A stretch of DNA of 64,000 nt. It comes from Roseibium aggregatum IAM 12614. GTDB lineage: Bacteria; Pseudomonadota; Alphaproteobacteria; Rhizobiales; Stappiaceae. Below, piece after piece: positions 1 to 64,000 of this stretch. Below the pieces are notes generated by a model. It saw only the letters and a list, made by a program, of their open reading frames with translations. It did not search any database and had not been told where the DNA came from. How positions within the stretch are numbered: position 1 is the stretch's first letter; each line of letters opens with the position of its first letter. Both the position numbers and the translations under genes were made by a program. The stretch is from assembly GCF_000168975.1 (NCBI RefSeq), contig NZ_AAUW01000002.1, forward strand, positions 62,001 to 126,000, written 5' to 3'.

Positions 1-134
1 GCCTTGGGATGGGTGCTTTCGGACAGGAGTTCGGAAAAACGCACGGGCCGGCCGACAGCCGCTACCTTGTCCAGCACTTCCAGCGCCTTGCCGACCGTGC
101 CGTCACCGGTTGATGACCCCGCCTGTTTGTTCAT
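1..134 (-). CDS. IclR-family transcriptional regulator, N-terminal part (cut by window edge)
   Basis: Reading leftward from ATG at 134, 44 codons are open to the edge. The product runs MNKQAGSSTGDGTVGKALEV and continues with LDKVAAVGRPVRFSELL, then ESTHPK. This is the usual start of the IclR winged helix: a helix with ALEVLD, then GRPVRFSELL, then the recognition-helix lead. GGAGGAG lies just upstream, only about 3 bases from this ATG. An in-frame ATG at 146 is an alternative start. The gene is divergent from the galactoside operon that begins at 253, so it probably controls that operon and itself from the shared 120-bp region. The effector-binding C-terminal domain lies outside the window. 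The family call is from motif recognition only. Confidence 0.8.
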   Translation of the reverse strand, partial: MNKQAGSSTGDGTVGKALEVLDKVAAVGRPVRFSELLSESTHPK

Positions 135-159
135 GAGCTCCTCCATAGGCCCGTTTCTT

Positions 160-180
160 GTTGTCGAGCCTGTTGACAAC
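160..180. promoter_or_regulatory. Inverted repeat GTTGTC-N9-GACAAC between divergent genes; candidate operator
   Basis: GTTGTC (160-165) and GACAAC (175-180) form a perfect 6-bp dyad. The right half overlaps TTGACA at 173-178, which could be a -35 element for the operon starting at 253, although no convincing -10 stands at 17 bp. Its place between the IclR-type gene and the operon makes it the best candidate operator. This is inference from position and symmetry. Confidence 0.4.
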
Positions 181-252
181 TTATCGCCTTCGCATCAAAG
201 TATCAATATACAAAACTAAGTTTCACATAATGGAACCTAAAGGGAGGACACC

Positions 253-1512
253 ATGCGTTCCATGCTGAAAACGTCCGTAGCGGCATTTGTCATGTTGGCA
301 GCCGCGATGGGCGCAGCTTCTGCTGACGGCCTGACCGGCAATCTGAAAATCTTTCTCGACACATCGAACCCGGCGCCACGCGCGACCATGGAAGAGCTGA
401 TCGCTCAGTTCCAGGAAAAGAATCCGGAGCTGAACATCGAGACGACGGTGATTGACCGGGAAGCGTACAAGACCCAGATCCGCAACTTCCTGACGGCAAA
501 TGCGCCGGACGTTGCCACATGGTATGCAGCCAACCGGATGCGGCCCTACGTGGAGGCCGGCCTTTTCGAGGACGTTTCCGACCTGTGGGCGGACCCGGCC
601 ATCGGCGACAACCTCGCCTCGACCAAAGGCGCGATGACCATCGACGGCAAGCAGTGGGGCGTGCCCTACACCTACTATCAGTGGGGCGTTTACTACCGCA
701 AAGACATCTTCGACGAGCTTGGCCTGTCCGAACCCACCACCTGGGAAGAGGAGAAGGCGAACTGCCAGAAGATCATCGATGCCGGCAAGAAGTGCTACAC
801 CATCGGCACCAAGTTCCTCTGGACCGCTGGCGGCTGGTTCGACTACCTGAACATGCGCACCAACGGCTTCGACTTCCACATGGACCTGCTCACGGGCAAG
901 GCCTCCTGGAAGTCCGACGAAGTCCGCAAGACCTTCGCCAACTGGCGCGAGCTCATCGACATGGGTGCCTTCATCGACAACCACCAGACCTACTCCTGGC
1001 AGGAAGCCCTGCCGTTCATGGTCAAGGGCGATGCGGCCGCTTACCTGATGGGCAACTTCGCAGTGGCGCCGCTGCGCGAAGCCGGCCTTTCTGATGACCA
1101 GATCGATTTCTACCAGTTCGTGGAAATCACGCCGGGCATCGCCAAGGCGGAAGACGCACCAACGGACACCTTCCACATCCCGGCCAATGCTGAGAACAAG
1201 GAAAACGCGCGCGAGTTCCTGAAGTTCGCGGTCTCTCCGGACGTCCAGACCTGGATCAACGACGGCAAGCATCTCGGCCAGTTGCCGGTGAACGCCAAGT
1301 CGTCGGTGGACGATGACAAGTTCCTGGAACAGGGCTTTGAAATGCTGTCGACGAATTCGCCAGGCGGCGTTGCCCAGTTCTTCGACCGCGATGCTCCGGC
1401 TGAAATGGCAAAGGTTGCCATGGAAGGCCTGCAGGAATTCATGGTCAAGCCGGACAACCTGGACAAGATCCTGGACCGTTTGGACCGTGCCCAGGAGCGT
1501 ATCTACAAATAA
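253..1512 (+). CDS. ABC sugar transporter, periplasmic solute-binding protein (CUT1 family)
   Basis: This 419-residue protein captures a sugar in the periplasm and delivers it to the permease pair encoded next. Residues 1-24 are a classical signal peptide (charged start, hydrophobic core, cleavage after ASA). The mature protein has the family-1 extracellular binding-protein pattern, with IETTVIDREAYKTQI and DVATWYAANRMRPYV in the N-lobe and a C-terminal segment ending LDRAQERIYK. AAAGGGAGG precedes the ATG. The downstream alpha- and beta-galactosidases suggest oligosaccharides such as melibiose, raffinose or lactose as ligands. The exact ligand cannot be read from sequence. It is the first gene of a nine-gene operon. 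Confidence 0.93.
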   Translation: MRSMLKTSVAAFVMLAAAMGAASADGLTGNLKIFLDTSNPAPRATMEELIAQFQEKNPELNIETTVIDREAYKTQIRNFLTANAPDVATWYAANRMRPYVEAGLFEDVSDLWADPAIGDNLASTKGAMTIDGKQWGVPYTYYQWGVYYRKDIFDELGLSEPTTWEEEKANCQKIIDAGKKCYTIGTKFLWTAGGWFDYLNMRTNGFDFHMDLLTGKASWKSDEVRKTFANWRELIDMGAFIDNHQTYSWQEALPFMVKGDAAAYLMGNFAVAPLREAGLSDDQIDFYQFVEITPGIAKAEDAPTDTFHIPANAENKENAREFLKFAVSPDVQTWINDGKHLGQLPVNAKSSVDDDKFLEQGFEMLSTNSPGGVAQFFDRDAPAEMAKVAMEGLQEFMVKPDNLDKILDRLDRAQERIYK

Positions 1513-1531
1513 GGTCTGCTTTTGCATGACC

Positions 1532-1557
1532 GGACAGGGGGCAACCGCTCCCTGTCC
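1532..1557 (+). terminator. Stem-loop after the binding-protein gene
   Basis: GGACAGGG (1532-1539) pairs perfectly with CCCTGTCC (1550-1557) and is followed by TCTTTTCC. Sitting between the binding-protein and permease genes, it would partly stop transcription or stabilise the upstream mRNA. Confidence 0.6.
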
Positions 1558-1599
1558 TCTTTTCCGGTATACGCCGACGACTCACGAAGAGTTCCGAAA

Positions 1600-2517
1600 A
1601 TGGCCCAAGCATCCGTCACCGAGACCCGCCAGAGTTCCTGGTGGCATCGCAACCAGCAACAGCTGACACCCTGGCTGTTCCTGGCTCCCGGGATCCTATT
1701 CTTCCTGTTCTATGTGATCTTCCCGATTTTCCAGTCGTTCAACCTGTCGCTCTACGAGTGGGACGGTTTGGGCCAGGCGGAATTTGTCGGGCTCTACAAT
1801 TACGAGGAACTCTACTGGGATGACGCGTTCTACACCTCGCTGAAGAACAACGTCATCTGGTTGCTGCTCTATCTGCTTGCCATTCCGGCAGGTCTGTTCA
1901 TCGCGCTGTTCCTGAACCAGACCGTCACCGGAATCCGGCTCTACAAATCCCTGTTCTTCTTTCCCTTCGTGATCTCCCAGGTCGTTGTCGGCCTGGTGTT
2001 CACCTGGTTCTACGACCCGACATTCGGCATCCTCAACGTTCTTCTTGGCGCAGTCGGCCTGCCGCCACTCAACGTTCTGGGAGACGAGAACTGGGTCACC
2101 GTCGGCATCATCGTCGCGGGCCTCTGGCCCCAGACCGCCTATTGCATGATCCTCTATCTCACCGGCCTCAACGCGGTTGACCCGGAACAGATCGAGGCCG
2201 GACGCCTCGACGGCGCCAAGGGCTGGCGCATGCTCTGGTACATCATCGTGCCGCAACTTCGCCCGGCCACCTTCATCGCCTTCGTCGTCACCATCATCGG
2301 CGCGTTGCGCTCCTTCGACCTGATTTCGATCATGACCAACGGCGGGCCCTTCGGCGCCAGCCGTGTGCTCAGCTTCTACATGTTCGAAGTGGCGCTCTCC
2401 GAATACGGTTTCCGCATGGGCTATGGCGCGGCCATTGCCGTGGTGCTGTTCCTGATCATGCTGGCCTTCATCGCCTACTTCCTCTGGTCGATGTACAAAG
2501 AAGAAAAGGCGCGCTGA
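1600..2517 (+). CDS. ABC sugar transporter, inner-membrane permease 1 (MalF/UgpA-like)
   Basis: A 305-residue membrane protein with about six hydrophobic segments (LTPWLFLAPGILFFLFYVI near residue 22 onward; last segment near the C-terminus before WSMYKEEKAR). The cytoplasmic EAA loop that docks on the ATPase is IEAGRLDGAKGW near residues 198-209. The open frame extends to 1522, but the ATG at 1600 gives the expected length and puts the first membrane helix near the N-terminus. It pairs with the permease at 2519. No ATPase gene follows, which is unusual for a complete transporter locus. Confidence 0.92.
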   Translation: MAQASVTETRQSSWWHRNQQQLTPWLFLAPGILFFLFYVIFPIFQSFNLSLYEWDGLGQAEFVGLYNYEELYWDDAFYTSLKNNVIWLLLYLLAIPAGLFIALFLNQTVTGIRLYKSLFFFPFVISQVVVGLVFTWFYDPTFGILNVLLGAVGLPPLNVLGDENWVTVGIIVAGLWPQTAYCMILYLTGLNAVDPEQIEAGRLDGAKGWRMLWYIIVPQLRPATFIAFVVTIIGALRSFDLISIMTNGGPFGASRVLSFYMFEVALSEYGFRMGYGAAIAVVLFLIMLAFIAYFLWSMYKEEKAR

Positions 2518-2518
2518 C

Positions 2519-3367
2519 ATGTTCCCGACACCGATCGAACGCACGTCCCGCTCCTGGCAGATCACCTATCAGACGCTGCTGCCGCTGGCGCTGATCCTGT
2601 GGCTGCTGCCGCTGATTGCGGTCGCCATCTTCTCCGTCAAGCCGGACTCGGATTTCTCCAACGCCAACTACTGGGGCTGGCCGTCGTCCTTCGAGGGCTT
2701 CACCAACTACGCGCTGGTCTTCACCGGTTCGGACATGCCGCAGTATCTCCTGAACTCGTTCAAGATCACCATCCCGACGGTGATCGGCGCGGTCGCTCTG
2801 TCGTGCATGACCGGCTTTGCCCTCGGCATCTACAAGTTCAAGGCCAATATCTGGATCTTCTTCATGTTCGTGGCCGGCAACTTCGTGCCGTTCCAGATCC
2901 TGATGGTACCTGTGCGCGACCTGACCCTGCAGATGGGCCTCTACAACACCATCACCGGCCTGGTGCTGTTCCATATCGCTTTCCAGACCGGCTTCTGCAC
3001 GCTCTTCATGCGCAACTTCATCCGCGCCCTGCCCTTCGAACTTATCGAGGCGGCCCGCGTTGAGGGTGTCTCCGAATGGCGGATCTTCTGGTATGTGGTA
3101 CTGCCGCTGATGAAGCCGGCCATCGCCGCCCTGTCGGTGCTGATCTTCACCTTCATCTGGAACGACTATTTCTGGGCCGTGGTGCTGACGCAGGGTGTTG
3201 AAAGCCAGCCCGTTACGGCAGGCATCACCTCCTTCAACGCCCAGTACCGCGCCGCCTATCACCTGATGAGCGCCGGTTCCATCGTGGCCGCCCTGCCGCC
3301 TGTCGCGATGTTCTTCCTGATGCAACGCCACTTTATTGCAGGCCTCACACTCGGAGCTGTGAAATGA
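2519..3367 (+). CDS. ABC sugar transporter, inner-membrane permease 2 (MalG/UgpE-like)
   Basis: A 282-residue protein with six predicted membrane spans and the EAA loop (IEAARVEGVSEW, near residues 176-187). It ends in the family-typical GLTLGAVK. Its ATG falls one base after the stop of permease 1, and its end overlaps the alpha-galactosidase start by 4 bases (ATGA), showing translational coupling. With the permease at 1600 it forms the CUT1 heterodimer for galactoside import. The energising ATPase must come from elsewhere, possibly a shared MalK/UgpC-type protein such as those at 34416 or 41734. Confidence 0.92.
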   Translation: MFPTPIERTSRSWQITYQTLLPLALILWLLPLIAVAIFSVKPDSDFSNANYWGWPSSFEGFTNYALVFTGSDMPQYLLNSFKITIPTVIGAVALSCMTGFALGIYKFKANIWIFFMFVAGNFVPFQILMVPVRDLTLQMGLYNTITGLVLFHIAFQTGFCTLFMRNFIRALPFELIEAARVEGVSEWRIFWYVVLPLMKPAIAALSVLIFTFIWNDYFWAVVLTQGVESQPVTAGITSFNAQYRAAYHLMSAGSIVAALPPVAMFFLMQRHFIAGLTLGAVK

Positions 3368-5439
3368 TCCGCACCTGGCATCTTCAAGATGACAGACAGA
3401 GCCTGGTTCTCGCCAGCTTCGACAATCGATTGCCGGAAGCCGTCTACTGGGGGCCCGCCCTTCCCACTGGCGAAAACCTGGAGACGCTTTCGGCAGCCGC
3501 GCTCGCCGATGTCGCCGCTGGCATGGTCGACCGCAATGCAGGCCTGAGCCTGTGCCCGGAAGCCTCCGAAAGCTTCCCAGGCCAAACCGGCCTGACTGCC
3601 AGGGACAGAGCCGGCGCCCCGCTCATGCCGAGTTGCCGGTTCGAAAGCGAAGCAACTTCAGAGCATGGCCTGACGCTTGTCTTCGCCGACAAGAGCCTCG
3701 ACCTCTCTCTGGTGTTCGATCTGGTCCTGACACCGGAAACGTCCCTGCTGAAATTGCAGACGCGGCTGGAATGCGCGGACGAGATCACGGTCGACTGGCT
3801 GGCCGCTCCGGTTCTGCCGGTGCCGGCCCACACCGACGAAATGATCGAGTTTTCCGGCCGCTGGTGCGCGGAATTCCTGACGCGCCGCCTGCCCTTTGCG
3901 CCCGGCGCCCGCGTCCGCGACAACCGCACGGGCCGCACCGACCATGCTCATTTTCCGGGCCTGATCGTCTGCGGTGCCGGAACATCCAACACGGTGGGCG
4001 AGGCTTTCGCGTTTCACTACGGTTGGTCCGGTGGTCACAAGATGGTGGCCGAGGAACTTGCCGACGGTCGCCGCCAGGTCCAGTTCGGCCACGCCACTGC
4101 CAGCCTGGCCAGCGGACGCCATTTCGTCAGCGCACCGCTTTACGCCACCTATTCTGACACCGGCTTCAACGGTGCTGCTGTGCGGTTCCAGCGCCATGCC
4201 CGCGATCACGTGGTTCACGGGGCCCGCATGCCTCGCCCGGTGCACTACAATTGCTGGGAAGCGGTCTATTTCAAACACGACCTCGAAGAGCTCAAAGCCA
4301 TCGCCTGCCGTGCGGCGGACCTGGGCGCCGAGCGGTTTGTGCTGGACGACGGCTGGTTTGGCCGCCGGGATGACGACACCTCGTCTCTGGGCGACTGGGT
4401 GATCGACAAACGCAAGTACCCGGACGGTCTCACCCCGCTGATCGACCATATCAAGGTGCTCGGCATGGAGTTCGGCATCTGGTTCGAGCCGGAAATGGTC
4501 AATGAGGACAGCGATCTCTACCGCGCTCATCCGGACTGGGTTCTCGGGCATGCCGACCAGATCCGCGGACGCCAGCAGCTTGTGCTGGACATGTCCCGTC
4601 AGGAGGTTCGCGACTATCTTTACGCCCATATCGCCGACGTCCTGCAAAACAACGACATCGGCTACATCAAATGGGATCACAACCGCATCCTGCCGGTGGT
4701 CGATGCCCGGCAGGCCGAAGGCTATTACGAGTTGGTCGACCGTCTGCGGGCGGACTTTCCCGGAGTGGAGATCGAAAGCTGCTCATCTGGCGGGGGACGC
4801 ATCGATTTCGGCGTTCTGGAGCGCACGCACCGGGTCTGGCTTTCGGACAGCAACGACGCGCTGGAACGCCAGCGTATCCAGCATGATGCCGCCCTGTTCC
4901 TGCCCGCTTCCGTAACCGGCTCTCACGTCGGCCCCCGTCACTGCCATACCTCCGGCCGCACGCTCGACATCCGTCTGCGCGCCTGGACCGCGGCGCAACG
5001 TCATATGGGTTTCGAGATGGACCCGCGCGAACTGACGGAAGACGAAGCTGCCATTTTGCGTGAGGTGACGAGCTGGTGGAAAGCCAACCGGGACTGGATG
5101 ATGCAGGCCGATATCCTGCGGCTCGACAGCACCGACCCGGCGGTGATAGCCGAACAGCAGCTTTCACGCGACGGTGGCCAATTCGTCGCCTTCGCCGCGC
5201 TGACGCGCCCAAGCGACCAGATCCTGCCACGCCCCTTGAGACTGACCGGACTGGACCCGCAAGCCAGATACAGGATATCTGTCGTCAATCGGGACGAAGC
5301 ACCCCGGCTGTCTCGCGGCGCGCCTCTCCTGAAAACCCAAGACCTTGAAGCCAGTGGACAATATCTGATGTCCCACGGGCTGACGCTCCCCTGGAGGTTC
5401 CCCGAAACGCTCTGGGTTGTGGAAGGCAAACGTATTTGA
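3364..5439 (+). CDS. Alpha-galactosidase, glycoside hydrolase family 36
   Basis: A 691-residue cytoplasmic enzyme (no signal peptide) that removes terminal alpha-1,6-galactose from melibiose or raffinose-type sugars. It has an N-terminal beta-sandwich, then a TIM barrel with LDDGWFGRRDDD, GIWFEPEMVN, KWDHNR (the nucleophile is expected to be Asp438), ESCSSGGGRID and the acid/base region LSDSND (Asp495/Asp498). All are GH36 hallmarks, and the length is normal for bacterial GH36. It overlaps the permease gene by 4 bases, so import and hydrolysis are coupled. The stop codon lies inside a 20-bp perfect palindrome. Released galactose feeds the enzymes encoded next. Confidence 0.95.
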   Translation: MIRTWHLQDDRQSLVLASFDNRLPEAVYWGPALPTGENLETLSAAALADVAAGMVDRNAGLSLCPEASESFPGQTGLTARDRAGAPLMPSCRFESEATSEHGLTLVFADKSLDLSLVFDLVLTPETSLLKLQTRLECADEITVDWLAAPVLPVPAHTDEMIEFSGRWCAEFLTRRLPFAPGARVRDNRTGRTDHAHFPGLIVCGAGTSNTVGEAFAFHYGWSGGHKMVAEELADGRRQVQFGHATASLASGRHFVSAPLYATYSDTGFNGAAVRFQRHARDHVVHGARMPRPVHYNCWEAVYFKHDLEELKAIACRAADLGAERFVLDDGWFGRRDDDTSSLGDWVIDKRKYPDGLTPLIDHIKVLGMEFGIWFEPEMVNEDSDLYRAHPDWVLGHADQIRGRQQLVLDMSRQEVRDYLYAHIADVLQNNDIGYIKWDHNRILPVVDARQAEGYYELVDRLRADFPGVEIESCSSGGGRIDFGVLERTHRVWLSDSNDALERQRIQHDAALFLPASVTGSHVGPRHCHTSGRTLDIRLRAWTAAQRHMGFEMDPRELTEDEAAILREVTSWWKANRDWMMQADILRLDSTDPAVIAEQQLSRDGGQFVAFAALTRPSDQILPRPLRLTGLDPQARYRISVVNRDEAPRLSRGAPLLKTQDLEASGQYLMSHGLTLPWRFPETLWVVEGKRI

Positions 5440-5454
5440 GTAACGTTACTCAAA
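5435..5454. promoter_or_regulatory. 20-bp perfect palindrome at the end of the alpha-galactosidase gene
   Basis: TTTGAGTAAC is followed directly by its exact reverse complement GTTACTCAAA. The centre, GTAACGTTAC, resembles LacI/GalR-family operators with a central CG. It lies 47 bp before the SDR gene, so it could govern an internal promoter for the catabolic half of the operon. There is no loop and no T-run, which argues against a terminator. Confidence 0.5.
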
Positions 5455-5500
5455 ACGAACCGATTTCGGCTGCGGCCACCAAGACAATTGAGGAAGTGCC

Positions 5501-6265
5501 ATGTACGCAACATACCCGGATCTCGACAATGCATCGGTTTTCATCACCGGTGGCGGCTCCGGAATTGGCGCGGCGCTGACCGAAGGGTTCCTGCGGCAGG
5601 GCGCAAAAGTTGCCTTTGTGCAGCGCTCCGATGCAGCGCCCTTCTGCGACGAGATGGAACAGAAATACGGCCGCCGTCCGCTGTTCCTGCCGTGTGACAT
5701 CACCGACATGACCGCCCTCAAGGCCGCGATGGATCAGGCGGCCGAAACCCATGGCCCGATCACCGTTCTGGTCAACAACGCCGCCAACGACAAACGCCAC
5801 AAGACCGAAGAGGTCGACGAGGCGTTCTGGGACTGGTCCGTGGCCATCAACCTGAAGGCCTATTTCTTCGCCTGCCAGCATGTCATCGCCGGCATGCGCG
5901 CCGCCGGCGGTGGCTCGATCGTCAACTTCTCGTCCATTTCCTACATGATGGGCAATGCCGGTTACCCGGTCTACACCACCGCCAATTCCGGCATCAACGG
6001 CATGACCCGCAGCCTTGCCCGCGAGTTCGGCCCGGAGAACATCCGCGTCAACGCAATCGCCCCGGGCTGGGTTCTGACCCAGAAACAGAAGGACATGTGG
6101 GTGACGCCGGAAGGTCTGGCGGCCCACATCGACCGGCAGTGCCTGAAGGTTGAACTGCAGCCGGAAGACATGGTCGATCCGGTCCTGTTCCTGGCCTCCC
6201 AAACCAGCAAGGCCATGACCGGCCAGGCCCTGGTCGTGGATGGCGGCGTGGTGGTGACGGGATGA
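5501..6265 (+). CDS. Short-chain dehydrogenase/reductase, probable D-galactose (sugar) 1-dehydrogenase
   Basis: A 254-residue SDR that would oxidise the freed sugar to its lactone. TGGGSGIG near residues 16-23 binds NAD(P), and NNAAND and the NFSS region give the Asn and Ser of the active site. The catalytic YxxxK motif reads YTTAN: Tyr158 is present but the usual Lys is Asn162 (codon AAT at 5984-5986). The family tail APGWVLT and TGQALVVDGG is intact. Neighbours (sugar-acid kinase, aldolase, lactonase) make galactose dehydrogenase the best guess. The Lys-to-Asn change leaves the chemistry open: a variant subfamily, altered mechanism or different substrate. The stop overlaps the next start (ATGA). 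Confidence 0.88.
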   Translation: MYATYPDLDNASVFITGGGSGIGAALTEGFLRQGAKVAFVQRSDAAPFCDEMEQKYGRRPLFLPCDITDMTALKAAMDQAAETHGPITVLVNNAANDKRHKTEEVDEAFWDWSVAINLKAYFFACQHVIAGMRAAGGGSIVNFSSISYMMGNAGYPVYTTANSGINGMTRSLAREFGPENIRVNAIAPGWVLTQKQKDMWVTPEGLAAHIDRQCLKVELQPEDMVDPVLFLASQTSKAMTGQALVVDGGVVVTG

Positions 6266-7182
6266 CCACGCACCCAAAAGCATCCTGGATCGCAGCGGAT
6301 TGGGGCACCACCAATCTGCGCATCTGGGCGCTTGACGAAACCGGCGGCATCCTGGCCCATCGAAGCTCGGACAAGGGCATGGGCCGGTTGGAGAAACCGG
6401 ACTTCGAACCCGCCCTGATCGAACTGGCCGGAGACCTCCTGAAGGAGGGCGTGGCCACTCCTGTGATCGTCTGTGGTATGGCCGGGTCCCGTCAGGGCTG
6501 GGCCGAAGCCCCCTATATGACCGCTCCCTGCGCGCCGCCGTCGATCCGGAACGCCACCCGTGTGGACGCAGCCGACCCGCGCCTCGATGTGCGCATCCTG
6601 CCCGGTATCAAGCAGCTTTCTCCGCCCGACGTCATGCGCGGCGAGGAAACGCAAATCGCAGGTTTCCTGGCGGACAATCAGACCTATTCCGGCACCCTCT
6701 GCCTGCCTGGTACACACACCAAGTGGGTCTCCCTCAAGGACGGACGGATCGAGCGGTTCCGCACCTTTATGACAGGAGAAACCTTCGCGCTTCTGTCCAG
6801 GCACTCGGTGCTGCGGCACGGCCTTTCCGCCGATGAGCTTGACAGTGCGGCCTTTGCCGCTGCGGCCGAACACAGTTTCAATGCGCCCGAAGCGCTGACT
6901 GCCGATCTCTTCGGCGTGCGTGCTGCCGGTCTCGTCGCGGACCTTGGCCCGGCGCAGGCCAGCGGCAGATTGTCGGGCCTTCTGATCGGCGCCGAACTTG
7001 CCGCCGTCAGCCGCGACTTCGACCTCGGCAACACAGCCCTTCTGGGCAGCGACAAGATCGCCGGTGCCTATCACGCAGCCCTCTCCCAACTCGGGCACGC
7101 CTCCAGGCTGCTCGACGCCGAGACCATTACCTTGAAGGGTCTGACCCTGGCCTATTCCTCCTACGAACCGGAGCATTCATGA
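6262..7182 (+). CDS. dgoK: 2-dehydro-3-deoxygalactonokinase
   Basis: A 306-residue kinase of the DgoK family that phosphorylates 2-keto-3-deoxygalactonate with ATP. The N-terminal [12 protein letters not shown] is the phosphate-binding signature. [20 protein letters not shown] and LPGTHTKW are further conserved stretches of the family. It overlaps both neighbours by 4 bases (ATGA), so it is co-translated with the SDR and the aldolase. Together these three give oxidation, phosphorylation and cleavage of galactose carbon. The galactonate dehydratase that should make its substrate is not in the window. Confidence 0.93.
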
Positions 7183-7793
7183 GCCGTAACCTGATTGCCA
7201 TCCTGCGCGGTCTGACCCCGGACGAAGCCTTGCCCGTTACCGAATGCCTGATTGCCGCCGGCATCACCCGTATCGAGGTTCCCCTCAACTCGCCGGACCC
7301 GCTTGTCAGCATTGCCGCCATGGCCAAGGCCTTTTCCGCAAAGGCGGAAATCGGCGCAGGCACCGTGCTGGCACCCGAGCAGGTGCGCGATGTCAAGAAC
7401 GCCGGCGGCACGCTGGTTGTTTCCCCCGACTGCAACCCGGATGTCATCAAGGCGACCAAGGCAGAAGGCATGTCTTCCTTTCCCGGTGTGATGACGCCGA
7501 GCGAGTGCTTCACGGCCCTGCGCAGCGGGGCAGATGGCCTCAAGTTCTTCCCTGCCTCGCTCATCGGCCCGGATGGATTGAAAGCGATGTCGGCGGTATT
7601 GCCGAAGGGCACCGCGACCTATGCCGTCGGCGGGGCAGGCCCGGATAATTTCGGTGACTGGATCAAGGCCGGGGCGGCCGGTTTCGGCATTGGCACGGCT
7701 TTGTTCAAACCCGGTTTCAGCGTTGCCGAAATCAGCGACCGGGCCGAAAAAATCGTCGCCGCCTATGACGCGGCCGTTGCAGCATCCAGGTGA
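7179..7793 (+). CDS. dgoA: 2-dehydro-3-deoxy-6-phosphogalactonate aldolase
   Basis: A 204-residue class I aldolase of the KDPG/KDPGal family that splits KDPGal into pyruvate and glyceraldehyde 3-phosphate. Visible motifs are IAILRG at the start, [16 protein letters not shown], and GLKFFPA with the Schiff-base lysine at residue 122. The N-terminal LNSP pattern and the place beside dgoK favour KDPGal over KDPG. It is coupled to dgoK by a 4-base overlap and is followed after 4 bases by the lactonase gene. Confidence 0.93.
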
Positions 7794-7797
7794 TTTC

Positions 7798-8637
7798 ATG
7801 AGCACAGTTTTCGACGAGCGCCAGTGCACCCTTGGTGAGGGACCGCTTTGGCACCCTGAACGCCAGCAACTGTTCTGGTTCGACATCCTGAACAAGCGGC
7901 TGCTGAGCCGCGACAACGGCACCGAGAAAACCTGGCAGTTCGATGAATATGTCTCTGCTGCCGGCTGGGTTAGCCGGGCTGAACTCCTGATCGCGAGTTC
8001 TTCCAGATTGTTCCTGTTCAATCTGGAAACGGAAGCCTCCGCAAAGATCTGCGACCTTGAAGCCGACAACGCAATCACGCGGTCCAACGACGGCCGCGCC
8101 GATCCCAAGGGCGGTTTCTGGATCGGCACCATGGGCTTTGGTGCAGAAAAGGGTGCCGGATCGATCTACCGCTATTACAAGGGCGAACTGCGCAAGCTGT
8201 TTTCCGGCATCACCATTTCCAACGCCATCTGCTTTTCACCGGATGGCAACACGGCCTATTTCGCCGACACCGACACCTTGACCATCCAGCAGGTCGCTCT
8301 GGATGCCGAAGGCTGGCCTGCGGCCAACCCGACCCTGTTCACAGACCTGTCTTCCGACGGGTTCAATCCGGACGGTGCGGTGATCGACAGCGAGGGATAT
8401 CTGTGGAACGCCCATTGGGGCGCGAGCCATGTCGCCCGCTACAGCCCGGACGGCAAATTCGCCGAGGCAATTTCCATGCCCGCAAAACAGATCTCCTGTC
8501 CGGCGTTTGGCGGTGCGGATCTGCAGACCCTCTTTGCAACATCTGCCGCCGACGGCCTGACTGGCGAAGCCGAAGGCAAGACCTATTTCGCTCAGGTGAA
8601 GGTGCGCGGGCAGAGTGAGCACAGGGTCGTCCTGTAA
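7798..8637 (+). CDS. SMP-30/gluconolactonase-family sugar lactonase
   Basis: A 279-residue six-bladed beta-propeller enzyme that opens the lactone made by the sugar dehydrogenase. The metal ligands of the SMP-30 family are visible: Glu14 in LGEGPLWHP, the SNDGR region, Asn in SNAICFSPDG and Asp in NPDGAVID. The frame is open further upstream, inside the aldolase gene, but ATG at 7798 gives MSTVFDERQCTLGEG, the normal family start. No signal peptide is seen, so it acts in the cytosol. Galactonolactone is the likely substrate from context; gluconolactone or arabinolactone cannot be excluded. Confidence 0.9.
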   Translation: MSTVFDERQCTLGEGPLWHPERQQLFWFDILNKRLLSRDNGTEKTWQFDEYVSAAGWVSRAELLIASSSRLFLFNLETEASAKICDLEADNAITRSNDGRADPKGGFWIGTMGFGAEKGAGSIYRYYKGELRKLFSGITISNAICFSPDGNTAYFADTDTLTIQQVALDAEGWPAANPTLFTDLSSDGFNPDGAVIDSEGYLWNAHWGASHVARYSPDGKFAEAISMPAKQISCPAFGGADLQTLFATSAADGLTGEAEGKTYFAQVKVRGQSEHRVVL

Positions 8638-8850
8638 CAGCCGTTCGCCATCTTTGCCCGGAACGCTGTCCCGGACGGAGCGCAGTGAAGGCCGTGGTCC
8701 TGGTTTTCCGGGCGGCGGCAAATGCCATGAATTCAACGGACTTGTGAAAAAGTCCCGGATCCCCGCAGTCGCGGGACGGACACGGAAAATGAAGCAACGC
8801 CTCCCCCCTCGCAGGAGCGTTGCCGAACCATCAAGCAGTGAGCATCCATC
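8638..8850. other. 213-bp gap before the beta-galactosidase gene
   Basis: No gene is seen. A hairpin GTCCCG (8752-8757) with CGGGAC (8772-8777) is present without a T-run. The gap may hold a promoter for the GH42 gene, but no clear -35/-10 pair was found. Confidence 0.4.
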
Positions 8851-10752
8851 ATGAAACGCACTCTTGGCACCTGCTATTATCCGGAACACTGGCCGGAAGA
8901 GATCTGGGAAGCCGATGCCCGCCGGATGGCGGAAACCGGGCTGACATGGATCCGCATCGGTGAGTTCGCCTGGTCGCGCCTTGAGCCCGGCCCCGGCGAC
9001 CTGCGCTTCGAGTGGCTGGACCGGGCCATCGAGACCCTCGGCCAAGCCGGACTGAAGGTCGTGCTCGGCACACCAACTGCAACGCCGCCGCGCTGGGTCG
9101 TCGACAAGCATCCCGACATGGTCGCGGTCGATGCCGATGGCAAACCGCGCAAGTTCGGCTCCCGCCGCCACTACTGCTTTTCGCACGAGGGTTTTCGTCA
9201 GGAGAGCGACCGGATCGTCAAGCTCGTCGCCGAGCATTACGGCAACAATCCGCATGTCGCCGCCTGGCAGACCGACAACGAATATGGCTGCCACGACACC
9301 ATCCTCTCCTATTCGGGTGCTGCCCGAAAGGCGTTCCGGGTCTGGCTGAAGCAGCGTTACGGCTCCATCGAGGCGCTCAACCGCGCCTGGGGCAACGTCT
9401 TCTGGTCTATGGAGTATCTCTCCTTTGACGAGATCGACCTGCCGAACCTGACCGTGACCGAACCGAACCCTTCGCACACGCTTGCCTTCCGGCGGTTCTC
9501 GTCCGATCAGGTGGTTACCTTCAACAAGCGTCAGGTCGATATCATCCGGGCGCATTCCAATGCACCGATCAGCCACAACTACATGGGCCGGGTAACTGAT
9601 TTCGACCACTTCAAGGTCGGCGACGATCTGGAAATTGCCACCTGGGACAGCTATCCGCTCGGCTTTCTGGAAGACCGCGTCGGCGCGAATGATGCCCATC
9701 AGCGGGCCTTCATGCGCCAGGGCGATCCGGACTTCCAGGCCTTCCACCACGATCTTTACCGCGCTGTCGGCAAGGGCCGCTGGTGGGTGATGGAACAGCA
9801 GCCGGGACCGGTGAACTGGGCGCCCCATAACCCGGCCCCGCTGCCGGGCATGATGCGGCTCTGGGCCTGGGAAGCCTATGCCCATGGCGCGGAAGCCGTG
9901 TGCTATTTCCGCTGGCGCCAGGCGCCCTTTGCCCAGGAACAGATGCATGCCGGCATGCTGCGCCCGGACAATGCCGATGCACCTGCCCTTCTGGAGGCCC
10001 GCAAGGTAGCAGACGAATTGCGTGATGCGCCCAACGTCTCGGCCCCACAGGCTCCCGTCGCGCTGATCTTCGACTATGACGCGGATTTCGCCTGGACCAC
10101 CCAGCCGCACGGCAAGGAGCTTTCCTACTTCCAGCTTGTATTCGACACCTACAAGGCCTTGCGCAAGCTCGGACTTTCGGTCGACATCCTGCGCGGTGAA
10201 ACCCGAGATTTCTCCGGATACAAGATCGTCGCCCTGCCCGGCCTGATCTACGTACCGCAGGATTTGAAAAAGGCGCTTGCGGAAACGGAGGCCCTGGTGG
10301 TGATGGGCCCGCGCACGGCCGCCCGCAACGCCGACATGGTCATTCCCGTGCCCTTGCCACCCGACATGCCTGGCCTCGATCTTGCTGTCTCACGCGTTGA
10401 AAGCCTGCGCCCGGATATGCCGATGCCGCTCAAGGGCGGTGGCGCCTTCACCGGCTACCGCGAGGAACTGGAAGGCGCTGGGGAAGTCATCCTTGAACTG
10501 GAAGACGGCCAACCCGCCGCCTACCGCCAGGAGCATCTTGTCTATCTCGGCGGCTGGGGCGACGAAACCGTGCTGAAGCGGCTCTACACCATGCTGTGCA
10601 AGGAAGCCGGGATCGACACACTCGACCTTACCGGCGGCGTCCGCTGCCGCATGACCGACGGTGTCAGGATCTGGACCAATTACGGCGCAGAACCTGCCGA
10701 CACACCGGCCGGCCGGATCGAAGCTGCAGGGGTGTTGTTCGAAAAGCTCTAG
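8851..10752 (+). CDS. Beta-galactosidase, glycoside hydrolase family 42
   Basis: A 633-residue cytosolic enzyme that hydrolyses beta-galactosides. It has a TIM barrel at residues 1-390, then a trimerisation domain and a small C-terminal domain. The acid/base Glu144 lies in TDNEYGC and the nucleophile Glu315 in WVMEQQPG, at the spacing usual for GH42. Of the four zinc-binding cysteines seen in some GH42 enzymes, only those at CF (near 110) and GCH (near 148) remain, so the zinc site is probably absent. It is last in the galactoside operon and shares galactose disposal with the upstream enzymes. Confidence 0.95.
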   Translation: MKRTLGTCYYPEHWPEEIWEADARRMAETGLTWIRIGEFAWSRLEPGPGDLRFEWLDRAIETLGQAGLKVVLGTPTATPPRWVVDKHPDMVAVDADGKPRKFGSRRHYCFSHEGFRQESDRIVKLVAEHYGNNPHVAAWQTDNEYGCHDTILSYSGAARKAFRVWLKQRYGSIEALNRAWGNVFWSMEYLSFDEIDLPNLTVTEPNPSHTLAFRRFSSDQVVTFNKRQVDIIRAHSNAPISHNYMGRVTDFDHFKVGDDLEIATWDSYPLGFLEDRVGANDAHQRAFMRQGDPDFQAFHHDLYRAVGKGRWWVMEQQPGPVNWAPHNPAPLPGMMRLWAWEAYAHGAEAVCYFRWRQAPFAQEQMHAGMLRPDNADAPALLEARKVADELRDAPNVSAPQAPVALIFDYDADFAWTTQPHGKELSYFQLVFDTYKALRKLGLSVDILRGETRDFSGYKIVALPGLIYVPQDLKKALAETEALVVMGPRTAARNADMVIPVPLPPDMPGLDLAVSRVESLRPDMPMPLKGGGAFTGYREELEGAGEVILELEDGQPAAYRQEHLVYLGGWGDETVLKRLYTMLCKEAGIDTLDLTGGVRCRMTDGVRIWTNYGAEPADTPAGRIEAAGVLFEKL

Positions 10753-10808
10753 GAAAATAGAGGCTTTACCCTGGGTGGGGTTAGAGAACCAAGCTCTTCC
10801 TCCTCCCC

Positions 10809-11299
10809 GTCATTGCAGGACATGATCCTGCAATCCATGCCGCGACAACGCCTCAAACCGAGACCCGTCGAGCAGAACCGGAACGGCGTGGATGCCATGG
10901 TCGAGCCATGGCATGACGAGTGGGTGGGCTGTGTTTCTTAACCTGACACCTGCAGTCACGACGCGCTGAGTTGAAGTCGCCAACAACCGTCCCCACCGCG
11001 TCATTGCAGGACTTGATCCTGCAATCCATGCCGTGCCATCGCCTTCAACCAAGGCCCGTTGAGCGAAACCGGAACGGCGTGGATGCCATGGTCGAGCCAT
11101 GGCATGACGAGTGGGTGAGCTGTGGTTCATAACCTGACACCCGCAGTCACGACGCGCTGAGTTGAAGACGCGAAAAACCGTCCCCACCGCGTCATTGCAG
11201 GACCTGATCCTGCAATCCATGCCGTGCCATCGCCTCAAACCGAGGCCTCTCGAGCGGAACCGGAACGGCGTGGATGCCATGGTCGAGCCATGGCATGAC
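10809..11299. repeat. Three palindromic elements in tandem, period 191 bp
   Basis: Copies lie at 10809-10917, 11000-11108 and 11191-11299, exactly 191 bp apart, separated by two similar 82-bp spacers. Each copy holds two hairpins. The first is GTCAT, arm TGCAGGA, 5-base loop, arm TCCTGCA, then ATCCA. The second is TGGAT, arm GCCATGG, loop TCGAG, arm CCATGGC, then ATGAC. The region separates convergent genes. Open frames here are short and only mirror the repeat, so it is non-coding. It is better read as a non-autonomous palindromic element duplicated with its flank than as a CRISPR. Confidence 0.9.
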
Positions 11300-11342
11300 G
11301 AAGAAATTGGACGATCTGAAGGTTATCTCCAAGGCTATGCCG

Positions 11343-12020
11343 TCAGGCCGCCTTGCCCTTTGTCAGTTCGGTGATGATGGCCGCGAAATTGTCGACGCCC
11401 TGCGCGCCTGAAACCAGGTGCTGACGTTCGAAGATGACCGCCGGAACGCCGTGGATGCCGTTGCCGGTCCAGAAGGCTTCTTCCGCGCGCACGATTTCGG
11501 CAAACCGGCCATCTTTCAGAACCGCGAGGGCTTCAGCGCGGTCCAGGCCGACGCTTTCGGCCACATCCGCCAGCACCTGATCGCTGTGAACGTCCTTGCC
11601 GTAGCGGAAATAGGCCTGGAACAGGGCCATCTTCAACGCATGCTCCTTGCTGCTCTCGCCAGCCCAATGGATCAGCTGGTGCGCCTTGAACGTGTTCACC
11701 ATGCGCATGTCGTCGGTAAACCTGAAGTCGAAACCGAGGCTTGCCCCGAGCTCCGTCAGCCTATCCCGCGCCGCCTGGGATTGCTCCGCGCTGGAGCCGT
11801 ATTTGCGCATGATGTGCTCTCGCAGGTTCTCCCCCTCGGCAACCATGTCCGGATTGAGTTCGAACGGATGCCACTTGATGGCGGCCGAAACGCCGGTGCG
11901 GGCGATGGCCTGTTCAAGCTGCTTGAAGCCGACGATGCACCACGGGCAGACCACGTCGGACACGATGTCGATCTGCAGAACGTCATCGAGGCCGGTCGTG
12001 TCGGTGTCTTGTGAAGTCAT
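11343..12020 (-). CDS. DsbA-family oxidoreductase (FrnE-like)
   Basis: A 225-residue thioredoxin-fold protein with the active-site CPWC in IDIVSDVVCPWCIVGFKQLE. No signal peptide is seen, so unlike DsbA it should act in the cytoplasm, as FrnE-type proteins do. Later motifs HPFELNPDM, AHQLIHWA and the cis-proline region GVPAVIFE fit the 2-hydroxychromene-2-carboxylate isomerase/DsbA superfamily. ATG at 12020 is preferred over an upstream in-frame start because AAGGAAA lies just before it. It appears monocistronic. Confidence 0.9.
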   Translation of the reverse strand: MTSQDTDTTGLDDVLQIDIVSDVVCPWCIVGFKQLEQAIARTGVSAAIKWHPFELNPDMVAEGENLREHIMRKYGSSAEQSQAARDRLTELGASLGFDFRFTDDMRMVNTFKAHQLIHWAGESSKEHALKMALFQAYFRYGKDVHSDQVLADVAESVGLDRAEALAVLKDGRFAEIVRAEEAFWTGNGIHGVPAVIFERQHLVSGAQGVDNFAAIITELTKGKAA

Positions 12021-12173
12021 GATGTTTCCTTTGCCGGCGCTGTCAGCCGAAGTCCGGCAAGCGCCATTGTCTGTCTTTCGCTGCATATAGGAGCCGCAGC
12101 CGCACGGGAAAAGGCGACGGTTACCGACGGGTAACCGCCTTTTCCGGTCAACTAGCTGCGTTCTGTCTCTCTT

Positions 12174-14063
12174 TCACAGGGTCTGATCGCCTTTCGGCGG
12201 CGGCGTCCAGCCGCGCTCCATGCCTTCCGTACGATCCCCGCCCCGGTCAACCTGCATGATTTCGAACAGGGTTTCGGAATGGGCGCGCATGGCATCGATA
12301 TAGGAGGTATCGACACCGCCATCGTTGAAGTTCCCGCGAAGGTCATCAAGCATCGCAATGTCGTGATGCCGGAACTCCCGCGTCTTGGTGCGGGCCCGGA
12401 ACGGATGGAAGCCCAGTTCAATCAATGCCTGGCGGCTTAGCGCGAGCGCCCCTTCGAAGACTTCCCGTTCGGCAAAATGAGCACCGGCATTTTCCAGTTC
12501 ATAGACGTGATGCCGGTCGCGGGCACGGGCAAGAATCCGAACCTTCGGATAGGTCCTGGCGACATGTTCCACCAGCTTTGTCTGCTTGTCGCGATCGTCC
12601 AGCGCGGCAATGAAGAGGTCGGCATCATCCAGCCCGGCACCGTGCAGGAGGTCCGGCCGGGTTGCATCGCCATAAAAGGTCTGAATGCCGATCCTTCGCA
12701 GGTTCTCGATCGTCTGCGGATCATGATCGAGAATGATCACGTCATAGCCGCTGGTCAGCAGCAGCCGCGAGACGATCTGCCCGAAGCGGCCCATGCCCGC
12801 GACAACGACGCGGCCGCGCCGGTCGATGACATCCGGCTCCCGGTCCGTTTTGGCAAAGGCACGCGGAGCGACGATTTTTTCGTAGAAGATGAACAAGGCA
12901 GGCGTCAGCAGCATGGAAACCGCCACGACCAGGGTCATGGTCTGGATCAGGGCCGGTTCCAGAACGCCGCTGCCGGAAGCAAAGCCGAAGAGAACGAAGG
13001 CAAACTCCCCGGCCTGGGCAAGACCGAGCGCAAACAGCCAAAGGTCAGGCCCCTGGAGACGGAACAAGGCCCCCAGCAGGAAGAGCACCACAAACTTGAC
13101 CGCAATCAACCCGAGCGCAAGGCCGAGGATCGTCAGGGGAGCGCCGAACAGGAGACCGAAATCGATCCCCGCCCCCACTGTCAGAAAGAACAGGCCAAGC
13201 AACAGGCCCTTGAACGGTTCGATGTCGCTTTCGAGCTCATGACGGTAATCGCTGTCGGACAGGACCACCCCGGCAAGGAAGGTTCCAAGCGCCGGCGACA
13301 GGCCGACAAAATCCATCACCAGCGCAATTCCGATAACCAGCAGCAACGCCGTTGCCGTGAAGATTTCCCGCAAGCGCGCTTCGGCAATGAACCGGAAGAC
13401 GGGCCGCAGCAGATGGCGGCCGGTCAGAATGATCGCCGCAATCACCGCCAGAATGATCAGCGCCTGCGCCCAACCCGGCAGGGCAGCAAGAGCTTCGCCG
13501 CCATGACCGGCGCTCTGGCCGTGATCCTCCGCAGCGGCGCCGCCGCCGTGCCCGCCGAGGGCAAGCAGAGGCAACACGACCAGCATCGGAATGACCGCGA
13601 TATCCTGGGTCAGCAACACCGAGAAGGAACTCTGCCCGCCCTGTGTTTTCAGCCAGCCTTTCTCGTTAAGTGTCTGCAAGACGATGGCGGTGGAGGAAAG
13701 CGACAGGATCATGCCGAGTGCCAGGGCGTTCTGCCACTGAAGACCGAACGCCAGACCGGCCCCGGCAAAGGCAAGAGCCGTCCCGACAACCTGCAAGCCG
13801 CCAAGCCCGATCAGTTGCTGGCGCATTTTCCAGAGCATGGCAGGCCGCAGTTCCAGCCCGACCAGGAACAGCATCATCACCACGCCGAATTCGGCAAAAT
13901 GCTGAACGTCGGCCGCCTCCGACCCGACAATGCCGATCACCGGTCCGATCACCACACCGGCGATCAGATAGCCGAGCACAGATCCGAGGCCGAGGCGGTT
14001 TGCAATCGGCACCGCAATGACGGCCGCACACAGATAGACGAAGGCTTCGCTGAGTAGCGCCAT
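12174..14063 (-). CDS. Kef-type K+/H+ antiporter (CPA2 family) with RCK domain
   Basis: A 629-residue membrane protein that releases K+ in exchange for H+, usually under electrophile stress. About residues 1-390 hold 11-13 membrane spans with GLGSVLGYLIAGVVIGP and GVVMMLFLVGLELRP. A Rossmann-type RCK/TrkA-N domain follows near 415-535 (VVVAGMGRFGQ, FYGDATRPDLL). The hydrophilic tail ends in WTPPPKGDQTL. Its ATG overlaps the stop of the upstream flavodoxin-fold gene by one base (TGATG). This fits KefB/KefC with a KefF/KefG-like activator. Which Kef type cannot be decided here. Confidence 0.93.
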   Translation of the reverse strand: MALLSEAFVYLCAAVIAVPIANRLGLGSVLGYLIAGVVIGPVIGIVGSEAADVQHFAEFGVVMMLFLVGLELRPAMLWKMRQQLIGLGGLQVVGTALAFAGAGLAFGLQWQNALALGMILSLSSTAIVLQTLNEKGWLKTQGGQSSFSVLLTQDIAVIPMLVVLPLLALGGHGGGAAAEDHGQSAGHGGEALAALPGWAQALIILAVIAAIILTGRHLLRPVFRFIAEARLREIFTATALLLVIGIALVMDFVGLSPALGTFLAGVVLSDSDYRHELESDIEPFKGLLLGLFFLTVGAGIDFGLLFGAPLTILGLALGLIAVKFVVLFLLGALFRLQGPDLWLFALGLAQAGEFAFVLFGFASGSGVLEPALIQTMTLVVAVSMLLTPALFIFYEKIVAPRAFAKTDREPDVIDRRGRVVVAGMGRFGQIVSRLLLTSGYDVIILDHDPQTIENLRRIGIQTFYGDATRPDLLHGAGLDDADLFIAALDDRDKQTKLVEHVARTYPKVRILARARDRHHVYELENAGAHFAEREVFEGALALSRQALIELGFHPFRARTKTREFRHHDIAMLDDLRGNFNDGGVDTSYIDAMRAHSETLFEIMQVDRGGDRTEGMERGWTPPPKGDQTL

Positions 14064-14680
14064 CAGACCGCCTCCCCTGTCAACAGAAAGCTCTCCAGCT
14101 CGCCGGACAGCACAGGCGCCGCAGCTGCCTTTTGAAGATCCAGCCGGCCACTGACGAGTGCCTTCAAGAGCTTTTCATAACCAAGACGATGGCTTTCCAA
14201 CCGGCTTTCCTCCAGGGCCCGCCCCGCTCCGAACAGCGCAAAGGGGGCGAGATAACGCATGCCGCAGAGGTCCGCCGTCTTTTCGAAAGGCCCCAGCAGA
14301 CTGCGCAATTCGGCATGGTTCATACCCGTTTGCGAGTAGGCATCCTGTTTGGCACCGGTCGTCACCGCGTTCAGGAAGATCTTGCCATGCAGCGCCTTGC
14401 CTTCATGGCCATAGGCAAAGCCATGTTCCAGCACCAGATCCAGCCACTCTTTCATGAGGGCCGGGGCTGAATACCAGTAGAGCGGATGCTGGAAGACAAT
14501 CACCTCATGCGCCCGCAGGCGATCCTGCTCCCGGTCGATGTCGATGCTGAAATCCGGATAGTCCGCATAAAGATCGACGGCGGTGACACCCTCGATCGAT
14601 CGCGCGGTTTCAAACAGTGGCAGGTTGATTTCCGACCTGTGCGGACGCGGATGCGCAAAGAAAACGATTACCTTGGGCAA
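14063..14680 (-). CDS. NAD(P)H oxidoreductase, KefF/KefG-like antiporter partner
   Basis: A 205-residue flavodoxin-fold quinone reductase, probably an FMN-binding regulator of the antiporter encoded downstream. Motifs are VIVFFAHPRPHRSEIN, QHPLYWYSAPALMKEWLD and GKIFLNAVTTGA. The frame is open to 14761 with an ATG, but that adds a cysteine-rich tail not normal for the family. TTG at 14680, with AGGAG 7 bases upstream, starts exactly at LPKVIVFFAHP and is preferred. It is translationally coupled to the antiporter gene. Confidence 0.88.
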   Translation of the reverse strand: MPKVIVFFAHPRPHRSEINLPLFETARSIEGVTAVDLYADYPDFSIDIDREQDRLRAHEVIVFQHPLYWYSAPALMKEWLDLVLEHGFAYGHEGKALHGKIFLNAVTTGAKQDAYSQTGMNHAELRSLLGPFEKTADLCGMRYLAPFALFGAGRALEESRLESHRLGYEKLLKALVSGRLDLQKAAAAPVLSGELESFLLTGEAV

Positions 14681-14869
14681 GAAAATCTCCTGGATCTGAG
14701 CAAGCCCGCAGAGCCGGCAATGCCTTCCAGGCGAGGCTGACCAACGGTCTGTATTCCGCAAAGTTTATAGGGATCATTGCCGACAGATAAAGGGCGCGAA
14801 CAGGAACCAGCCTGTTCGCGCCCATCGAACAATAACCGTCAAGGGGAAATGTCATTATCGCCGGCGGCG

Positions 14870-16003
14870 TCAACCCACCTTCGAGACCTGCACCCGGCCG
14901 CCGGTCTGACCGGCTTCGGCGATTGCATGGATCACCGCCTCGAAATGAAGCGCTTCGCGGAAAGACGGCACCGCGTTGCGGCCTTCGGCAATTGCCGTCA
15001 GGAATTCATGAACTTCGATCACCTTCAGATCGTTGAAGCCGAGCTGGTGACCCGCAGCCGGAACGAACTGGCCGTACGGCGGATGGGCCGGTCCGGTCAG
15101 CAGTGTCTTGAAGCCCTGTTCGGCAGCTTCACCCCGGTTCTGGTAAAGCCGGAGTTCGTTCATGCGCTCCTGATCAAAGGTGATCATGCCTTCGGCTCCA
15201 TGCACCTCGAAGGCGATGTAGCTCTTGCGGCCCCAGGCGCTGCGCGATGTCGAGACAACCCCATGGACACCGTTTTCGAAGGTCAGCAGCGCAGAGGCGA
15301 TGTCTTCGTTTTCAACCGGACGGCGCTCGGTTGAACCGTCCCCCATGGGCCGCGTTTCGTGAACAGTCTTCGTTTCAGCGATCAGGCTTTCGACCGGCCC
15401 CACGAGGGCCGTTGCCAGCGAGATCAGGTGGCAACCAAGGTCGCCCAGCGTGCCGAGGCCCGCGTCGGCCTTGGTGGCCCGCCAGGTCCAGGCGAGGTCC
15501 GGGTCAGCCTGATAGTCTTCATCGACCATCCCCCGGAAATGCACGATCCGGCCGATGGCCCCGTCCGCGATGAGTTTGCGGGCATGGGAAATCGCCGGAT
15601 TGTGCAGGTAGTTGTATCCGACGATGGTTTTCGCCCCCGTCCTTTCGGCAACGGCCAGCATCTGCCTGGCGTCCTCCAGGCTGAGCGCCATCGGCTTTTC
15701 CAGGTGCACATGCTTGCCCGCCTCAAGCGCGGCAAGCGCCATCTCCTTGTGCACCTTGTTGGGGGTGGTGATGCAGACGATATCGACCTTCGGATCCGCA
15801 ATCAGATCTTTCCAGTCGCTGGTTGCCCTTGCAAAGCCGAACTGGTCGGCAAAGGCTTCGGCCTTGTCCGCCGGAACGTCGCACAGCACTTCCAGGCGGG
15901 TCGCCGGCACATCGCCGAACACCGCCTTCACCGAACCATAGGCAAGCGCATGGCATTTGCCCATGAAACCGGTGCCGATCAATCCGATACCGAGACTTGT
16001 CAT
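14870..16003 (-). CDS. Gfo/Idh/MocA-family oxidoreductase
   Basis: A 377-residue NAD(P)-dependent sugar or inositol dehydrogenase. The Rossmann motif GLIGTGFMGKCHA is at the N-terminus and the catalytic EKP at HLEKPMALSLEDA. The region GDLGCHLISLATAL resembles the active-site His segment of the family. It lies downstream of iolG on the same strand, separated by a palindromic repeat, so it may be in the inositol regulon and act on another inositol isomer such as scyllo-inositol or a related keto-sugar. That substrate assignment is inference from position. Confidence 0.9.
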   Translation of the reverse strand: MTSLGIGLIGTGFMGKCHALAYGSVKAVFGDVPATRLEVLCDVPADKAEAFADQFGFARATSDWKDLIADPKVDIVCITTPNKVHKEMALAALEAGKHVHLEKPMALSLEDARQMLAVAERTGAKTIVGYNYLHNPAISHARKLIADGAIGRIVHFRGMVDEDYQADPDLAWTWRATKADAGLGTLGDLGCHLISLATALVGPVESLIAETKTVHETRPMGDGSTERRPVENEDIASALLTFENGVHGVVSTSRSAWGRKSYIAFEVHGAEGMITFDQERMNELRLYQNRGEAAEQGFKTLLTGPAHPPYGQFVPAAGHQLGFNDLKVIEVHEFLTAIAEGRNAVPSFREALHFEAVIHAIAEAGQTGGRVQVSKVG

Positions 16004-16052
16004 GTAATCCGATCCTCGTGAACGCCGTCAAGCGGGCCGCCACGCCCTTCTG

Positions 16053-16160
16053 CCTCATCCTGAGGAGGACCTTCAGGTCCGTCTCGAAGGATGGGCGGCT
16101 CCCACAGGAGCGAGCGGCCCATCCTTCGAGACAGCGCTCGCGCGCTTCCTCAGGATGAGG
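16053..16160. repeat. Intergenic palindromic element, CCTCAT...ATGAGG family, copy 1
   Basis: The ends CCTCATCCTGAGGA and TCCTCAGGATGAGG are inverted copies, and an inner pair (CGTCTCGAAGGATGGGC with GCCCATCCTTCGAGAC) makes a second stem. The 108-bp element fills the gap between iolG and the second dehydrogenase. Similar elements are at 25190-25296 and 27121-27220, with a half copy at 51042-51085. Confidence 0.9.
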
Positions 16161-16178
16161 TGATGCTTGTTCCGATGC

Positions 16179-17177
16179 TTAAACCTCGTCCATGCCGACA
16201 GCACGGCGTTCGGCGACGGACTTGAGGGCGGCTTCCGCCAGGGCGAGCGCCTTCAGGCCGTCCTCACCGCTGGGAGACGGCGCCGTGCCGGTTTCGATGG
16301 CCTCGACAAAGGCGGTGATTTCCGCCGCATAGGCTTCCGTGTAGCGGGTCATGAAGAAATCATGCAGCGGCGGACGGGTGTAACCGGCCTCAGTCGCCAC
16401 TTCGATGGACACCGGACGCTGGTTTTCCGCACTGACCACACCCTTGGAGCCGTGGACCTCTATCCGCTGGTCGTAGCCATAGGTTGCCCGGCGCGAGTTG
16501 GAGATCGAGCATTGCTTGCCGGAGGCCGTTGTCAGCACCACGGTGGCGCTGTCGTAATCGCCCAGCTTGCCGATTTCCGGATCGACCAGAACCGACGCTG
16601 TAGCGTAAACGGTGGTGACTTCATCGCCCAGCAGGAAGCGGGCCATGTCGAAATCGTGGATCGTCATGTCGCGGAAGATCCCGCCGGACGACGTGATGTA
16701 GGACGGCGGCGGAGCGCCCGGATCACGCGAGGTGATCTGCACCATTTCCACGTCCCCGATCCGGCCTTCGTCGATGGCGGCACGCACGGCGCGGAAATGC
16801 GGATCGAAGCGGCGGTTGAAACCGAGCATCAGGGTCGCGCCGAGGTCTTCGACCGTCTTCAGGCAGGCCTTCACGCGGTCCAGTGACAGATCGACCGGCT
16901 TTTCGCAGAAGATCGCCTTGCCTGCCCGTGCGAATTTCTCAATGAGATCCGCGTGGGTGTCGGTCGGCGTGCAGATGACCACCGCATCGACATCACCTGC
17001 ACCTGCGATCTCGTCGATGGTGCTGACGCGTGCGCCATAGGCCGCCGCAAGTGTTTCGGCAGCTTCCGGGAAAGCGTCCGCAACCGCGACAAGCGTCGCG
17101 CCGGCGGCCGCGCCAATGGCCTTTGCATGCACTTTACCGATACGTCCGGCCCCTAGCAGGGCGACATTGACGGCCAT
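16179..17177 (-). CDS. iolG: Inositol 2-dehydrogenase
   Basis: A 332-residue NAD-dependent Gfo/Idh/MocA enzyme that oxidises myo-inositol to 2-keto-myo-inositol, the first step of the iol pathway. The N-terminal VALLGAGRIGKVHAKAI binds the cofactor. FCEKPVDLSLD carries the catalytic Lys, and RDMTIHDFDMARFLLG the Asp/His pair typical of inositol dehydrogenase. ATG at 17177 follows GGGAGGAAG and is preferred over an upstream in-frame start. The gene is divergent from the RpiR regulator, with a candidate operator between them. Confidence 0.93.
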   Translation of the reverse strand: MAVNVALLGAGRIGKVHAKAIGAAAGATLVAVADAFPEAAETLAAAYGARVSTIDEIAGAGDVDAVVICTPTDTHADLIEKFARAGKAIFCEKPVDLSLDRVKACLKTVEDLGATLMLGFNRRFDPHFRAVRAAIDEGRIGDVEMVQITSRDPGAPPPSYITSSGGIFRDMTIHDFDMARFLLGDEVTTVYATASVLVDPEIGKLGDYDSATVVLTTASGKQCSISNSRRATYGYDQRIEVHGSKGVVSAENQRPVSIEVATEAGYTRPPLHDFFMTRYTEAYAAEITAFVEAIETGTAPSPSGEDGLKALALAEAALKSVAERRAVGMDEV

Positions 17178-17235
17178 GATACTTCCTCCCGGATGACATG
17201 TGGCAGAGCGGATTGAACCAGCGCTTGCCAATTTA

Positions 17236-17249
17236 GAATAAAAATTCCA
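17236..17249. promoter_or_regulatory. Candidate IolR-type operator, AGAA-N6-TTCC
   Basis: AGAA (17236-17239), six bases, TTCC (17246-17249) differs at one position from GGAA-N6-TTCC, the motif I recall for the RpiR-type IolR of Sinorhizobium meliloti. It lies between iolG and the RpiR-type gene, where both could be controlled. Confidence 0.6.
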
Positions 17250-17294
17250 AAATCATTTTCGACGGAATGTGTCAAGCCGGAAAAGAAGAAGACA

Positions 17295-18161
17295 ATGAAT
17301 GACGCCTCGCCCGATCCTGACAAGGACCCCAACCTCGCTTCCGCCGAAATCCTTGCCCCGCCTCAGTCCATCGACGCGTTTTTCGCCCGTCTCGGCAGCA
17401 CTGCGGACAGACTGCCCAAACGTCTGAAACAATTCGCGAACTACATTGCAGCCAATCCAGACAAGGTGGCGGTTTCCACCGTTGCCGAACTTGCCGAGGG
17501 CGCTGATGTGCAACCGTCCGCGGTGATGCGTTTCTGCCAGGAAATGGGTTTTTCCGGTTTTTCGCAAATGCAGAAGCTGTTCCGCTCCGATTATTCGCAG
17601 AAGTGGCCGGACTACGCCACCCGCCTCGCCAAATTGCGCGAACACGGCACTGAGTCCCCCTCCGCCCTTCTGGCTGAATTCGTCGAGGTTGGCCGGGCGT
17701 CCCTGGAAAACCTGCTGACAACCGTCGACCCCATCGCCCTTCAACAGGCGGTCGATGTGCTGGCCCGCGCCGAGACAATTCACATGATCGGCTTCCGCAG
17801 GGCCTTCCCGGTCACGTCCTATCTCGCTTATGCCTTCGAAAAGATGGACGTTCCCGCCGTTCTCCATTCCGGCATCGCCAACATAAACATGGAACACCTG
17901 ATCCGGCCGAACGATGCCGTGATCGCGGTGACGTTTGCGCCTTACACCGAAATGACCATCGACATGGCCACCAAGGCCCGTGCCAGCGGCGCCGATATTG
18001 TCGCCATCACGGATGTGGTCACCAGCCCGCTCGCGCGCCTCAAGGCGATTCAGCTTCTGGTCTCTGAACTGGACGTCGGCGCCTTCCGGGCCCTGTCCGC
18101 AAGTCTCTCTCTGGCCATTGCTCTCGCGGTTTCCGTCGGGGCGCAGAGGAACCGGATGTGA
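17295..18161 (+). CDS. iolR: RpiR/MurR-family transcriptional regulator, probable inositol regulator
   Basis: A 288-residue regulator with an N-terminal HTH_6 domain near residues 30-105 (LPKRLKQFANYIAANPDKVA, PSAVMRFCQEMGFSGF) and a C-terminal SIS sugar-phosphate-binding domain near 130-280 (IHMIGFRRAFPVTSYLAYA, IAVTFAPYTEMT, IVAITDVVTSPLA). It stands between iolG and the inositol transporter genes, with a GGAA-N6-TTCC-type site on each side. The effector would be an inositol catabolite. AAGAAGAAG precedes the ATG. The role as IolR is inferred from context and matching sites. Confidence 0.88.
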   Translation: MNDASPDPDKDPNLASAEILAPPQSIDAFFARLGSTADRLPKRLKQFANYIAANPDKVAVSTVAELAEGADVQPSAVMRFCQEMGFSGFSQMQKLFRSDYSQKWPDYATRLAKLREHGTESPSALLAEFVEVGRASLENLLTTVDPIALQQAVDVLARAETIHMIGFRRAFPVTSYLAYAFEKMDVPAVLHSGIANINMEHLIRPNDAVIAVTFAPYTEMTIDMATKARASGADIVAITDVVTSPLARLKAIQLLVSELDVGAFRALSASLSLAIALAVSVGAQRNRM

Positions 18162-18198
18162 GATTTATGGAAAAAATCTGTTGCGCTCAGATCAAAAT

Positions 18199-18212
18199 GG
18201 AATTTATATTCC
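18199..18212. promoter_or_regulatory. IolR-type operator GGAA-N6-TTCC upstream of the transporter operon
   Basis: GGAATTTATATTCC is a near-perfect dyad that matches GGAA-N6-TTCC exactly. It lies 95 bp upstream of the binding-protein start, right after the regulator gene, where it would repress the long transporter and catabolic operon. Confidence 0.7.
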
Positions 18213-18306
18213 AAATGCGGCGACGGACAGCCGGAGCCGCCACAGACTTCTGATGACGCGGGTGGGATTGTTTGAGGCCCGCGGTCCACGTTCTGGGAGG
18301 AACACC

Positions 18307-19248
18307 ATGAAGAAGACACTTATCGCGATGGCGGCTGCCGCCGTTGCCTTCACCGGGCTTGCCGCTCCGGCTTCCGCTGACGGAGAACGTTTCGTTCTGG
18401 TCAGCCATGCGCCGGACAGCGACAGCTGGTGGAACACGATCAAGAACGCCATTGCCGTTGCCGGCGACCAGATGGGCGTCGAAGTGGAATACCGCAACCC
18501 GCCGACGGGTGACCTTGCCGACATGGCCCGCATCATCGAGCAGGCGGCTGCGTCCAACCCGAACGGCATCATCGCGACGATCGCCGACTACGACGTTCTG
18601 AGCGGCCCGCTGTCCAATGCGGTTGCCAAGGGCATTCCGGTCATCACCATCAACTCCGGCACCGAAGAGCAGTCCAAGGAAATCGGCGCTCTGATGCATG
18701 TCGGCCAGCCGGAATACGATGCCGGCAAGGGAGCAGGCGAAAAGGCCAAGGCGGCCGGCGTCACCAGCTTCCTTTGCGTGAACCACTACATCACCAACCC
18801 GGCGTCGGTTGAACGGTGCCAGGGCTATGCCGACGCACTGGGCGTCGAACTCGGCAACCAGATGATCGACAGCGGCCAGGACCCGGCTGAAATCAAGTCC
18901 AAGGTCATGGCCTATCTGCAGGGCAACCCGGACACCAACGGCATCCTGACCCTCGGGCCGACCTCCGCCCACCCGACACTGGCAGCGCTGGAAGACATGG
19001 GCAAATCCGGCACCATCCACTTCGGCACCTTCGACATTTCCGGCGAAATCGCTGAAGCCATCAAGGGTGACGTGATTGCCTTTGCCATCGACCAGCAGCC
19101 TTACCTGCAGGGCTACCTGCCGGTCGTCATCCTGACGAACCTGGCGCGTTACGGCGTGGTTCCGGGCAACTCCATCAACTCCGGTCCGGGTTTCGTGACC
19201 AAGGGCAACATTGCCCTGGTGGAAAAATACGCCGGCGAATACCGCTAA
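18307..19248 (+). CDS. ibpA: Inositol ABC transporter, periplasmic binding protein
   Basis: A 313-residue periplasmic binding protein of the ribose/CUT2 type. Residues 1-24 are a signal peptide (MKKTLIAMAAAAVAFTGLAA, cleavage after ASA). The mature part shows FVLVSHAPDSDSWWNTIKNA, IIATIADYDVL and IPVITINSG, typical of peripla_BP_4 proteins. An internal start is chosen although the frame is open far upstream, because CTGGGAGGAA lies just before ATG 18307. Its place in an iol operon makes inositol the likely ligand; other cyclic or hexose sugars are possible. Confidence 0.9.
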   Translation: MKKTLIAMAAAAVAFTGLAAPASADGERFVLVSHAPDSDSWWNTIKNAIAVAGDQMGVEVEYRNPPTGDLADMARIIEQAAASNPNGIIATIADYDVLSGPLSNAVAKGIPVITINSGTEEQSKEIGALMHVGQPEYDAGKGAGEKAKAAGVTSFLCVNHYITNPASVERCQGYADALGVELGNQMIDSGQDPAEIKSKVMAYLQGNPDTNGILTLGPTSAHPTLAALEDMGKSGTIHFGTFDISGEIAEAIKGDVIAFAIDQQPYLQGYLPVVILTNLARYGVVPGNSINSGPGFVTKGNIALVEKYAGEYR

Positions 19249-19276
19249 GGTGACCGGCCGCCACGTGCGGCCCAGC

Positions 19277-19299
19277 GGAGAGGCGGCTTCCGCCTCTCC
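19277..19299 (+). terminator. Strong stem-loop between binding-protein and permease genes
   Basis: GGAGAGGCGG (19277-19286) and CCGCCTCTCC (19290-19299) form a perfect 10-bp stem with a 3-base loop. It lies within a 168-bp gap and has no T-run, so it more likely stabilises the upstream mRNA than fully terminates. Confidence 0.6.
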
Positions 19300-19416
19300 A
19301 ATGCAACAGACACACCCGCGCACCCCGAAGGGGACGCGCTGAATTCCAGAACACTGTTCTGCGGCCGGGCCGCATACTGGACGCGGCCGGCCACCCCGGC
19401 ACGCAGGAGGAGACCT

Positions 19417-20544
19417 ATGGCTGAGACACAATCGGCAGCCGCCCCTCAGAAAGACGAGCGCATCCGCGAAATGTCGCCCATGCGCAAAGCCCTGATCCGC
19501 CCGGAACTGGGCGCGATCTGCGGCACCATCCTCGTTTTCATGTTCTTTCTCGGCATCGCCAGCGACAGCGGCATGTTCGCCCCCGAAGGCATCATCAACT
19601 GGGGCACAGTCTCTGCCCAGTTCGCCATCATCGCCGTCGGCGCCTGCCTCCTGATGATCGCAGGCGAGTTCGACCTCTCCGTCGGCTCCATGATCGGCTT
19701 TTCCGGCATCATCATCGCACTCATCACCGTGCAATGGGGGTTTCCGGCCTGGTTCGGCATCCTGGTCGCTTTCGCCATGGCACTGGCCATCGGCGCGCTC
19801 AACGGTTACCTCGTCATCAAGACCGGCCTGCCCTCCTTCATCGTCACCCTCGCCTTTCTCTACATTCTGCGCGGCCTGACGATCTTCATTTCCATCGCCA
19901 CCACCCGCAAGACCATCATCGGCGGTGTGCGTGAAGCGGCAGAGGGCGATCCGATTGCCTGGATCTTTGGCGGCAAGGTCTTTTCCGGCCTGTTTGTCTG
20001 GCTGGCCGATCTCGGCATCGTCGGCAAGTTCGTAGCCGGCCCGAAAGCCGGCCAGCCGGTGGTCGAAGGCATTCCGATGCTGATGATCTGGGCACTCATC
20101 CTGATCGTGTTCGGCCACATCCTTCTCACCCGCACCCGCTTCGGCAACTGGATCTTCGCCGCCGGCGGCGACACCCAGGCCGCGCGCTACGTCGGCGTGC
20201 CGGTGAACCGGGTCAAGATCCTGATGTTCATGTTCTCAGCCTTCTGCGCCACCATTTTCGCCACCTGCCAGGTGATGGAATTCGGCTCAGCCGCAGCCGA
20301 CCGCGGCCTGTTGAAGGAATTCGAAGCCATCATTTCCGTGGTCATCGGCGGTGCGCTTCTCACCGGCGGCTACGGCTCGGTGGTTGGCGCAGCGCTCGGC
20401 GCGCTGATCTTCGGCGTCGTCCAGCAGGGCCTTTTCTTCGCCGGGGTCGAAAGCTCTCTCTTCCGGGTTTTCCTCGGTGTCATCCTGCTGCTCGCGGTGA
20501 TCCTCAACACCTACATCCGCCGCATGATCACGGGGGAAAGATAA
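19417..20544 (+). CDS. iatP: Inositol ABC transporter, permease (CUT2/RbsC family)
   Basis: A 375-residue integral membrane protein with about 9-10 hydrophobic spans. Signature stretches are [38 protein letters not shown] (as two blocks near residue 130) and [19 protein letters not shown], all typical of RbsC-type permeases. CAGGAGGAGA precedes the start. It is followed 1 base later by the ATPase gene. An insertion-like stretch near residues 170-210 is usual for the fructose/inositol branch of the family. Confidence 0.92.
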
Positions 20545-20545
20545 G

Positions 20546-21325
20546 ATGTCCGACAATCTGATCGAACTCGTCGATATCGAGAAACACTTCGGCCCGGTGA
20601 TCGCCCTGAACGGTGTCTCCGTTTCCGTGAAGGCAGGCGAATGCCACTGCCTTCTAGGCGACAATGGCGCGGGCAAGTCCACCTTCATCAAGACCATGTC
20701 CGGCGTCCACAAGCCGACCAGGGGCAAGATCCTGATGGAAGGCAAGGAAGTCAGCTTCGACAGCCCGCGCGATGCCATGGAAGCCGGCATCGCGACGGTC
20801 TATCAGGACCTGGCGATGATCCCGTTGATGTCGGTTACCCGGAACTTCTGGATGGGCCGTGAACCGCAGAAGCGCTTCGGCCCGTTCAAGTTCTTCGATT
20901 TTTCCCAGGCCAATGAGGTCACCATGACCGAAATGGCCAAGATGGGCATTCACCTCCGCTCGCCGGACCAGGCGGTTGGCACCCTCTCCGGCGGTGAACG
21001 CCAGACAGTGGCGATTTCCCGCGCCGTCTTCTTCGGTGCCAAGGTGCTGATCCTGGACGAGCCGACGTCGGCCTTGGGTGTGCGCCAGACCTCCAACGTT
21101 CTGGCGACCATCGACAAGGTCCGCCAGAAAGGCATCGGCGTTGTCTTCATCACCCACAACGTGCGCCATGCCATGGCTGTGGGCGACAGGTTCACGGTGC
21201 TCAACCGCGGCAAGACACTTGGCACCGCAGAGCGCGGGGACATAAAAGCGGAAGAACTTCAGGACCTGATGGCCGGTGGCCAGGAACTGGCGGAACTGGA
21301 AGGTTCGCTCGGCGGCACCATCTGA
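20546..21325 (+). CDS. iatA: Inositol ABC transporter, ATP-binding protein with a single nucleotide-binding domain
   Basis: A 259-residue ATPase with Walker [10 protein letters not shown] near residues 38-46, signature LSGGERQ, and Walker [12 protein letters not shown]. Many CUT2 ATPases (RbsA, XylG) are about 500 residues with two domains. This one has a single domain like the fructose FrcA type, and would act as a homodimer. It is coupled to the permease gene and its tail overlaps the long open frame of iolC, whose real start is downstream. Confidence 0.92.
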
Positions 21326-21353
21326 CGGGCTGAATGAAAAACGGAATGTGCAC

Positions 21354-23312
21354 GTGAAGAAACTCGATGTCATCACGATAGGCCGCTCGTCGGTCGACCT
21401 TTACGGAGCCCAGGCGGGCGGCCGTCTGGAGGACATGGCGTCCTTCAACAAGTATATCGGCGGCTCGCCCACCAACATGGCCTGCGGCACCGCGCGGCTC
21501 GGCCTGAAGTCCGCTTTGATCACCCGTGTCGGCGACGAGCACATGGGCCGTTTCATCCGTGAGGAACTGGAACGGCACGGCGTCGACACACAAGGCGTGA
21601 TCACCGACAAGGAGCGGCTGACCGCCCTCGTCCTGCTTGGCATCCGCGACCAGGAACAGTTCCCGCTGATTTTCTACCGCGAGAATTGTGCCGACATGGC
21701 GCTCGTCGAAGATGACATCGACCCCGCATTCATCGCCTCGGCCAAGGCCGTGGTGGCAACGGGCACGCACCTGAGCCACCCGCAGACGGAAGCCGCTGTT
21801 CTGAAAGCCCTGAGGCTTGCCCGCGAAAGCGGCAGCCGCACAGCGCTCGACATCGACTACCGCCCCAACCTGTGGGGCCTGTCCGGTCATGGGGACGGCG
21901 AGAACCGCTTCATCGCCTCCGACAAGGTCACCGAGAAGCTGCAATCGACGTTGCAGCTGTTCGACCTGATCGTCGGCACGGAAGAAGAGTTCCACATCGC
22001 CGGAGGCACCACCGATACAGTCGAGGCGCTGCGCAATGTGCGCAAGGTCTCCGATGCGACGCTGGTCTGCAAGCGTGGACCGATGGGCGCGACCGCCTTT
22101 AAAGGCACGATTCCCGACAGCCTCGACGACGGCATTTCCGGCCCCGGGTTTCCGATCGAGGTCTTCAACGTTCTGGGGGCCGGTGACGGCTTCATGTCCG
22201 GCCTGCTGAAAGGCTGGATCACCGGTGAAGACTGGGTCACGGCCCTGACTTATGCCAACGCCTGCGGTGCCTTTGCGGTGTCCCGGCACGGCTGCACGCC
22301 TGCCTATCCGAGCTGGGAGGAACTGCAGTTCTTCCTGAAACGGGGCGTGAAGGACAAGGCCTTGCGCAAGGATCCGGAACTGGAGCAGATCCACTGGTCC
22401 ACCAACCGGCACCGGCTGCACGGCGGCGACTGGTCGACCATGCGTGTCTTTGCCTTCGATCACCGCATCCAGCTGGAACAGATGGCCGATGCGGCCAATG
22501 CCGGTCACGAGCGGATCGGATCGTTCAAGAAACTCTGCCTCGACGCGGCCCTTGCGGTTGCGGACGGCCAGCCGGGCTATGGCATCCTGTGCGACAGCCG
22601 GCACGGCCGCGAGGCGCTCTATCGGGCCGCCGGAACCGGGCTTTGGATCGGTCATCCGGTGGAGTGGCCTGCCTCCCGGCCACTGACCCTGGAACCGGAA
22701 ATCGGTCCGGATTTCGGCGGCCTGGCCGAATGGCCGGCAGAGCACGTGGTCAAGGTGCTCTGCTTCTATCATCCGCACGACACCGACGCGATGAAGGCCG
22801 AGCAGGAAGATGTCCTGAAGCGGCTGTTTGCCGCCTGCCGCCGCAACCGGCTGGAAATGCTGCTGGAGGTCATCCCCTCCAAGGTCGGCCCGGTGGATGC
22901 GGATACGACCGCGGACATCATCCGCCGCTTCTATGACATCGGCATCTACCCGGACTGGTGGAAACTGGAACCGATGACATCCGCAGAGGCCTGGGCGAAA
23001 GCCTGTGCGGCAATTTCCGACAACGACCCCCACACCCGCGGTATCGTGGTGCTCGGTCTCGATGCGCCGGAAGACGAACTCGCCGCCAGTTTTGCCGAGG
23101 CGGCCCGCTTCCCGTTGGTGAAGGGCTTTGCCGTCGGCCGGACGATTTTTGCCGAAGCCGCCCGGAAATGGCTGGCAGGAGAATTGACAGACAAAGCGGC
23201 CATCGCCGACATGGTGAGCCGCTTCGACCGCCTGTGCCGCATCTGGGACACCGCCCGCGCAGAAGCCGGACTTGAGGCGAACGAAAACGAACTTCGAGGA
23301 ATTTCCGCATGA
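21354..23312 (+). CDS. iolC: 5-dehydro-2-deoxygluconokinase fused to a DUF2090 aldolase-like domain
   Basis: A 652-residue fusion. Residues 1-330 are a PfkB/ribokinase fold (TIGRSSVDLYGAQAGGRLED, IGGSPTNMACG, the anion-hole FNVLGAGDGFMSG) that phosphorylates 5-dehydro-2-deoxygluconate. Residues about 340-650 are DUF2090, a TIM-barrel domain resembling class I aldolases (RVFAFDHRIQLEQM, YGILCDSRHGREAL, WWKLEPM). The fused domain could supply the IolJ aldolase step, which has no separate gene here. GTG at 21354 is chosen over GTG 21348 because GGA lies 8 bases upstream. The stop overlaps the iolD start (ATGA). Confidence 0.93.
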   Translation: MKKLDVITIGRSSVDLYGAQAGGRLEDMASFNKYIGGSPTNMACGTARLGLKSALITRVGDEHMGRFIREELERHGVDTQGVITDKERLTALVLLGIRDQEQFPLIFYRENCADMALVEDDIDPAFIASAKAVVATGTHLSHPQTEAAVLKALRLARESGSRTALDIDYRPNLWGLSGHGDGENRFIASDKVTEKLQSTLQLFDLIVGTEEEFHIAGGTTDTVEALRNVRKVSDATLVCKRGPMGATAFKGTIPDSLDDGISGPGFPIEVFNVLGAGDGFMSGLLKGWITGEDWVTALTYANACGAFAVSRHGCTPAYPSWEELQFFLKRGVKDKALRKDPELEQIHWSTNRHRLHGGDWSTMRVFAFDHRIQLEQMADAANAGHERIGSFKKLCLDAALAVADGQPGYGILCDSRHGREALYRAAGTGLWIGHPVEWPASRPLTLEPEIGPDFGGLAEWPAEHVVKVLCFYHPHDTDAMKAEQEDVLKRLFAACRRNRLEMLLEVIPSKVGPVDADTTADIIRRFYDIGIYPDWWKLEPMTSAEAWAKACAAISDNDPHTRGIVVLGLDAPEDELAASFAEAARFPLVKGFAVGRTIFAEAARKWLAGELTDKAAIADMVSRFDRLCRIWDTARAEAGLEANENELRGISA

Positions 23313-25150
23313 GTACGATCCGTCTGACAGCCGCCCAGGCGATGGTCCGTTATCTTTCGGCGCAAATGACCGAGGACGGCGAGCGTTTTATCGATGGTGT
23401 CTGGGCGATCTTCGGCCACGGCAATGTCGCCGGTCTGGGCGAGGCACTGGAGCAGGCCGGCAACGCCCTGCCGACCTGGCGCGGCCAGAACGAACAGACG
23501 ATGGCGCACACCGCCATCGCCTATGCCAAGGCCAAGAAGCGCACACGCGCAATGGCCGTAACCTCTTCCATCGGCCCCGGCGCCACCAACATGGTGACCG
23601 CCGCCGCCCTTGCCCATGTCAACCGCCTGCCCGTGCTGCTGATTCCGGGCGATGTGTTCGCCAATCGCGCGCCGGACCCGGTACTGCAGCAGGTGGAGGA
23701 CTTCGACGACGGCACGGTTTCGGCCAATGACTGCTTCCGTCCCGTCGCTCGCTATTTCGACCGGATCAGCCGCCCCGAACATCTGCTGACGGCACTGCCC
23801 CGGGCCTTCCGCGTAATGACCGACCCGGCCAACTGCGGCCCGGTCACCCTCGCCTTTTGCCAGGATACACAGGCAGAAGCGTTCGACTATCCGGCGAGCT
23901 TCTTCGAACCGAAGATCTGGCGCATTCGCAGGCCGGAACCGGACAGCCGGGACGTTGCCGATATCACCGCACTCATCAAGGCTGCGAAAAACCCGGTCCT
24001 CGTCTGCGGTGGCGGCGTGATCTATTCACAGGCCGAAGAGACCCTTGGCGAATTCGCCACGAAACACGGCATTCCGGTGATCGAGACCCAGGCCGGCAAA
24101 TCGGCGCTGGCCCAGTCGCACCCGATGAACTTCGGCACTGCCGGTGTCGATGGTTCGGCCTGTGCCAACGATATTGCTGAAACCGCCGATCTCGTCATTG
24201 GTGTCGGTACCCGTTTCCAGGACTTCACCACAGGCTCCTGGGCGCTTTTCAAGGCGCCCGGCCGAAAGCTGGTATCGATCAACGTGCAGAGCTACGACGC
24301 GCTGAAGCACGGCGCCATGGGCCTGGTCAGCGACGCGAAAGTGGCCCTGGAGAAGATCTCCGCCGCGCTTGGCGACGACAAGAAGTCCGCCTTCGATCCG
24401 CAGTCCCGTCTCGACTGGCTGTCCAGGGTCGACGCCCATTGCAGCGCCCGCACCAACGTACCCGCAGACTACCTGCCGCTGGATGCGGAAGTGATCGGCG
24501 CGGTTCAGCGGACCTCTTCGGAAAAGACCATCGCCATGTGCGCTGCCGGCACCATGCCCGGCGCGCTGAAGCTCCTGTGGCAGGCGCCGCAGGGTGGCTA
24601 TCACATGGAATACGGCTATTCCTGCATGGGCTACGAGATTGCAGGCGCCATGGGCGTCAAACTGGCCCAGCCGGAGCGGGACGTCGTCTGTTTCCTCGGT
24701 GACGGCTCCTACATGATGGCCAATTCGGAGCTGGCGACCGCCGTCATGCGGCGGGTGCCGTTCACCGTGGTCCTGACCGACAACCGTGGTTACGGCTGCA
24801 TCAACCGGCTGCAGATGGGCACCGGCGGCAACCAGTTCAACAACCTCTATCAGTCCTGCAACGTCGAGGCCCAGCCGGACATCGACTTTGTCGCCCATGC
24901 GGCCGCCATGGGCGCTCATGCTGTGAAGGCAAAGGACATCGCCGACCTGGAAGCGCAGATCCTTGCCTCCAAGAACCGGGCCATTCCGACGGTGATCGTC
25001 ATCGACACGGACCCGATGCACGGGCCGGGCGAAAACGGCGGCGGCCACTGGTGGGATGTTGCAGTTCCCGAAGTTTCGCAGCGCGCCGAAGTCAGACAGG
25101 CCCGTGAAGGCTATGTCGACGCGCTGAAACACCAGAACCTGGTCGATTGA
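23309..25150 (+). CDS. iolD: 3D-(3,5/4)-trihydroxycyclohexane-1,2-dione acylhydrolase
   Basis: A 613-residue thiamine-diphosphate enzyme that opens the ring of the diketone to 5-deoxy-glucuronate. An N-terminal Pyr domain ([37 protein letters not shown] in part) is followed by a central domain near 215-350 and the C-terminal PP domain. The ThDP/Mg motif starts [15 protein letters not shown] and continues to the NRGYGCIN region. Length and order are standard for IolD. It is coupled to iolC by a 4-base overlap. The next gene, iolE, is separated by a palindromic repeat. Confidence 0.95.
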
Positions 25151-25189
25151 GGGAGAGGCATCGCAGCACACCGACCTCCTTTCCCAAAG

Positions 25190-25296
25190 CCTCATCCTGA
25201 GGAGGACCGTCAGGTCCGTCTCGAAGGATGGGCGGCAAATTCCGAACAAGCGGCCCATCCTTCGAGACAGCGCCAAGGCGCTTCCTCAGGATGAGG
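25190..25296. repeat. Intergenic palindromic element, CCTCAT...ATGAGG family, copy 2, inside the iol operon
   Basis: Ends CCTCATCCTGAGGAGG and CTTCCTCAGGATGAGG are inverted, with an inner stem CGTCTCGAAGGATGGGC / GCCCATCCTTCGAGAC. It sits between iolD and iolE, genes that should be co-transcribed, so it may form an mRNA processing or attenuation structure. Confidence 0.9.
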
Positions 25297-25355
25297 TCGA
25301 GAAAAACACAGATATCGAACCCAACACTCCGCCTCGGCGGACAAGGACAACAGCC

Positions 25356-26252
25356 ATGATCCTTTACGGCACCAACCCGATTGCCTGGGCCAATGATGAC
25401 GACCAGACCCTCGGCGCGCATATTCCAACGGAACAGATCCTGTCCGAAGCCTCCGAAATCGGCTTCGACGGTATTGAGAACGGCCACCGCTGGCCGAACG
25501 ATCCGGAAGAGCTGAAACAGCTCCTCGGCAGCCATGACCTCAAATTCATTTCCGGCTGGTATTCCCTCAACCTGCTGGCCCAGTCGGTCGAGGACGAAAA
25601 GAAGGCGATCCAGCCGCATCTGGACAAGCTGAAGCACAATGGCTGCAAGGTCTGCATTACCTGCGAGACCTCCAACACCATTCAGGGCTCCCAGACCGAC
25701 ATCAACACCAGCCCGGTTCTGACCGCCGACGAGATGAAAGCCTTCGGCGCCAAGATCGAGGAACTTGCGGCCTTCTGCGCTAGCCAGGGCATCGACCTTG
25801 TCTACCACCACCACATGGGCACCGTTGTCGAGACACCGGAAGAAATCGACGCCTTCATGAGTGCCACCGGCCCGGCAACCAAGCTGCTGTTCGATGCCGG
25901 CCACTGCTATTTCGGCAGCAACGGCCAGGATCCGGCACCTGTCCTGGAAAAACACGCTGCCCGCGTGAAACATTTCCATGCCAAGAACGTGCGTCCGGCC
26001 GTGATGAAGGAAATCCGCGAGAACAAGAAGTCCTTCATGGACGGCGTGCGCGCAGGTGTCTTCACCGTGCCGGGCGACGAGGAAGGCGGCGTCGATTTCA
26101 AGCCGCTTCTCAAGATCCTGAAGGATACCGGCTATGAAGGCTGGATCGTCATCGAGGCGGAACAGGACCCGGATGTCCGCAATCCGTTCCAATATCAGAG
26201 CCTCGGCCTCAAGACCCTCAAGCAACTCGCAAAGGAAGTGGATTTGACATGA
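25356..26252 (+). CDS. iolE: Myo-inosose-2 dehydratase
   Basis: A 298-residue TIM-barrel enzyme of the xylose-isomerase-like superfamily that dehydrates 2-keto-myo-inositol to the diketone used by IolD. Typical stretches are [12 protein letters not shown] at the start, [31 protein letters not shown] and [10 protein letters not shown], which supply metal-binding Glu, Asp and His residues. It follows iolD after a repeat-filled gap and overlaps iolB by 4 bases. Confidence 0.94.
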
Positions 26253-27052
26253 GCCATCTTCTCGTCAAGCCGTCCGGCACCTCCGGCAAGGTGCACGACA
26301 TCACTCCGGAAAGCGCCAAGTGGGGCTATGTCGGCTTCGGCCTCTACCATCTGGAAGCAGGGCAATCGGCGTCCGAAGAAACCGGTGACAAGGAAGTCAT
26401 CCTTGTCCTCGTGGAAGGCAAGGCCTCGATTTCCGCTGGTGACGAAGACTTTGGTGAACTCGGCGACCGGATGAGTGTGTTCGAGCGCAAGAAGCCGCAT
26501 TGCGTCTATGTGCCCAACGGCAGCAACTGGTCCGCAAAGGCGACAACGGACTGCGTCCTGGCGGTCTGCACTGCCCCCGGCAAGGGCAATTACAAGGCCC
26601 GTGTCATCACCGATATCGGCCAGGTGGAACGCGGCAAGGGCGCCAACACCCGTTATATCCACCCGATCGCGATGGAAGAAAGCGATATCGCCGACAGCCT
26701 GCTGGTAACGGAAGTCTATACGCCCCAGGGCAACTGGTCGTCCTATCCTCCGCACCGGCACGACGAAGACAATTTTCCGGATATGACCTATCTGGAAGAG
26801 ACCTATTACCACCGTCTCAACCCGAAACAGGGGTTCGGCTTCCAGCGCGTCTTCACCGAAGACGGCGAGCTGGACGAGACGATGGCTGTTTCCGATGGCG
26901 ACGTGGTGCTGGTTCCCAAGGGCCACCATCCTTGTGGCGCGCCCTATGGCTACGAGATGTATTATCTCAACGTCATGGCCGGCCCCTTGCGCAAGTGGCG
27001 CTTCCAGAACCACCCGGATCATGACTGGATTGCCCAGCGAGACGCTGGATAG
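26249..27052 (+). CDS. iolB: 5-deoxy-glucuronate isomerase
   Basis: A 267-residue bicupin enzyme that converts 5-deoxy-glucuronate to 5-dehydro-2-deoxygluconate, the substrate of IolC. The cupin metal site is visible in [23 protein letters not shown] (split: [10 protein letters not shown] and LEETYYHRL), and [20 protein letters not shown] near the C-terminus is family-specific. It is the last gene of the operon; two hairpin terminators follow. No iolA/mmsA gene for the final malonate-semialdehyde step lies in the window. Confidence 0.94.
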
Positions 27053-27120
27053 GTTCAAGTAGCAGGGACTGAGGCGCTTTGCAGCGTGCAGGCAAACCGG
27101 CTTCACGGCGCCTGATCTCT

Positions 27121-27220
27121 ACTTGAGGAAGCGCGTGGGCGCTGCCCCGAAAGATGGACGCAAGTATTGAGCAAGAGGCCCATCCTTCGAGACGGGCTTT
27201 TGGCCCTCCTCAGGATGAGG
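27121..27220. repeat. Palindromic element of the CCTCAT...ATGAGG family, copy 3 (left arm decayed)
   Basis: The right arm, GGCCCATCCTTCGAGACGGG to TCCTCAGGATGAGG, is well kept. The left arm (ACTTGAGGAAGCGC and CCCGAAAGATGG) has several mismatches. It lies between iolB and a convergent chemoreceptor gene. Confidence 0.8.
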
Positions 27221-27248
27221 ATTGCGCAAGGTGAAGACAGGAAAGAAA

Positions 27249-27272
27249 GGCGCTAACGGGCGCCTTCTTTTT
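27249..27272 (+). terminator. Rho-independent-type terminator after the iol operon
   Basis: GGCGC (27249-27253), 6-base loop, GCGCC (27260-27264), then TTCTTTTT. It reads rightward, about 200 bp after the iolB stop. Confidence 0.6.
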
Positions 27273-27348
27273 CCCTCAACCGTCGGCCCCGGACGCAGCG
27301 AAGCGGAGATCCTGGACCGGGGAGCCAAGGTCCGTCTTCAACAAAAAA

Positions 27349-27371
27349 GGGCGCCATACAGGCGCCCTTTT
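27349..27371. terminator. Bidirectional terminator between iolB and the chemoreceptor gene
   Basis: GGGCGCC (27349-27355), loop ATACA, GGCGCCC (27361-27367), followed by TTTT on the right and preceded by a run of six A (27343-27348), so it can act on both strands. It is 21 bp beyond the chemoreceptor stop. Confidence 0.8.
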
Positions 27372-27391
27372 CGTTTTTTGAGACTGCCGTC

Positions 27392-29824
27392 TTATGCGGC
27401 GATGAGGATGTGACTGTCCGAAAGCTTCTCCGCGAACTCGACGCCGCACCCTGCTCCGGTCTGGCGCACGACCTTGGCCTGCAGCACCGTGCCATCCAGG
27501 AACTCCAGCGTCAGGCGTTCGCCGTTCGGCAGATCGGTGACATTCAGGATCTGGGCACCCGTGATGCTGACATCGACCAGTTGAGCGGTGCGCTTGTGGC
27601 CATTCGCGCAGGTAAGGGTGACATCTTCGGAGATCGCCTTGCGTGTTGCCCGCCTGCGGTCCTCGACATCCTTGGTAACGTCGGCAAGAAACTTCTCGAC
27701 CTCCCGCGCCAGGCTGGAGCTCGCCTCCGAAACCAGATCAGAAGCCGTGCTGACAGATCCGGCTTCCGTGGATGTCTGTTCGACGGCACCGGAAACCGAA
27801 GACATGCTGCTGGCGGCGTTGCCGGTGCTGTCGCTGGCGGACCGCGCCGAGCGCGCGATTTCCTGGTTTGCCGCCCGCTGTTCTTCGATGGCCCCGGCCA
27901 CGGAACTGGTCAGGTTCTTGATGTCGGATACCTTGTCGGCGATATGCTCGATAGCCCCTGCCGCATCGCGAACCGAGGTCTGAATGCCCGTTATCCGGCC
28001 GGAAATCTCGTCCGTTGCCTTGGACGTCTGCTCCGCAAGCTGCTTGACTTCCGATGCCACGACCGCGAAGCCGCGGCCGGCTTCGCCTGCACGGGCCGCC
28101 TCGATGGTGGCGTTCAGTGCCAGAAGGTTGGTCTGCTCCGCGATGTCGCGAATGAGATTGACCACACTGCCGATATGTTCGGCGGCTTCCGACAACGTCT
28201 GAACGTTCCGGTTCGTCTCTTCCGCAGCTGTCACGGTTTCCAGAACGATGCGGGTTGTGGCTTCGGTCTGGTTGGCGATTTCCTGAACGGTGGCCGTCAT
28301 TTCTTCCGTCGCAGCAGCAACGGCGGCAACGTTTTCCGAGGCGCTGATGGAGGCCTGCCCTGCCTGATCGGACTCCGACTTGGCATTGATTGCGAGGTCT
28401 TCCAGCGTTGTGGCGGCTCCGCGCATGCGGTCCATCTGCTCGGACACGGTTGCCAGACGCTCGGACATGATCGACTTGAAGTGATTGATCACGCCCTCCA
28501 GGAAGGCCTGGCGCTGGCGTTCCTTATCACGCTCATTGCGGGCCTGATCTTCCAGGTGGCGGCGTTGAATGGCGTTTTCCTTGAAAATCGCAACGGCCTT
28601 GAACATGTCGCCGATCTCGTCGCCGCGCTTGGCGTCATCGGTCTCGACACGCGTATCGCCACCGGCAAGCCGGTTCATGGCGTCAACAACCTTGCCGATG
28701 GGTTTCGTGATCGTGCGTGCCGCAAAGAACCCGACTGCTCCAGCGACAACAAGCAGAACAAGCCCTGTTGCCAGCATGCGGTTGCGCATGGTCGTGACAG
28801 GTGCAACGGCCTCTTCATAGGTCTGCATGGCGATGATCACGAAGTTCTTGTCATGAAACGCAAATCTGATCGCGTCCACTTCCATGGGCTCTTCGCTGAA
28901 AAACGAACCTATCCCGAAGGCTTCACCAGAAGCGAAGGCCTTATCGATGATGGAATTGTCGACTTTCGTGACAAGAATGTCGTTTTCGTCGGACGTGAGC
29001 TCGGTATTGTTGCGCATCAACCGGTCCTCGCCGATCAGGACAAGCTCTCCTGTCTGACCAAGGCCGAGGTTATGGCTCATGAGCTCATCGATTTTTCCGA
29101 CAGGCATTTGATACGCAAGCACACCAACCGTCTCACCGGCAATACGAACCGGGTGTGCGATAAAACTGGCCGGAACACCAAGACTGGGCTCGTAAGGCGC
29201 GAAATCCTCGAATGCGACCTTCCCGTGCTCCGTGATTGACATCGCCTTGCGATAGACTTCACCAAGGTCGGTACCGGCCCACTTGCCTCCGCCAGCATTG
29301 AAGTTGGTCGCGAAGTCCTGCTCCTTGAACACCGAATAAACAAGGTTGCCCTCGGTATCGAACAGGAAGACATCGTAGTATTCGTTGTCCTGCTGAAGCT
29401 GCCGGAACCAGGGATGATATTTTGCATGCACCTCGTCGTAGTCGGTGCCGGTGTCACCCTTGTCGAGTAGATGTTTTTCACCATTGGGATGCGGGTTGTC
29501 GGTAATATAGGCTTTCTGCAGCGCCGGACCCGGCTCGCCACCGGACTGTTTCCAGTTTCTCCAGACTGACGAAAATTCCTGAGCGGCTGCGGCGGTTCCC
29601 GGATGATCTGCAACCAGCGAAAGGTCCCGCTCGATCACCTCCAGAAAATCGAGCGTTTCCTGCTTCGATATCTTCGCAGCCGCCATAAGGCGTTCTCGCG
29701 TCTGCTGGTTGACGCTTGCTGCGGACGTCACATAACTGGAAACACCAATACCGATACCGACCACCGCAGCAGCGCCCAATACCAGCGCCGGGATCTTTTT
29801 CGACAAACGCATGCCTGAGAACAT
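27392..29824 (-). CDS. Methyl-accepting chemotaxis protein with C-terminal PilZ domain
   Basis: An 810-residue chemoreceptor. A first membrane span ([19 protein letters not shown]) is followed by a long periplasmic sensor region near 35-350, resembling a dCache module. A second span ([15 protein letters not shown]), a HAMP domain and the signalling hairpin follow; the conserved tip is [20 protein letters not shown]. The last 85 residues form a PilZ domain with RRRATR and DVSITGA, the c-di-GMP-binding RxxxR and DxSxxG motifs. ATG 29824 follows a G-rich stretch (AAAGGGGGG); ATG 29857 is an alternative. It probably links chemotaxis with c-di-GMP level. The ligand is unknown. Confidence 0.92.
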
Positions 29825-30136
29825 TCGCCCCCCCTTTGATGGCCAATTTGCCAACAACCAAAATCAGACGCAGGGTAAGGACAAGGAGCGAACGAGTTAC
29901 TAATTTTACCGCTTAGAGTTATCTTCGAGTAAATAAAACGACAAGAATTATAAAAATAAACAAGATCGCACTGTCAATATTCACAATACCTGTATTTTGG
30001 ATCGTGATTTTGTTCTTGAAAACCTCAGTCTTCGATCGAATCACAGCGTCCTACCCCTAGGGCACACCTCTATAAGTGAAGACCGAAATGGCGTCAGGAA
30101 GGGAGCTCAGAGCGGGTTCATTTATGGGTCCACACC
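29825..30136. other. 312-bp AT-rich gap upstream of the chemoreceptor gene
   Basis: No gene is supported. The part 29890-30010 is much more AT-rich than its surroundings and should contain the chemoreceptor promoter on the minus strand. No unambiguous hexamer pair was fixed. Confidence 0.4.
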
Positions 30137-31045
30137 CTAGGCTGGTTCGAGACACGCAACCAGAGCACCACGGTGCTGGATCACGTTACCGGCGAGATTT
30201 GCGCCTGCATCGACGCTTTCCGCAAGGCTGCCGTCGCAAAGATATTTCGCCAGAAAAGCAGCATTGAAACTGTCTCCGGCGGCCGTCGTGTCGACGATGT
30301 TCGAAACCGGCGCCGGCTGAAAAGCCTGCCGCGACCCCGCGTCCGCACAGATCACCTGTTCAGGGCCGTTCTTGACCACGACCATGCCGGCGCCGGCAGC
30401 CAGATAGCGGTCGGCACTGACGTCCGGCGTCGCGTCGCCGAAATGGGCCAATTCGTCCTCGAAGGACGGCATCAGGAAATCGCAGCAGCCGGCAGCATCC
30501 GTGACGCTTGCACGCATGGTGTCCGCATCTTCCCAAAGACGCGGGCGCAGGTTCGGGTCGAACGCCGTTTTGGCGCCGGCTTTTCGTGCGGTTCTGAGTG
30601 CATCCAAGAATGTTGCCCGGTCCTCCGGCGGAAGGATGGCGAGGGTAATGCCGCTGAAATAGATCAGCCCCGCCCCGGAGAGCGCCGACGCCAGATGCTC
30701 CTTGTCGGCTGCCAGGCAACGGGCCGCGGATTGGGAGCGCCAGTAGGCAAAGCTGCGTTCGCCATTTTTCAACTGGATCATGTAGAGACCGACAGTCCGG
30801 TCGTCCCGCTTCTGGATAGCGGACGTCTCCAGATCCGATGCCTTCAGGAAAGACAGCATCTCTTCCGACACCTGATCGCGGCCGACGGCGGTGTAGTAAC
30901 CGACGGTCCAGTCGGCAGGCAGGCATTTGCGCGCATACCAGGCGGTGTTCAGCGTATCGCCCGCAAACCCCATGGCGTAAGTACCCTCGCCCGTTGGCGC
31001 CATCTCAACCATACATTCGCCAACGGCAAGGAATTTGAGTGACAC
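30137..31045 (-). CDS. kdgK: PfkB-family sugar kinase, probable 2-dehydro-3-deoxygluconokinase
   Basis: A 302-residue kinase expected to phosphorylate 2-keto-3-deoxygluconate. The N-terminal LAVGECMVEM and FAGDTLNTAWYA are typical of KdgK. FDPNLRPRLWED and the PfkB signature 2 DTTAAGDSFNAAF, with the catalytic Asp in AAGDSF, are intact. GTG at 31045 is the start, with GAGGAG 7-8 bases upstream. It lies downstream of a CUT1 transporter on the same strand, after a hairpin. The imported sugar would need to be converted to KDG by enzymes not seen here; another PfkB substrate is possible. Confidence 0.85.
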   Translation of the reverse strand: MSLKFLAVGECMVEMAPTGEGTYAMGFAGDTLNTAWYARKCLPADWTVGYYTAVGRDQVSEEMLSFLKASDLETSAIQKRDDRTVGLYMIQLKNGERSFAYWRSQSAARCLAADKEHLASALSGAGLIYFSGITLAILPPEDRATFLDALRTARKAGAKTAFDPNLRPRLWEDADTMRASVTDAAGCCDFLMPSFEDELAHFGDATPDVSADRYLAAGAGMVVVKNGPEQVICADAGSRQAFQPAPVSNIVDTTAAGDSFNAAFLAKYLCDGSLAESVDAGANLAGNVIQHRGALVACLEPA

Positions 31046-31089
31046 GGCGGGGCTCCTCGGGCTTCGGGGATCGAAAAACTAAAGATGAA

Positions 31090-31111
31090 AATCCCGCAGA
31101 AATCCGGGATT
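31090..31111 (-). terminator. Hairpin between the permease gene and the kinase gene
   Basis: AATCCCG (31090-31096) and CGGGATT (31105-31111) pair with an 8-base loop. Read on the minus strand, the stem is followed by TTCATC, so it would weaken transcription into the kinase gene. Confidence 0.5.
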
Positions 31112-31236
31112 TAAATCCATTAGCATAAAAGCCCCTGCCAGAAAAAGTGCCCAACAGCCAATGACTTGAGCCAAAGCGGTTTGGCCATTCAGCAAAAGCG
31201 CATCCCCCCCCGGTTTCCGCCGTTTCCTGATTAATT

Positions 31237-32058
31237 TTATTTGATGCCCGCACGCATGAAGCTTTGGACAAACTGGCGCTGGAAGAGAAGGAAGGCAATC
31301 AGCAACGGCCCGGAGGTCATCAGCGTGGCCGCATTGATGACCGACCATTCCACCCCGCTGTCGATCGCCGAGAAGATGCTGAGACCGACGGTTACGGGCC
31401 GGGTGTCCACCGAGTTGGTCACGATCAGCGGCCACAGGAAATTGTTCCAGTGGTGACTGACGGAAACGAGGCCATAGGCAAGATAGGTCGGCTTTGCGAG
31501 CGGAATATAGACCCGCCACAACACGCCCAGAACCGACGCGCCCTCGATGCGGGCTGCCTCGTCCAGTTCCTTCGGAATTGTCATGAAGGTTTGCCGCAGC
31601 AGGAAGATACCGAAGCCCGACGCGATGTAGGGCAGCGCGATGGCAGGGATGGTATCCACCAGGTTGAGCAGCCGAATGGTCTGATAGTTTTCCACCATCA
31701 GGATGTCGGGCATCACCAGAAGCTGCAGCAGAACCAGGGTGAAGAGGAGATTGCGCCCTGGAAACTGAAACCTTGCAAAGGCAAAGGCGGCCAGAGTGCC
31801 GAGGAAAAACTGCCCGGCGAGGATCAGCGACACCAGCAGGAAGGTGTTCAGGAAATAGCGCGCGAAAGGCGCCGCATCCCAGGCCTTGGCGAAATTGTCC
31901 AGCGTCAGCGGGGCCAGAAGCTCGAACCTTGCCTCGTAGGCTGCCGGATGAAAGGCGGTCCACACGGCATAGGCCAGCGGCAGCACCCAAAGCAGCGCCA
32001 ATGACCAGGCAGCAAAGGTGTTGAGTATCCTGTCGAGGGAGAAGCCGGTGCCGGTCAT
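31237..32058 (-). CDS. ABC sugar transporter, permease 2 (UgpE/MalG-like)
   Basis: A 273-residue inner-membrane protein with about six spans (LNTFAAWSLALLWVLPLAYAV as the first). The EAA loop is DEAARIEGASVLGVLWRVYIP and the family-type end is QSFMRAGIK. It overlaps the first permease gene by 4 bases. Together they form the channel of a CUT1 importer whose binding protein (33067) and ATPase (34416) are encoded just upstream on the same strand. Confidence 0.92.
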   Translation of the reverse strand: MTGTGFSLDRILNTFAAWSLALLWVLPLAYAVWTAFHPAAYEARFELLAPLTLDNFAKAWDAAPFARYFLNTFLLVSLILAGQFFLGTLAAFAFARFQFPGRNLLFTLVLLQLLVMPDILMVENYQTIRLLNLVDTIPAIALPYIASGFGIFLLRQTFMTIPKELDEAARIEGASVLGVLWRVYIPLAKPTYLAYGLVSVSHHWNNFLWPLIVTNSVDTRPVTVGLSIFSAIDSGVEWSVINAATLMTSGPLLIAFLLFQRQFVQSFMRAGIK

Positions 32059-32945
32059 TTGTAATGCACCTTGCGGTCGAAGAAGAAGAACTGGCCGATG
32101 GCGAGCAGCGACAGAAGCACCAGCAGGGCAACGGTCAGCGTCGCGCCATAGGCGGTTTCCCAGAAGCGGAAGGCGACCTCGTAGATGTAGAACAGCAGCA
32201 GCGCCGATGCGTTGTCGGGCCCGCCGTCCGTCAGAATGAAGATATGGTCAACCAGGCGGAAGGAATTGATGACCGCATTGACGCAGACGAACAGGGTTGT
32301 CGGCATCAGGAGCGGAAAGGTGATCCGCCAGAAAACAGTCCAGCGCCCGGCGCCTTCGATCTGCGCGGCCTCCTTCAGCGTGACCGGGATCGCCTGCAGC
32401 GCCGCCAGATAGAAGATCATGAAGAACCCGGCTTCCTTCCAGACCGTCACCACGATGATCGCGTTGAGCGCGGTGTCCGGGTTGCCGAGGTAATTGCTTG
32501 CCGGCCAGCCAAACAGGGCACCGGTGATCTGGTCGACCAGACCGAACCCGGGCGTATAGAAGAACAGCCAGATGTTGGCGACGGCGATCAGCGGCAGAAC
32601 GGTCGGCGTGAAATAGGCCATGCGAACGAAACTTCTGCCTGCCAGCCTGTCGTTGACCCAGAGCGCCATGACGATGGCCAGGCCCACGGACGCCGGAATG
32701 GTGCCGAAGGCGAACCAGACGTTGTTCCACAGCACTTTCCAGAACACGGGATCGTCCAGCATGCGCTCATAGTTGGATAGGCCGATGAACTTGGCCGGAC
32801 GGCGTCCGCGCGGGGTGGAAAAGAAGCTGTTGAGGAACGTGGTCACGGCGGGGATGTGGGTAAAGGCAAACAGAAACACCATTGCCGGCAGCAACAGCAG
32901 CCAGCCGTGGATCCAGTCGCGTTTCAAGGCAAAGCCCCGCTTCAT
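32055..32945 (-). CDS. ABC sugar transporter, permease 1 (UgpA/MalF-like)
   Basis: A 296-residue protein with six hydrophobic spans, the first being WLLLLPAMVFLFAFTHIP. The EAA loop is KEAAQIEGAGRWTVFWRITFP. The family feature FFSTPRGRRPAKFIGLSNYE between the first two spans is present. It ends 4 bases into permease 2 (ATGA). It is separated from the binding-protein gene by 121 bp containing a hairpin. Confidence 0.92.
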   Translation of the reverse strand: MKRGFALKRDWIHGWLLLLPAMVFLFAFTHIPAVTTFLNSFFSTPRGRRPAKFIGLSNYERMLDDPVFWKVLWNNVWFAFGTIPASVGLAIVMALWVNDRLAGRSFVRMAYFTPTVLPLIAVANIWLFFYTPGFGLVDQITGALFGWPASNYLGNPDTALNAIIVVTVWKEAGFFMIFYLAALQAIPVTLKEAAQIEGAGRWTVFWRITFPLLMPTTLFVCVNAVINSFRLVDHIFILTDGGPDNASALLLFYIYEVAFRFWETAYGATLTVALLVLLSLLAIGQFFFFDRKVHYK

Positions 32946-33020
32946 GATCTAGGCTCCAATAAGGAGAAAGAGACCGACCTGAGTTACCTTGCGGTGAGGA
33001 CGGCGAAAGGTCTGGGGAAC

Positions 33021-33058
33021 GGGGCGGAACGCCGGAGTGGGATCCGGTGCTCCGCCCC
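33021..33058 (-). terminator. Stem-loop between binding-protein and permease genes
   Basis: GGGGCGGA (33021-33028) pairs with TCCGCCCC (33051-33058), with an inner CCGGA/TCCGG stem. It lies 8 bp beyond the binding-protein stop on the minus strand. Confidence 0.6.
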
Positions 33059-33066
33059 GAATGGCG

Positions 33067-34350
33067 TTAGCGGTATTCGCTCAGGATCTCTTCGGCCTGC
33101 GCCTGAGCTTCCTTCAGCGCCGTTTCGGCGTCCTTCTGGCCGGTGATGGCAGCCGCAAGCGCATCGTTGAAGATGCCGGTCACGCGCTGGTTCTGGTACG
33201 TCGCCAGCTCAGCCTTGGCGAATTCAAGCTGGTCACGGGCAACCAGCACAGCCGGGAAATCGGCTGCATAGGCCTTCATCGTGTCGGAGTCCCAGGTTTC
33301 GGCGCGCGGAGCGACGTAACCGGTTGCGATGGTCCACTTGGCGGACTGTTCCGGAGCGGTGATCCATTGCACGAACTTGACGGCGGCCTTGTTCTGTTCG
33401 TCGGACGCGCCCTTGAACAGGTAGAAGTTGCCGCCGCCAGTCGGTGCGCCGCGCTGCGCCTTTTCCGGCAGCATGGCAACGCCGAACTTGAACGGAGCAT
33501 TGTCACGCACGTTGGTGAGGTTGCCGGTGGAGGTCCACATCATGGCCGTCTGGCCTTCGAAGAAGGCTTTCGGCGTTGCGCCCCATTCGATGATGCCCGG
33601 AGCCATCACTTCGTATTTGGTGCTGAGATCAACCATGTACTGAAGGGCCTCAACCACCTTCGGATCATCGAAGTTGGTCTTGTTGCCCTCCGCATTGGCC
33701 AGGATCGCGCCGTTTTCGATGGCAAGGCCCTGGAACAGCCAGTACGGGAACCCGGAAGACGGAATGCGCACGCCCCACTGGGTGACGTTGCCGCTGTCGT
33801 CTTTCCTGGTCAACTTCTTGCCGAATTCCACCATTTCGTCCCAGGTCGCCGGGGCGACTTCCGGGTCGAGACCGGCAGCCTCGAAGGCTTCCTTGTTCCA
33901 GTAGAGCACCGGCGTGGAGCGCTGGAACGGGATGCCGTAGGTCTTGCCGCCGGTCTGGCTGTTTTCCATGAACGCCGGATAGAAGCCCTCGAGCCATTTC
34001 TTGTCTTCGTCGCTGGTCAGATAGTCGTCGAAGGGCTGGATCAGGTCTTCATCGATCAGGGTGAACATGTCGGCAGACAGGATCACCGAAAGCTGGGGCG
34101 GGTTGCCGCCACGCGAAGCGGTGATCGCCTTGGCGACGGTGTCCTGATAGGAGCCGGCATAAACGGCATCGATGGTCACATCCGGGTTCTGCGCAACATA
34201 GGCGTCGGTCAGTTCCTGGATGGTTTCAGCAGCTTTTCCGCCAACAGCGACCGGAAAATAGAATTGCAAGTCAACAGCCTGAGCGGAGGCCCAGGTGCTG
34301 AAGGTAAGCGCCGTTGCGGCAACGGCTTTCAGGAAAGTGGACTTCAACAT
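33067..34350 (-). CDS. ABC sugar transporter, periplasmic binding protein (UgpB-like)
   Basis: A 427-residue family-1 binding protein. Residues 1-25 are a signal peptide (KAVAATALTFSTWASAQA). The mature part shows LQFYFPVAVGGKAAETIQEL, YAGSYQDTVAKAI and a WTSTGNLTNVRDNAPFKFGV segment (in blocks), close to UgpB-type proteins for glycerol-3-phosphate or related ligands. The ligand is not fixed: the downstream kinase suggests a sugar acid or sugar. It is encoded between its ATPase and its permeases, an order common in alphaproteobacterial CUT1 loci. Confidence 0.92.
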   Translation of the reverse strand: MLKSTFLKAVAATALTFSTWASAQAVDLQFYFPVAVGGKAAETIQELTDAYVAQNPDVTIDAVYAGSYQDTVAKAITASRGGNPPQLSVILSADMFTLIDEDLIQPFDDYLTSDEDKKWLEGFYPAFMENSQTGGKTYGIPFQRSTPVLYWNKEAFEAAGLDPEVAPATWDEMVEFGKKLTRKDDSGNVTQWGVRIPSSGFPYWLFQGLAIENGAILANAEGNKTNFDDPKVVEALQYMVDLSTKYEVMAPGIIEWGATPKAFFEGQTAMMWTSTGNLTNVRDNAPFKFGVAMLPEKAQRGAPTGGGNFYLFKGASDEQNKAAVKFVQWITAPEQSAKWTIATGYVAPRAETWDSDTMKAYAADFPAVLVARDQLEFAKAELATYQNQRVTGIFNDALAAAITGQKDAETALKEAQAQAEEILSEYR

Positions 34351-34415
34351 CAGTTTACTTCCTAAGGTTTGAAAACCCGCAGATCTGCGGTCGGTCTACG
34401 CGGGCGCGCAGCAGG

Positions 34416-35504
34416 TCAGGAGCGCAACAGGGCTCCAAATTCGGAAATGAGATCGTCACGGCGGCAGCCGGTATCGGCGTCGAAAACATGAAGGGCGTCC
34501 GGCGAAAAGCCGAGCTGCACGGATTGACCGGGCGTGAAGGCCCGGTTCGCCGGAAGGCGCACCTGAAAACTGGTGCCGGCAACTTCGCAATCGGCCAGCA
34601 CGTCCGCGCCCAGATATTCGACGGCACGAACAGCGGCGTTCACCGGGCCGCCATCTTCCAGGTGCATGGCCTCCGGACGCAGGCCGAGCTTGAAGTCCGG
34701 CGCGGTGCACAGCTTGCGGAAGGCGTTGGCGGGAAAGAGGTTCATTGGCGGCGTACCTATGAAGCGGGCCGCAAAGGGCGTCGCCGGTTTTTCATAGAGA
34801 TCCCGTGGGCTCGCCACCTGCTCCAGCCGGCCACCGTTCAAAAGCACCACCTGGTCGGCCATGGTGATGGCCTCGACCTGATCATGCGTGACATAAACCA
34901 TGGTGAAGCCGAGCTGCTGCTGCAGCGCACGGATCTCCACCCGCATTTCATGGCGCAGCTTGGCATCGAGATTGGACAGTGGCTCGTCCATCAGGCAGAT
35001 CGGCTTTTCACCGATGATTGCCCGCCCGAGCGCGACACGCTGCTGCTGCCCACCCGAAAGCTGCCCCGGCTTGCGCTCCAGCAACTGGCCAAGACCCAGA
35101 AGATCGGCCACCCGTGCAAGACGCCGGTCCCGCTCGGCCCTACCGACCCGGCGGACCTTGAGGCCGAAAACGATGTTCTCGCCAACATTCAGATGCGGAA
35201 ACAGCGCGTAGGATTGAAACACCATGGACAGGTCGCGCTTGGCCGATGGTTGGCCGGTAACATCCTCTCCACCGATCAGAATGCGTCCGCTGCTGACAGT
35301 CTCAAGCCCCGCGATCATGCGCAGCGTCGTCGACTTGCCGCAGCCCGACGGCCCCAGAAGCGCCGTGAACGAACCTGCGGGAATCTCGATCGACAGCGCA
35401 TCGACAGCCACCGTCTCGCCCCAGGTGCGCGACACCTGCTCAAGAACAATCGGCTTGCCGGCACCAGGGGTCTTGGGGCCTGGGATATGCGGAGCTGATG
35501 TCAC
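34416..35504 (-). CDS. ABC transporter ATP-binding protein (UgpC/MalK-like)
   Basis: A 362-residue ATPase: Walker A GPSGCGKST near residues 53-61, signature LSGGQQQR, Walker B ICLMDEPLSNLDA, and a C-terminal TOBE/OB region near 240-360 that often carries regulatory contacts. It overlaps the DeoR-type regulator gene by 4 bases. It serves the importer encoded downstream. Proteins of this type can energise more than one CUT1 permease, so it might also serve the galactoside importer at 1600-3367, which has no ATPase gene. Confidence 0.93.
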   Translation of the reverse strand: MTSAPHIPGPKTPGAGKPIVLEQVSRTWGETVAVDALSIEIPAGSFTALLGPSGCGKSTTLRMIAGLETVSSGRILIGGEDVTGQPSAKRDLSMVFQSYALFPHLNVGENIVFGLKVRRVGRAERDRRLARVADLLGLGQLLERKPGQLSGGQQQRVALGRAIIGEKPICLMDEPLSNLDAKLRHEMRVEIRALQQQLGFTMVYVTHDQVEAITMADQVVLLNGGRLEQVASPRDLYEKPATPFAARFIGTPPMNLFPANAFRKLCTAPDFKLGLRPEAMHLEDGGPVNAAVRAVEYLGADVLADCEVAGTSFQVRLPANRAFTPGQSVQLGFSPDALHVFDADTGCRRDDLISEFGALLRS

Positions 35505-36307
35505 GCCTCATCCCCATTGTCGGCCACGAACACTTCTGTATTCGTGCCTTCCAGTGACGCCAGGAAGACATCCGACACCGGACAATCGGTGAAGATCGCA
35601 TCGACATCGCTGAGCTGGCCGCCGCGCACATGGGCATTCCGGCCGAACTTGCTGTGATCCAGCACCAGAAAGGACCTGCGGCAATTGGCAAGGATGGACT
35701 GGCGCGCGGCCACTTCATCCTCATGGAAATCCAGCAACGTGCCGTCTTCATCCACCCCGGCGACACCAAAAATGCCGATATCAACCTTGTAGTTGGAGAA
35801 GAACGCCTGCGCTGCCGCCCCCAGCACGTCGCGGTCTCCATGGCGCAGACGGCCACCCGTGATCGTCACCTGAAACGACGGATTGACCGAGGCGGTGAAA
35901 GCAACGTTCAGATTGTTGGTGAAGACCGCCAGCTTCTCATGCCCGACGAGTGCCTGCATCACGATCTCCGGCGTGGTGCCGATGGAAAAGGCGATCGACT
36001 GGTTGTTGCCCACATGCCCGGCGACCAGCTTCGCGATGAGCTGCTTTTCCGGAAGGTTCAGAATCTGCCGGGTGGAATAGTGGATGTTGGACGCCGGCGC
36101 GGGCGGTTCGACGCCGCCATGGGTCCGGCGCAGGATGCCAAGTTCGCAAAGACCGTTGACATCCCGGCGGATCGTCTGAGTGGTCACCTCGAACCGGTCT
36201 GCCAGCTCCTCGACGGACGCAAATCCAGCCTTTTGTACCAGATCCGCAATTTCGGCCTGACGCTTTGAAATATCTATTTGCCCAAGCATGTTCTTCTGAT
36301 CCGCCAT
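35501..36307 (-). CDS. DeoR-family transcriptional regulator
   Basis: A 268-residue regulator with a DeoR winged helix near residues 12-68 (RQAEIADLVQKAGFASVEEL, TTQTIRRDVNGLCELGILRR, THGG). The sugar-phosphate sensing domain follows (IAFSIGTTPEIVMQAL, FTNNLNVA, TITGGRLR, GIFGVAGVDEDGT). It is the first gene of the operon that includes ATPase, binding protein and permeases, and lies 90 bp downstream of a large dyad that is its likely operator. The effector would be a phosphorylated sugar, consistent with the sugar kinase in the same cluster. Confidence 0.92.
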   Translation of the reverse strand: MADQKNMLGQIDISKRQAEIADLVQKAGFASVEELADRFEVTTQTIRRDVNGLCELGILRRTHGGVEPPAPASNIHYSTRQILNLPEKQLIAKLVAGHVGNNQSIAFSIGTTPEIVMQALVGHEKLAVFTNNLNVAFTASVNPSFQVTITGGRLRHGDRDVLGAAAQAFFSNYKVDIGIFGVAGVDEDGTLLDFHEDEVAARQSILANCRRSFLVLDHSKFGRNAHVRGGQLSDVDAIFTDCPVSDVFLASLEGTNTEVFVADNGDEA

Positions 36308-36397
36308 CGTCCCCTTTCCTTCCGCAGCCGCGGAAGGCCAGCTACTCCAAAGGCATCATGTTGACTCGAAAAAGTCTGACTTCGAAGCCCGTTAAAA

Positions 36398-36437
36398 CAT
36401 TTTCATATGAACCTTATTCGACGCTCATATGAAAATG
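36398..36437. promoter_or_regulatory. 40-bp dyad operator upstream of the DeoR-type regulator
   Basis: CATTTTCATATGA (36398-36410) and TCATATGAAAATG (36425-36437) are exact reverse complements separated by 14 bp. Each half contains the near-palindrome TTCATATGAA/CTCATATGAA. The size and double-site layout suit a DeoR-family oligomer. Confidence 0.7.
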
Positions 36438-36682
36438 ATGTGACAATAGAGGATCGAACGGGACGAAGGAACACGAGCAGAGCTCTGCAACCGGGGATGG
36501 CGCTCATATCCCCGGATCGAGGAATATTCTTTTTTCAGAGGGAATTGCCGTGTCCTGTTCAGCGCTCCGTTAAACCGGTTATCCGGCAAAGGCCTGAACT
36601 GTACGGACTTCAGTAAAGATGCCGCCGGACAAAAGATAAGACAGCTCAGGAGCAAGAAGTTTACGCGCTACGCTCAAGGTTA

Positions 36683-36697
36683 TGTAATAAAATTACA
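36683..36697. promoter_or_regulatory. 15-bp dyad TGTAAT-N3-ATTACA upstream of alkaline phosphatase
   Basis: TGTAAT (36683-36688), AAA, ATTACA (36692-36697) is a perfect dyad 89 bp before the phosphatase start and 11 bp before the Pho-box repeats. The binding protein is unknown. Confidence 0.4.
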
Positions 36698-36707
36698 AAT
36701 CTGTTTC

Positions 36708-36734
36708 GTCATCTAACTGTCAATCAAATGTCAC
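36708..36734 (+). promoter_or_regulatory. Pho box: tandem 11-bp repeats upstream of alkaline phosphatase
   Basis: GTCA occurs at 36708, 36719 and 36730, exactly 11 bp apart. The last two repeats read CTGTCAA TCAA ATGTCAC, close to the PhoB consensus CTGTCAT-N4-CTGTCAT. It lies 50 bp before the phosphatase start, so the gene is very likely induced by phosphate starvation through PhoB. Confidence 0.75.
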
Positions 36735-36785
36735 GCAGCATTTTTATGTAGCTCACGGGAAGCACCCTCACCTCCGGGAGATATC

Positions 36786-38288
36786 ATGAAAACCATCATT
36801 TGCACTTCTCTGGCGCTGGCCCTGACGGGCTCCGTTGCCTTTGCTCAGGACACCGTGCCGCAAGCCTCCAGCCAGTGGTACAAGGATGGCGAAGCCGCCA
36901 TTCAGGCTCTCCTGGCCCGTCAGCCGAACACCAACCGCGCCAAGAACGTGATCCTGCTGATCGCGGATGGCAACGGCGTCGGCACCAACTACGCCACCCG
37001 CCTGTTCGACGGCCAGCAGAAGGGCATGCTGGGCGAGGAAAACGTTCTTCCTTACGAGACCCCGGACTTCCACAGCGCCCTGGTCAAGACCTACAACATC
37101 AACGCCCAGACGCCGGATTCCGCTCCGACCGCCGGTTCGATGAACACAGGCGTGAAACAGCGTTTCAACCTGATCAACCTTGGTGAAGAAGCGATTCATG
37201 ACGATTGCTCCACGGTTGCAGGCAACGAACTCACCGTGTTCTCCGAACTGATGACCGAAGCCGGCAAGTCTGTTGGCGTCGTCTCCACCGCCCGCCTGAC
37301 CCACGCAACGCCGGCTGCCGTCTATGCCAAGACCGCAAACCGCAACTGGGAAGACGCCGTACCGGAAGGCTGCACCGCGCAGAAGGACATCGCAACCCAG
37401 CTCATCGACGCCATGGAAGCCGGCACCGTCGACTTCGCAATGGGCGGCGGTGGCCGTTATTTCCTGCCGAAGGACAAGGAAATGGGTGGGCTGAAGGGCC
37501 GCCGCGAAGACAATGTCGACCTGGTCGAGCGCGCCACCGGGCTGGGTGCCCAGTTCGCAACCGACACAGCCGGTTTCAAGTCCCTGAAGCTTGACGGTTC
37601 CAGCCCCGTGCTGGCGCTCTTCAACAGCAGCCACATGGAATATGAAGCCGACCGCGCCGAGGATGACGAGCCGTCCCTGGCCGACATGACCAAGGCCGCC
37701 ATCGAGTATCTGTCCAAGAACGAGGACGGCTACTATCTGGAAATCGAAGCCGGTCGCGTCGACCACGGCAACCATGCCGGCAACGCAGCCCGCGCCCTGC
37801 GCGACGGTGTCGCCTTTGTCGAAGCCGTTGCCATGGCTGACGAACTGACGAATGACGAAGACACGCTGATCATCGTCACCGCCGACCACGAACACGCAAT
37901 CGCCTTCAACGGCTATTGCGGCCGCGGCTCTGCCATCCTCGGTCTTTGCTATGACGTTGCCCAGAAAGGCATCAAGCATTCCGACAAGGTCCTGACCGCG
38001 GACGACGGCAAGCCCTACACCGTGATCGGCTACCTGAACGGCACCGGTTCGGTTCTGAAGAAGGGTGAAGGCGAAAACGACTACACCGGCTCGCGCCCTG
38101 AGCTGGACCAGGAAACCGCCACCGACCTGGACTACATCCAGCAGGCCCTGATCCCGAAATCCTCCGAAACCCATTCGGGTGAGGATGTCGCGGTCTACGC
38201 AAAGGGCCCCTGGGCGCATCTGGTCGACGGCACCATCGAGCAGAACGTTATCTTCCACGTCATGAACCACGCCGTAAACGCTCAGTAA
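36786..38288 (+). CDS. phoA: Alkaline phosphatase (PhoA-type), secreted
   Basis: A 500-residue periplasmic metalloenzyme that releases phosphate from monoesters. A signal peptide (MKTIICTSLALALTGSVAFA) is followed by LLIADGNGVGTNYATR with the first metal-binding Asp. The catalytic serine is Ser112 in TPDSAPTAG. Metal-ligand motifs are VDHGNHAGN and VTADHEHAIAF. CTCCGGGAG precedes the ATG, and a Pho box lies upstream. Family members need two Zn and one Mg. It is directly followed by a terminator and then by a putative metal-transport cluster on the same strand. Confidence 0.94.
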   Translation: MKTIICTSLALALTGSVAFAQDTVPQASSQWYKDGEAAIQALLARQPNTNRAKNVILLIADGNGVGTNYATRLFDGQQKGMLGEENVLPYETPDFHSALVKTYNINAQTPDSAPTAGSMNTGVKQRFNLINLGEEAIHDDCSTVAGNELTVFSELMTEAGKSVGVVSTARLTHATPAAVYAKTANRNWEDAVPEGCTAQKDIATQLIDAMEAGTVDFAMGGGGRYFLPKDKEMGGLKGRREDNVDLVERATGLGAQFATDTAGFKSLKLDGSSPVLALFNSSHMEYEADRAEDDEPSLADMTKAAIEYLSKNEDGYYLEIEAGRVDHGNHAGNAARALRDGVAFVEAVAMADELTNDEDTLIIVTADHEHAIAFNGYCGRGSAILGLCYDVAQKGIKHSDKVLTADDGKPYTVIGYLNGTGSVLKKGEGENDYTGSRPELDQETATDLDYIQQALIPKSSETHSGEDVAVYAKGPWAHLVDGTIEQNVIFHVMNHAVNAQ

Positions 38289-38330
38289 GCGGACGGCAGG
38301 TTTGCCGCCGGGCGACCGGCCACCGATCTG

Positions 38331-38356
38331 AAAGGCCTGCCTCGTTGCAGGCCTTT
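38331..38356 (+). terminator. Terminator after alkaline phosphatase
   Basis: AAAGGCCTGC (38331-38340), 6-base loop, GCAGGCCTTT (38347-38356): a perfect 10-bp stem with A and T ends. Confidence 0.8.
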
Positions 38357-38418
38357 CGCCTGTTTGTCACAATTGCCGGATAGATGAGGAACGTGTGTTG
38401 ACCAGACCCGAGGATACC

Positions 38419-38856
38419 ATGAACCGCAGACAGCTCGTAGCCGGGCTCGGCCTTGCCCCGCTTGCCTGGTATCTGCTGCCGGAAACGGCCGGTGCCAAGG
38501 AGGCCCCTCTCAAGCTGCGCACGCTCTACAACAAGGACCGGAGTTTTTCCGATCTCGCCCATTCGCTGGAAGGCACCAGAGTGTCGGTCGGCGGCTACAT
38601 GGCGCCGCCCCTGAAAGCCGACAGCCAGTTTTTCGTGCTGACTAAAATTCCGATGGCGGTCTGCCCCTTCTGTGAAACCGAAGCGGAATGGCCGCGCGAC
38701 ATTCTCGCCGTCTACACCAAGCGCATTGTCGATGTCGTCGCGTTCAACAGCAAGATCGTGACGAGGGGTGTTCTGGAACTCGGCACCTTCAAGGATCCAG
38801 AGACAGGTTTCGTCAGCCGGGCACGGTTGTCCGATGCCGTTTATGAACGCGCCTGA
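38419..38856 (+). CDS. Secreted DUF3299-like protein with CPFC motif, metal-transport cluster
   Basis: A 145-residue protein whose start MNRRQLVAGLGLAPLAWYLL looks like a Tat or Sec signal (twin Arg at 3-4). The mature part has an OB-like pattern, LEGTRVSVGGYMAPPL then a CPFCETEAEW stretch and TRGVLELGTF, which I read as DUF3299-like. The two cysteines could bind a metal. ATG 38419 with GAGG upstream is preferred to a GTG at 38395. It is the first of four same-strand genes (ATPase, FtsX-type permease, His-rich protein). DUF3299 proteins accompany zinc transport genes in some bacteria; the assignment is from pattern memory. Confidence 0.7.
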   Translation: MNRRQLVAGLGLAPLAWYLLPETAGAKEAPLKLRTLYNKDRSFSDLAHSLEGTRVSVGGYMAPPLKADSQFFVLTKIPMAVCPFCETEAEWPRDILAVYTKRIVDVVAFNSKIVTRGVLELGTFKDPETGFVSRARLSDAVYERA

Positions 38857-38865
38857 CGCCGTCTT

Positions 38866-39546
38866 ATGAGCCTCCCCCTTCATGTCAGCGACCTTCAGGT
38901 CAGCACGCCCGGGGGACGGGTCTTGCTCACCTGCAGCCTGTTTCAAGCCGGGCCGGGCGAGACCATTGGTCTGCGCGGCCCGTCAGGCGCTGGAAAATCA
39001 ACCTTTCTGTATGCCCTGGCAGGCCTGCATCCGGCCATGACAGGCCATATCCGCTGGGGAGACACCGATCTGGTGCAACTGACCGATGGCGCTCGCGCCG
39101 CTTTCCGCCGGAACCACATCGGCCTGATCTTCCAGGATTTTCTGCTGTTTGAAGAACTGAGTGCGCTTGGCAACGCCGCCCTTGCAACAAGCTTCAACCC
39201 GGCCTCCAAGCGCCGGTTGATCGTCAACACGGCAGAGCGGTTTTTGAAGAGCCTCAATGTTCCGGCAGACGCGCGGACCGTAGACAGTTTTTCCGGCGGC
39301 GAGCGACAACGCACTGCGATTGCCCGCGCGCTTGCCCACGACCCGGCCATCATTCTGGCGGACGAACCGACAGCCAGCCTCGACCGCAAGACGGCTGATG
39401 GACTGATCGAAGACCTGATCGGTCTCACCCGTGCTCAGAACAAGACCCTCGTTGCCGTCAGCCACGATCCGCATCTGCTGGAGCGGATGGACCGGGTGAT
39501 TGACGTCGAGGACGGACGCCTGCAAACGGAGGCAGCCGGTGTCTGA
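38866..39546 (+). CDS. ABC transporter ATP-binding protein (LolD/MacB type)
   Basis: A 226-residue ATPase with Walker A GPSGAGKST near residues 39-47, signature FSGGERQRTAIARAL, Walker B IILADEPTASLD and the H-loop VSHD. The type pairs with FtsX-like permeases, not with sugar permeases. It begins 9 bases after the DUF3299-like gene and its stop lies inside the permease start region (8-base overlap). Its role with the His-bearing permease is probably metal transport across or out of the inner membrane. Confidence 0.9.
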   Translation: MSLPLHVSDLQVSTPGGRVLLTCSLFQAGPGETIGLRGPSGAGKSTFLYALAGLHPAMTGHIRWGDTDLVQLTDGARAAFRRNHIGLIFQDFLLFEELSALGNAALATSFNPASKRRLIVNTAERFLKSLNVPADARTVDSFSGGERQRTAIARALAHDPAIILADEPTASLDRKTADGLIEDLIGLTRAQNKTLVAVSHDPHLLERMDRVIDVEDGRLQTEAAGV

Positions 39547-40861
39547 AGCTCTTATAGACCTCTGGCAGAACCTTTCGCCGCTGTCGCAGGACATCCTGTG
39601 GCTTGCTATGCTTCTGCTGCCTGCCGTGGCAACCGGGCTGATCGTGACCTGGGGGTTCCGGCCCGGAGCTCTCGCCGGAGCACTGCTCTGGCGTTTCCGC
39701 TGGACGAACCTGACCTTCATTGCCCTGATCGCCATTTCCATCGGCATCGGCGTCGGCTTGATTGCCCAGGAACGCGGCCTTCGAAAAGGTACGGCACGGG
39801 CGGCGGAAAAATTCGATCTGATCGTTGCCGCCCCCGGCAGCGAAATCACCATGATGTTTGCCGCCGTCTATCTGCAGCCAAGCGACGTACCGCTGCTGGA
39901 CGGTGACATCTACACCGAAATCGCCACCCATGCCGACGTCGATCTTGCCGCCCCGATTGCCTTCGGCGACAGCTACCTGTCCTCTCCCGTTGTTGGCACC
40001 ACGCCGCAATTCGTCACCCATCTGGCGGGTGAACTCGACGAAGGAAGGATGTTCACCGCCAGCGGTGAAGCGGTTGCCGGATCGCGGGTCGAGCTGCAAA
40101 TCGGCGAAACCTTCGAACCCGCCCACGGGGTTGGTGATAGTGCGGAAGAAGAAGCCCATGCCGGTCACGCGGTAAAGATCGTCGGGCGCATGCCACCAAC
40201 CGGCAGCCCGTGGGACCGCGCCATCCTTGTGCCTGTCGAAAGCGTCTGGGAGGTTCACGGCCTGACCAATGGCCACAGCCCGGAGCACAAGACCCGGATC
40301 GGCCCGCCCTTCGACGCCGACTATTTTCCCGGCACGCCCGCGATACTTGTTCACGCCAATGAGCTTTGGGCAAATTACGCCCTGCGCTCCGAATTCACCC
40401 GCGACGACACCATGGCGTTCTTCCCCGGCGCGGTCCTGGCGCAGCTTCATTCGCTCATGGGCGACATCCGCCAGATCATGTCCGTCATGGCCGTGCTGAC
40501 CCAGGTGCTGGTGACGGCAGGTGTGCTGACGGGGCTGATTGCCCTCGCCCGGCTGTTCGCCAGACGGCTTGCGCTCTTGCGGGCACTTGGCGCACCGGGC
40601 CGATTCGTCTTCGCCGTTGTCTGGTCCTATGCGGCCACACTGATTGTCCTGGGTGCAGCCGCAGGGCTCGGTGCCGGCTGGATAGCGGTCGATGTCATCT
40701 CATCGATCGTCACTTCGCGAACGGACATCCTGGTGACGGCAACACTCGACTGGCCCGAGTTTCATCTCATCGCCGGCTTCGTCAGCCTGACGGTGCTGCT
40801 CGCCCTGCTGCCCGCCTTCATGGCAATGTCACGTAATATCATTACTGATTTGCGCGCCTGA
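39539..40861 (+). CDS. FtsX/LolE-type ABC permease with His-bearing periplasmic domain
   Basis: A 440-residue protein. The FtsX-type layout is seen: an early span (LTFIALIAISIGIGVGLIA), a large extracytoplasmic region, then three C-terminal spans ending in SRNIITDLRA. GTG 39539 with GGAGG 7 bases upstream is preferred to an ATG at 39500 inside the ATPase gene. The periplasmic region carries clustered histidines (AHGVGDSAEEEAHAGH near 195-210; EVHGLTNGHSPEHK near 240-253). These suggest metal contact rather than lipoprotein release. The whole cluster resembles, from memory, the ZrgABCDE zinc uptake genes of Vibrio. Confidence 0.85.
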   Translation: MSEALIDLWQNLSPLSQDILWLAMLLLPAVATGLIVTWGFRPGALAGALLWRFRWTNLTFIALIAISIGIGVGLIAQERGLRKGTARAAEKFDLIVAAPGSEITMMFAAVYLQPSDVPLLDGDIYTEIATHADVDLAAPIAFGDSYLSSPVVGTTPQFVTHLAGELDEGRMFTASGEAVAGSRVELQIGETFEPAHGVGDSAEEEAHAGHAVKIVGRMPPTGSPWDRAILVPVESVWEVHGLTNGHSPEHKTRIGPPFDADYFPGTPAILVHANELWANYALRSEFTRDDTMAFFPGAVLAQLHSLMGDIRQIMSVMAVLTQVLVTAGVLTGLIALARLFARRLALLRALGAPGRFVFAVVWSYAATLIVLGAAAGLGAGWIAVDVISSIVTSRTDILVTATLDWPEFHLIAGFVSLTVLLALLPAFMAMSRNIITDLRA

Positions 40862-40887
40862 CCTGAAGCCTGAAGGATCTTCCCGAT

Positions 40888-41451
40888 ATGCGCGCTCTTG
40901 CCGTCCTGTTGTCGCTGCTGTTCTGTCTGTCTCAATCTGCCCTGGCATCTGAAACACATAGCGGCACCGGCCAAAGCCACGCTGACGCAGACCAGCACCA
41001 TGCGCAGGAAGAAGAGGACCACCATCACCCTGAAGACGACGGCAGCCACGAGGGCATGTCAGAAGGGGTGCGCGCGCTCCACGCGTGGATCCGGGAAACC
41101 TCCGAAAACACCGCGCTGCTTTTCGTCAATATCGAGAACAGGTCCGAACGTTCGGTAAGGCTCGTCGGCGGACATTCCGGCGTTGCCTCAAAGGCTGAAC
41201 TCGTCGGCTTTGCCCTGAAGGACGGTGAAACCGGCTACGACGCCCTTCCGCCCGTTCCGATCCAGCCGGGCAAAAGCCTTGTCCTCGCCCCAACCGGCCT
41301 TGCCCTGCGCCTCACCGGCCTCACCCGGTCTTTTCGCCAAGGGGACACATTCGACATCGAGATCGAATTCGACTTCGGCCATATCGAGATGCAGGCCCAG
41401 GTGGAGTCGGTCAACGCGACCCGGCACAGCCACGCCGGGCATCAGCATTAG
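40888..41451 (+). CDS. His-rich PCu(A)C-like periplasmic protein, probable metal chaperone
   Basis: A 187-residue secreted protein: signal peptide 1-20, a His/Asp/Glu-rich segment near 22-55 (SHADADQHHAQEEEDHHHPE), then a PCu(A)C-like beta-domain (NTALLFVNIENRSERSVRLV, LPPVPIQPGKSLVLAP, LRLTGLTRSFRQGDTF) and a His-rich tail HSHAGHQH. The Met/His copper ligands expected in HEM and MKM segments of PCu(A)C are replaced (AELVGF, TGYDAL). Copper binding at the usual site is therefore unlikely, and zinc buffering by the His-rich ends is more plausible. It is the fourth gene of the metal cluster. Confidence 0.8.
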   Translation: MRALAVLLSLLFCLSQSALASETHSGTGQSHADADQHHAQEEEDHHHPEDDGSHEGMSEGVRALHAWIRETSENTALLFVNIENRSERSVRLVGGHSGVASKAELVGFALKDGETGYDALPPVPIQPGKSLVLAPTGLALRLTGLTRSFRQGDTFDIEIEFDFGHIEMQAQVESVNATRHSHAGHQH

Positions 41452-41516
41452 ATCTGCCGGGGTTAGAGGCAGGGATTAAGTGGGGTTGGTATCACAAGGC
41501 TTCAGTCTTTGAATAC

Positions 41517-41693
41517 CCCCCACCCCTAACCCCTCCCCACAAGGGGGAGGGGGATCAGTCCGTGCAGATTGAAAAGATCTCACTTGTCTGCCCGAATACC
41601 TGAAAAGGGATAGCGGGTTTCAGCGCACCTACATCGTGGCGCGGTAAAGCATTCGTCCCCCTCCCCCTTGTGGGGAGGGGTTAGGGGTGGGGG
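41517..41693. repeat. Perfect 38-bp inverted repeat with 101-bp spacer
   Basis: The left arm 41517-41554 and right arm 41656-41693 are exact reverse complements. The arm begins CCCCCACCCCTAACCCC and ends GGGGGAGGGGGA. It lies between convergent genes and could terminate both. Similar C/G-rich repeats are familiar in many alphaproteobacterial genomes. Confidence 0.9.
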
Positions 41694-41733
41694 TCAACAG
41701 CATTACCGAAAGCCCCCAAGCCTGCCGCGATTA

Positions 41734-42825
41734 TCACCTGTAAAGGAACGACTGCCCCTCGCCGTCGAACAGATGCAGTTTTTCCGGCGCGGCCGTCAGG
41801 CGGATGGACGTGCCCTTCGCGATCTTGTGGATGCCGGGCAGCTTGGCGATCAAGGCCGGTGCGTCGTCTTTCGGACGGAAGTACAACACCGTCGTCTCGC
41901 CAAGCGCTTCGACGATTTCGACGTCGGCGGAAACCAGGAAATCGTCGCTGTCCGTCACCGTCAGATCTTCCGGCCGCACGCCAAGCTTCACCGTTGCGCC
42001 CTTGTCGCTGTCCAGCGAGGCAATCGGCACGTCCGCGTGGCCACCGTCGGACATGACAACAGAAGTCTGACTGCCGGTTGCCGTCACCTTGGCATCGATC
42101 AGGTTCATGGCCGGCGAGCCGATGAACTGGGCGACAAATGTGTTGGCCGGACGTTCGTAAAGATCCAGCGGCGCGCCGAATTGTTCGATGTTGCCGCCAT
42201 GAAGCACGACGATCCGGGTCGCGAGCGTCATCGCCTCCACCTGATCGTGGGTCACGTAGATCATGGTGCTTTCCGGCATGCTCTCCTTCAACTGCGCGAT
42301 CTCGATCCGCGTCGCAACGCGCAAGGCGGCATCGAGGTTCGACAGCGGTTCATCGAACAGGAAGACCTTTGGATCCCGTACGATCGAACGGCCGATGGCA
42401 ACGCGCTGGCGCTGCCCGCCGGAAAGCGCTTTCGGCAGGCGGTCGAGATAGGCAGTGAGCTGCAGCCTGTCGGCCGCAGCCCGTACCGCCCTGTCGATTT
42501 CGTCGCGCGACTTGCCCGCCAGTTTCAAGGCGAAAGCCATGTTGTCGTAGACCGTCATATGCGGATAAAGCGCATAGGACTGGAACACCATGGCAATGCC
42601 GCGCTGTGCCGGCGGCACGTCGTTGACGACAACCCCGTCGATCTCCAGCTCTCCGCCGGTGATCTTTTCAAGCCCTGCGATCATCCGCAGCAATGTCGAC
42701 TTTCCGCAGCCCGAAGGACCGACGAAAACGATCAGCTCGCCTGCGTTGATCTCCATGTTGATGTCGCGCAGAACTTCGACGGCTCCGTAGGACTTGCTGA
42801 CACTCTTCAAGGACAACGATGTCAT
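41734..42825 (-). CDS. aglK: Alpha-glucoside ABC transporter, ATP-binding protein
   Basis: A 363-residue MalK-type ATPase with Walker A GPSGCGKST near residues 37-45, signature LSGGQRQRVAIGRSI, Walker B FLFDEPLSNLDA and a C-terminal TOBE region (VKLGVRPEDLTVTD). It is last in a four-gene set with order and sizes of aglE-aglF-aglG-aglK from Sinorhizobium. In that locus an alpha-glucosidase gene usually lies between aglG and aglK, but here only 33 bp separate them. Confidence 0.9.
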   Translation of the reverse strand: MTSLSLKSVSKSYGAVEVLRDINMEINAGELIVFVGPSGCGKSTLLRMIAGLEKITGGELEIDGVVVNDVPPAQRGIAMVFQSYALYPHMTVYDNMAFALKLAGKSRDEIDRAVRAAADRLQLTAYLDRLPKALSGGQRQRVAIGRSIVRDPKVFLFDEPLSNLDAALRVATRIEIAQLKESMPESTMIYVTHDQVEAMTLATRIVVLHGGNIEQFGAPLDLYERPANTFVAQFIGSPAMNLIDAKVTATGSQTSVVMSDGGHADVPIASLDSDKGATVKLGVRPEDLTVTDSDDFLVSADVEIVEALGETTVLYFRPKDDAPALIAKLPGIHKIAKGTSIRLTAAPEKLHLFDGEGQSFLYR

Positions 42826-42858
42826 GCCGGCTGCTCCCGATTGTTGATTTTGTTCATG

Positions 42859-44010
42859 TTATTTCACCGACCCGGCCAGCAAGCCGCGCACGAGGTAGCG
42901 TTGCATCGCGAAGAACACGAAGAGCGGTACGGCGATGGATACAAAGGCCGCGGTCGCGAGAATCTCCCAGTTGCCGCCGCGTGTTCCCAGAAGTTCGACG
43001 ATCTGGTTGGTCATCACCGTGGTCGAGCCCGTGGCGTCGATCAGGAACACCTTGGCCACCAGAAGGTCGTTCCAGGTCCACAGGAACTGGAAGATGGCGA
43101 AGGACGCCAGAGCCGGAAAGCTGAGCGGCAGGATGATGCGGGTAAAGATCTGGAAATCCGTCGCCCCGTCCACCTTCGCGTTCTCGATGATGTCCCGCGG
43201 CAATCCGACCATGTAGTTCCGGAGCAGATAGACCGCGAGTGGCATGCCGAAGGCCGTATGGGCCAGCCATACCCCCATGTAGCCCTTGCCGATACCGACG
43301 GCCAGATGCAGCCGCAGCAGCGGAATGAGCGCCAGTTGCAGCGGCACGACAAGCAGCGCCACAACGGCCGCGATCAGCAGCGCACGGCCGGGAAATTCCA
43401 TCCAGGCAAGGGCGTAGGCTGCGAACGCCGCAATGACGATCGGGATGATCGTCGCCGGAATGGTGACCGTCAGCGTATTGAAGAACGCCTTGCCCATATT
43501 GTCCTGTCCGGTGCCGGAAAAGAGGATGGTGGCGTAGTTCTGCAGGGTGAATTCCGGCGGCACGGTCGCGGTGACGAAGACACGCTGGCCGCGGCCGGAA
43601 ATCTGCTTGTCATTACCCTTCCAGACATAGGACCCGTCGGCCTGAAGTGTAAGGCTTTCGCCGTCGCCCATATCGGCCGTTTCTCCGGGCTGGTAGGCGG
43701 AGACATCGCGTGAGGACACGCCCCAAGAACGGATATCGCGCGGCTCGCCTTCGAAGATATTTCCGGTGACGGTGAACTGACCACCGTCGGCCACACGGGT
43801 CCCGTCCGGATCGGATGTCCGGTAGACCTCGTTCTGCTCGGCCGGAAACAGCGCCGCCCACCAGCCGGAGCTGGAGATCTGGTCGGCGGTCCGGAAGGAC
43901 GAGACGAACAGCCCGACGGTGGGAAACAGCCACAGGAGCACGAGGGCTGCGACGGAGATATGAACGGCCCAGGTCAGGCCGGATTTTTTCCCAGCTATAC
44001 TGGCCATCAC
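42859..44010 (-). CDS. aglG: Alpha-glucoside ABC transporter, permease AglG
   Basis: A 383-residue permease, about 90 residues longer than ordinary MalG. The extra part is a periplasmic insertion near residues 45-145 between span 1 (VALVLLWLFPTVGLFVSSF) and span 2, containing repeats such as VTGNIFEGEPRD and ADGSYVWKGND. This insertion is typical of AglG. The EAA loop is ENAKVDGATDFQIFTRIILP. Its start overlaps the aglF stop by 4 bases. Confidence 0.92.
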   Translation of the reverse strand: MMASIAGKKSGLTWAVHISVAALVLLWLFPTVGLFVSSFRTADQISSSGWWAALFPAEQNEVYRTSDPDGTRVADGGQFTVTGNIFEGEPRDIRSWGVSSRDVSAYQPGETADMGDGESLTLQADGSYVWKGNDKQISGRGQRVFVTATVPPEFTLQNYATILFSGTGQDNMGKAFFNTLTVTIPATIIPIVIAAFAAYALAWMEFPGRALLIAAVVALLVVPLQLALIPLLRLHLAVGIGKGYMGVWLAHTAFGMPLAVYLLRNYMVGLPRDIIENAKVDGATDFQIFTRIILPLSFPALASFAIFQFLWTWNDLLVAKVFLIDATGSTTVMTNQIVELLGTRGGNWEILATAAFVSIAVPLFVFFAMQRYLVRGLLAGSVK

Positions 44011-45248
44011 TTCATCTCCTTGCGGGCATTGTAGACGTTCCAGACAAGGATCGGCGTGACAAGCAGCATGATGATGATGGCGCTTGCCGACCCCACTCCC
44101 CAGTCATTGGCGCGGAAAAGCTTGTCGTACATGTAGTTGGCCAGAACCTGGGTTTCCCACTGGCCGTTGGTCATGGCGAAGACGATGTCGAATACCTTGA
44201 GCACAGTCAGCGTGATCGTGGTCCACACCACCACGATGGTTCCCATGATCTGCGGCACCTTGATCTTGAAGAAGATCTGGAACGGGTTGGCGCCGTCAAC
44301 GATGGCGGCTTCCACGGTTTCCTCGGGAATGCCGCGCAGGGCCGCCGACAGGATCACCATGGCAAAGCCGGTCTGGATCCAGATCAGCACCACCATCAGG
44401 AAGAAGTTGTTCCACAGCGGCAGCGTCAGCCAGGTTTGCGGCTCGCCGTAAGGCACGTCTGTAATCCAGACGCCGAGCGCGGAATTCAGCGAAATCCAGA
44501 TCAGCCAGACCCCACCGACGGCGACCAGAAGGCGCAGTGGCAAAAGCCAGAGCGACTTGTCCTCGCCCCGGGCAACAATGCCGCGCACGAAGGTCCAGGC
44601 CACATAGGCGACGACAACGGAGAAAGCCAGCAGAAGCAAGGTCGGCAAGAGCTGGAGAAAGATGACGGAGCCGATGCCGCCGTCGAACTTCAGCCAGATC
44701 GCGTTCAGGACGCCGATCTGGTTCTGGTCGGCCGCGCGCGTATCATAGATCAGCTTGAAGATGACCGACGCGCCAACAAAGGAGATCGCCATCGGCATGA
44801 AGATCAACGACTTGGCGAAGTTGCCCCATCTGATCCGGTCCGTAAGCTGGGCGACCAGCAGACCGAAGGCCGTAGAGGCAGCCGGAACCACGATGAGCCA
44901 CAGCATGTTGTTGCGCACCGCTTCCCAGAACTTCGCCTCGTTCATCATCTGGCGATAGTTGGCAAGGCCGACGAAAGCGCCCCCTTGCGAACGGTCCGTC
45001 AGCGACAGGCGCAAGGTCTCGAACACCGGATAGGCGAGATATAGCGTCAGCGCGAACAAGGCCGGGAACAGGAACAGCCACGGCCGGATCATGTTCGCCC
45101 GGTTGATGTTCCTGCCTGCATTGGGGCCACGGGCCGGAAACAGAACCTTGTCGATGAAGACATTCGAAAAGAAGAAGTAGGCAAGGCAGGCTCCAACGCC
45201 GATGACGATGGTAAAGAGCCCCAACAGTGCCGGATTATCCGATAGCAT
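44007..45248 (-). CDS. aglF: Alpha-glucoside ABC transporter, permease AglF
   Basis: A 413-residue MalF-type permease with about eight hydrophobic spans. An extra N-terminal span (LGLFTIVIGVGACLAYFFFS) precedes the core, and two spans flank a loop near 200-260. The EAA loop is EAAIVDGANPFQIFFKIKVP. It forms the channel with AglG. GGAGGGAACG stands just before ATG 45248. A 143-bp gap with a strong hairpin separates it from aglE. Confidence 0.92.
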   Translation of the reverse strand: MLSDNPALLGLFTIVIGVGACLAYFFFSNVFIDKVLFPARGPNAGRNINRANMIRPWLFLFPALFALTLYLAYPVFETLRLSLTDRSQGGAFVGLANYRQMMNEAKFWEAVRNNMLWLIVVPAASTAFGLLVAQLTDRIRWGNFAKSLIFMPMAISFVGASVIFKLIYDTRAADQNQIGVLNAIWLKFDGGIGSVIFLQLLPTLLLLAFSVVVAYVAWTFVRGIVARGEDKSLWLLPLRLLVAVGGVWLIWISLNSALGVWITDVPYGEPQTWLTLPLWNNFFLMVVLIWIQTGFAMVILSAALRGIPEETVEAAIVDGANPFQIFFKIKVPQIMGTIVVVWTTITLTVLKVFDIVFAMTNGQWETQVLANYMYDKLFRANDWGVGSASAIIIMLLVTPILVWNVYNARKEMK

Positions 45249-45356
45249 GGCCGTTCCCTCCCATTATTGATTATGGGGAAGCACCCGGAAGACCGGGGGC
45301 CTCCTGCGTTTAGGAACTGTGTTTCTTGAACGTTACGCCAATCCGTCAGAAAAACG

Positions 45357-45382
45357 GCCAGTCTCCCTGGGGAGACCGGCCG
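45357..45382 (-). terminator. Stem-loop after aglE
   Basis: GGCC-A-GTCTCC (45357-45367) pairs with GGAGAC-C-GGCC (45372-45382). On the minus strand the stem is followed by GTTTTTC, so it works as a partial terminator between aglE and aglF. Confidence 0.75.
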
Positions 45383-45391
45383 CCTGGAGGA

Positions 45392-46759
45392 TTACTTGAG
45401 GGCGTCCCAGCTTTTCTGGATTTCCTCGGCGACGGCTGTTGCATCCTTGCCGCCGGTATAGTCGACCATTCCGGTCCAGAACGTGCCTGCACCGACTGCG
45501 CCCGGCATCAGGTCGGAACCGTCGAAGCGGAAGGTGCTGGCATTGACCAGGATTTCCCCCTGACCGCGCAGCGTGTCGTCCTTGTAGGCCGCAGGGTTGG
45601 CACCCTTGTGCGGTGTCAGGAAGCCGGTCTGGGCCATCATCACTTCATGCGCGAGCGGCAGTTCGAAGAACTTCATCAGCTCGTTCGTCGCGTCGGACGG
45701 ATTGGTGATCGCCATCAGCGTGCCACCGCCGAGTACCGGATTGCCGAGGTCTTTTTCCGCGTAGGCCGGGAAGTAGAAGAAGTCGACATCGGTACCGAAT
45801 TCCACGCCGTCCGGGAAGAAGGCCGGCACGAAGGACGCCTGACGGTGCAGGTAGCACTGCGGCGGCGAGGCGAAAAGACCTTTCGGGCTGTCGCGGAAAT
45901 CGGTGGAGGCAACAGCGCCCGCACCGCCGGCAACCTTGGCATCGTCGCGCGCAAACCAGCCGAATTCCTCGATAGCGGCAACGACGCGTTCATCGTCGAA
46001 GGGGATCTCGTTGGTGGTCCACTGGTCGTAGACTTCGGGCGGCTGCGTGCGCAGCATCAGGTCCTCGACCCAGTCGGTCGCCGGCCAGCCGGTGGCTGCG
46101 CCCGATCCCAGACCGATACACCAGGGGGTTTCGCCATCGGCGACGATTTGCTCCGTCAGCGCCTTCAGCTCTTCCATGGTCGTCGGCACTTCATAGCCGG
46201 CGTCCTCGAAGTTTTCAGGCACGTACCAGACAAGGCTCTTGACGTTGACGTTGTAGAAGAACCCGAACAGTTGATCCTGTCCGTCCGCATCCTTGTAGGT
46301 ACCGAGGTCGACCCAGCTTTCACCGGCCCCGTAATTGTTGGCGACCCAGTCGGCCATGCCTTCCGGCAGTGGCTTAAGCAGACCGCGTGCGGCCATATCG
46401 GCAGCAAGGCCCGGCTGCGGGAAAACGGCAATGTTCGGAGCAGCGCCGGCTTCGGCGTCGATCACGATCTGCTGCTCGAAGGAGTCGGAACCGGTATAAA
46501 TGACTTCAGCGCCGGTGGCTTCGGTGAAATAGGCAAGCACATTGCGGAAAAAACCGTCTTCCGGCTGCAGCCACGGACCGGCGATCGTCACCGTCTGGCC
46601 CTTCAGGTCAGGCGCGCTCTTTGCCCACTCGTTGTAGCTGTCCCAGTTGAAGGGACCTTCGCCCGGAGCGAATTTCAGTTCAGCCGCGGACGCGGCGCCC
46701 GCGCAAAGGCCAATAGCCAGCGCAAGACCAGCCGTGCAGGCTTTCAAACGTAATTTCAT
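45392..46759 (-). CDS. aglE: Alpha-glucoside ABC transporter, periplasmic binding protein
   Basis: A 455-residue family-1 binding protein with a signal peptide at 1-25 (LKACTAGLALAIGLCAGAAS). AglE-like stretches include GPFNWDSYNEWAKSAPDLKG, GPWLQPEDGFFRNVLAYF and a C-terminal end WTGMVDYTGGKDATAVAEEI. Ligands of AglE are sucrose, maltose, trehalose and similar alpha-glucosides. GGGAGGACAG precedes the ATG. It is divergent from the LacI regulator, with two operators between. Confidence 0.92.
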   Translation of the reverse strand: MKLRLKACTAGLALAIGLCAGAASAAELKFAPGEGPFNWDSYNEWAKSAPDLKGQTVTIAGPWLQPEDGFFRNVLAYFTEATGAEVIYTGSDSFEQQIVIDAEAGAAPNIAVFPQPGLAADMAARGLLKPLPEGMADWVANNYGAGESWVDLGTYKDADGQDQLFGFFYNVNVKSLVWYVPENFEDAGYEVPTTMEELKALTEQIVADGETPWCIGLGSGAATGWPATDWVEDLMLRTQPPEVYDQWTTNEIPFDDERVVAAIEEFGWFARDDAKVAGGAGAVASTDFRDSPKGLFASPPQCYLHRQASFVPAFFPDGVEFGTDVDFFYFPAYAEKDLGNPVLGGGTLMAITNPSDATNELMKFFELPLAHEVMMAQTGFLTPHKGANPAAYKDDTLRGQGEILVNASTFRFDGSDLMPGAVGAGTFWTGMVDYTGGKDATAVAEEIQKSWDALK

Positions 46760-46877
46760 ATCTGTCCTCCCAGATTGTCCCTATTCCGGAACACTCCACT
46801 CAAGGTGGCACACCTTACCACCTTGCAGCAATACCCACCCGTGTCACCGGGTCGGCAATTCTACCAGAACCCTTTAT

Positions 46878-46891
46878 CCAAACCGCTTTGG
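46878..46891. promoter_or_regulatory. LacI-type operator 1 in the aglR-aglE region
   Basis: CCAAACCGCTTTGG fits the CAAA-N-CG-N-TTTG pattern of LacI/GalR operators. It lies 119 bp upstream of aglE and 118 bp upstream of aglR. Confidence 0.7.
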
Positions 46892-46989
46892 ATTTGGCCC
46901 TAACCATGTCTTCAGGCTTCGGTCTTGTCAAGCGCGCAGCTCGCGAATTAATGTTGCATTTCAATAACAGCCTGTTGGGAGGGCGCTTT

Positions 46990-47001
46990 CAAAGCGTTTT
47001 G
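46990..47001. promoter_or_regulatory. LacI-type operator 2, overlapping the aglR leader
   Basis: CAAAGCGTTTTG matches the same CAAA-N-CG-N-TTTG pattern. It ends 7 bp before the aglR start codon, so bound repressor would block aglR itself. An overlapping dyad CGCTTT-C-AAAGCG starts at 46984. Confidence 0.7.
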
Positions 47002-47008
47002 GGCCTGA

Positions 47009-48052
47009 ATGAGCAATGGCGTAAACTTGAAAGAACTGTCGCAACGGCTGAACCTGTCTCAGACCACGGTCAGCCGCGCGCTTAACGGCTATCCCGAAGT
47101 CAGCGAGGAAACCCGCAAACGGGTGAGCGAAATGGCCGAGAAGCTCGGCTATGCGCCCAACAGCCAGGCACGGCGCCTTGCGACCGGTCGCGCGATGGCC
47201 ATTGGCCATGTCATACCCCGCTCCATTCACGAGATGATGAACCCCATCTTCCTGGAGTTCATTGCAGGCGCCGGAGAGACCTACTCGCGTCACGGTTACG
47301 ACATGATCATTTCCGTCGTCGATGATGACAAGGAGGAAGACGCTTACCGGCAGATTGCCTCGCGCAAGAAAGCGGACGGCGTGATCGTTCACGGCCCCGC
47401 CAATGAAGAGCACCGGCACAAACTTCTGAAAGAGCTCAACCTTCCCTTCGTCGTCCACGGCCGCATTCCCGGCGCCGAGCGGGAAACCTCGTGGATCGAC
47501 ATGAACAACAGGCGCGCATTCGAGCGCGCAACCAACCTGCTGCTGGACCTCGGCCACACCCGGATCGCGCTGCTGAACGGCCTGGAGCACATGGATTTTG
47601 CCAGTCGCCGCCGTCGCGGGTTCGAAGAAGCGCTGGCGGCTCGAGGGCTGACGCCGGACCCTGCCCTGATGCGCAGTGCCGACATGACCGAGCCTTACGG
47701 CTGCGACAATGCGATGGAAATGCTGAAGAGTGACAATCCGCCGACCGCCTTCCTGATATCATCCATGATATCGGCGATCGGCGTCGCGCGCGCAGCCGGG
47801 CAATGCGGACTGAAGACAGGCAAGGACGTCTCCATCATCACGCATGACGATGCCCTGTCCTTCCTGCCCAACAGCGGCGAGGTGCCTATTTTCACCTGCA
47901 CCCGCTCATCGGTCCGCTACGCCGGGGAAAAGGCCGCCGAACTGCTCCTGAACATGATTTCCAACCCGGCCGCCAAACCGGCGTCCCTGCATCTGGACGC
48001 GGAACTGATCATCGGTCAGTCCACGGGCCCGGCCCCGGCAGCATCGCGATAA
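47009..48052 (+). CDS. aglR: LacI-family regulator of the alpha-glucoside operon
   Basis: A 347-residue LacI/GalR repressor. The helix-turn-helix at residues 5-25 reads VNLKELSQRLNLSQTTVSRA, followed by the hinge YAPNSQARRLATGR. The periplasmic-binding-like effector domain shows GYDMIISVVDDDKEEDAYRQ, WIDMNNRRAFERAT and LGHTRIALLNG. Divergent placement from aglE and two matching CAAA-CG-TTTG operators support repression of aglEFGK and of itself, relieved by an alpha-glucoside. Confidence 0.93.
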   Translation: MSNGVNLKELSQRLNLSQTTVSRALNGYPEVSEETRKRVSEMAEKLGYAPNSQARRLATGRAMAIGHVIPRSIHEMMNPIFLEFIAGAGETYSRHGYDMIISVVDDDKEEDAYRQIASRKKADGVIVHGPANEEHRHKLLKELNLPFVVHGRIPGAERETSWIDMNNRRAFERATNLLLDLGHTRIALLNGLEHMDFASRRRRGFEEALAARGLTPDPALMRSADMTEPYGCDNAMEMLKSDNPPTAFLISSMISAIGVARAAGQCGLKTGKDVSIITHDDALSFLPNSGEVPIFTCTRSSVRYAGEKAAELLLNMISNPAAKPASLHLDAELIIGQSTGPAPAASR

Positions 48053-48733
48053 TCAGACGTGGTTGAGACCGCAGTGCTGAAGCAGATCGTTCATCCGGGC
48101 CAATCCGTTCAGACGGTGCACTCGCGCCACTTCTGCGGCGGCGTCTGACTTGCCTTCCCGGATCGCCTCAACAATCGCGCGATGGTCGGCCGCGTTTGAG
48201 GCCGGAGCCTTGTTCAGGCGCAGCAACACGAGGTTTGCCCGGTAGACCTGATCAAGAAAGCCCTCGATCTCGGCTCTCAGACGCAAATTGCCACTCGCCC
48301 TGGCGACCAGCCTGTGGAACCTGTCGTCGCATATCGCCCAGGCCTCGATATCCTGATCTTCGAGTGCCTCATCAGCGCCGTCGAGCACACAGTTGATTTC
48401 GGCAAGAGCTTCATCGCTTGCCTTGCCGCATGCAGTGCCGGCCGCAAGCGCTTCGAGCACTGCAAGGATCTGGTAAATCTCGCAGATGTCCTGCCGCGAA
48501 ATCGGCAAGACCTTCGCCCCGCGGCGCGGCACGAGATCCACCAGACCATCTGCCTCCAGACGGATCAACGCCTCCCGGACCGGCGTCCGGCTCATGCCCA
48601 GCCGGGTCGCGATGTCGGGTTCCGGTGCCTGAAAGCCGGGCGGCAATTGCCCGCTCAGAATCTCTGTTTTCAGCCGCTCGTAAGCGTTGTCGACGCGGGT
48701 GGATCTGGCTTTCGTTGACATTGCGGGATGCAC
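48053..48733 (-). CDS. GntR-family regulator, FadR/FCD subfamily
   Basis: A 226-residue regulator with a GntR winged helix near 14-80 (YERLKTEILSGQLPPGFQAP, MSRTPVREALIRLEADGLV) and an all-helical FCD domain near 85-215 (DDRFHRLVARASGN, NAADHRAIVEAIREG) with the Asp/His metal ligands. GTG 48733 is chosen because AGGAG lies 5 bases upstream; ATG 48721 is an alternative. Its target is unclear: it is convergent with aglR and faces a long non-coding gap. FCD regulators usually sense organic or sugar acids. Confidence 0.9.
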   Translation of the reverse strand: MHPAMSTKARSTRVDNAYERLKTEILSGQLPPGFQAPEPDIATRLGMSRTPVREALIRLEADGLVDLVPRRGAKVLPISRQDICEIYQILAVLEALAAGTACGKASDEALAEINCVLDGADEALEDQDIEAWAICDDRFHRLVARASGNLRLRAEIEGFLDQVYRANLVLLRLNKAPASNAADHRAIVEAIREGKSDAAAEVARVHRLNGLARMNDLLQHCGLNHV

Positions 48734-49575
48734 CCGTTCTCCTGACGTGTCTTAAAATGTTTGCGTTATCCCGCGCCTCTCGATTGAGGCCAGCGCGGCT
48801 CACTTGAGCGCTGAAAGCAATTCCCATCGGCGCGGCCGGCCTTTTTTGAAAGCAAATCAATGCCGTATTGATAACAAAATCGGTAGAATTTTAGTCATCC
48901 ACCTGCCGTCAGGGCATCTGGCATGAACGCTGTCTCGGCCGGAGCGCGCATTTCCTCGATTTTCTGCAAATTTACGGCTTTCTTCCGGCGGAAAAAATAC
49001 TGTAAAAAATTACAGACATAACTGAACCTGTCCCCAATCCCCCGACGTCAAATCAGGTCTGTCCAGGCTGCTTTTCCCCAGGAACAACGATCAAGCCGCC
49101 TCAATCGTTTACGAATTCCCCCGGCCAGACCGCCCGAAGAGAATCGCACCCGCGACAATGCTTCAGCCGGCATCCCTTTTCCGTCAGCGTTTCAACCCTT
49201 CAGTAGTTGCCGAAGGTGTCGAAGCGAAGCAACAACTACACATCCTCCATCAGGCCAAACGTCTGCAAGTAAAGGGATCTCTACCCGGAAAAGATTTGCC
49301 CTTGCGACAGACAAAAAAATCTCAATCAAGTTTACACCGCACCAGGCACTGATATTCGATCATGTCAGGCATGATTTCAGTAACGATAGACTTGCGAAAC
49401 TGGGTTTTATACAAAAATCCAAGTTACCTCTAAATATTACCTTGGGTAACTACTGAAAAGTATGACTAATAATCTCTACTCTCAACTTACCTTTGATTAA
49501 CTATAAAATTTTACCTTGAGCGCAGACAACAATCGTGGTGCCGCTGTGACGACTTTCCCTGCCCCTGCCAAACTG
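48734..49575. other. Long non-coding gap between the GntR gene and the TolC-type gene
   Basis: About 840 bp without a supported gene. Open frames of 60-70 codons here have no recognisable motif. Two dyads stand out: CTGTAA-N4-TTACAG at 49000-49015 and TTACC-N3-GGTAA at 49437-49449. The part 49300-49515 is clearly AT-richer and likely holds the TolC-type promoter. Confidence 0.5.
49437..49449. promoter_or_regulatory. Dyad TTACC-N3-GGTAA with repeated TTACCT half-sites upstream of the TolC-type gene
   Basis: TTACC (49437-49441) and GGTAA (49445-49449) are inverted. Further TTACCT half-sites occur at 49424, 49487 and 49511. Such clustering within 90 bp suggests cooperative binding of a regulator. 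Confidence 0.4.
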
Positions 49576-51036
49576 ATGCACGGATTGAAAACCCGTCTTG
49601 CCAGTCTTCTGGCGGGCGCGTCGCTTGTCAGCCTGTTTTTCGCCAGCGCCCCGGTATCCGCGCAGTCGCTTGAGGAAGCCATGGGGGCCGCCTATGCCAC
49701 CAATCCGGGCCTGAAGGCGGAACGCTCGCGGTACGAAGCGATCAACCAGGACATCTGGACCGCGAGGTCCGAGTTTTTGCCCACCGTTACCGGCACTTAT
49801 TTGGGCGAACAGAATGCCTTCCGCAGTGAGCGCAGCGGCAACAGTGACAGATCGTTCTTTCACGAGCTGGGTGTGTCCATGTCCCAGACCGTGTTTCAGG
49901 GCTTTGCTGGCGTCAACCGGCTGAACCAGGCACATGAAGAAGCAAATTCAGGCCGCAACCAACTGATCGGCGCCGAGCAAACGCTGCTTTTCAACACCGC
50001 TGATGCTTATCTGCGCGTCGTTCGCGACCGGGCTATCCTCTTCCACCTGCGGGCTTACACCAATGTGGTGCAGCGGGAAGTGAATGCCGCCAGGGCGCGG
50101 TACAAGTCCGGGGACGCCACCCGCACCGATATCGAACAGGCCCTCGCCCGCCTTGGCGAGGCACAGGGAAATTCCGACCAGGCAGCCGGCGATCTGGAAG
50201 CCTCCGAGGCAGCCTATGAGCGCCTGACCGGACAGAAACCGGGCAAACTCGGCTGGCCCGGAATACCGTCATCAATTGAGCCCGCCGGGCTGGACGATGC
50301 GATCAACGTCGCGCTGCAGAACAACCCCTCGATCCGAGCCGCGACGGCGGATGCCAGGGCAGCACGCTATGCCGCCCGCGCGGCAGTCGGCGACATGCTG
50401 CCGCGCGTTTCGCTGGAAAGCGAGTGGCAGAGTGGTTACCGGGGCAACCTCGGCAATGAGGACGAAGAAGATTTCCGTTTTGGCGTGCGCGTTACCGCCC
50501 CCCTGTTCACCGGCGGCCGCAACATCGCCGCCGTCAAGCGGGCGAATTACACCGCCGCCCAGCAGGAATACGAACTGGACGACACCCAGCAGATCATCCG
50601 CGAAAACGTTGTCCGTGCCATGAAGCAGCGGGCGGCCTCGCGGCTCAAGGTCAAGGCGGTCAAGCGCGCGATTGACGCCAACCAGCGTGCGGTCAAGGGC
50701 CTGCAGGTGGAATTCGACAGTGGCCAGCGATCCCTGCTCGATGTTCTCAACGGCGAGCGGGAACTGCTGCTCACCAGGGTCGACCATGTGGAGGCACGCT
50801 ACGACAGCCGCATCGCGGACTTCTTCCTGCTGGCCAACATCGGCCGTCTGGCACCACAGCATTTCGGGATCATCGAGGAACGGCCGGCTCCGATCCCACG
50901 CATCATGCCCGAATTCAACACCTGGGACCTGCGCCTCGGACCATCGGAAAACGACATCTTTCAGGCGGCCGTCGTCGAGGTTGCAACCAGCGAGACCGTG
51001 GTCATCGAAGCCCAGCCGCTACCACCGGCCAAATAA
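49576..51036 (+). CDS. TolC-family outer membrane channel protein
   Basis: An outer-membrane efflux/secretion channel of about 486 residues. Residues from ATG 49576 (MHGLKTRLASLLAGASLVSL) form a good signal peptide with cleavage after VSAQS region. The frame is also open from TTG 49516 and GTG 49546, and no start has a good ribosome-binding site, so the start is uncertain. Two OEP repeats are visible: LEEAMGAAYATNPGLKAERS with VRDRAILFHLRAYTNVVQRE, and DDAINVALQNNPSIRAATAD with GQRSLLDVLNGERELLLTRV. TolC-type type I secretion pattern. No partner ABC or membrane-fusion gene is adjacent. Confidence 0.9.
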   Translation: MHGLKTRLASLLAGASLVSLFFASAPVSAQSLEEAMGAAYATNPGLKAERSRYEAINQDIWTARSEFLPTVTGTYLGEQNAFRSERSGNSDRSFFHELGVSMSQTVFQGFAGVNRLNQAHEEANSGRNQLIGAEQTLLFNTADAYLRVVRDRAILFHLRAYTNVVQREVNAARARYKSGDATRTDIEQALARLGEAQGNSDQAAGDLEASEAAYERLTGQKPGKLGWPGIPSSIEPAGLDDAINVALQNNPSIRAATADARAARYAARAAVGDMLPRVSLESEWQSGYRGNLGNEDEEDFRFGVRVTAPLFTGGRNIAAVKRANYTAAQQEYELDDTQQIIRENVVRAMKQRAASRLKVKAVKRAIDANQRAVKGLQVEFDSGQRSLLDVLNGERELLLTRVDHVEARYDSRIADFFLLANIGRLAPQHFGIIEERPAPIPRIMPEFNTWDLRLGPSENDIFQAAVVEVATSETVVIEAQPLPPAK

Positions 51037-51041
51037 AAGCA

Positions 51042-51085
51042 GCCCATGCTTCGAGACGGATCTGGCGGCCCTCCGCAGCATGAGG
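51042..51085. repeat. Half copy of the CCTCAT...ATGAGG palindromic element
   Basis: GCCCATGCTTCGAGACGG followed by GGCCCTCCGCAGCATGAGG matches the right half of the element at 27177-27220 with scattered changes. It begins 5 bp after the TolC-type stop. Confidence 0.65.
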
Positions 51086-51105
51086 CTGAAGCTTGCAGCC
51101 GGCGC

Positions 51106-51139
51106 AATAAAACCCCGAAGCACGCTTCGGGGTTTTATT
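51106..51139. terminator. Bidirectional terminator between convergent genes
   Basis: AATAAAACCCCGAAG (51106-51120), loop CACG, CTTCGGGGTTTTATT (51125-51139): a perfect 15-bp stem with A-rich and T-rich ends, serving both the TolC-type gene and the ABC operon from the other side. Confidence 0.9.
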
Positions 51140-51158
51140 GTTTTCAGGGGTTTGCAGC

Positions 51159-52190
51159 TCAGTGGGTTGCGGGTGTCACCATGGCGTAGATCGTGTCATG
51201 CACGTTGAGCACACCGATCGGACGGCCATCTTCGTTGACGATGTTTGCCTCGCCCTCACCCGTGTCGGCAAAGGTCCGGGCCGCTTCTTCCAGCAGGATA
51301 CCGCTTGAGATCGTCGGTCCGTTTTCCAGCGTCCGGGACGTATCCATGACCGTGTCGACCAGGATCACCCGGCCACGGTTCACTTCCTTGACGAAGTCGG
51401 CGATGTACCCATCCGCAGGCTTCAGCACGATATCCTGGCCGGTTCCCTGCTGGATCACCGCCCCGTCGCGCAGGATCGCGATCCTGTCGCCGAGGCGCAG
51501 CGCCTCGTCCAGATCGTGGGTGATGAAGACGATGGTCTTGTGCAGCTCTTCCTGAAGATCCAGAAGCACGGTCTGCATGTCCATGCGGATCAGCGGATCG
51601 AGCGCCGAGAACGCCTCGTCCATCAGCAGGATATCGGCATCGTTGGTGAGCGCGCGGGCAAGCCCTACACGCTGCTGCATGCCACCGGAAAGCTGGTTCG
51701 GATAATGATCCTCGAAGCCTTCCAGCCCCACCCGCGCGATCCAGCGGGCCGCACGCTCCTCGGCTTCCTTCGCCGGCACACCCTGGATCTCCAGGCCGTA
51801 GACGGCATTCTTCATGACGGTCCGGTGCGGGAGAAGGGCGAACTTCTGGAACACCATCGCAGTCTTGTGCCGCCGGAATTCCCGAAGTTCCTTCTGTGAC
51901 ATCTTGCAGACGTCATCATTGCCGTAGAGCACTTCACCCGCCGTCGGATCGATCAGCCGGTTGATGTGCCGGATCAGCGTGGACTTGCCGGACCCCGACA
52001 GCCCCATCACCACCTGGATCTTGCCGCCAGGCATGGAGATGTTGATGTCGTTCAGGCCGAGCACATGGTTGAATTTCTCGTTCAGCTCGGTCTTGGAAAT
52101 ACCGTCCTTGACCTTCTGAACCATCTCCTTCCCGTCCGGACCGAAGATCTTGTAGAGGTTCCTGACCTCGATACCCGTTGCCTCAGCCAT
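51159..52190 (-). CDS. proV: Glycine betaine/choline ABC transporter, ATP-binding protein
   Basis: A 343-residue ATPase of the ProV/OpuAA type. Markers are NLYKIFGPDG at the start, Walker A MGLSGSGKST, signature LSGGMQQRVGLARAL and Walker B ILLMDEAFSALDP. A C-terminal region of about 70 residues resembles a single CBS domain (ILLEEAARTF, IVNEDGRPIGVLNVHD), often used to sense ionic strength. ATG 52190 follows GGAGGTGG. The start overlaps the permease gene by 8 bases. Choline (ChoV) is an alternative substrate. Confidence 0.92.
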   Translation of the reverse strand: MAEATGIEVRNLYKIFGPDGKEMVQKVKDGISKTELNEKFNHVLGLNDINISMPGGKIQVVMGLSGSGKSTLIRHINRLIDPTAGEVLYGNDDVCKMSQKELREFRRHKTAMVFQKFALLPHRTVMKNAVYGLEIQGVPAKEAEERAARWIARVGLEGFEDHYPNQLSGGMQQRVGLARALTNDADILLMDEAFSALDPLIRMDMQTVLLDLQEELHKTIVFITHDLDEALRLGDRIAILRDGAVIQQGTGQDIVLKPADGYIADFVKEVNRGRVILVDTVMDTSRTLENGPTISSGILLEEAARTFADTGEGEANIVNEDGRPIGVLNVHDTIYAMVTPATH

Positions 52191-53067
52191 GAACCACCTC
52201 CGAGTGTTTCTGAAGGCGTTTCCCATAGGCCTGGGTCGCACGATCGAAGATGATGGCGATCGCGACGATGGACAGGCCGCTGAGCATACCTGCAGTCAAG
52301 TACTGGTTGTTAATGGCAACGAGCACTTCCTGCCCAAGTCCACGTACGCCAATCATGGAAGCGACAACAACCATGGAAAGCGACATCATGATGCACTGGT
52401 TGATCCCGGCCATGATGGTCGGCAAGGCCAACGGAAGCTGAACGTTCATCAGCTTCTGACGGGCGCTGGATCCAAAGGCATCAGCCGCTTCAAGCACATC
52501 CGTATCGACAAGCCGGATACCCAGATTTGTCAGGCGGATCATCGGCGGAATGGCGTAAATCACAACGGCTATCAGACCCGGGACCTTGCCGATACCGAAA
52601 ATCATCACAACGGGAATGAGGTAGACGAAGCTCGGCATCGTCTGCATCAGGTCCAGGATCGGATTGACGAACCCCTGAACACGATCAGACCGCGCCATCA
52701 CGATGCCGATCGGCATACCTAGAACGATTGCCAGCAGGGTGCATACGGTAACCATGGCGACGGTGCGCATGGTGTCTTCCCAGAGTCCGAACACCCCAAT
52801 GAACACCAGGGCCAGAACTGTTCCGACCGTAACACTGATCTTGCGGCTCAAAAAGTAAACCGCCAGCGCGAAAACCGCGAGAATGATCGGCCAGGGCGAG
52901 TTGATCAGAAGGTTTTCGAGGAAGACCAGGAAATCTTGCAAGGGGTTGAAAAAGTTGTCGATATAGTCGCCGTAGGTTCTGGTGAAGCCTCTGAACGAAC
53001 CGTCGATTGTCTTCTTGATCGCCAGCAGGTCTGTTCGACCCAGCGATGGAAATTCAATCCAATCCAT
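52183..53067 (-). CDS. proW: Glycine betaine/choline ABC transporter, permease
   Basis: A 294-residue membrane protein with a cytoplasmic N-terminal part of about 60 residues and six or seven spans (WPIILAVFALAVYFLS, VGTVLALVFIGVFGLWED). The binding-protein-dependent transport signature is EAADAFGSSARQKLMNVQLP. The MARSDRVQGFVNPILDLMQT stretch is typical of ProW. It lies between the binding-protein and ATPase genes on the same strand. Confidence 0.93.
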   Translation of the reverse strand: MDWIEFPSLGRTDLLAIKKTIDGSFRGFTRTYGDYIDNFFNPLQDFLVFLENLLINSPWPIILAVFALAVYFLSRKISVTVGTVLALVFIGVFGLWEDTMRTVAMVTVCTLLAIVLGMPIGIVMARSDRVQGFVNPILDLMQTMPSFVYLIPVVMIFGIGKVPGLIAVVIYAIPPMIRLTNLGIRLVDTDVLEAADAFGSSARQKLMNVQLPLALPTIMAGINQCIMMSLSMVVVASMIGVRGLGQEVLVAINNQYLTAGMLSGLSIVAIAIIFDRATQAYGKRLQKHSEVVHG

Positions 53068-53107
53068 CTTTGTTATCCCGATGGTTTAGTTTTTGCCCCA
53101 AATGGTT

Positions 53108-53132
53108 GGGGCCGCACCATTGGAGCGGCCCC
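53108..53132 (-). terminator. Stem-loop after the binding-protein gene
   Basis: GGGGCCGC (53108-53115) and GCGGCCCC (53125-53132) pair perfectly. A second hairpin using GCCCC at 53097-53101 and GGGGC at 53108-53112 would exclude the first, so two RNA folds compete before the permease gene. Confidence 0.6.
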
Positions 53133-53150
53133 TGTTGTTTCTTTTGCCTG

Positions 53151-54143
53151 TCAGAGCGCGGCTTTCACTTTTTCAGCGACTTCAGGGCTGACCCACTGGG
53201 TCCAGACGTCCTCGAAGTTTTCGAGGAAATAGTAGGCACCATCTTCGTTGGCAGCCTGGTTGTCGGTCATCCAGGCAAGAACCTTGCCGGCCGTCCGGTT
53301 GTCCCAGGTGCGGCCCTTGATGTAATCCATGGCCGGGCCTGCCTTGTTGGCAAAGTCGTCGGTGACGACGGTAAAGACTTCAGACTTCACCCAGGAGTTC
53401 GGCTTCGGCTCCGGGCAGTCCTCGATCACGGTGCACGTGTCCCACTCTTCCTTGTCATGCGGGACTTCGAAGTCGAGCAGGGTCATATCGTACTTGCCGA
53501 GGATCGCGGTTGGTGCCCAATAGTAACCGAGCCAGCCTTCCTTGCGCTCGTTGGCTTTCGCCAACGCACCGTCAAGGCCCGCGGCGGAACCCGGATCGAC
53601 CAGTTCGAAACCGCCCTTGTCGAAGCCGAAAGCCCGGAACAGGTTGCCGGTGGTAATGCGGCAGTTCCAGCCTGCCGGGCAGGAGAAGAAAGCACCCTTG
53701 CTTTCGTCTTCCGCGCCGGGGAACAGTTCCGGATGCGCAAGAGCGTCCTTCACTGTGTAGATATTATGCTCTTCGGCTAAGTAGGTCGGAACCCAGAAGC
53801 CTTCGACGCCGCCTTCGTTCAGGATCTCGCCGCCGATGATCAGGGAACCTTCGGCAACTGCCTTGTCGAGAGGCTCGCGCACGGCGTTGATCCACAACTC
53901 CGGAGCCATGTCCGGTTCGCCTTTTTCATTCATGGAGGTGAATGTCGGCATGGTATCACCACTCACCAGTTCAACGGTGCAGCCATAGCCGTTTTCCAGA
54001 ATGATCTTGTCGATCTGCGCGATAGCGCCTGCCGACGCCCAGTTCATTTCCGCAACGGTGACCGTGCCGCACTCTTCTGCCATGGCGGACGAGGCCATGC
54101 CGATGAGAGCGGTCGCGGCGACCGAGACAAACAACTTCTTCAT
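53151..54143 (-). CDS. proX: Glycine betaine/choline ABC transporter, periplasmic binding protein
   Basis: A 330-residue OpuAC-type binding protein. The signal peptide MKKLFVSVAATALIGMASSA is cleaved near AMA. The mature protein reads VTVAEMNWASAGAIAQIDKI, MAPELWINAVREPLDKAVA, EGFWVPTYLAEEHNIYT and WLGYYWAPTAILGKYDMTLL, with several Trp residues of the kind that cage quaternary ammonium groups. ATG 54143 follows AGGAG at 8 bases; an upstream open extension lacks features. It is first in a three-gene osmoprotectant or choline import operon. Confidence 0.93.
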   Translation of the reverse strand: MKKLFVSVAATALIGMASSAMAEECGTVTVAEMNWASAGAIAQIDKIILENGYGCTVELVSGDTMPTFTSMNEKGEPDMAPELWINAVREPLDKAVAEGSLIIGGEILNEGGVEGFWVPTYLAEEHNIYTVKDALAHPELFPGAEDESKGAFFSCPAGWNCRITTGNLFRAFGFDKGGFELVDPGSAAGLDGALAKANERKEGWLGYYWAPTAILGKYDMTLLDFEVPHDKEEWDTCTVIEDCPEPKPNSWVKSEVFTVVTDDFANKAGPAMDYIKGRTWDNRTAGKVLAWMTDNQAANEDGAYYFLENFEDVWTQWVSPEVAEKVKAAL

Positions 54144-54631
54144 GAGGATGCTCCTGTGCAGTCTGTTTGCTTGAGATTGAATTGGGTGCGGCGCGCGAAA
54201 GCTTTCGTAAAAGCAATCACCTCCCTGCGCATCCAATGGGAAAGAATAATGAGCTGCGAACACAAGTTCGCTGTGAAGGCCTTTAGATTAATTCTTATTA
54301 ATTCAGCCTTCATTTGACGCATATACGATTTTCTTGCTCGAAATAAGCCTGACCACCTTCTCAGATCGAGAAGAAGGTCATGCCCGGTATTTGTACCGAG
54401 TTCAGGCCCAACCGCCAATACAATTGCATTAAGAATGCCACTAGCACAACAGTATAGTCTCAACTCTTGTACCAATCATACGTCAAATTTCGTGGCCACG
54501 CCTTCAAACGACATTTTAGTGCCGGTATTCGTCATGTTGAATAATTTTCTTACTGATGAAACGAATCTCTTCACACTTAAAAAGTGTTTAACCGCAACAA
54601 AATCAACTATTAAGTGCTGCATTTCAGCAGG
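54144..54631. other. AT-rich gap upstream of the betaine transporter operon
   Basis: 488 bp without a gene. The part 54280-54610 is AT-rich and should hold the minus-strand promoter of the transporter. A 15-bp perfect dyad ACACTT-N3-AAGTGT lies at 54573-54587, and a hairpin AGCAGGTC/GACCTGCT (54627-54649) overlaps the LysR gene end. Confidence 0.5.
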
Positions 54632-55492
54632 TCACTTGACGACCTGCTCACGCAGGACCTCGTGCACGAGGTCGGCAAGTACCGGTGCGGCACAAGCGTG
54701 TTTTCGCAAGTAAACCATTTCGCGTCCCGTGCCGCCCGGAAGAGCTTTCAAGGTCATCGCCGGTCCATGCGTCCGCAAGCCCTGCCAGACAGGCAGGATC
54801 GCCTGTCCGGCTCCGTGAGACACCATCTGCGCAATCGTTTCAGGGGCATCGAGTTCGCAAAATATGTGCTCTTCGCCAACCATCCCCCCGAACGCCGCCC
54901 ATAGCTTGCGGCCGCCCCACGACTGTCTGTCGTAGACGATCCAGGGCAGGTCTTCAGCACTGAACGATGTGTAACGGTCCGGTGGCAAGGCATGAACGAC
55001 AGCCTGAACCTCCAGCGTTCGGCTGATGATGTCCTTGGGCAAATCAAAGGGAGCGGCAACCGTGATGGCCGCGTCCAGGCCCCCGTTGCGCAAACCTTCG
55101 TAAAGATCGGCCGACGTCCCGGGCCGGACTGTCAGCACAGCCTGAGGCGCCTTGACCCGGAAGTGTTGAATGACAGCAGGCACCGTGTCCGAAAGCGCCG
55201 TCGACACAGCCCCCAGCCGGAACGGGCCACTCAGACCGGAAGCATCTATGCCGCTGATCAATTGTTCCGCGTCGCGCACCAGACGACGCGCCGCAGGCAA
55301 AAGCCGGAAGCAGGTTTCGGTCGGCAAGGCCGCGTGCGCCGTCCGGTTCAACAGCGCTGCTCCGAATTCGGCTTCCAGCACACGGATACGCTGGCTCACA
55401 GCAGCGGCCGTTAGCCCCTGCTGGCGAGCCGCAGCCGCGATGGAGCCGGTTTCGGCAACGGCCAGCAGGCTTTCGAGAAAATGGGTATCCAA
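54632..55492 (-). CDS. LysR-family transcriptional regulator
   Basis: A 286-residue regulator. The winged helix at residues 1-60 reads MDTHFLESLLAVAETGSIAA then QQGLTAAAVSQRIRVLEAEF, typical of LysR, followed by a linker helix and a two-lobe effector domain (GPFRLGAVSTALSDTVPAVI, AAITVAAPFDLPKDI). It is divergent from the VOC protein gene with a 90-bp shared region, so it likely controls the VOC-reductase pair. Confidence 0.92.
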   Translation of the reverse strand: MDTHFLESLLAVAETGSIAAAARQQGLTAAAVSQRIRVLEAEFGAALLNRTAHAALPTETCFRLLPAARRLVRDAEQLISGIDASGLSGPFRLGAVSTALSDTVPAVIQHFRVKAPQAVLTVRPGTSADLYEGLRNGGLDAAITVAAPFDLPKDIISRTLEVQAVVHALPPDRYTSFSAEDLPWIVYDRQSWGGRKLWAAFGGMVGEEHIFCELDAPETIAQMVSHGAGQAILPVWQGLRTHGPAMTLKALPGGTGREMVYLRKHACAAPVLADLVHEVLREQVVK

Positions 55493-55582
55493 AATATTTT
55501 CCTTCGCTCAGAAGCAGAAAAACATCTTAAATGTTTTGGATCGGATCTGCTACTCAACACTCGTTTTCAAAGGAGCCGAGCG

Positions 55583-55996
55583 ATGCAACCCTGTTTCCAT
55601 CTTGCCTACCACGTTACCGATCTGGACGAAGCCCGTGCGTTCTACGGCGGCCTGCTTGGCTGCAAGGAGGGCCGCAGCACAGACACCTGGGTCGATTTCA
55701 ATTTCTTCGGCCATCAGGTTTCACTCCATCTCGGCAAACCGTTTGAAACGACCAACACAGGCAAGGTTGGGGATCACATGGTGCCGATGCCGCATCTGGG
55801 GGTGGTGCTGGACATGGAGACCTGGAAGGCGCTTGCGCAAAAATTGACAGACGCTAACCTCGCCTTCGTCATCGCCCCGACCGTCCGGTTCGAGGGCCAA
55901 CCCGGCGAGCAGAGCACCATGTTTTTCAAAGACCCTTCCGGCAACCCCATCGAAATAAAAGGCTTTGCGGATGAAGCCGGGGTTTTTGCCGCATGA
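55583..55996 (+). CDS. VOC-family (glyoxalase/dioxygenase fold) protein
   Basis: A 137-residue protein with two beta-alpha-beta-beta-beta units: FHLAYHVTDLDEARAFYGGL in the first, and a second ending FFKDPSGNPIEIKGF, with His near the start, His in FFGHQVSLHL and Glu in IEIKGF as possible metal ligands. AGGAG 8 bases before ATG 55583 decides the start over an open upstream frame. It overlaps the next gene by 4 bases (ATGA). Substrate unknown; dioxygenase or lyase activities are typical of the fold. Confidence 0.88.
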   Translation: MQPCFHLAYHVTDLDEARAFYGGLLGCKEGRSTDTWVDFNFFGHQVSLHLGKPFETTNTGKVGDHMVPMPHLGVVLDMETWKALAQKLTDANLAFVIAPTVRFEGQPGEQSTMFFKDPSGNPIEIKGFADEAGVFAA

Positions 55997-56940
55997 GGCC
56001 AGTTGTCCCCTTCGTATCTTCCGCCAGCCCCGATGAGCGCCAGACTTGGCGGGCGGCCCTGCCGCAGGCTCTCGACGGTATCGCCGCCGTCAAGCCGTTT
56101 GAGGACCTGACGGAAGAGGAACGCACCGCAGCGCGCGTTGCCATTGTCGCCAATCCCGATCCGGCCAATGTAGCAGCTCTTCCCAATCTGGTCTGGGTGC
56201 AAAGCCTGTGGGCCGGCGTGGAGCGCCTGATGAGTGAACTTCCTGCGGACGGCCCGCAGATCGTCCGCCTCACGGATCCGCAAATGGCGGAAACCATGTC
56301 GGAAGCCGTTCTCGCCTGGACGCTTTACCTGCACAGGGCCATGCCCCGGTACATGGCCCAGCAGCGCCAGAAGATCTGGCAGGATCATGAACTCAAAAGC
56401 CCTCAGGAACGCACGGTCGGCGTCCTGGGCCTGGGCAAGCTCGGCGCAGCGTCTGCCTTGCGGATGAAAGCCAACGGCTTCAACGTGCTTGGCTGGAGCC
56501 GGTCCAAAAAAACAATCGAGGGCATTGTCTGCCGCCATGGCCGCGACGGCCTTCTGGAGGTGCTCGGCCAGTCGGATTTCATCGTCCTGCTGATGCCGTT
56601 GACGGATGAAACACGAGGGCTGATCGGCCAGGACGAACTGAGCGTCTGCAAGAAGGGTGCTTCGGTCATCAACTTCGCCCGGGGCCCGATTATCGACACC
56701 GCCGCTCTCATCAACGCACTCGACAACGGCCCACTCGACCATGCCGTTCTCGACGTCTTCGATGAAGAGCCGCTGCCGCCGTCAAGTCCGCTGTGGGATC
56801 ATGACAAGGTCACGGTCCTGCCGCACATCACCGCTCCAACCGGCATCAGCACTACCTCCAGGATCGTTGCCGACAATATCGGCCGGTATTTTGAAGACGG
56901 CACGGTTCCACCGGCAGTCGACCGGGAGCGTGGATACTGA
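55993..56940 (+). CDS. D-2-hydroxyacid dehydrogenase, glyoxylate/hydroxypyruvate reductase A type
   Basis: A 315-residue NAD(P)H-dependent reductase. The Rossmann motif is GVLGLGKLGAASALRMKANG, and the catalytic Arg, Glu and His are in NFARGPIID, DVFDEEPLP and VLPHITAPT. The GhrA branch is suggested by length and by WVQSLWAGVERLM near residue 60. It is co-translated with the VOC protein. The likely role is reduction of a 2-keto acid such as glyoxylate or hydroxypyruvate. Confidence 0.9.
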   Translation: MRPVVPFVSSASPDERQTWRAALPQALDGIAAVKPFEDLTEEERTAARVAIVANPDPANVAALPNLVWVQSLWAGVERLMSELPADGPQIVRLTDPQMAETMSEAVLAWTLYLHRAMPRYMAQQRQKIWQDHELKSPQERTVGVLGLGKLGAASALRMKANGFNVLGWSRSKKTIEGIVCRHGRDGLLEVLGQSDFIVLLMPLTDETRGLIGQDELSVCKKGASVINFARGPIIDTAALINALDNGPLDHAVLDVFDEEPLPPSSPLWDHDKVTVLPHITAPTGISTTSRIVADNIGRYFEDGTVPPAVDRERGY

Positions 56941-57025
56941 CATTTGATCCGCCGGCCGTCGCAATAGTGTCAAGGATCAGCCTCTAATCAGGCGGCAACC
57001 GTATCGTCTATTTCAAAGGTGTTTC

Positions 57026-57844
57026 ATGACCGACCTACCCATTCTCGGCGCCGCGCTGACAGTCTCCTCGCTGGAAACCCATCGCAAGCTGATGCTGGAC
57101 AAACCACGAGATCTGGAATTGCAGGACTTCTGGCCAGCGGAAGTTCTCAATGGCGACTGGAAGCCGATTGTCGAAAAGGCCAAAAAACTGCTCGACGGCC
57201 ATCAGGGCCGCGTCGGCATCCACGGCCCTTTCTTCGGCTTTACCGTCGACAGCATGGATGTCGAGGTGCGCGAGATCGTGCGCAAGCGCCTGCTGCAGGG
57301 GCTGGAAGTCTGCGAGGCCCTGGGTGGCACCCATATGGTGGTGCACAGCCCCTTCACGACGTGGGACTACAACAACCTCGACAATTACGAAAATGGCAGG
57401 CAGCGCAAGATAGAGCTCTGCCACCTGACCATGACGGACGCGGTCAAGCGAGCCGAAGACATCGGCTGCGAACTTGTCATCGAGAATATCGAGGACAAGG
57501 ATCCCTCTGCCCGGATCGAACTGGCCGAAAGCTTCGGTTCGGATGCGGTGAAAATCTCGATCGACACCGGCCATGCGCATTATGCCCATGGCACGACCGG
57601 CGCTCCACCGGTTGATTATTACGTCAAGATCGCCGGCAACCGCCTTCGCCACATCCACCTGCAGGACGCGGACGGCTACGCCGACCGCCACTGGACACTT
57701 GGGCAGGGCACCATCAACTGGCATTCCGTGTTCGATGCGCTGTCCAAGCTCGACAGTGACCCGCGCCTGATCATCGAACTGCGCGACCATTCCGGCCTGC
57801 CGGCCTCGATCGCCAACATGGCCGCACTTGGCCTGGCGCAGTAA
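57026..57844 (+). CDS. TIM-barrel sugar phosphate isomerase/epimerase-like protein
   Basis: A 272-residue AP-endonuclease-2/xylose-isomerase-like barrel. Metal-ligand patterns are visible: ELVIENIEDKDP (Glu), SIDTGHAHYAHG (Asp, His), RHIHLQDADGYADRHW (His, Asp) and LIIELRDHSG (Glu). Such proteins isomerise sugars or sugar acids in many catabolic loci. It follows the reductase gene by 85 bp on the same strand and may be its partner. The substrate is not predictable. Confidence 0.88.
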   Translation: MTDLPILGAALTVSSLETHRKLMLDKPRDLELQDFWPAEVLNGDWKPIVEKAKKLLDGHQGRVGIHGPFFGFTVDSMDVEVREIVRKRLLQGLEVCEALGGTHMVVHSPFTTWDYNNLDNYENGRQRKIELCHLTMTDAVKRAEDIGCELVIENIEDKDPSARIELAESFGSDAVKISIDTGHAHYAHGTTGAPPVDYYVKIAGNRLRHIHLQDADGYADRHWTLGQGTINWHSVFDALSKLDSDPRLIIELRDHSGLPASIANMAALGLAQ

Positions 57845-57861
57845 CCACAAGACAGCTCTGC

Positions 57862-57889
57862 ACGACGGCGCCTGTCAGTGCGCCGTCGT
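57862..57889 (+). terminator. Stem-loop after the isomerase-like gene
   Basis: ACGACGGCGC (57862-57871) pairs perfectly with GCGCCGTCGT (57880-57889) around an 8-base loop. There is no T-run. Its right arm touches the repeat that starts at 57885. Confidence 0.6.
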
Positions 57890-57950
57890 TCCGGGAAAGT
57901 GCAACGCAAGACGCACGTCGATCCGGAATGCTGCGCTTGTCCGAAATGAC
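57885..57950. repeat. Shortened copy of the GTCATTCCGGA palindromic element
   Basis: It starts GTCGTTCCGG and ends TTGTCCGAAATGAC, with GATCCGGAAT in the middle, matching the element at 60811-60974 with an internal deletion. It lies between convergent genes. Confidence 0.7.
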
Positions 57951-57989
57951 GCTCAGACGAGAGCCTGAGCGCACAATGTTCGAGAAAAC

Positions 57990-59414
57990 TCAGCCCATCG
58001 CCCAGGGGCCGTGGTAGCCGCTGCCGTCCTTGTCGGTGCGCTCAAACCCATGGGCGCCGAAGAAATCGCGCTGGCCCTGAAGCATGTTGGCGGTGGAGCG
58101 GCCGGTGCGCATGATGTCGAAATAGGACAGCGCTGCCGAAAGCGCCGGAACCGGCAAGCCGTGCATGGCCGACTGGGCAACGACCTGGCGCAGCATCGCT
58201 TCGGTTTCCTTCAGCTTTGCCGAGAAGAACGGCGCCAGCATCAGGTTGCGTTCGGCGTTGTCCGAGAGTGCGGACGACATGTCGTTCAGCATGGACGAGC
58301 GGATGATGCAGCCGTTGCGCCAGATCTTGGCGATTTCCGGCAGGGGCATTGCCCAGCCATATTGCTTGGCTGCTTCCAGGATCAGACCGAAGCCCTGCGC
58401 ATAGCAGATGATCTTGCCGGCAACGAGCGCCGCTTCCAGCGCATCGATGGCCACCGCTTCGCGGTCCATGCCGGTGGGTGCCGCGCCGAATTCGGCTTCG
58501 CCTTCCTTGCGTTCCTCATACCGCGCCGACATGTTGCGCACGGCAACCGCCGCCTCAATGGCGCTCGCCGGCGTGCCCAGCATCAGAGCCTCGATGGCGG
58601 TCCAGCGGCCGGTGCCTTTCTGGCCGGCCTTGTCGAGAATGATGTCGAGCATCGGCTTGCCGGTGTCCGGATCTGCAGTCTTGGCAACCTTGCCGGAAAT
58701 CTCGATCAGGTAGGACTGCAGGATGCCGCCGTTCCACTTCTCGAAGACATCGCCGATCTCGGACGCCGACATGCCGAAACCGTCACGCATGACGCCGTAG
58801 ACTTCGGCAATCATCTGCATGTCGGCATATTCGATGCCGTTATGGACGGTCTTGACCAGATGGCCCGCGCCCGCTTCACCCAGATAAGCCGCACAGGGCG
58901 TTTCTTCGTGCTTGGCGGAGATCGCTTCCAGAATATGTCCGACCTGATCCCACGCGTCCTTCGCACCGCCGCCCATGATGGACGGACCGAAGCGCGCGCC
59001 TTCCTCGCCACCGGAAACGCCGATGCCCATGAAGCGCGGGCCCTTCTCGGCAGCATCCGCCGCACGGCGGTTGGTGTCGTGGTAATTGGCATTGCCCGCA
59101 TCGATGATGAGATCGCCGGCATCGAGCAGCGGCCGCAGAGCTTCGATCTGCGCATCGACCGCGTCTCCGGCTGGAACCATCAGGATGACCGCGCGCGGCG
59201 TCTTGATGGAGGCAACGAACTCTTCCAGCGTCTTGGTCGGCACGAGTTTCGGCGCAAGTTCACCGGCCTTTGTCATGAACTGGTCGGTCTTTTCCGTGGT
59301 CCGGTTGAAGACCGCGATCTGAAAGCCATGTTCGGCAATATTGAGCGCAAGATTGCCACCCATGGTACCGAGACCGATCAGGCCGATTTCCGCGGCCGCG
59401 CCGTTTGAGCTCAT
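57990..59414 (-). CDS. gnd: 6-phosphogluconate dehydrogenase, decarboxylating
   Basis: A 474-residue enzyme of the oxidative pentose phosphate pathway that makes ribulose 5-phosphate, CO2 and NADPH. Motifs are IGLIGLGTMGGNLALNIAEH, GVSGGEEGARFGPSIMGGG, KTVHNGIEYADMQMIAEVYG with the catalytic Lys, and KAGQKGTGRW. The length is standard for the long form. ATG 59414 has AAAGG 7-8 bases upstream and is preferred over ATGs at 59420 and 59429. It stands alone on its strand. Confidence 0.95.
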   Translation of the reverse strand: MSSNGAAAEIGLIGLGTMGGNLALNIAEHGFQIAVFNRTTEKTDQFMTKAGELAPKLVPTKTLEEFVASIKTPRAVILMVPAGDAVDAQIEALRPLLDAGDLIIDAGNANYHDTNRRAADAAEKGPRFMGIGVSGGEEGARFGPSIMGGGAKDAWDQVGHILEAISAKHEETPCAAYLGEAGAGHLVKTVHNGIEYADMQMIAEVYGVMRDGFGMSASEIGDVFEKWNGGILQSYLIEISGKVAKTADPDTGKPMLDIILDKAGQKGTGRWTAIEALMLGTPASAIEAAVAVRNMSARYEERKEGEAEFGAAPTGMDREAVAIDALEAALVAGKIICYAQGFGLILEAAKQYGWAMPLPEIAKIWRNGCIIRSSMLNDMSSALSDNAERNLMLAPFFSAKLKETEAMLRQVVAQSAMHGLPVPALSAALSYFDIMRTGRSTANMLQGQRDFFGAHGFERTDKDGSGYHGPWAMG

Positions 59415-59761
59415 GAACATGCCTTTCATAAATCGATTAATGTCTGGTGGGGCGGTGATAGCCGACAAGCTCTCCAACGGCAATCTCTCGATTGGGCAAG
59501 ATCATGTAAAATCCTCGCGCATTCGGAAGCGGCGGCCCCACCTTCCAAATGCGTCTGCTTTGGATTGTTCTGAACGCAGAACGGATATGTCCCATGACGG
59601 CACATACGCCACCGATTAACGCCGTTCTACCTGACCCTTCTTCATTTAGCCGGCTAAATTACTCGTAAAAATACTGGCATTCCGAATAAAACTGTCATGT
59701 AGAGCTGATAGGCGATCTTCATCCGCAACCCTTTTGCTGTTGTGCGCAAAGGATCTGTCAC
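59415..59761. other. 347-bp gap between divergent gnd and the ferric-type transporter
   Basis: No gene is seen. It must hold both promoters. A perfect 16-bp palindrome is at 59644-59659, and a TTCTG-N4-CAGAA dyad lies near 59568-59581. Confidence 0.5.
59644..59659. promoter_or_regulatory. 16-bp perfect palindrome ATTTAGCCGGCTAAAT, candidate operator
   Basis: The sequence equals its own reverse complement and has a central CG, as LacI-family operators do. It lies 103 bp before the binding-protein gene. The cognate regulator is not identified. Confidence 0.5.
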
Positions 59762-60742
59762 ATGAAAAAGCTTCTGATTGCAGCCGGCCTTCTGGCCGCG
59801 GCATCCGCCTCCGCCTACGCTGAAGATGTTACCGGCAAGCTGGTGCTCTACACTTCGCAGCCGAATGCCGACGCCCAGGCGACCGTTGATGCCTTCACCG
59901 CGGCGCATCCCGGCGTTGAAGTCGAGTGGGTGCGCGATGGCACCACCAAGATCATGGCGAAGCTGCTGGCCGAATTCGAAGCCGGCGCACCGAAGCCGGA
60001 CGTTCTTCTGATCGCCGACATGGTGACCATGGAAAGCCTGAAGCAGGAAGACCGCCTGATGGCCCATGAGGCGGCTGACGTTTCCGCCTACGACCCGGCG
60101 ATCATGGACAAGGACAAGACCTACTTCTCCACCAAGCTGATCACCACCGGCATCATGTACAACACCAATGCGACGATGAAGCCGACGTCCTACAAGGACC
60201 TCTTGAAGCCGGAAGCCAAGGACAAGCTGGCCATGCCCTCGCCGCTGACCTCCGGTGCCGCAACCATCCACATGACCGCGCTGACCTCCAACCCGGATCT
60301 CGGCTGGGCCTATTACGAAGGCCTCGCAGACCAGGGCGCCAACCCGCAGGGCGGCAATGGCGGTGTCTACAAGGCGATTGCCGGTGGCGAAAAGCTGTAT
60401 GGCTTCGTTGTCGACTTCCTGCCGATCCGCGAAAAGGTAAAAGGCGCCCCGGTTGAGTTCGTCTTCCCGGAAGAAGGCGTTTCCGCTGTCACCGAACCGG
60501 TCGCGATCCTCTCCACCGCGCAGAACCCGGATGCGGCCAAGGCATTCGTCGACTTCCTGATCTCCGAAGACGGTCAGAAACTTGCTGCTTCCCAGGGTTA
60601 TCTGCCGGCGCACCCGGGCGTCCCGGCTCCGGAAGGCTTCCCGGCTCGCGATCAGATCAAGCTCATGAAGTTCGATCCTGCCGAAGCCCTGAAACAGGAC
60701 CAGGCCAACAAGATGAAGTTTTCCGAGATCTTCGGCGGGTAA
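59762..60742 (+). CDS. ABC transporter binding protein, ferric iron/2-aminoethylphosphonate type
   Basis: A 326-residue class-2 binding protein with a signal peptide at 1-20 (MKKLLIAAGLLAAASASAYA). It has LVLYTSQPNADAQATVDAFT, PDVLLIADMVTMESLKQE and ITTGIMYNTNATMKPTSYKD, as in FbpA/FutA and PhnS-like proteins. NPDLGWAYYEGLADQGANP holds paired Tyr residues that could coordinate iron. The stop is followed by a stem-loop and a palindromic repeat, then the permease gene. Iron is the first guess, with phosphonate or polyamine as alternatives. Confidence 0.88.
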   Translation: MKKLLIAAGLLAAASASAYAEDVTGKLVLYTSQPNADAQATVDAFTAAHPGVEVEWVRDGTTKIMAKLLAEFEAGAPKPDVLLIADMVTMESLKQEDRLMAHEAADVSAYDPAIMDKDKTYFSTKLITTGIMYNTNATMKPTSYKDLLKPEAKDKLAMPSPLTSGAATIHMTALTSNPDLGWAYYEGLADQGANPQGGNGGVYKAIAGGEKLYGFVVDFLPIREKVKGAPVEFVFPEEGVSAVTEPVAILSTAQNPDAAKAFVDFLISEDGQKLAASQGYLPAHPGVPAPEGFPARDQIKLMKFDPAEALKQDQANKMKFSEIFGG

Positions 60743-60765
60743 GGCTGCCGACTCAAAACAAGTTC

Positions 60766-60795
60766 GGCTGCGCGGTACTCGTTTCCCGCGCGGCC
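60766..60795 (+). terminator. Stem-loop after the ferric-type binding-protein gene
   Basis: GGCTGCGCGG (60766-60775) pairs with CCGCGCGGCC (60786-60795), with one G-U pair, followed by TTCCATTCTTTT. Confidence 0.65.
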
Positions 60796-60810
60796 TTCCA
60801 TTCTTTTCAC

Positions 60811-60974
60811 GTCATTCCGGACAAATGCAGCTCTGCTGCATGCTGATCCGGAATCCAGACATCAGCATGAGCAAAGCGAATACTTTTCCGTTTGGAATTT
60901 GGCCGCGCCTCCGGCGCGAAGTATGTCTGGATTCCGGATCATCGCTCGGCTGCGCCTCACTTGTCCGGAATGAC
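60811..60974. repeat. Palindromic element with GTCATTCCGGA ends, two hairpins
   Basis: The ends GTCATTCCGGACAA and TTGTCCGGAATGAC are inverted. Inside, GATCCGGAATCCAGACAT (from 60844) is mirrored by ATGTCTGGATTCCGGATC. The plan is GTCAT-TCCGGA-loop-TCCGGA-ATCCA, a middle part, then TGGAT-TCCGGA-loop-TCCGGA-ATGAC. It lies within the transporter operon, between binding-protein and permease genes. Confidence 0.9.
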
Positions 60975-60998
60975 TGCGGGAAGCAACGGTAAATCCCT

Positions 60999-62699
60999 GT
61001 GCAGCTATCAAGGCTTTCCGAAAAGACCACCCTCCTCGCACTCGTTCTCGGCGCAACGCTGATCTGCGGCCTGCCGTTGCTGCTCTTGTTCAAGACCGGG
61101 CTGACGGGTGAGCATGGACTGAACTTCGGCCCGCTTCTGGAGGCCATGCAGAACCGGTCGGTCCGCAGCGCGCTATGGCATTCCGTTGAGAGCAGCTTCT
61201 GGTCTGCCCTGGCGGCGACCGCGCTCGGTACCCTGCTCGCACTGCTGATCGGTCTCACCGATATTCGTACCAAGGGGCTGCTGGTCTTCCTGATCCTGCT
61301 GCCGATGATGATCCCGCCGCATGTCACGGCAATTGCCTGGATCCAGGCGCTCGGTCCGGGAAGCCCGGTTTTGCGCTGGCTCGGGCTTGCTCCCGAACTC
61401 GGCTCCACCCACCCGCTTTATTCGCGTGAAGGCCTCGTCCTGCTGCTGACGCTGCAGCACAGCCCGCTGGTGTTCCTTTTGGTGCGCGCCGCGCTCCGGT
61501 CGCTCCCGCGCGAACTATCGGATGCAGCCCGCGTCTCCGGGGCCGGTAGTCTGTTGATGCTGCGCCGGATCACACTGCCGCTTCTGGCCCCTTCACTGCT
61601 GGCCGGTTTCGCACTCGCCTTTGTGGCAGCGCTTGGCAACTTCGGCATCAACGCGCTGATCGGCATTCCCGCGCGCTACACCACCTTGCCCGTATTGGTC
61701 TGGCGGAGGCTGGCAAGCTTCGGGCCTGATGTCCTGCCCAATGTGGCGGTGATTTCGGTCATTCTCTCTGCTGTTGCCCTTGCCGCGATTCTGTTGCAAG
61801 GCGTGTTGCAGCGGCGCATGCGCACCAGCCTCATCGGCCTGCCGCAGGCTCCGCTGGCGATTTCCCTTGGCAGCAAGCGCCCCTTTGTCGAAGCGGCGCT
61901 CTGGCTGTTCGTCGCCTTCGTGCTGCTGTTGCCGACGGCCTCGCTGCTGGCAACCTCGCTGGTCCGCACCTACGGCCTTCAGCTTTCAGCCGAAACCCTG
62001 ACCTTCGAAAACTTCACCGAGGTGCTCTGGCGCCAGTCCGTTACCCTGCGCGCCTTCGCCAATTCCACGATCATCGCCGGATCGGCAGCACTAGCCATCG
62101 CCTTTGTCAGCCTGTTCCTGGCCTATTTCCTCGCGCACCGGAAACGGGCCCACCGAAACTGGGCAAACCTTGCGCTGACACAGTCGGAAATCGCCTTTGC
62201 GGTTCCCGGTCTGGTGATGTCGATCGCCTTCATTCTGGCCTTCATCCGGCCCCTGCCACTTTTGAACATCTCGCTCTACGGCACACTCTGGATCATTCTG
62301 ATTGCTTATGTCTCCGTCTTCCTGGCAGTCGGCCTGAAACCGGTCGCCGCCGCCTTCCTGCAGATGGACCGCTCGCTGGAAGATGCGGCACGGGTGGCCG
62401 GCGCCGGCTTCTTCCGGCGCATGACGCGGATCTTCACCCCGCTCGCAGCCCCGGCGGCTGCCTCCGGGGCAATCCTGGTGTTCCTGACCGCTTACAATGA
62501 AGTGACGGTTTCCGCCCTGCTCTGGTCGACCGGCAACGAAACCATCGGCACCACGATCTTCAACTACGAAGACGGCGGCTACACCACCCTTGCCGCGTCC
62601 ATGTCGGTGGTAGTGGTTGCCGCAACGATTTTCATCATGCTGGCAATGAACGCGCTTGCAAAGCGGGTACCGGCCGGGACGATCCCGTGGAAGGATTGA
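60999..62699 (+). CDS. ABC transporter permease, two fused domains (FbpB type)
   Basis: A 566-residue permease with about twelve hydrophobic spans in two homologous halves. Each half has an EAA-like loop: SDAARVSGAGSLLMLRRITL near residue 175 and EDAARVAGAGFFRRMTRIFT near residue 460. This two-domain form is usual for FbpB/SfuB-type ferric and related importers. GTG 60999 is the only early start without an ATG, and no good ribosome-binding site is seen, so the exact start is uncertain. The ATPase gene of the set is on the opposite strand. Confidence 0.9.
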   Translation: MQLSRLSEKTTLLALVLGATLICGLPLLLLFKTGLTGEHGLNFGPLLEAMQNRSVRSALWHSVESSFWSALAATALGTLLALLIGLTDIRTKGLLVFLILLPMMIPPHVTAIAWIQALGPGSPVLRWLGLAPELGSTHPLYSREGLVLLLTLQHSPLVFLLVRAALRSLPRELSDAARVSGAGSLLMLRRITLPLLAPSLLAGFALAFVAALGNFGINALIGIPARYTTLPVLVWRRLASFGPDVLPNVAVISVILSAVALAAILLQGVLQRRMRTSLIGLPQAPLAISLGSKRPFVEAALWLFVAFVLLLPTASLLATSLVRTYGLQLSAETLTFENFTEVLWRQSVTLRAFANSTIIAGSAALAIAFVSLFLAYFLAHRKRAHRNWANLALTQSEIAFAVPGLVMSIAFILAFIRPLPLLNISLYGTLWIILIAYVSVFLAVGLKPVAAAFLQMDRSLEDAARVAGAGFFRRMTRIFTPLAAPAAASGAILVFLTAYNEVTVSALLWSTGNETIGTTIFNYEDGGYTTLAASMSVVVVAATIFIMLAMNALAKRVPAGTIPWKD

Positions 62700-62715
62700 G
62701 CGATATTCGCAGCTC

Positions 62716-62837
62716 TTGTCATCCCGGGCAAAGCGCAGCGCAGACCTGGGATCGAGTAACCGCAGGCATCGGGGATACGCCAAATCTGCTGCGGCGTACT
62801 GGATCCCGGTCTTGGCTATGCCAAACCGGGATGACAA
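62716..62837. repeat. Palindromic element with TTGTCATCCCGG ends, two hairpins
   Basis: The ends TTGTCATCCCGG and CCGGGATGACAA are inverted. The left half reads GTCAT-CCCGGG-loop-CCTGGG-ATCGA and the right half TGGAT-CCCGG-loop-CCGGG-ATGAC. It fills the gap between the convergent permease and ATPase genes. Confidence 0.88.
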
Positions 62838-62850
62838 CAAGGAACAAAAC

Positions 62851-63897
62851 TCATTCCGGCAGCACCCAGCCTCGGAGAACCGTGAGCCGAAGGATCTCCC
62901 CCGGTTCCGCCTTGCGGTGTAGCATCATCAGAAGCGGCTGCGAAAGGCCGTCGAGACGGACAAAGACATCCCAATACCCGCCGCGATAGATCGTCCGCTC
63001 AACCGTTGCCTTGAAACCGGAAGCCCCTGTTGCCAGCACAAGATGCTCGGGTCGCAGCAACAAAGTCGACGGACCGGGAACCGTTTCCTCCGGGCAATCG
63101 ACAACTGCGGAAATCTCGCCGAAGCACACCTGCGCCTCACCGCCGTCGACCCGTTCCACGTCCACGGAAACCAGGGTACTGCGGCCGATGAAACCGGCGA
63201 CCTTTTTCGAATTCGGCCGGCGGTAAAGCGTGTCGGGATCCGCCACCTGCAAGATGCTGCCGTCCCACATCACCGCCACCTTGTCGGCAAGGGCCATCGC
63301 CTCGCGCTGGTCATGGGTGATGAACAGGGTCGTTGCGCCGCTTGCCCTGTGGAACGCCGCAAGCTCCTCTTCCATCGCGCTGCGCAGATGGGGGTCGAGA
63401 TTGGCGAGCGGTTCGTCCATCAAGACGGTGCGTGCTCCTTGCGCCAGGCACCGCGCCAGCGCCACCCGCTGACGTTGACCGCCGGAAAGTTCAGCCGGTT
63501 TGCGCTGGCCGTAGGGTGTCAGGGCCACCGTTTCCAGACACTCCGCCACACGGGCAGCCACCGCGCCCCGCGTCTCTCCTGCCGTTTCCAGCGGAAAGGC
63601 GACATTGGCAGCAACATTCATATGCGGCCAAAGCGCATAGGACTGAAACACCACCCCCACCTGGCGCTGCTCGGGCGGCAGGTGCAGCCCCTTGCCCGCA
63701 ACGGCCTGCCCGCCAAGCGTTATCTCGCCCGCATCGACCGGCTCCAGTCCGGCAATGGCACGCAGCAGGGTAGACTTGCCGCAGCCGGAGGGGCCGAGCA
63801 CCACGAAAAACGTGCCGTCCTCGATGGAAAGCGACACATTGTTCAGCGCCTTATGGGCATCGAAGGACTTGGTAACAGAAGCAAGCTGGATGGACAT
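62851..63897 (-). CDS. ABC transporter ATP-binding protein, ferric/phosphonate/polyamine type
   Basis: A 348-residue ATPase: Walker A GPSGCGKST near residues 35-43, signature LSGGQRQRVALARCL, Walker B TVLMDEPLANLDPH and a C-terminal TOBE region near 270-348. The FbpC/PotA type fits the two-domain permease encoded convergently at 60999. Only 55 bp separate it from the end of the next gene on its strand, so it may be the last gene of an operon that enters from beyond the window. Confidence 0.9.
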   Translation of the reverse strand: MSIQLASVTKSFDAHKALNNVSLSIEDGTFFVVLGPSGCGKSTLLRAIAGLEPVDAGEITLGGQAVAGKGLHLPPEQRQVGVVFQSYALWPHMNVAANVAFPLETAGETRGAVAARVAECLETVALTPYGQRKPAELSGGQRQRVALARCLAQGARTVLMDEPLANLDPHLRSAMEEELAAFHRASGATTLFITHDQREAMALADKVAVMWDGSILQVADPDTLYRRPNSKKVAGFIGRSTLVSVDVERVDGGEAQVCFGEISAVVDCPEETVPGPSTLLLRPEHLVLATGASGFKATVERTIYRGGYWDVFVRLDGLSQPLLMMLHRKAEPGEILRLTVLRGWVLPE

Positions 63898-63952
63898 GCC
63901 TCCCGTTAGCGCTCTCCCATGACAGATTGATTACAAGCGCTGCGAACGCCCC

Positions 63953-64000
63953 TCATCGGCCGCGCAAACGCAACAGCAGGTCGACTTCCTCTTCCAGCGC
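63953..64000 (-). CDS. C-terminal end of an unidentified gene (cut by window edge)
   Basis: Reading leftward from 64000 there are 15 open codons, ALEEEVDLLLRLRGR, then TGA at 63953-63955. An acidic-leucine-rich helix before a basic end is compatible with a regulator or enzyme tail. With so little sequence no family is named. Its spacing (55 bp) from the ATPase gene on the same strand suggests co-transcription. Confidence 0.4.
   Translation of the reverse strand, partial: ALEEEVDLLLRLRGR

Follow-up and report, generated by a model that had tools for sequence, protein, structure and literature searches.

The window analysed here, a 64,000-nt stretch of Roseibium aggregatum IAM 12614 (GCF_000168975.1, contig NZ_AAUW01000002.1, positions 62,001-126,000 of the forward strand), holds three families of palindromes with different arms but a seemingly common two-hairpin plan, which raises the question of what these elements are and what kind of enzyme might spread them. 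Five elements follow the order GTC-AT-arm-loop-arm'-AT-CCA plus an inverted partner and are thus built as head-to-head dimers (Table 1). A detector for GTC, an 8-bp stem, a loop, the returning stem and CCA found nine exact units in the window; the tenth, at 62718-62755, carries two mismatches, the tail CGA and one position in the stem. The first-pass annotation had read a plan shared by all three families, with an altered tail in the third, and both points are borne out, but the ends that it gave for the third element, 62716-62837, had to be moved inwards.

Table 1. Two-hairpin elements and their units (numbered from the first letter of the window).
Feature	Position	Strand	Details
Family 1 head-to-head REP dimer, copy 1	10809..10917	+	found by reading and by detector
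Family 1 copy 1, left unit	10809-10837	+	stem ATTGCAGGA
Family 1 copy 1, right unit	10889-10917	-	stem ATGCCATGG
Family 1 dimer, copy 2	11000..11108	+	units 11000-11028(+), 11080-11108(-)
Family 1 dimer, copy 3	11191..11299	+	units 11191-11219(+), 11271-11299(-)
Family 2 dimer	60811..60974	+	units 60811-60857(+), 60928-60974(-)
Family 3 dimer	62718..62835	+	units 62718-62755(+) (tail CGA, one stem mismatch), 62800-62835(-) exact

All ten units have the GTC tag and a stem starting with AT, and nine end in CCA. The base before GTC is C in seven units, T in two (both of family 3) and A in the unit ending at 60974. The family 1 dimers form a tandem array with a period of 191 bp and have loops of about 5 nt, while loops are much longer in families 2 and 3. 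Family 2 is a homodimer with the stem ATTCCGGA in both units, and its boundaries recur, exactly or to within a few bases, in many further copies here and in related genomes. Rfam gave no match in the window. By eye, the units of the window lie near gene ends.

The shared rule had been taken as previously unknown, but elements of this build are already described. In the excerpted text of Di Nocera et al. 2013 (PMC3733652), CGTC-tagged REPs, among them Neisseria dRS3 and Rickettsia RPE-4 and RPE-6, have an unpaired CGTC (or TGTC/CCTC) tag, an 8-9 bp stem starting with AT, a CCA tail and loops of usually 4-5 nt (other loops in some families), and occur as head-to-head dimers. By that description the window elements are CGTC-tagged REPs arranged as head-to-head dimers: they share the tag, the AT-starting stem, the CCA tail, the dimeric layout, the occurrence of heterodimers and the intergenic position, with loops in families 2 and 3 that exceed the usual length. 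We do not claim a preference for heterodimers because random pairing of the pooled stems would give about 90% of them, compared to 61 of 79 distinct dimers observed. CGTC-tagged REPs are widespread. The same excerpts describe them as having no transposase of their own, and how they are mobilised was not settled in the 2013 survey.

The plan exceeds chance expectation. Among 1,372 hairpins with stems of at least 8 bp, collected without regard to their flanks from this genome and four relatives (1.26 Mb), GTC/CCA was the commonest flank pair (19 observed, 0.88 expected), and this genome yielded 29 exact units in 864 kb, compared to one in 744 kb of its reversed sequence. The first-pass annotation had proposed comparing the conservation of the fixed ends, or feet, with that of the arms, and we did so in two ways. 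When, to either side of small GIY-YIG nuclease genes (introduced below), the hairpin of greatest length was taken irrespective of its feet, GTC/CCA flanked 72 of 169, with the next pair at 5 and the control at 2 of 382; the six foot positions carried 0.41-0.79 bits and stem positions 3-8 carried 0.06-0.58 bits, with the foot values inflated because the strand chosen, in the control as well, was the one that better matched GTC/CCA. In 43 unselected partner hairpins with the strand set by the seed, the feet reached 1.05-1.73 bits and stem positions 3-8 reached 0.46-1.41 bits. On the whole, conservation is therefore higher in the feet than in the arms, although the ranges overlap. In 24 hand-picked units, pairing was kept at every stem cell and 7 of 9 pairs had changed on both sides; AT is constant in this set because all of its units were chosen for AT beside the foot, and there are also units with GTCAC or GTCTT. 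The loop CTTGA is likewise fixed in one class of units. The picture of a superfamily akin to REPs, in which the feet are mostly constant and the arms change in a compensating manner, thus holds, and it is what one would predict for an enzyme that reads both feet and hairpin.

As a candidate for this enzyme, new as far as our literature searches show, sequence comparison points to a GIY-YIG nuclease of about 96 amino acids encoded within or between CGTC dimers. Among the open-licence PMC matches listed, none links GIY-YIG to these repeats, and an earlier report elsewhere is possible; a Moraxella paper that matched both terms and PMC10928387 proved unrelated, as far as the matching text goes. 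With GIY types ranked by their phmmer score to the protein encoded at C21 of this genome (a motif-based split misplaced several proteins and was dropped), a unit lies within 250 bp at 37 of 72 small GIY-YIG loci, on both sides at 28, and all 37 are among the 46 highest scores with none among the 26 lowest. Of the 72 loci, 68 were taken without regard to repeats and four out of list order; without the four, 35 of 68 still have a unit. UvrC loci had none (0/20), and random positions had one at 68 of 3,328 (2.0%) and never on both sides, a control confined to Roseibium, with repeat density being higher elsewhere (e.g., Neisseria), where the UvrC control from other genomes is the only one to apply.

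The association extends well beyond the genus. Flanked loci made up 26 of the best 30 in a draw across the phylum (one being C21 again; 18 on both sides), 18 of 20 picked from genomes outside the class (14 on both sides) and 10 of 13 records picked from a plasmid collection (7 on both sides), and reach Neisseria and Aeromonas. Over all samples combined, 90 of the 110 loci are flanked and 66 on both sides, with the gene enclosed by a plus and a minus unit in 43 of the 66; at up to one mismatch, 20 loci, including those of Planktothrix, Spirosoma and Novosphingobium, have no unit. Left and right stems are identical over 8 nt at 57 of the 66 both-sided loci (shuffled mean 4, maximum 11). Across genomes, protein and unit similarity correlate with a Spearman coefficient of 0.24 (at most 0.14 in 500 shuffles), and within genomes the unit was nearer to that of the nearest foreign relative than to co-resident units in 16 cases and less near in 5, with 5 ties. 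In many lineages, a distinct subfamily of these small genes hence has matching CGTC units on its flanks. This genome has five members, at C21, C38 and C37 with units at up to one mismatch and at C46 and C17 with variant-tail units on both sides (by eye). Where a single enzyme had been proposed, there are probably several related GIY-YIG nucleases, with a separate arm type for each.

The nuclease matches PF01541 (E 1.7e-16), and the C21 protein has no match in PADLOC or NCBIfam. Across 105 of the 110 proteins, conservation is 1.00 for E65, K69, R73 and T22 and 0.99 for R28 and H32 (two tyrosines also at 1.00 were required by the selection filter), so that, judged by sequence, the subfamily retains its presumed catalytic residues. 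Fold comparison placed UPF0213 (1zg2) on top, followed by the branched-DNA nuclease Slx1; by this fold similarity, the protein may act on branched DNA. The subfamily thus resembles UPF0213 and Slx1-type nucleases in Pfam family, fold and conserved residues, but differs by its NGTLYxGVT motif and its link to REP units, which the 26 lower-scoring small GIY-YIG genes sampled do not have.

We consider it likely that the elements are CGTC REP dimers serving as non-autonomous substrates of this small nuclease ("REP-associated GIY-YIG"). The nuclease would recognise the folded dimer, as a hairpin or a junction, via the fixed feet GTC/CCA (plus the loop in some families) and nick at the feet, with the arms free to vary if paired. 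Such a cut would allow host repair to copy the element or gene into new or repeat-bearing sites, and the dimers would therefore be dispersed substrates or homing sites. Different members would serve the three families: family 1 the gene at G000:C21:8514-8801 and the right unit of family 3 the gene at C38, with the best counterparts for family 2 found in the relatives G017 and G011. We lean slightly towards the broader view that CGTC REPs and the nuclease form a mobile-element class of their own, with an Slx1-like structure-selective nuclease, no transposase chemistry and hairpins defined mainly by their feet, which would account for CGTC REPs from Alphaproteobacteria to Neisseria. The RAYT-REP systems would thereby gain a counterpart that works by another nuclease chemistry. 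PMC3733652 reports no associated transposase gene, unlike the nuclease gene between matched units seen here, and a specific gene family with matching flanking units makes CGTC REP mobilisation testable at the bench.

The first-pass annotation had suggested looking for a RAYT-type (Y1) transposase gene. RAYTs are known as partners of GTAG REPs (excerpts of PMC3116915 and PMC8266576), and such REPINs, or REPtrons, resemble the present elements in dimer architecture and in having a cognate gene between inverted units. However, no GTAG tag was found in the window units, the tag being GTC/CCA and the putative enzyme a GIY-YIG nuclease instead of an HUH Y1 transposase. Y1_Tnp was not found in this genome and occurs in 4 of 45 genomes of the genus, is spread about evenly over repeat-rich (6/31) and repeat-poor (5/30) genomes, and has one unit each at 4 of 19 loci and two at none, so that we regard spreading by RAYTs as very improbable. 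It is also improbable, if somewhat less so, that the units are mainly RNA-level elements of the host (terminators or mRNA stabilisers) and lie near the gene as its regulators: RNA roles have been proposed for REPs (excerpts of PMC3733652) and the window units lie near gene ends (by eye), but this leaves unexplained why the stems to the left and right of the gene match, why the gene is missing at related loci and why UvrC and the other small GIY-YIG genes have no units.

Somewhat more weight goes to a still doubtful alternative in which the gene encodes a homing endonuclease and lives as a parasite of REP dimers, cutting them as its homing site and being copied into their spacers, with the dimers spread by another enzyme. 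Free-standing homing enzymes with GIY-YIG chemistry are known, and the subfamily resembles them as a small GIY-YIG gene possibly spreading by cutting gene-less sites, but it would cut at a hairpin repeat scattered over the genome. Frequently the gene occupies the spacer of a dimer that belongs to an array of similar dimers (L270, L283, L290, L266, L394), and it lacks a convincing relative in the repeat-rich genomes G292 (with 59 CTTGA-type units, many identical and many at contig ends), G359, G259, G329 and G149, with only a weak one in G126 (E 0.0014). After subtraction of one UvrC per genome, small GIY-YIG genes were tallied in 23 of the 31 repeat-rich and 17 of the 30 repeat-poor genomes, a weak contrast across 61 genomes split by a noisy pattern (matches in G206 look spurious). 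These gaps, like the 20 loci that have no unit, count against the nuclease reading favoured above. Spacer leaders do not match either: family 1 spacers score 8.16 against the leader of the gene-bearing element compared to 7.84 when shuffled (maximum 8.69), and a MITE-type origin of the dimers by internal deletion of gene-bearing elements is therefore unsupported. Against homing alone, several elements consist of one unit, the gene and one unit with identical stems (L235, L265, L377), subfamily and unit types are matched weakly but significantly, and Y1, the only other enzyme family tested, shows no tie to the repeats.

Comparisons of related loci show gene presence and absence. No pair, including G010/G011 and G003/G006, gave a clean filled and empty site with exact ends or a target duplication; comparisons in Sinorhizobium and Shinella yielded no exact ends, and both members of the Sinorhizobium pair have the gene. 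The C21 gene is absent at all five orthologous Roseibium loci with both flanks available, and in Azospirillum lipoferum a dimer-GIY-dimer arrangement lies between sufB and sufC that is absent in 6 of 6 relatives checked, all six Azospirillum loci lacking the gene. A family 2 dimer in G011 carries a 117-bp deletion between its two TCCGGAAT repeats and is the only composite hairpin in the 1.66 Mb examined.

The shared two-hairpin plan that the first-pass annotation had described for three arm families was borne out by sequence reading and by a unit detector, which found 9 of the 10 units in the window to be exact: in all five dimers, a plus unit, GTC-AT-arm-loop-arm'-AT-CCA, is followed by an inverted unit. 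This GTC/CCA hairpin plan is far above chance. The elements are CGTC-class REPs, whose CGTC tag, AT-starting stem, CCA tail and head-to-head dimers are described in PMC3733652 (Di Nocera et al. 2013), and the rule that had been thought new was therefore already known. The family 1 array has a period of 191 bp that includes ~80 bp of flanking DNA and looks like the outcome of a local duplication rather than of three insertions. Spacer ends of family 1 dimers (L059-L122) are often complementary, ATCCATGCCGT ... ACGGCATGGAT, which would allow the dimer to adopt a four-way-junction fold, and the flanks of these dimers appear pyrimidine-rich 5' of GTCAT and purine-rich 3' of ATGAC.

Positions of the elements and genes discussed (window coordinates unless a contig is named)
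Feature	Position	Description
Family 1	10809-11299	tandem array of three dimers
Family 1 spacer	10838-10888	complementary ends
Family 2	60811-60974	dimer
Family 3	62718-62835	dimer
C21 gene	G000:C21:8514-8801	96-aa GIY-YIG gene
C46 gene	C46:218570	GIY-YIG gene (locus L192)

By two measures, one of them inflated by the choice of strand, the feet, earlier proposed to be fixed, were generally better conserved than stem positions 3-8, though the ranges overlap. In 24 units hand-picked across several genomes, both sides vary at 7 of the 9 stem pairs and all stem cells pair, the 100% pairing and the constant AT being partly a product of choice because visible hairpins with AT beside the foot were picked. 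Seeding with the family 1 left unit gave 76 units in named genomes, the majority of them Roseibium; the unselected second hairpin was present for 43 of these, with several different arms and with TGG/GAC feet in 33 of the 43. After this left unit, Roseibium has CCATGG-type arms and a Rhodobacteraceae MAG has CCCGG-type arms, and the feet are kept. The pattern of the left unit also turns up, together with other partner arms, in MAGs labelled Elusimicrobiaceae and Actinomycetota (L079, L081, L107, L105). In CCATGG-type units (L059, L067, L089, L226, L403), the TCAAG loop is directly followed by an IS- or MITE-like sequence starting with CCCACTGCTGTCCGG, as though that sequence targeted the REP loop.

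PMC3733652 leaves the enzyme for CGTC REPs open; many CGTC species were reported there to have tyrosine transposase genes, but CGTC units flanked none of these. The suspected RAYT/Y1-type transposase was not supported as the spreading enzyme: PF01797 had no match in the R. aggregatum genome and matched in 4/45 genomes from the genus, it was present in 6/31 repeat-rich versus 5/30 repeat-poor alphaproteobacterial genomes, and one unit each (≤1 mismatch) lay at 4 of 19 Y1 loci, two units at none.

At locus L221, the C21 gene lies between two inverted TGCAGG-type units, each with one GCCATGG-type unit outside it. Units were close by in 9 of 11 places coding for this protein or a relative (L221 included), a sample biased because most loci had been chosen for their repeats. 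The two hits in random stretches of the R. aggregatum genome had no unit at ≤1 mismatch; at one of them, L192, variant-tail units were later seen. A nearly unbiased sample came from the PF01541 matches among those listed for 70 genomes, comprising 72 loci (30, then 40 further, 38 in list order and two from the R. aggregatum genome, and two others from that genome) ranked solely by how well their proteins scored against that of C21. A unit lay within 250 bp at 37/72, all among the top 46, and at none of the lowest 26. UvrC genes in the same genomes had units at 0/20, and random Roseibium positions at 2.0%, never on both sides. A relative at E ≤1e-12 occurred in 112 of 397 Pseudomonadota genomes drawn. 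The best 30 loci of this draw were flanked in 26 cases (18 on both sides), 20 loci chosen in genomes of other classes in 18 (14), and 13 named records in 10 (7). Over the pooled loci, 90/110 were flanked and 66/110 flanked on both sides, with layouts +/- (43), -/+ (15), -/- (5) and +/+ (3). Variant-tail units, outside the flanked count, were seen by eye on both sides of "unflanked" L242, L272, L278 and L301.

Flanked records include Neisseria gonorrhoeae (ATTCCC units), Aeromonas caviae, Azospirillum lipoferum, Sinorhizobium meliloti (CTCAT variant), Rhizobium, Shinella and Sphingobium; Neisseria, whose dRS3 is CGTC-1 in PMC3733652, is dense in such repeats, and its case alone therefore carries little weight. 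Planktothrix, Spirosoma and Novosphingobium loci had no flanking units, five genomes (G292, G359, G259, G329, G149) had repeats and no convincing relative of the gene, and small GIY-YIG genes contrasted weakly between repeat-rich (23/31) and repeat-poor (17/30) genomes. Many near-identical units in G292 lie ≤300 bp from contig ends, which suggests an assembly interrupted by a longer repeated element.

Across 105 of the 110 proteins, selected by a filter that demanded the two conserved Tyr, E65, K69, R73 and T22 never vary, and conservation is 0.99 at R28 and H32; Arg, Glu and Tyr of this kind are catalytic in the GIY-YIG family. The AlphaFold2 model (pLDDT 79, six sequences) matched UPF0213 1zg2 first (E 1e-4) and Slx1 next (E 0.01 and above, probability 0.98-1.00), and at the sequence level UPF0213 was clear and UvrC and Slx1 only marginal. 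Taking the best of ≤2 units per side, with shuffles treated alike, left and right stems were equal over 8 nt in 57/66 elements, compared with a shuffled mean of 4 and maximum of 11. Protein and unit similarity correlated weakly, beyond 500 shuffles. C21 is the counterpart of family 1 in the R. aggregatum genome, and the right unit of family 3 is resembled at the GIY-YIG gene C38; family 2 is best matched at a G017 locus, and its long-loop type recurs at a G011 locus.

Fixed feet, free paired arms and an Slx1-like nuclease fit a mechanism in which the enzyme would recognise a hairpin or junction and nick at the feet, after which host repair would copy the element. On the basis of genome comparison, the GIY-YIG gene may be the true autonomous partner of the repeats, or it may be a homing gene with the dimers as its sites. 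The homing model stays viable given layouts in which one dimer of an array encloses the gene, and given the lack of leader similarity between dimer spacers and gene-bearing elements.

Between sufB and sufC of A. lipoferum, the gene has a dimer on each side; among the matches listed, 11 other Azospirillum records match both query ends (~70% coverage), and the intergenic space is too short for the gene in all 6 of these examined. The C21 gene is absent from 5/5 orthologous Roseibium loci with both flanks (L403-L406, L409; element ends approximate), a count that leaves out L407 and L408, which stop short of the right flank. Repeat-like remnants were seen by eye at this locus in G016 and G005. At the family 2 site of the window, the full dimer is present in G010, and G011 has a 117-bp deletion between TCCGGAAT repeats.
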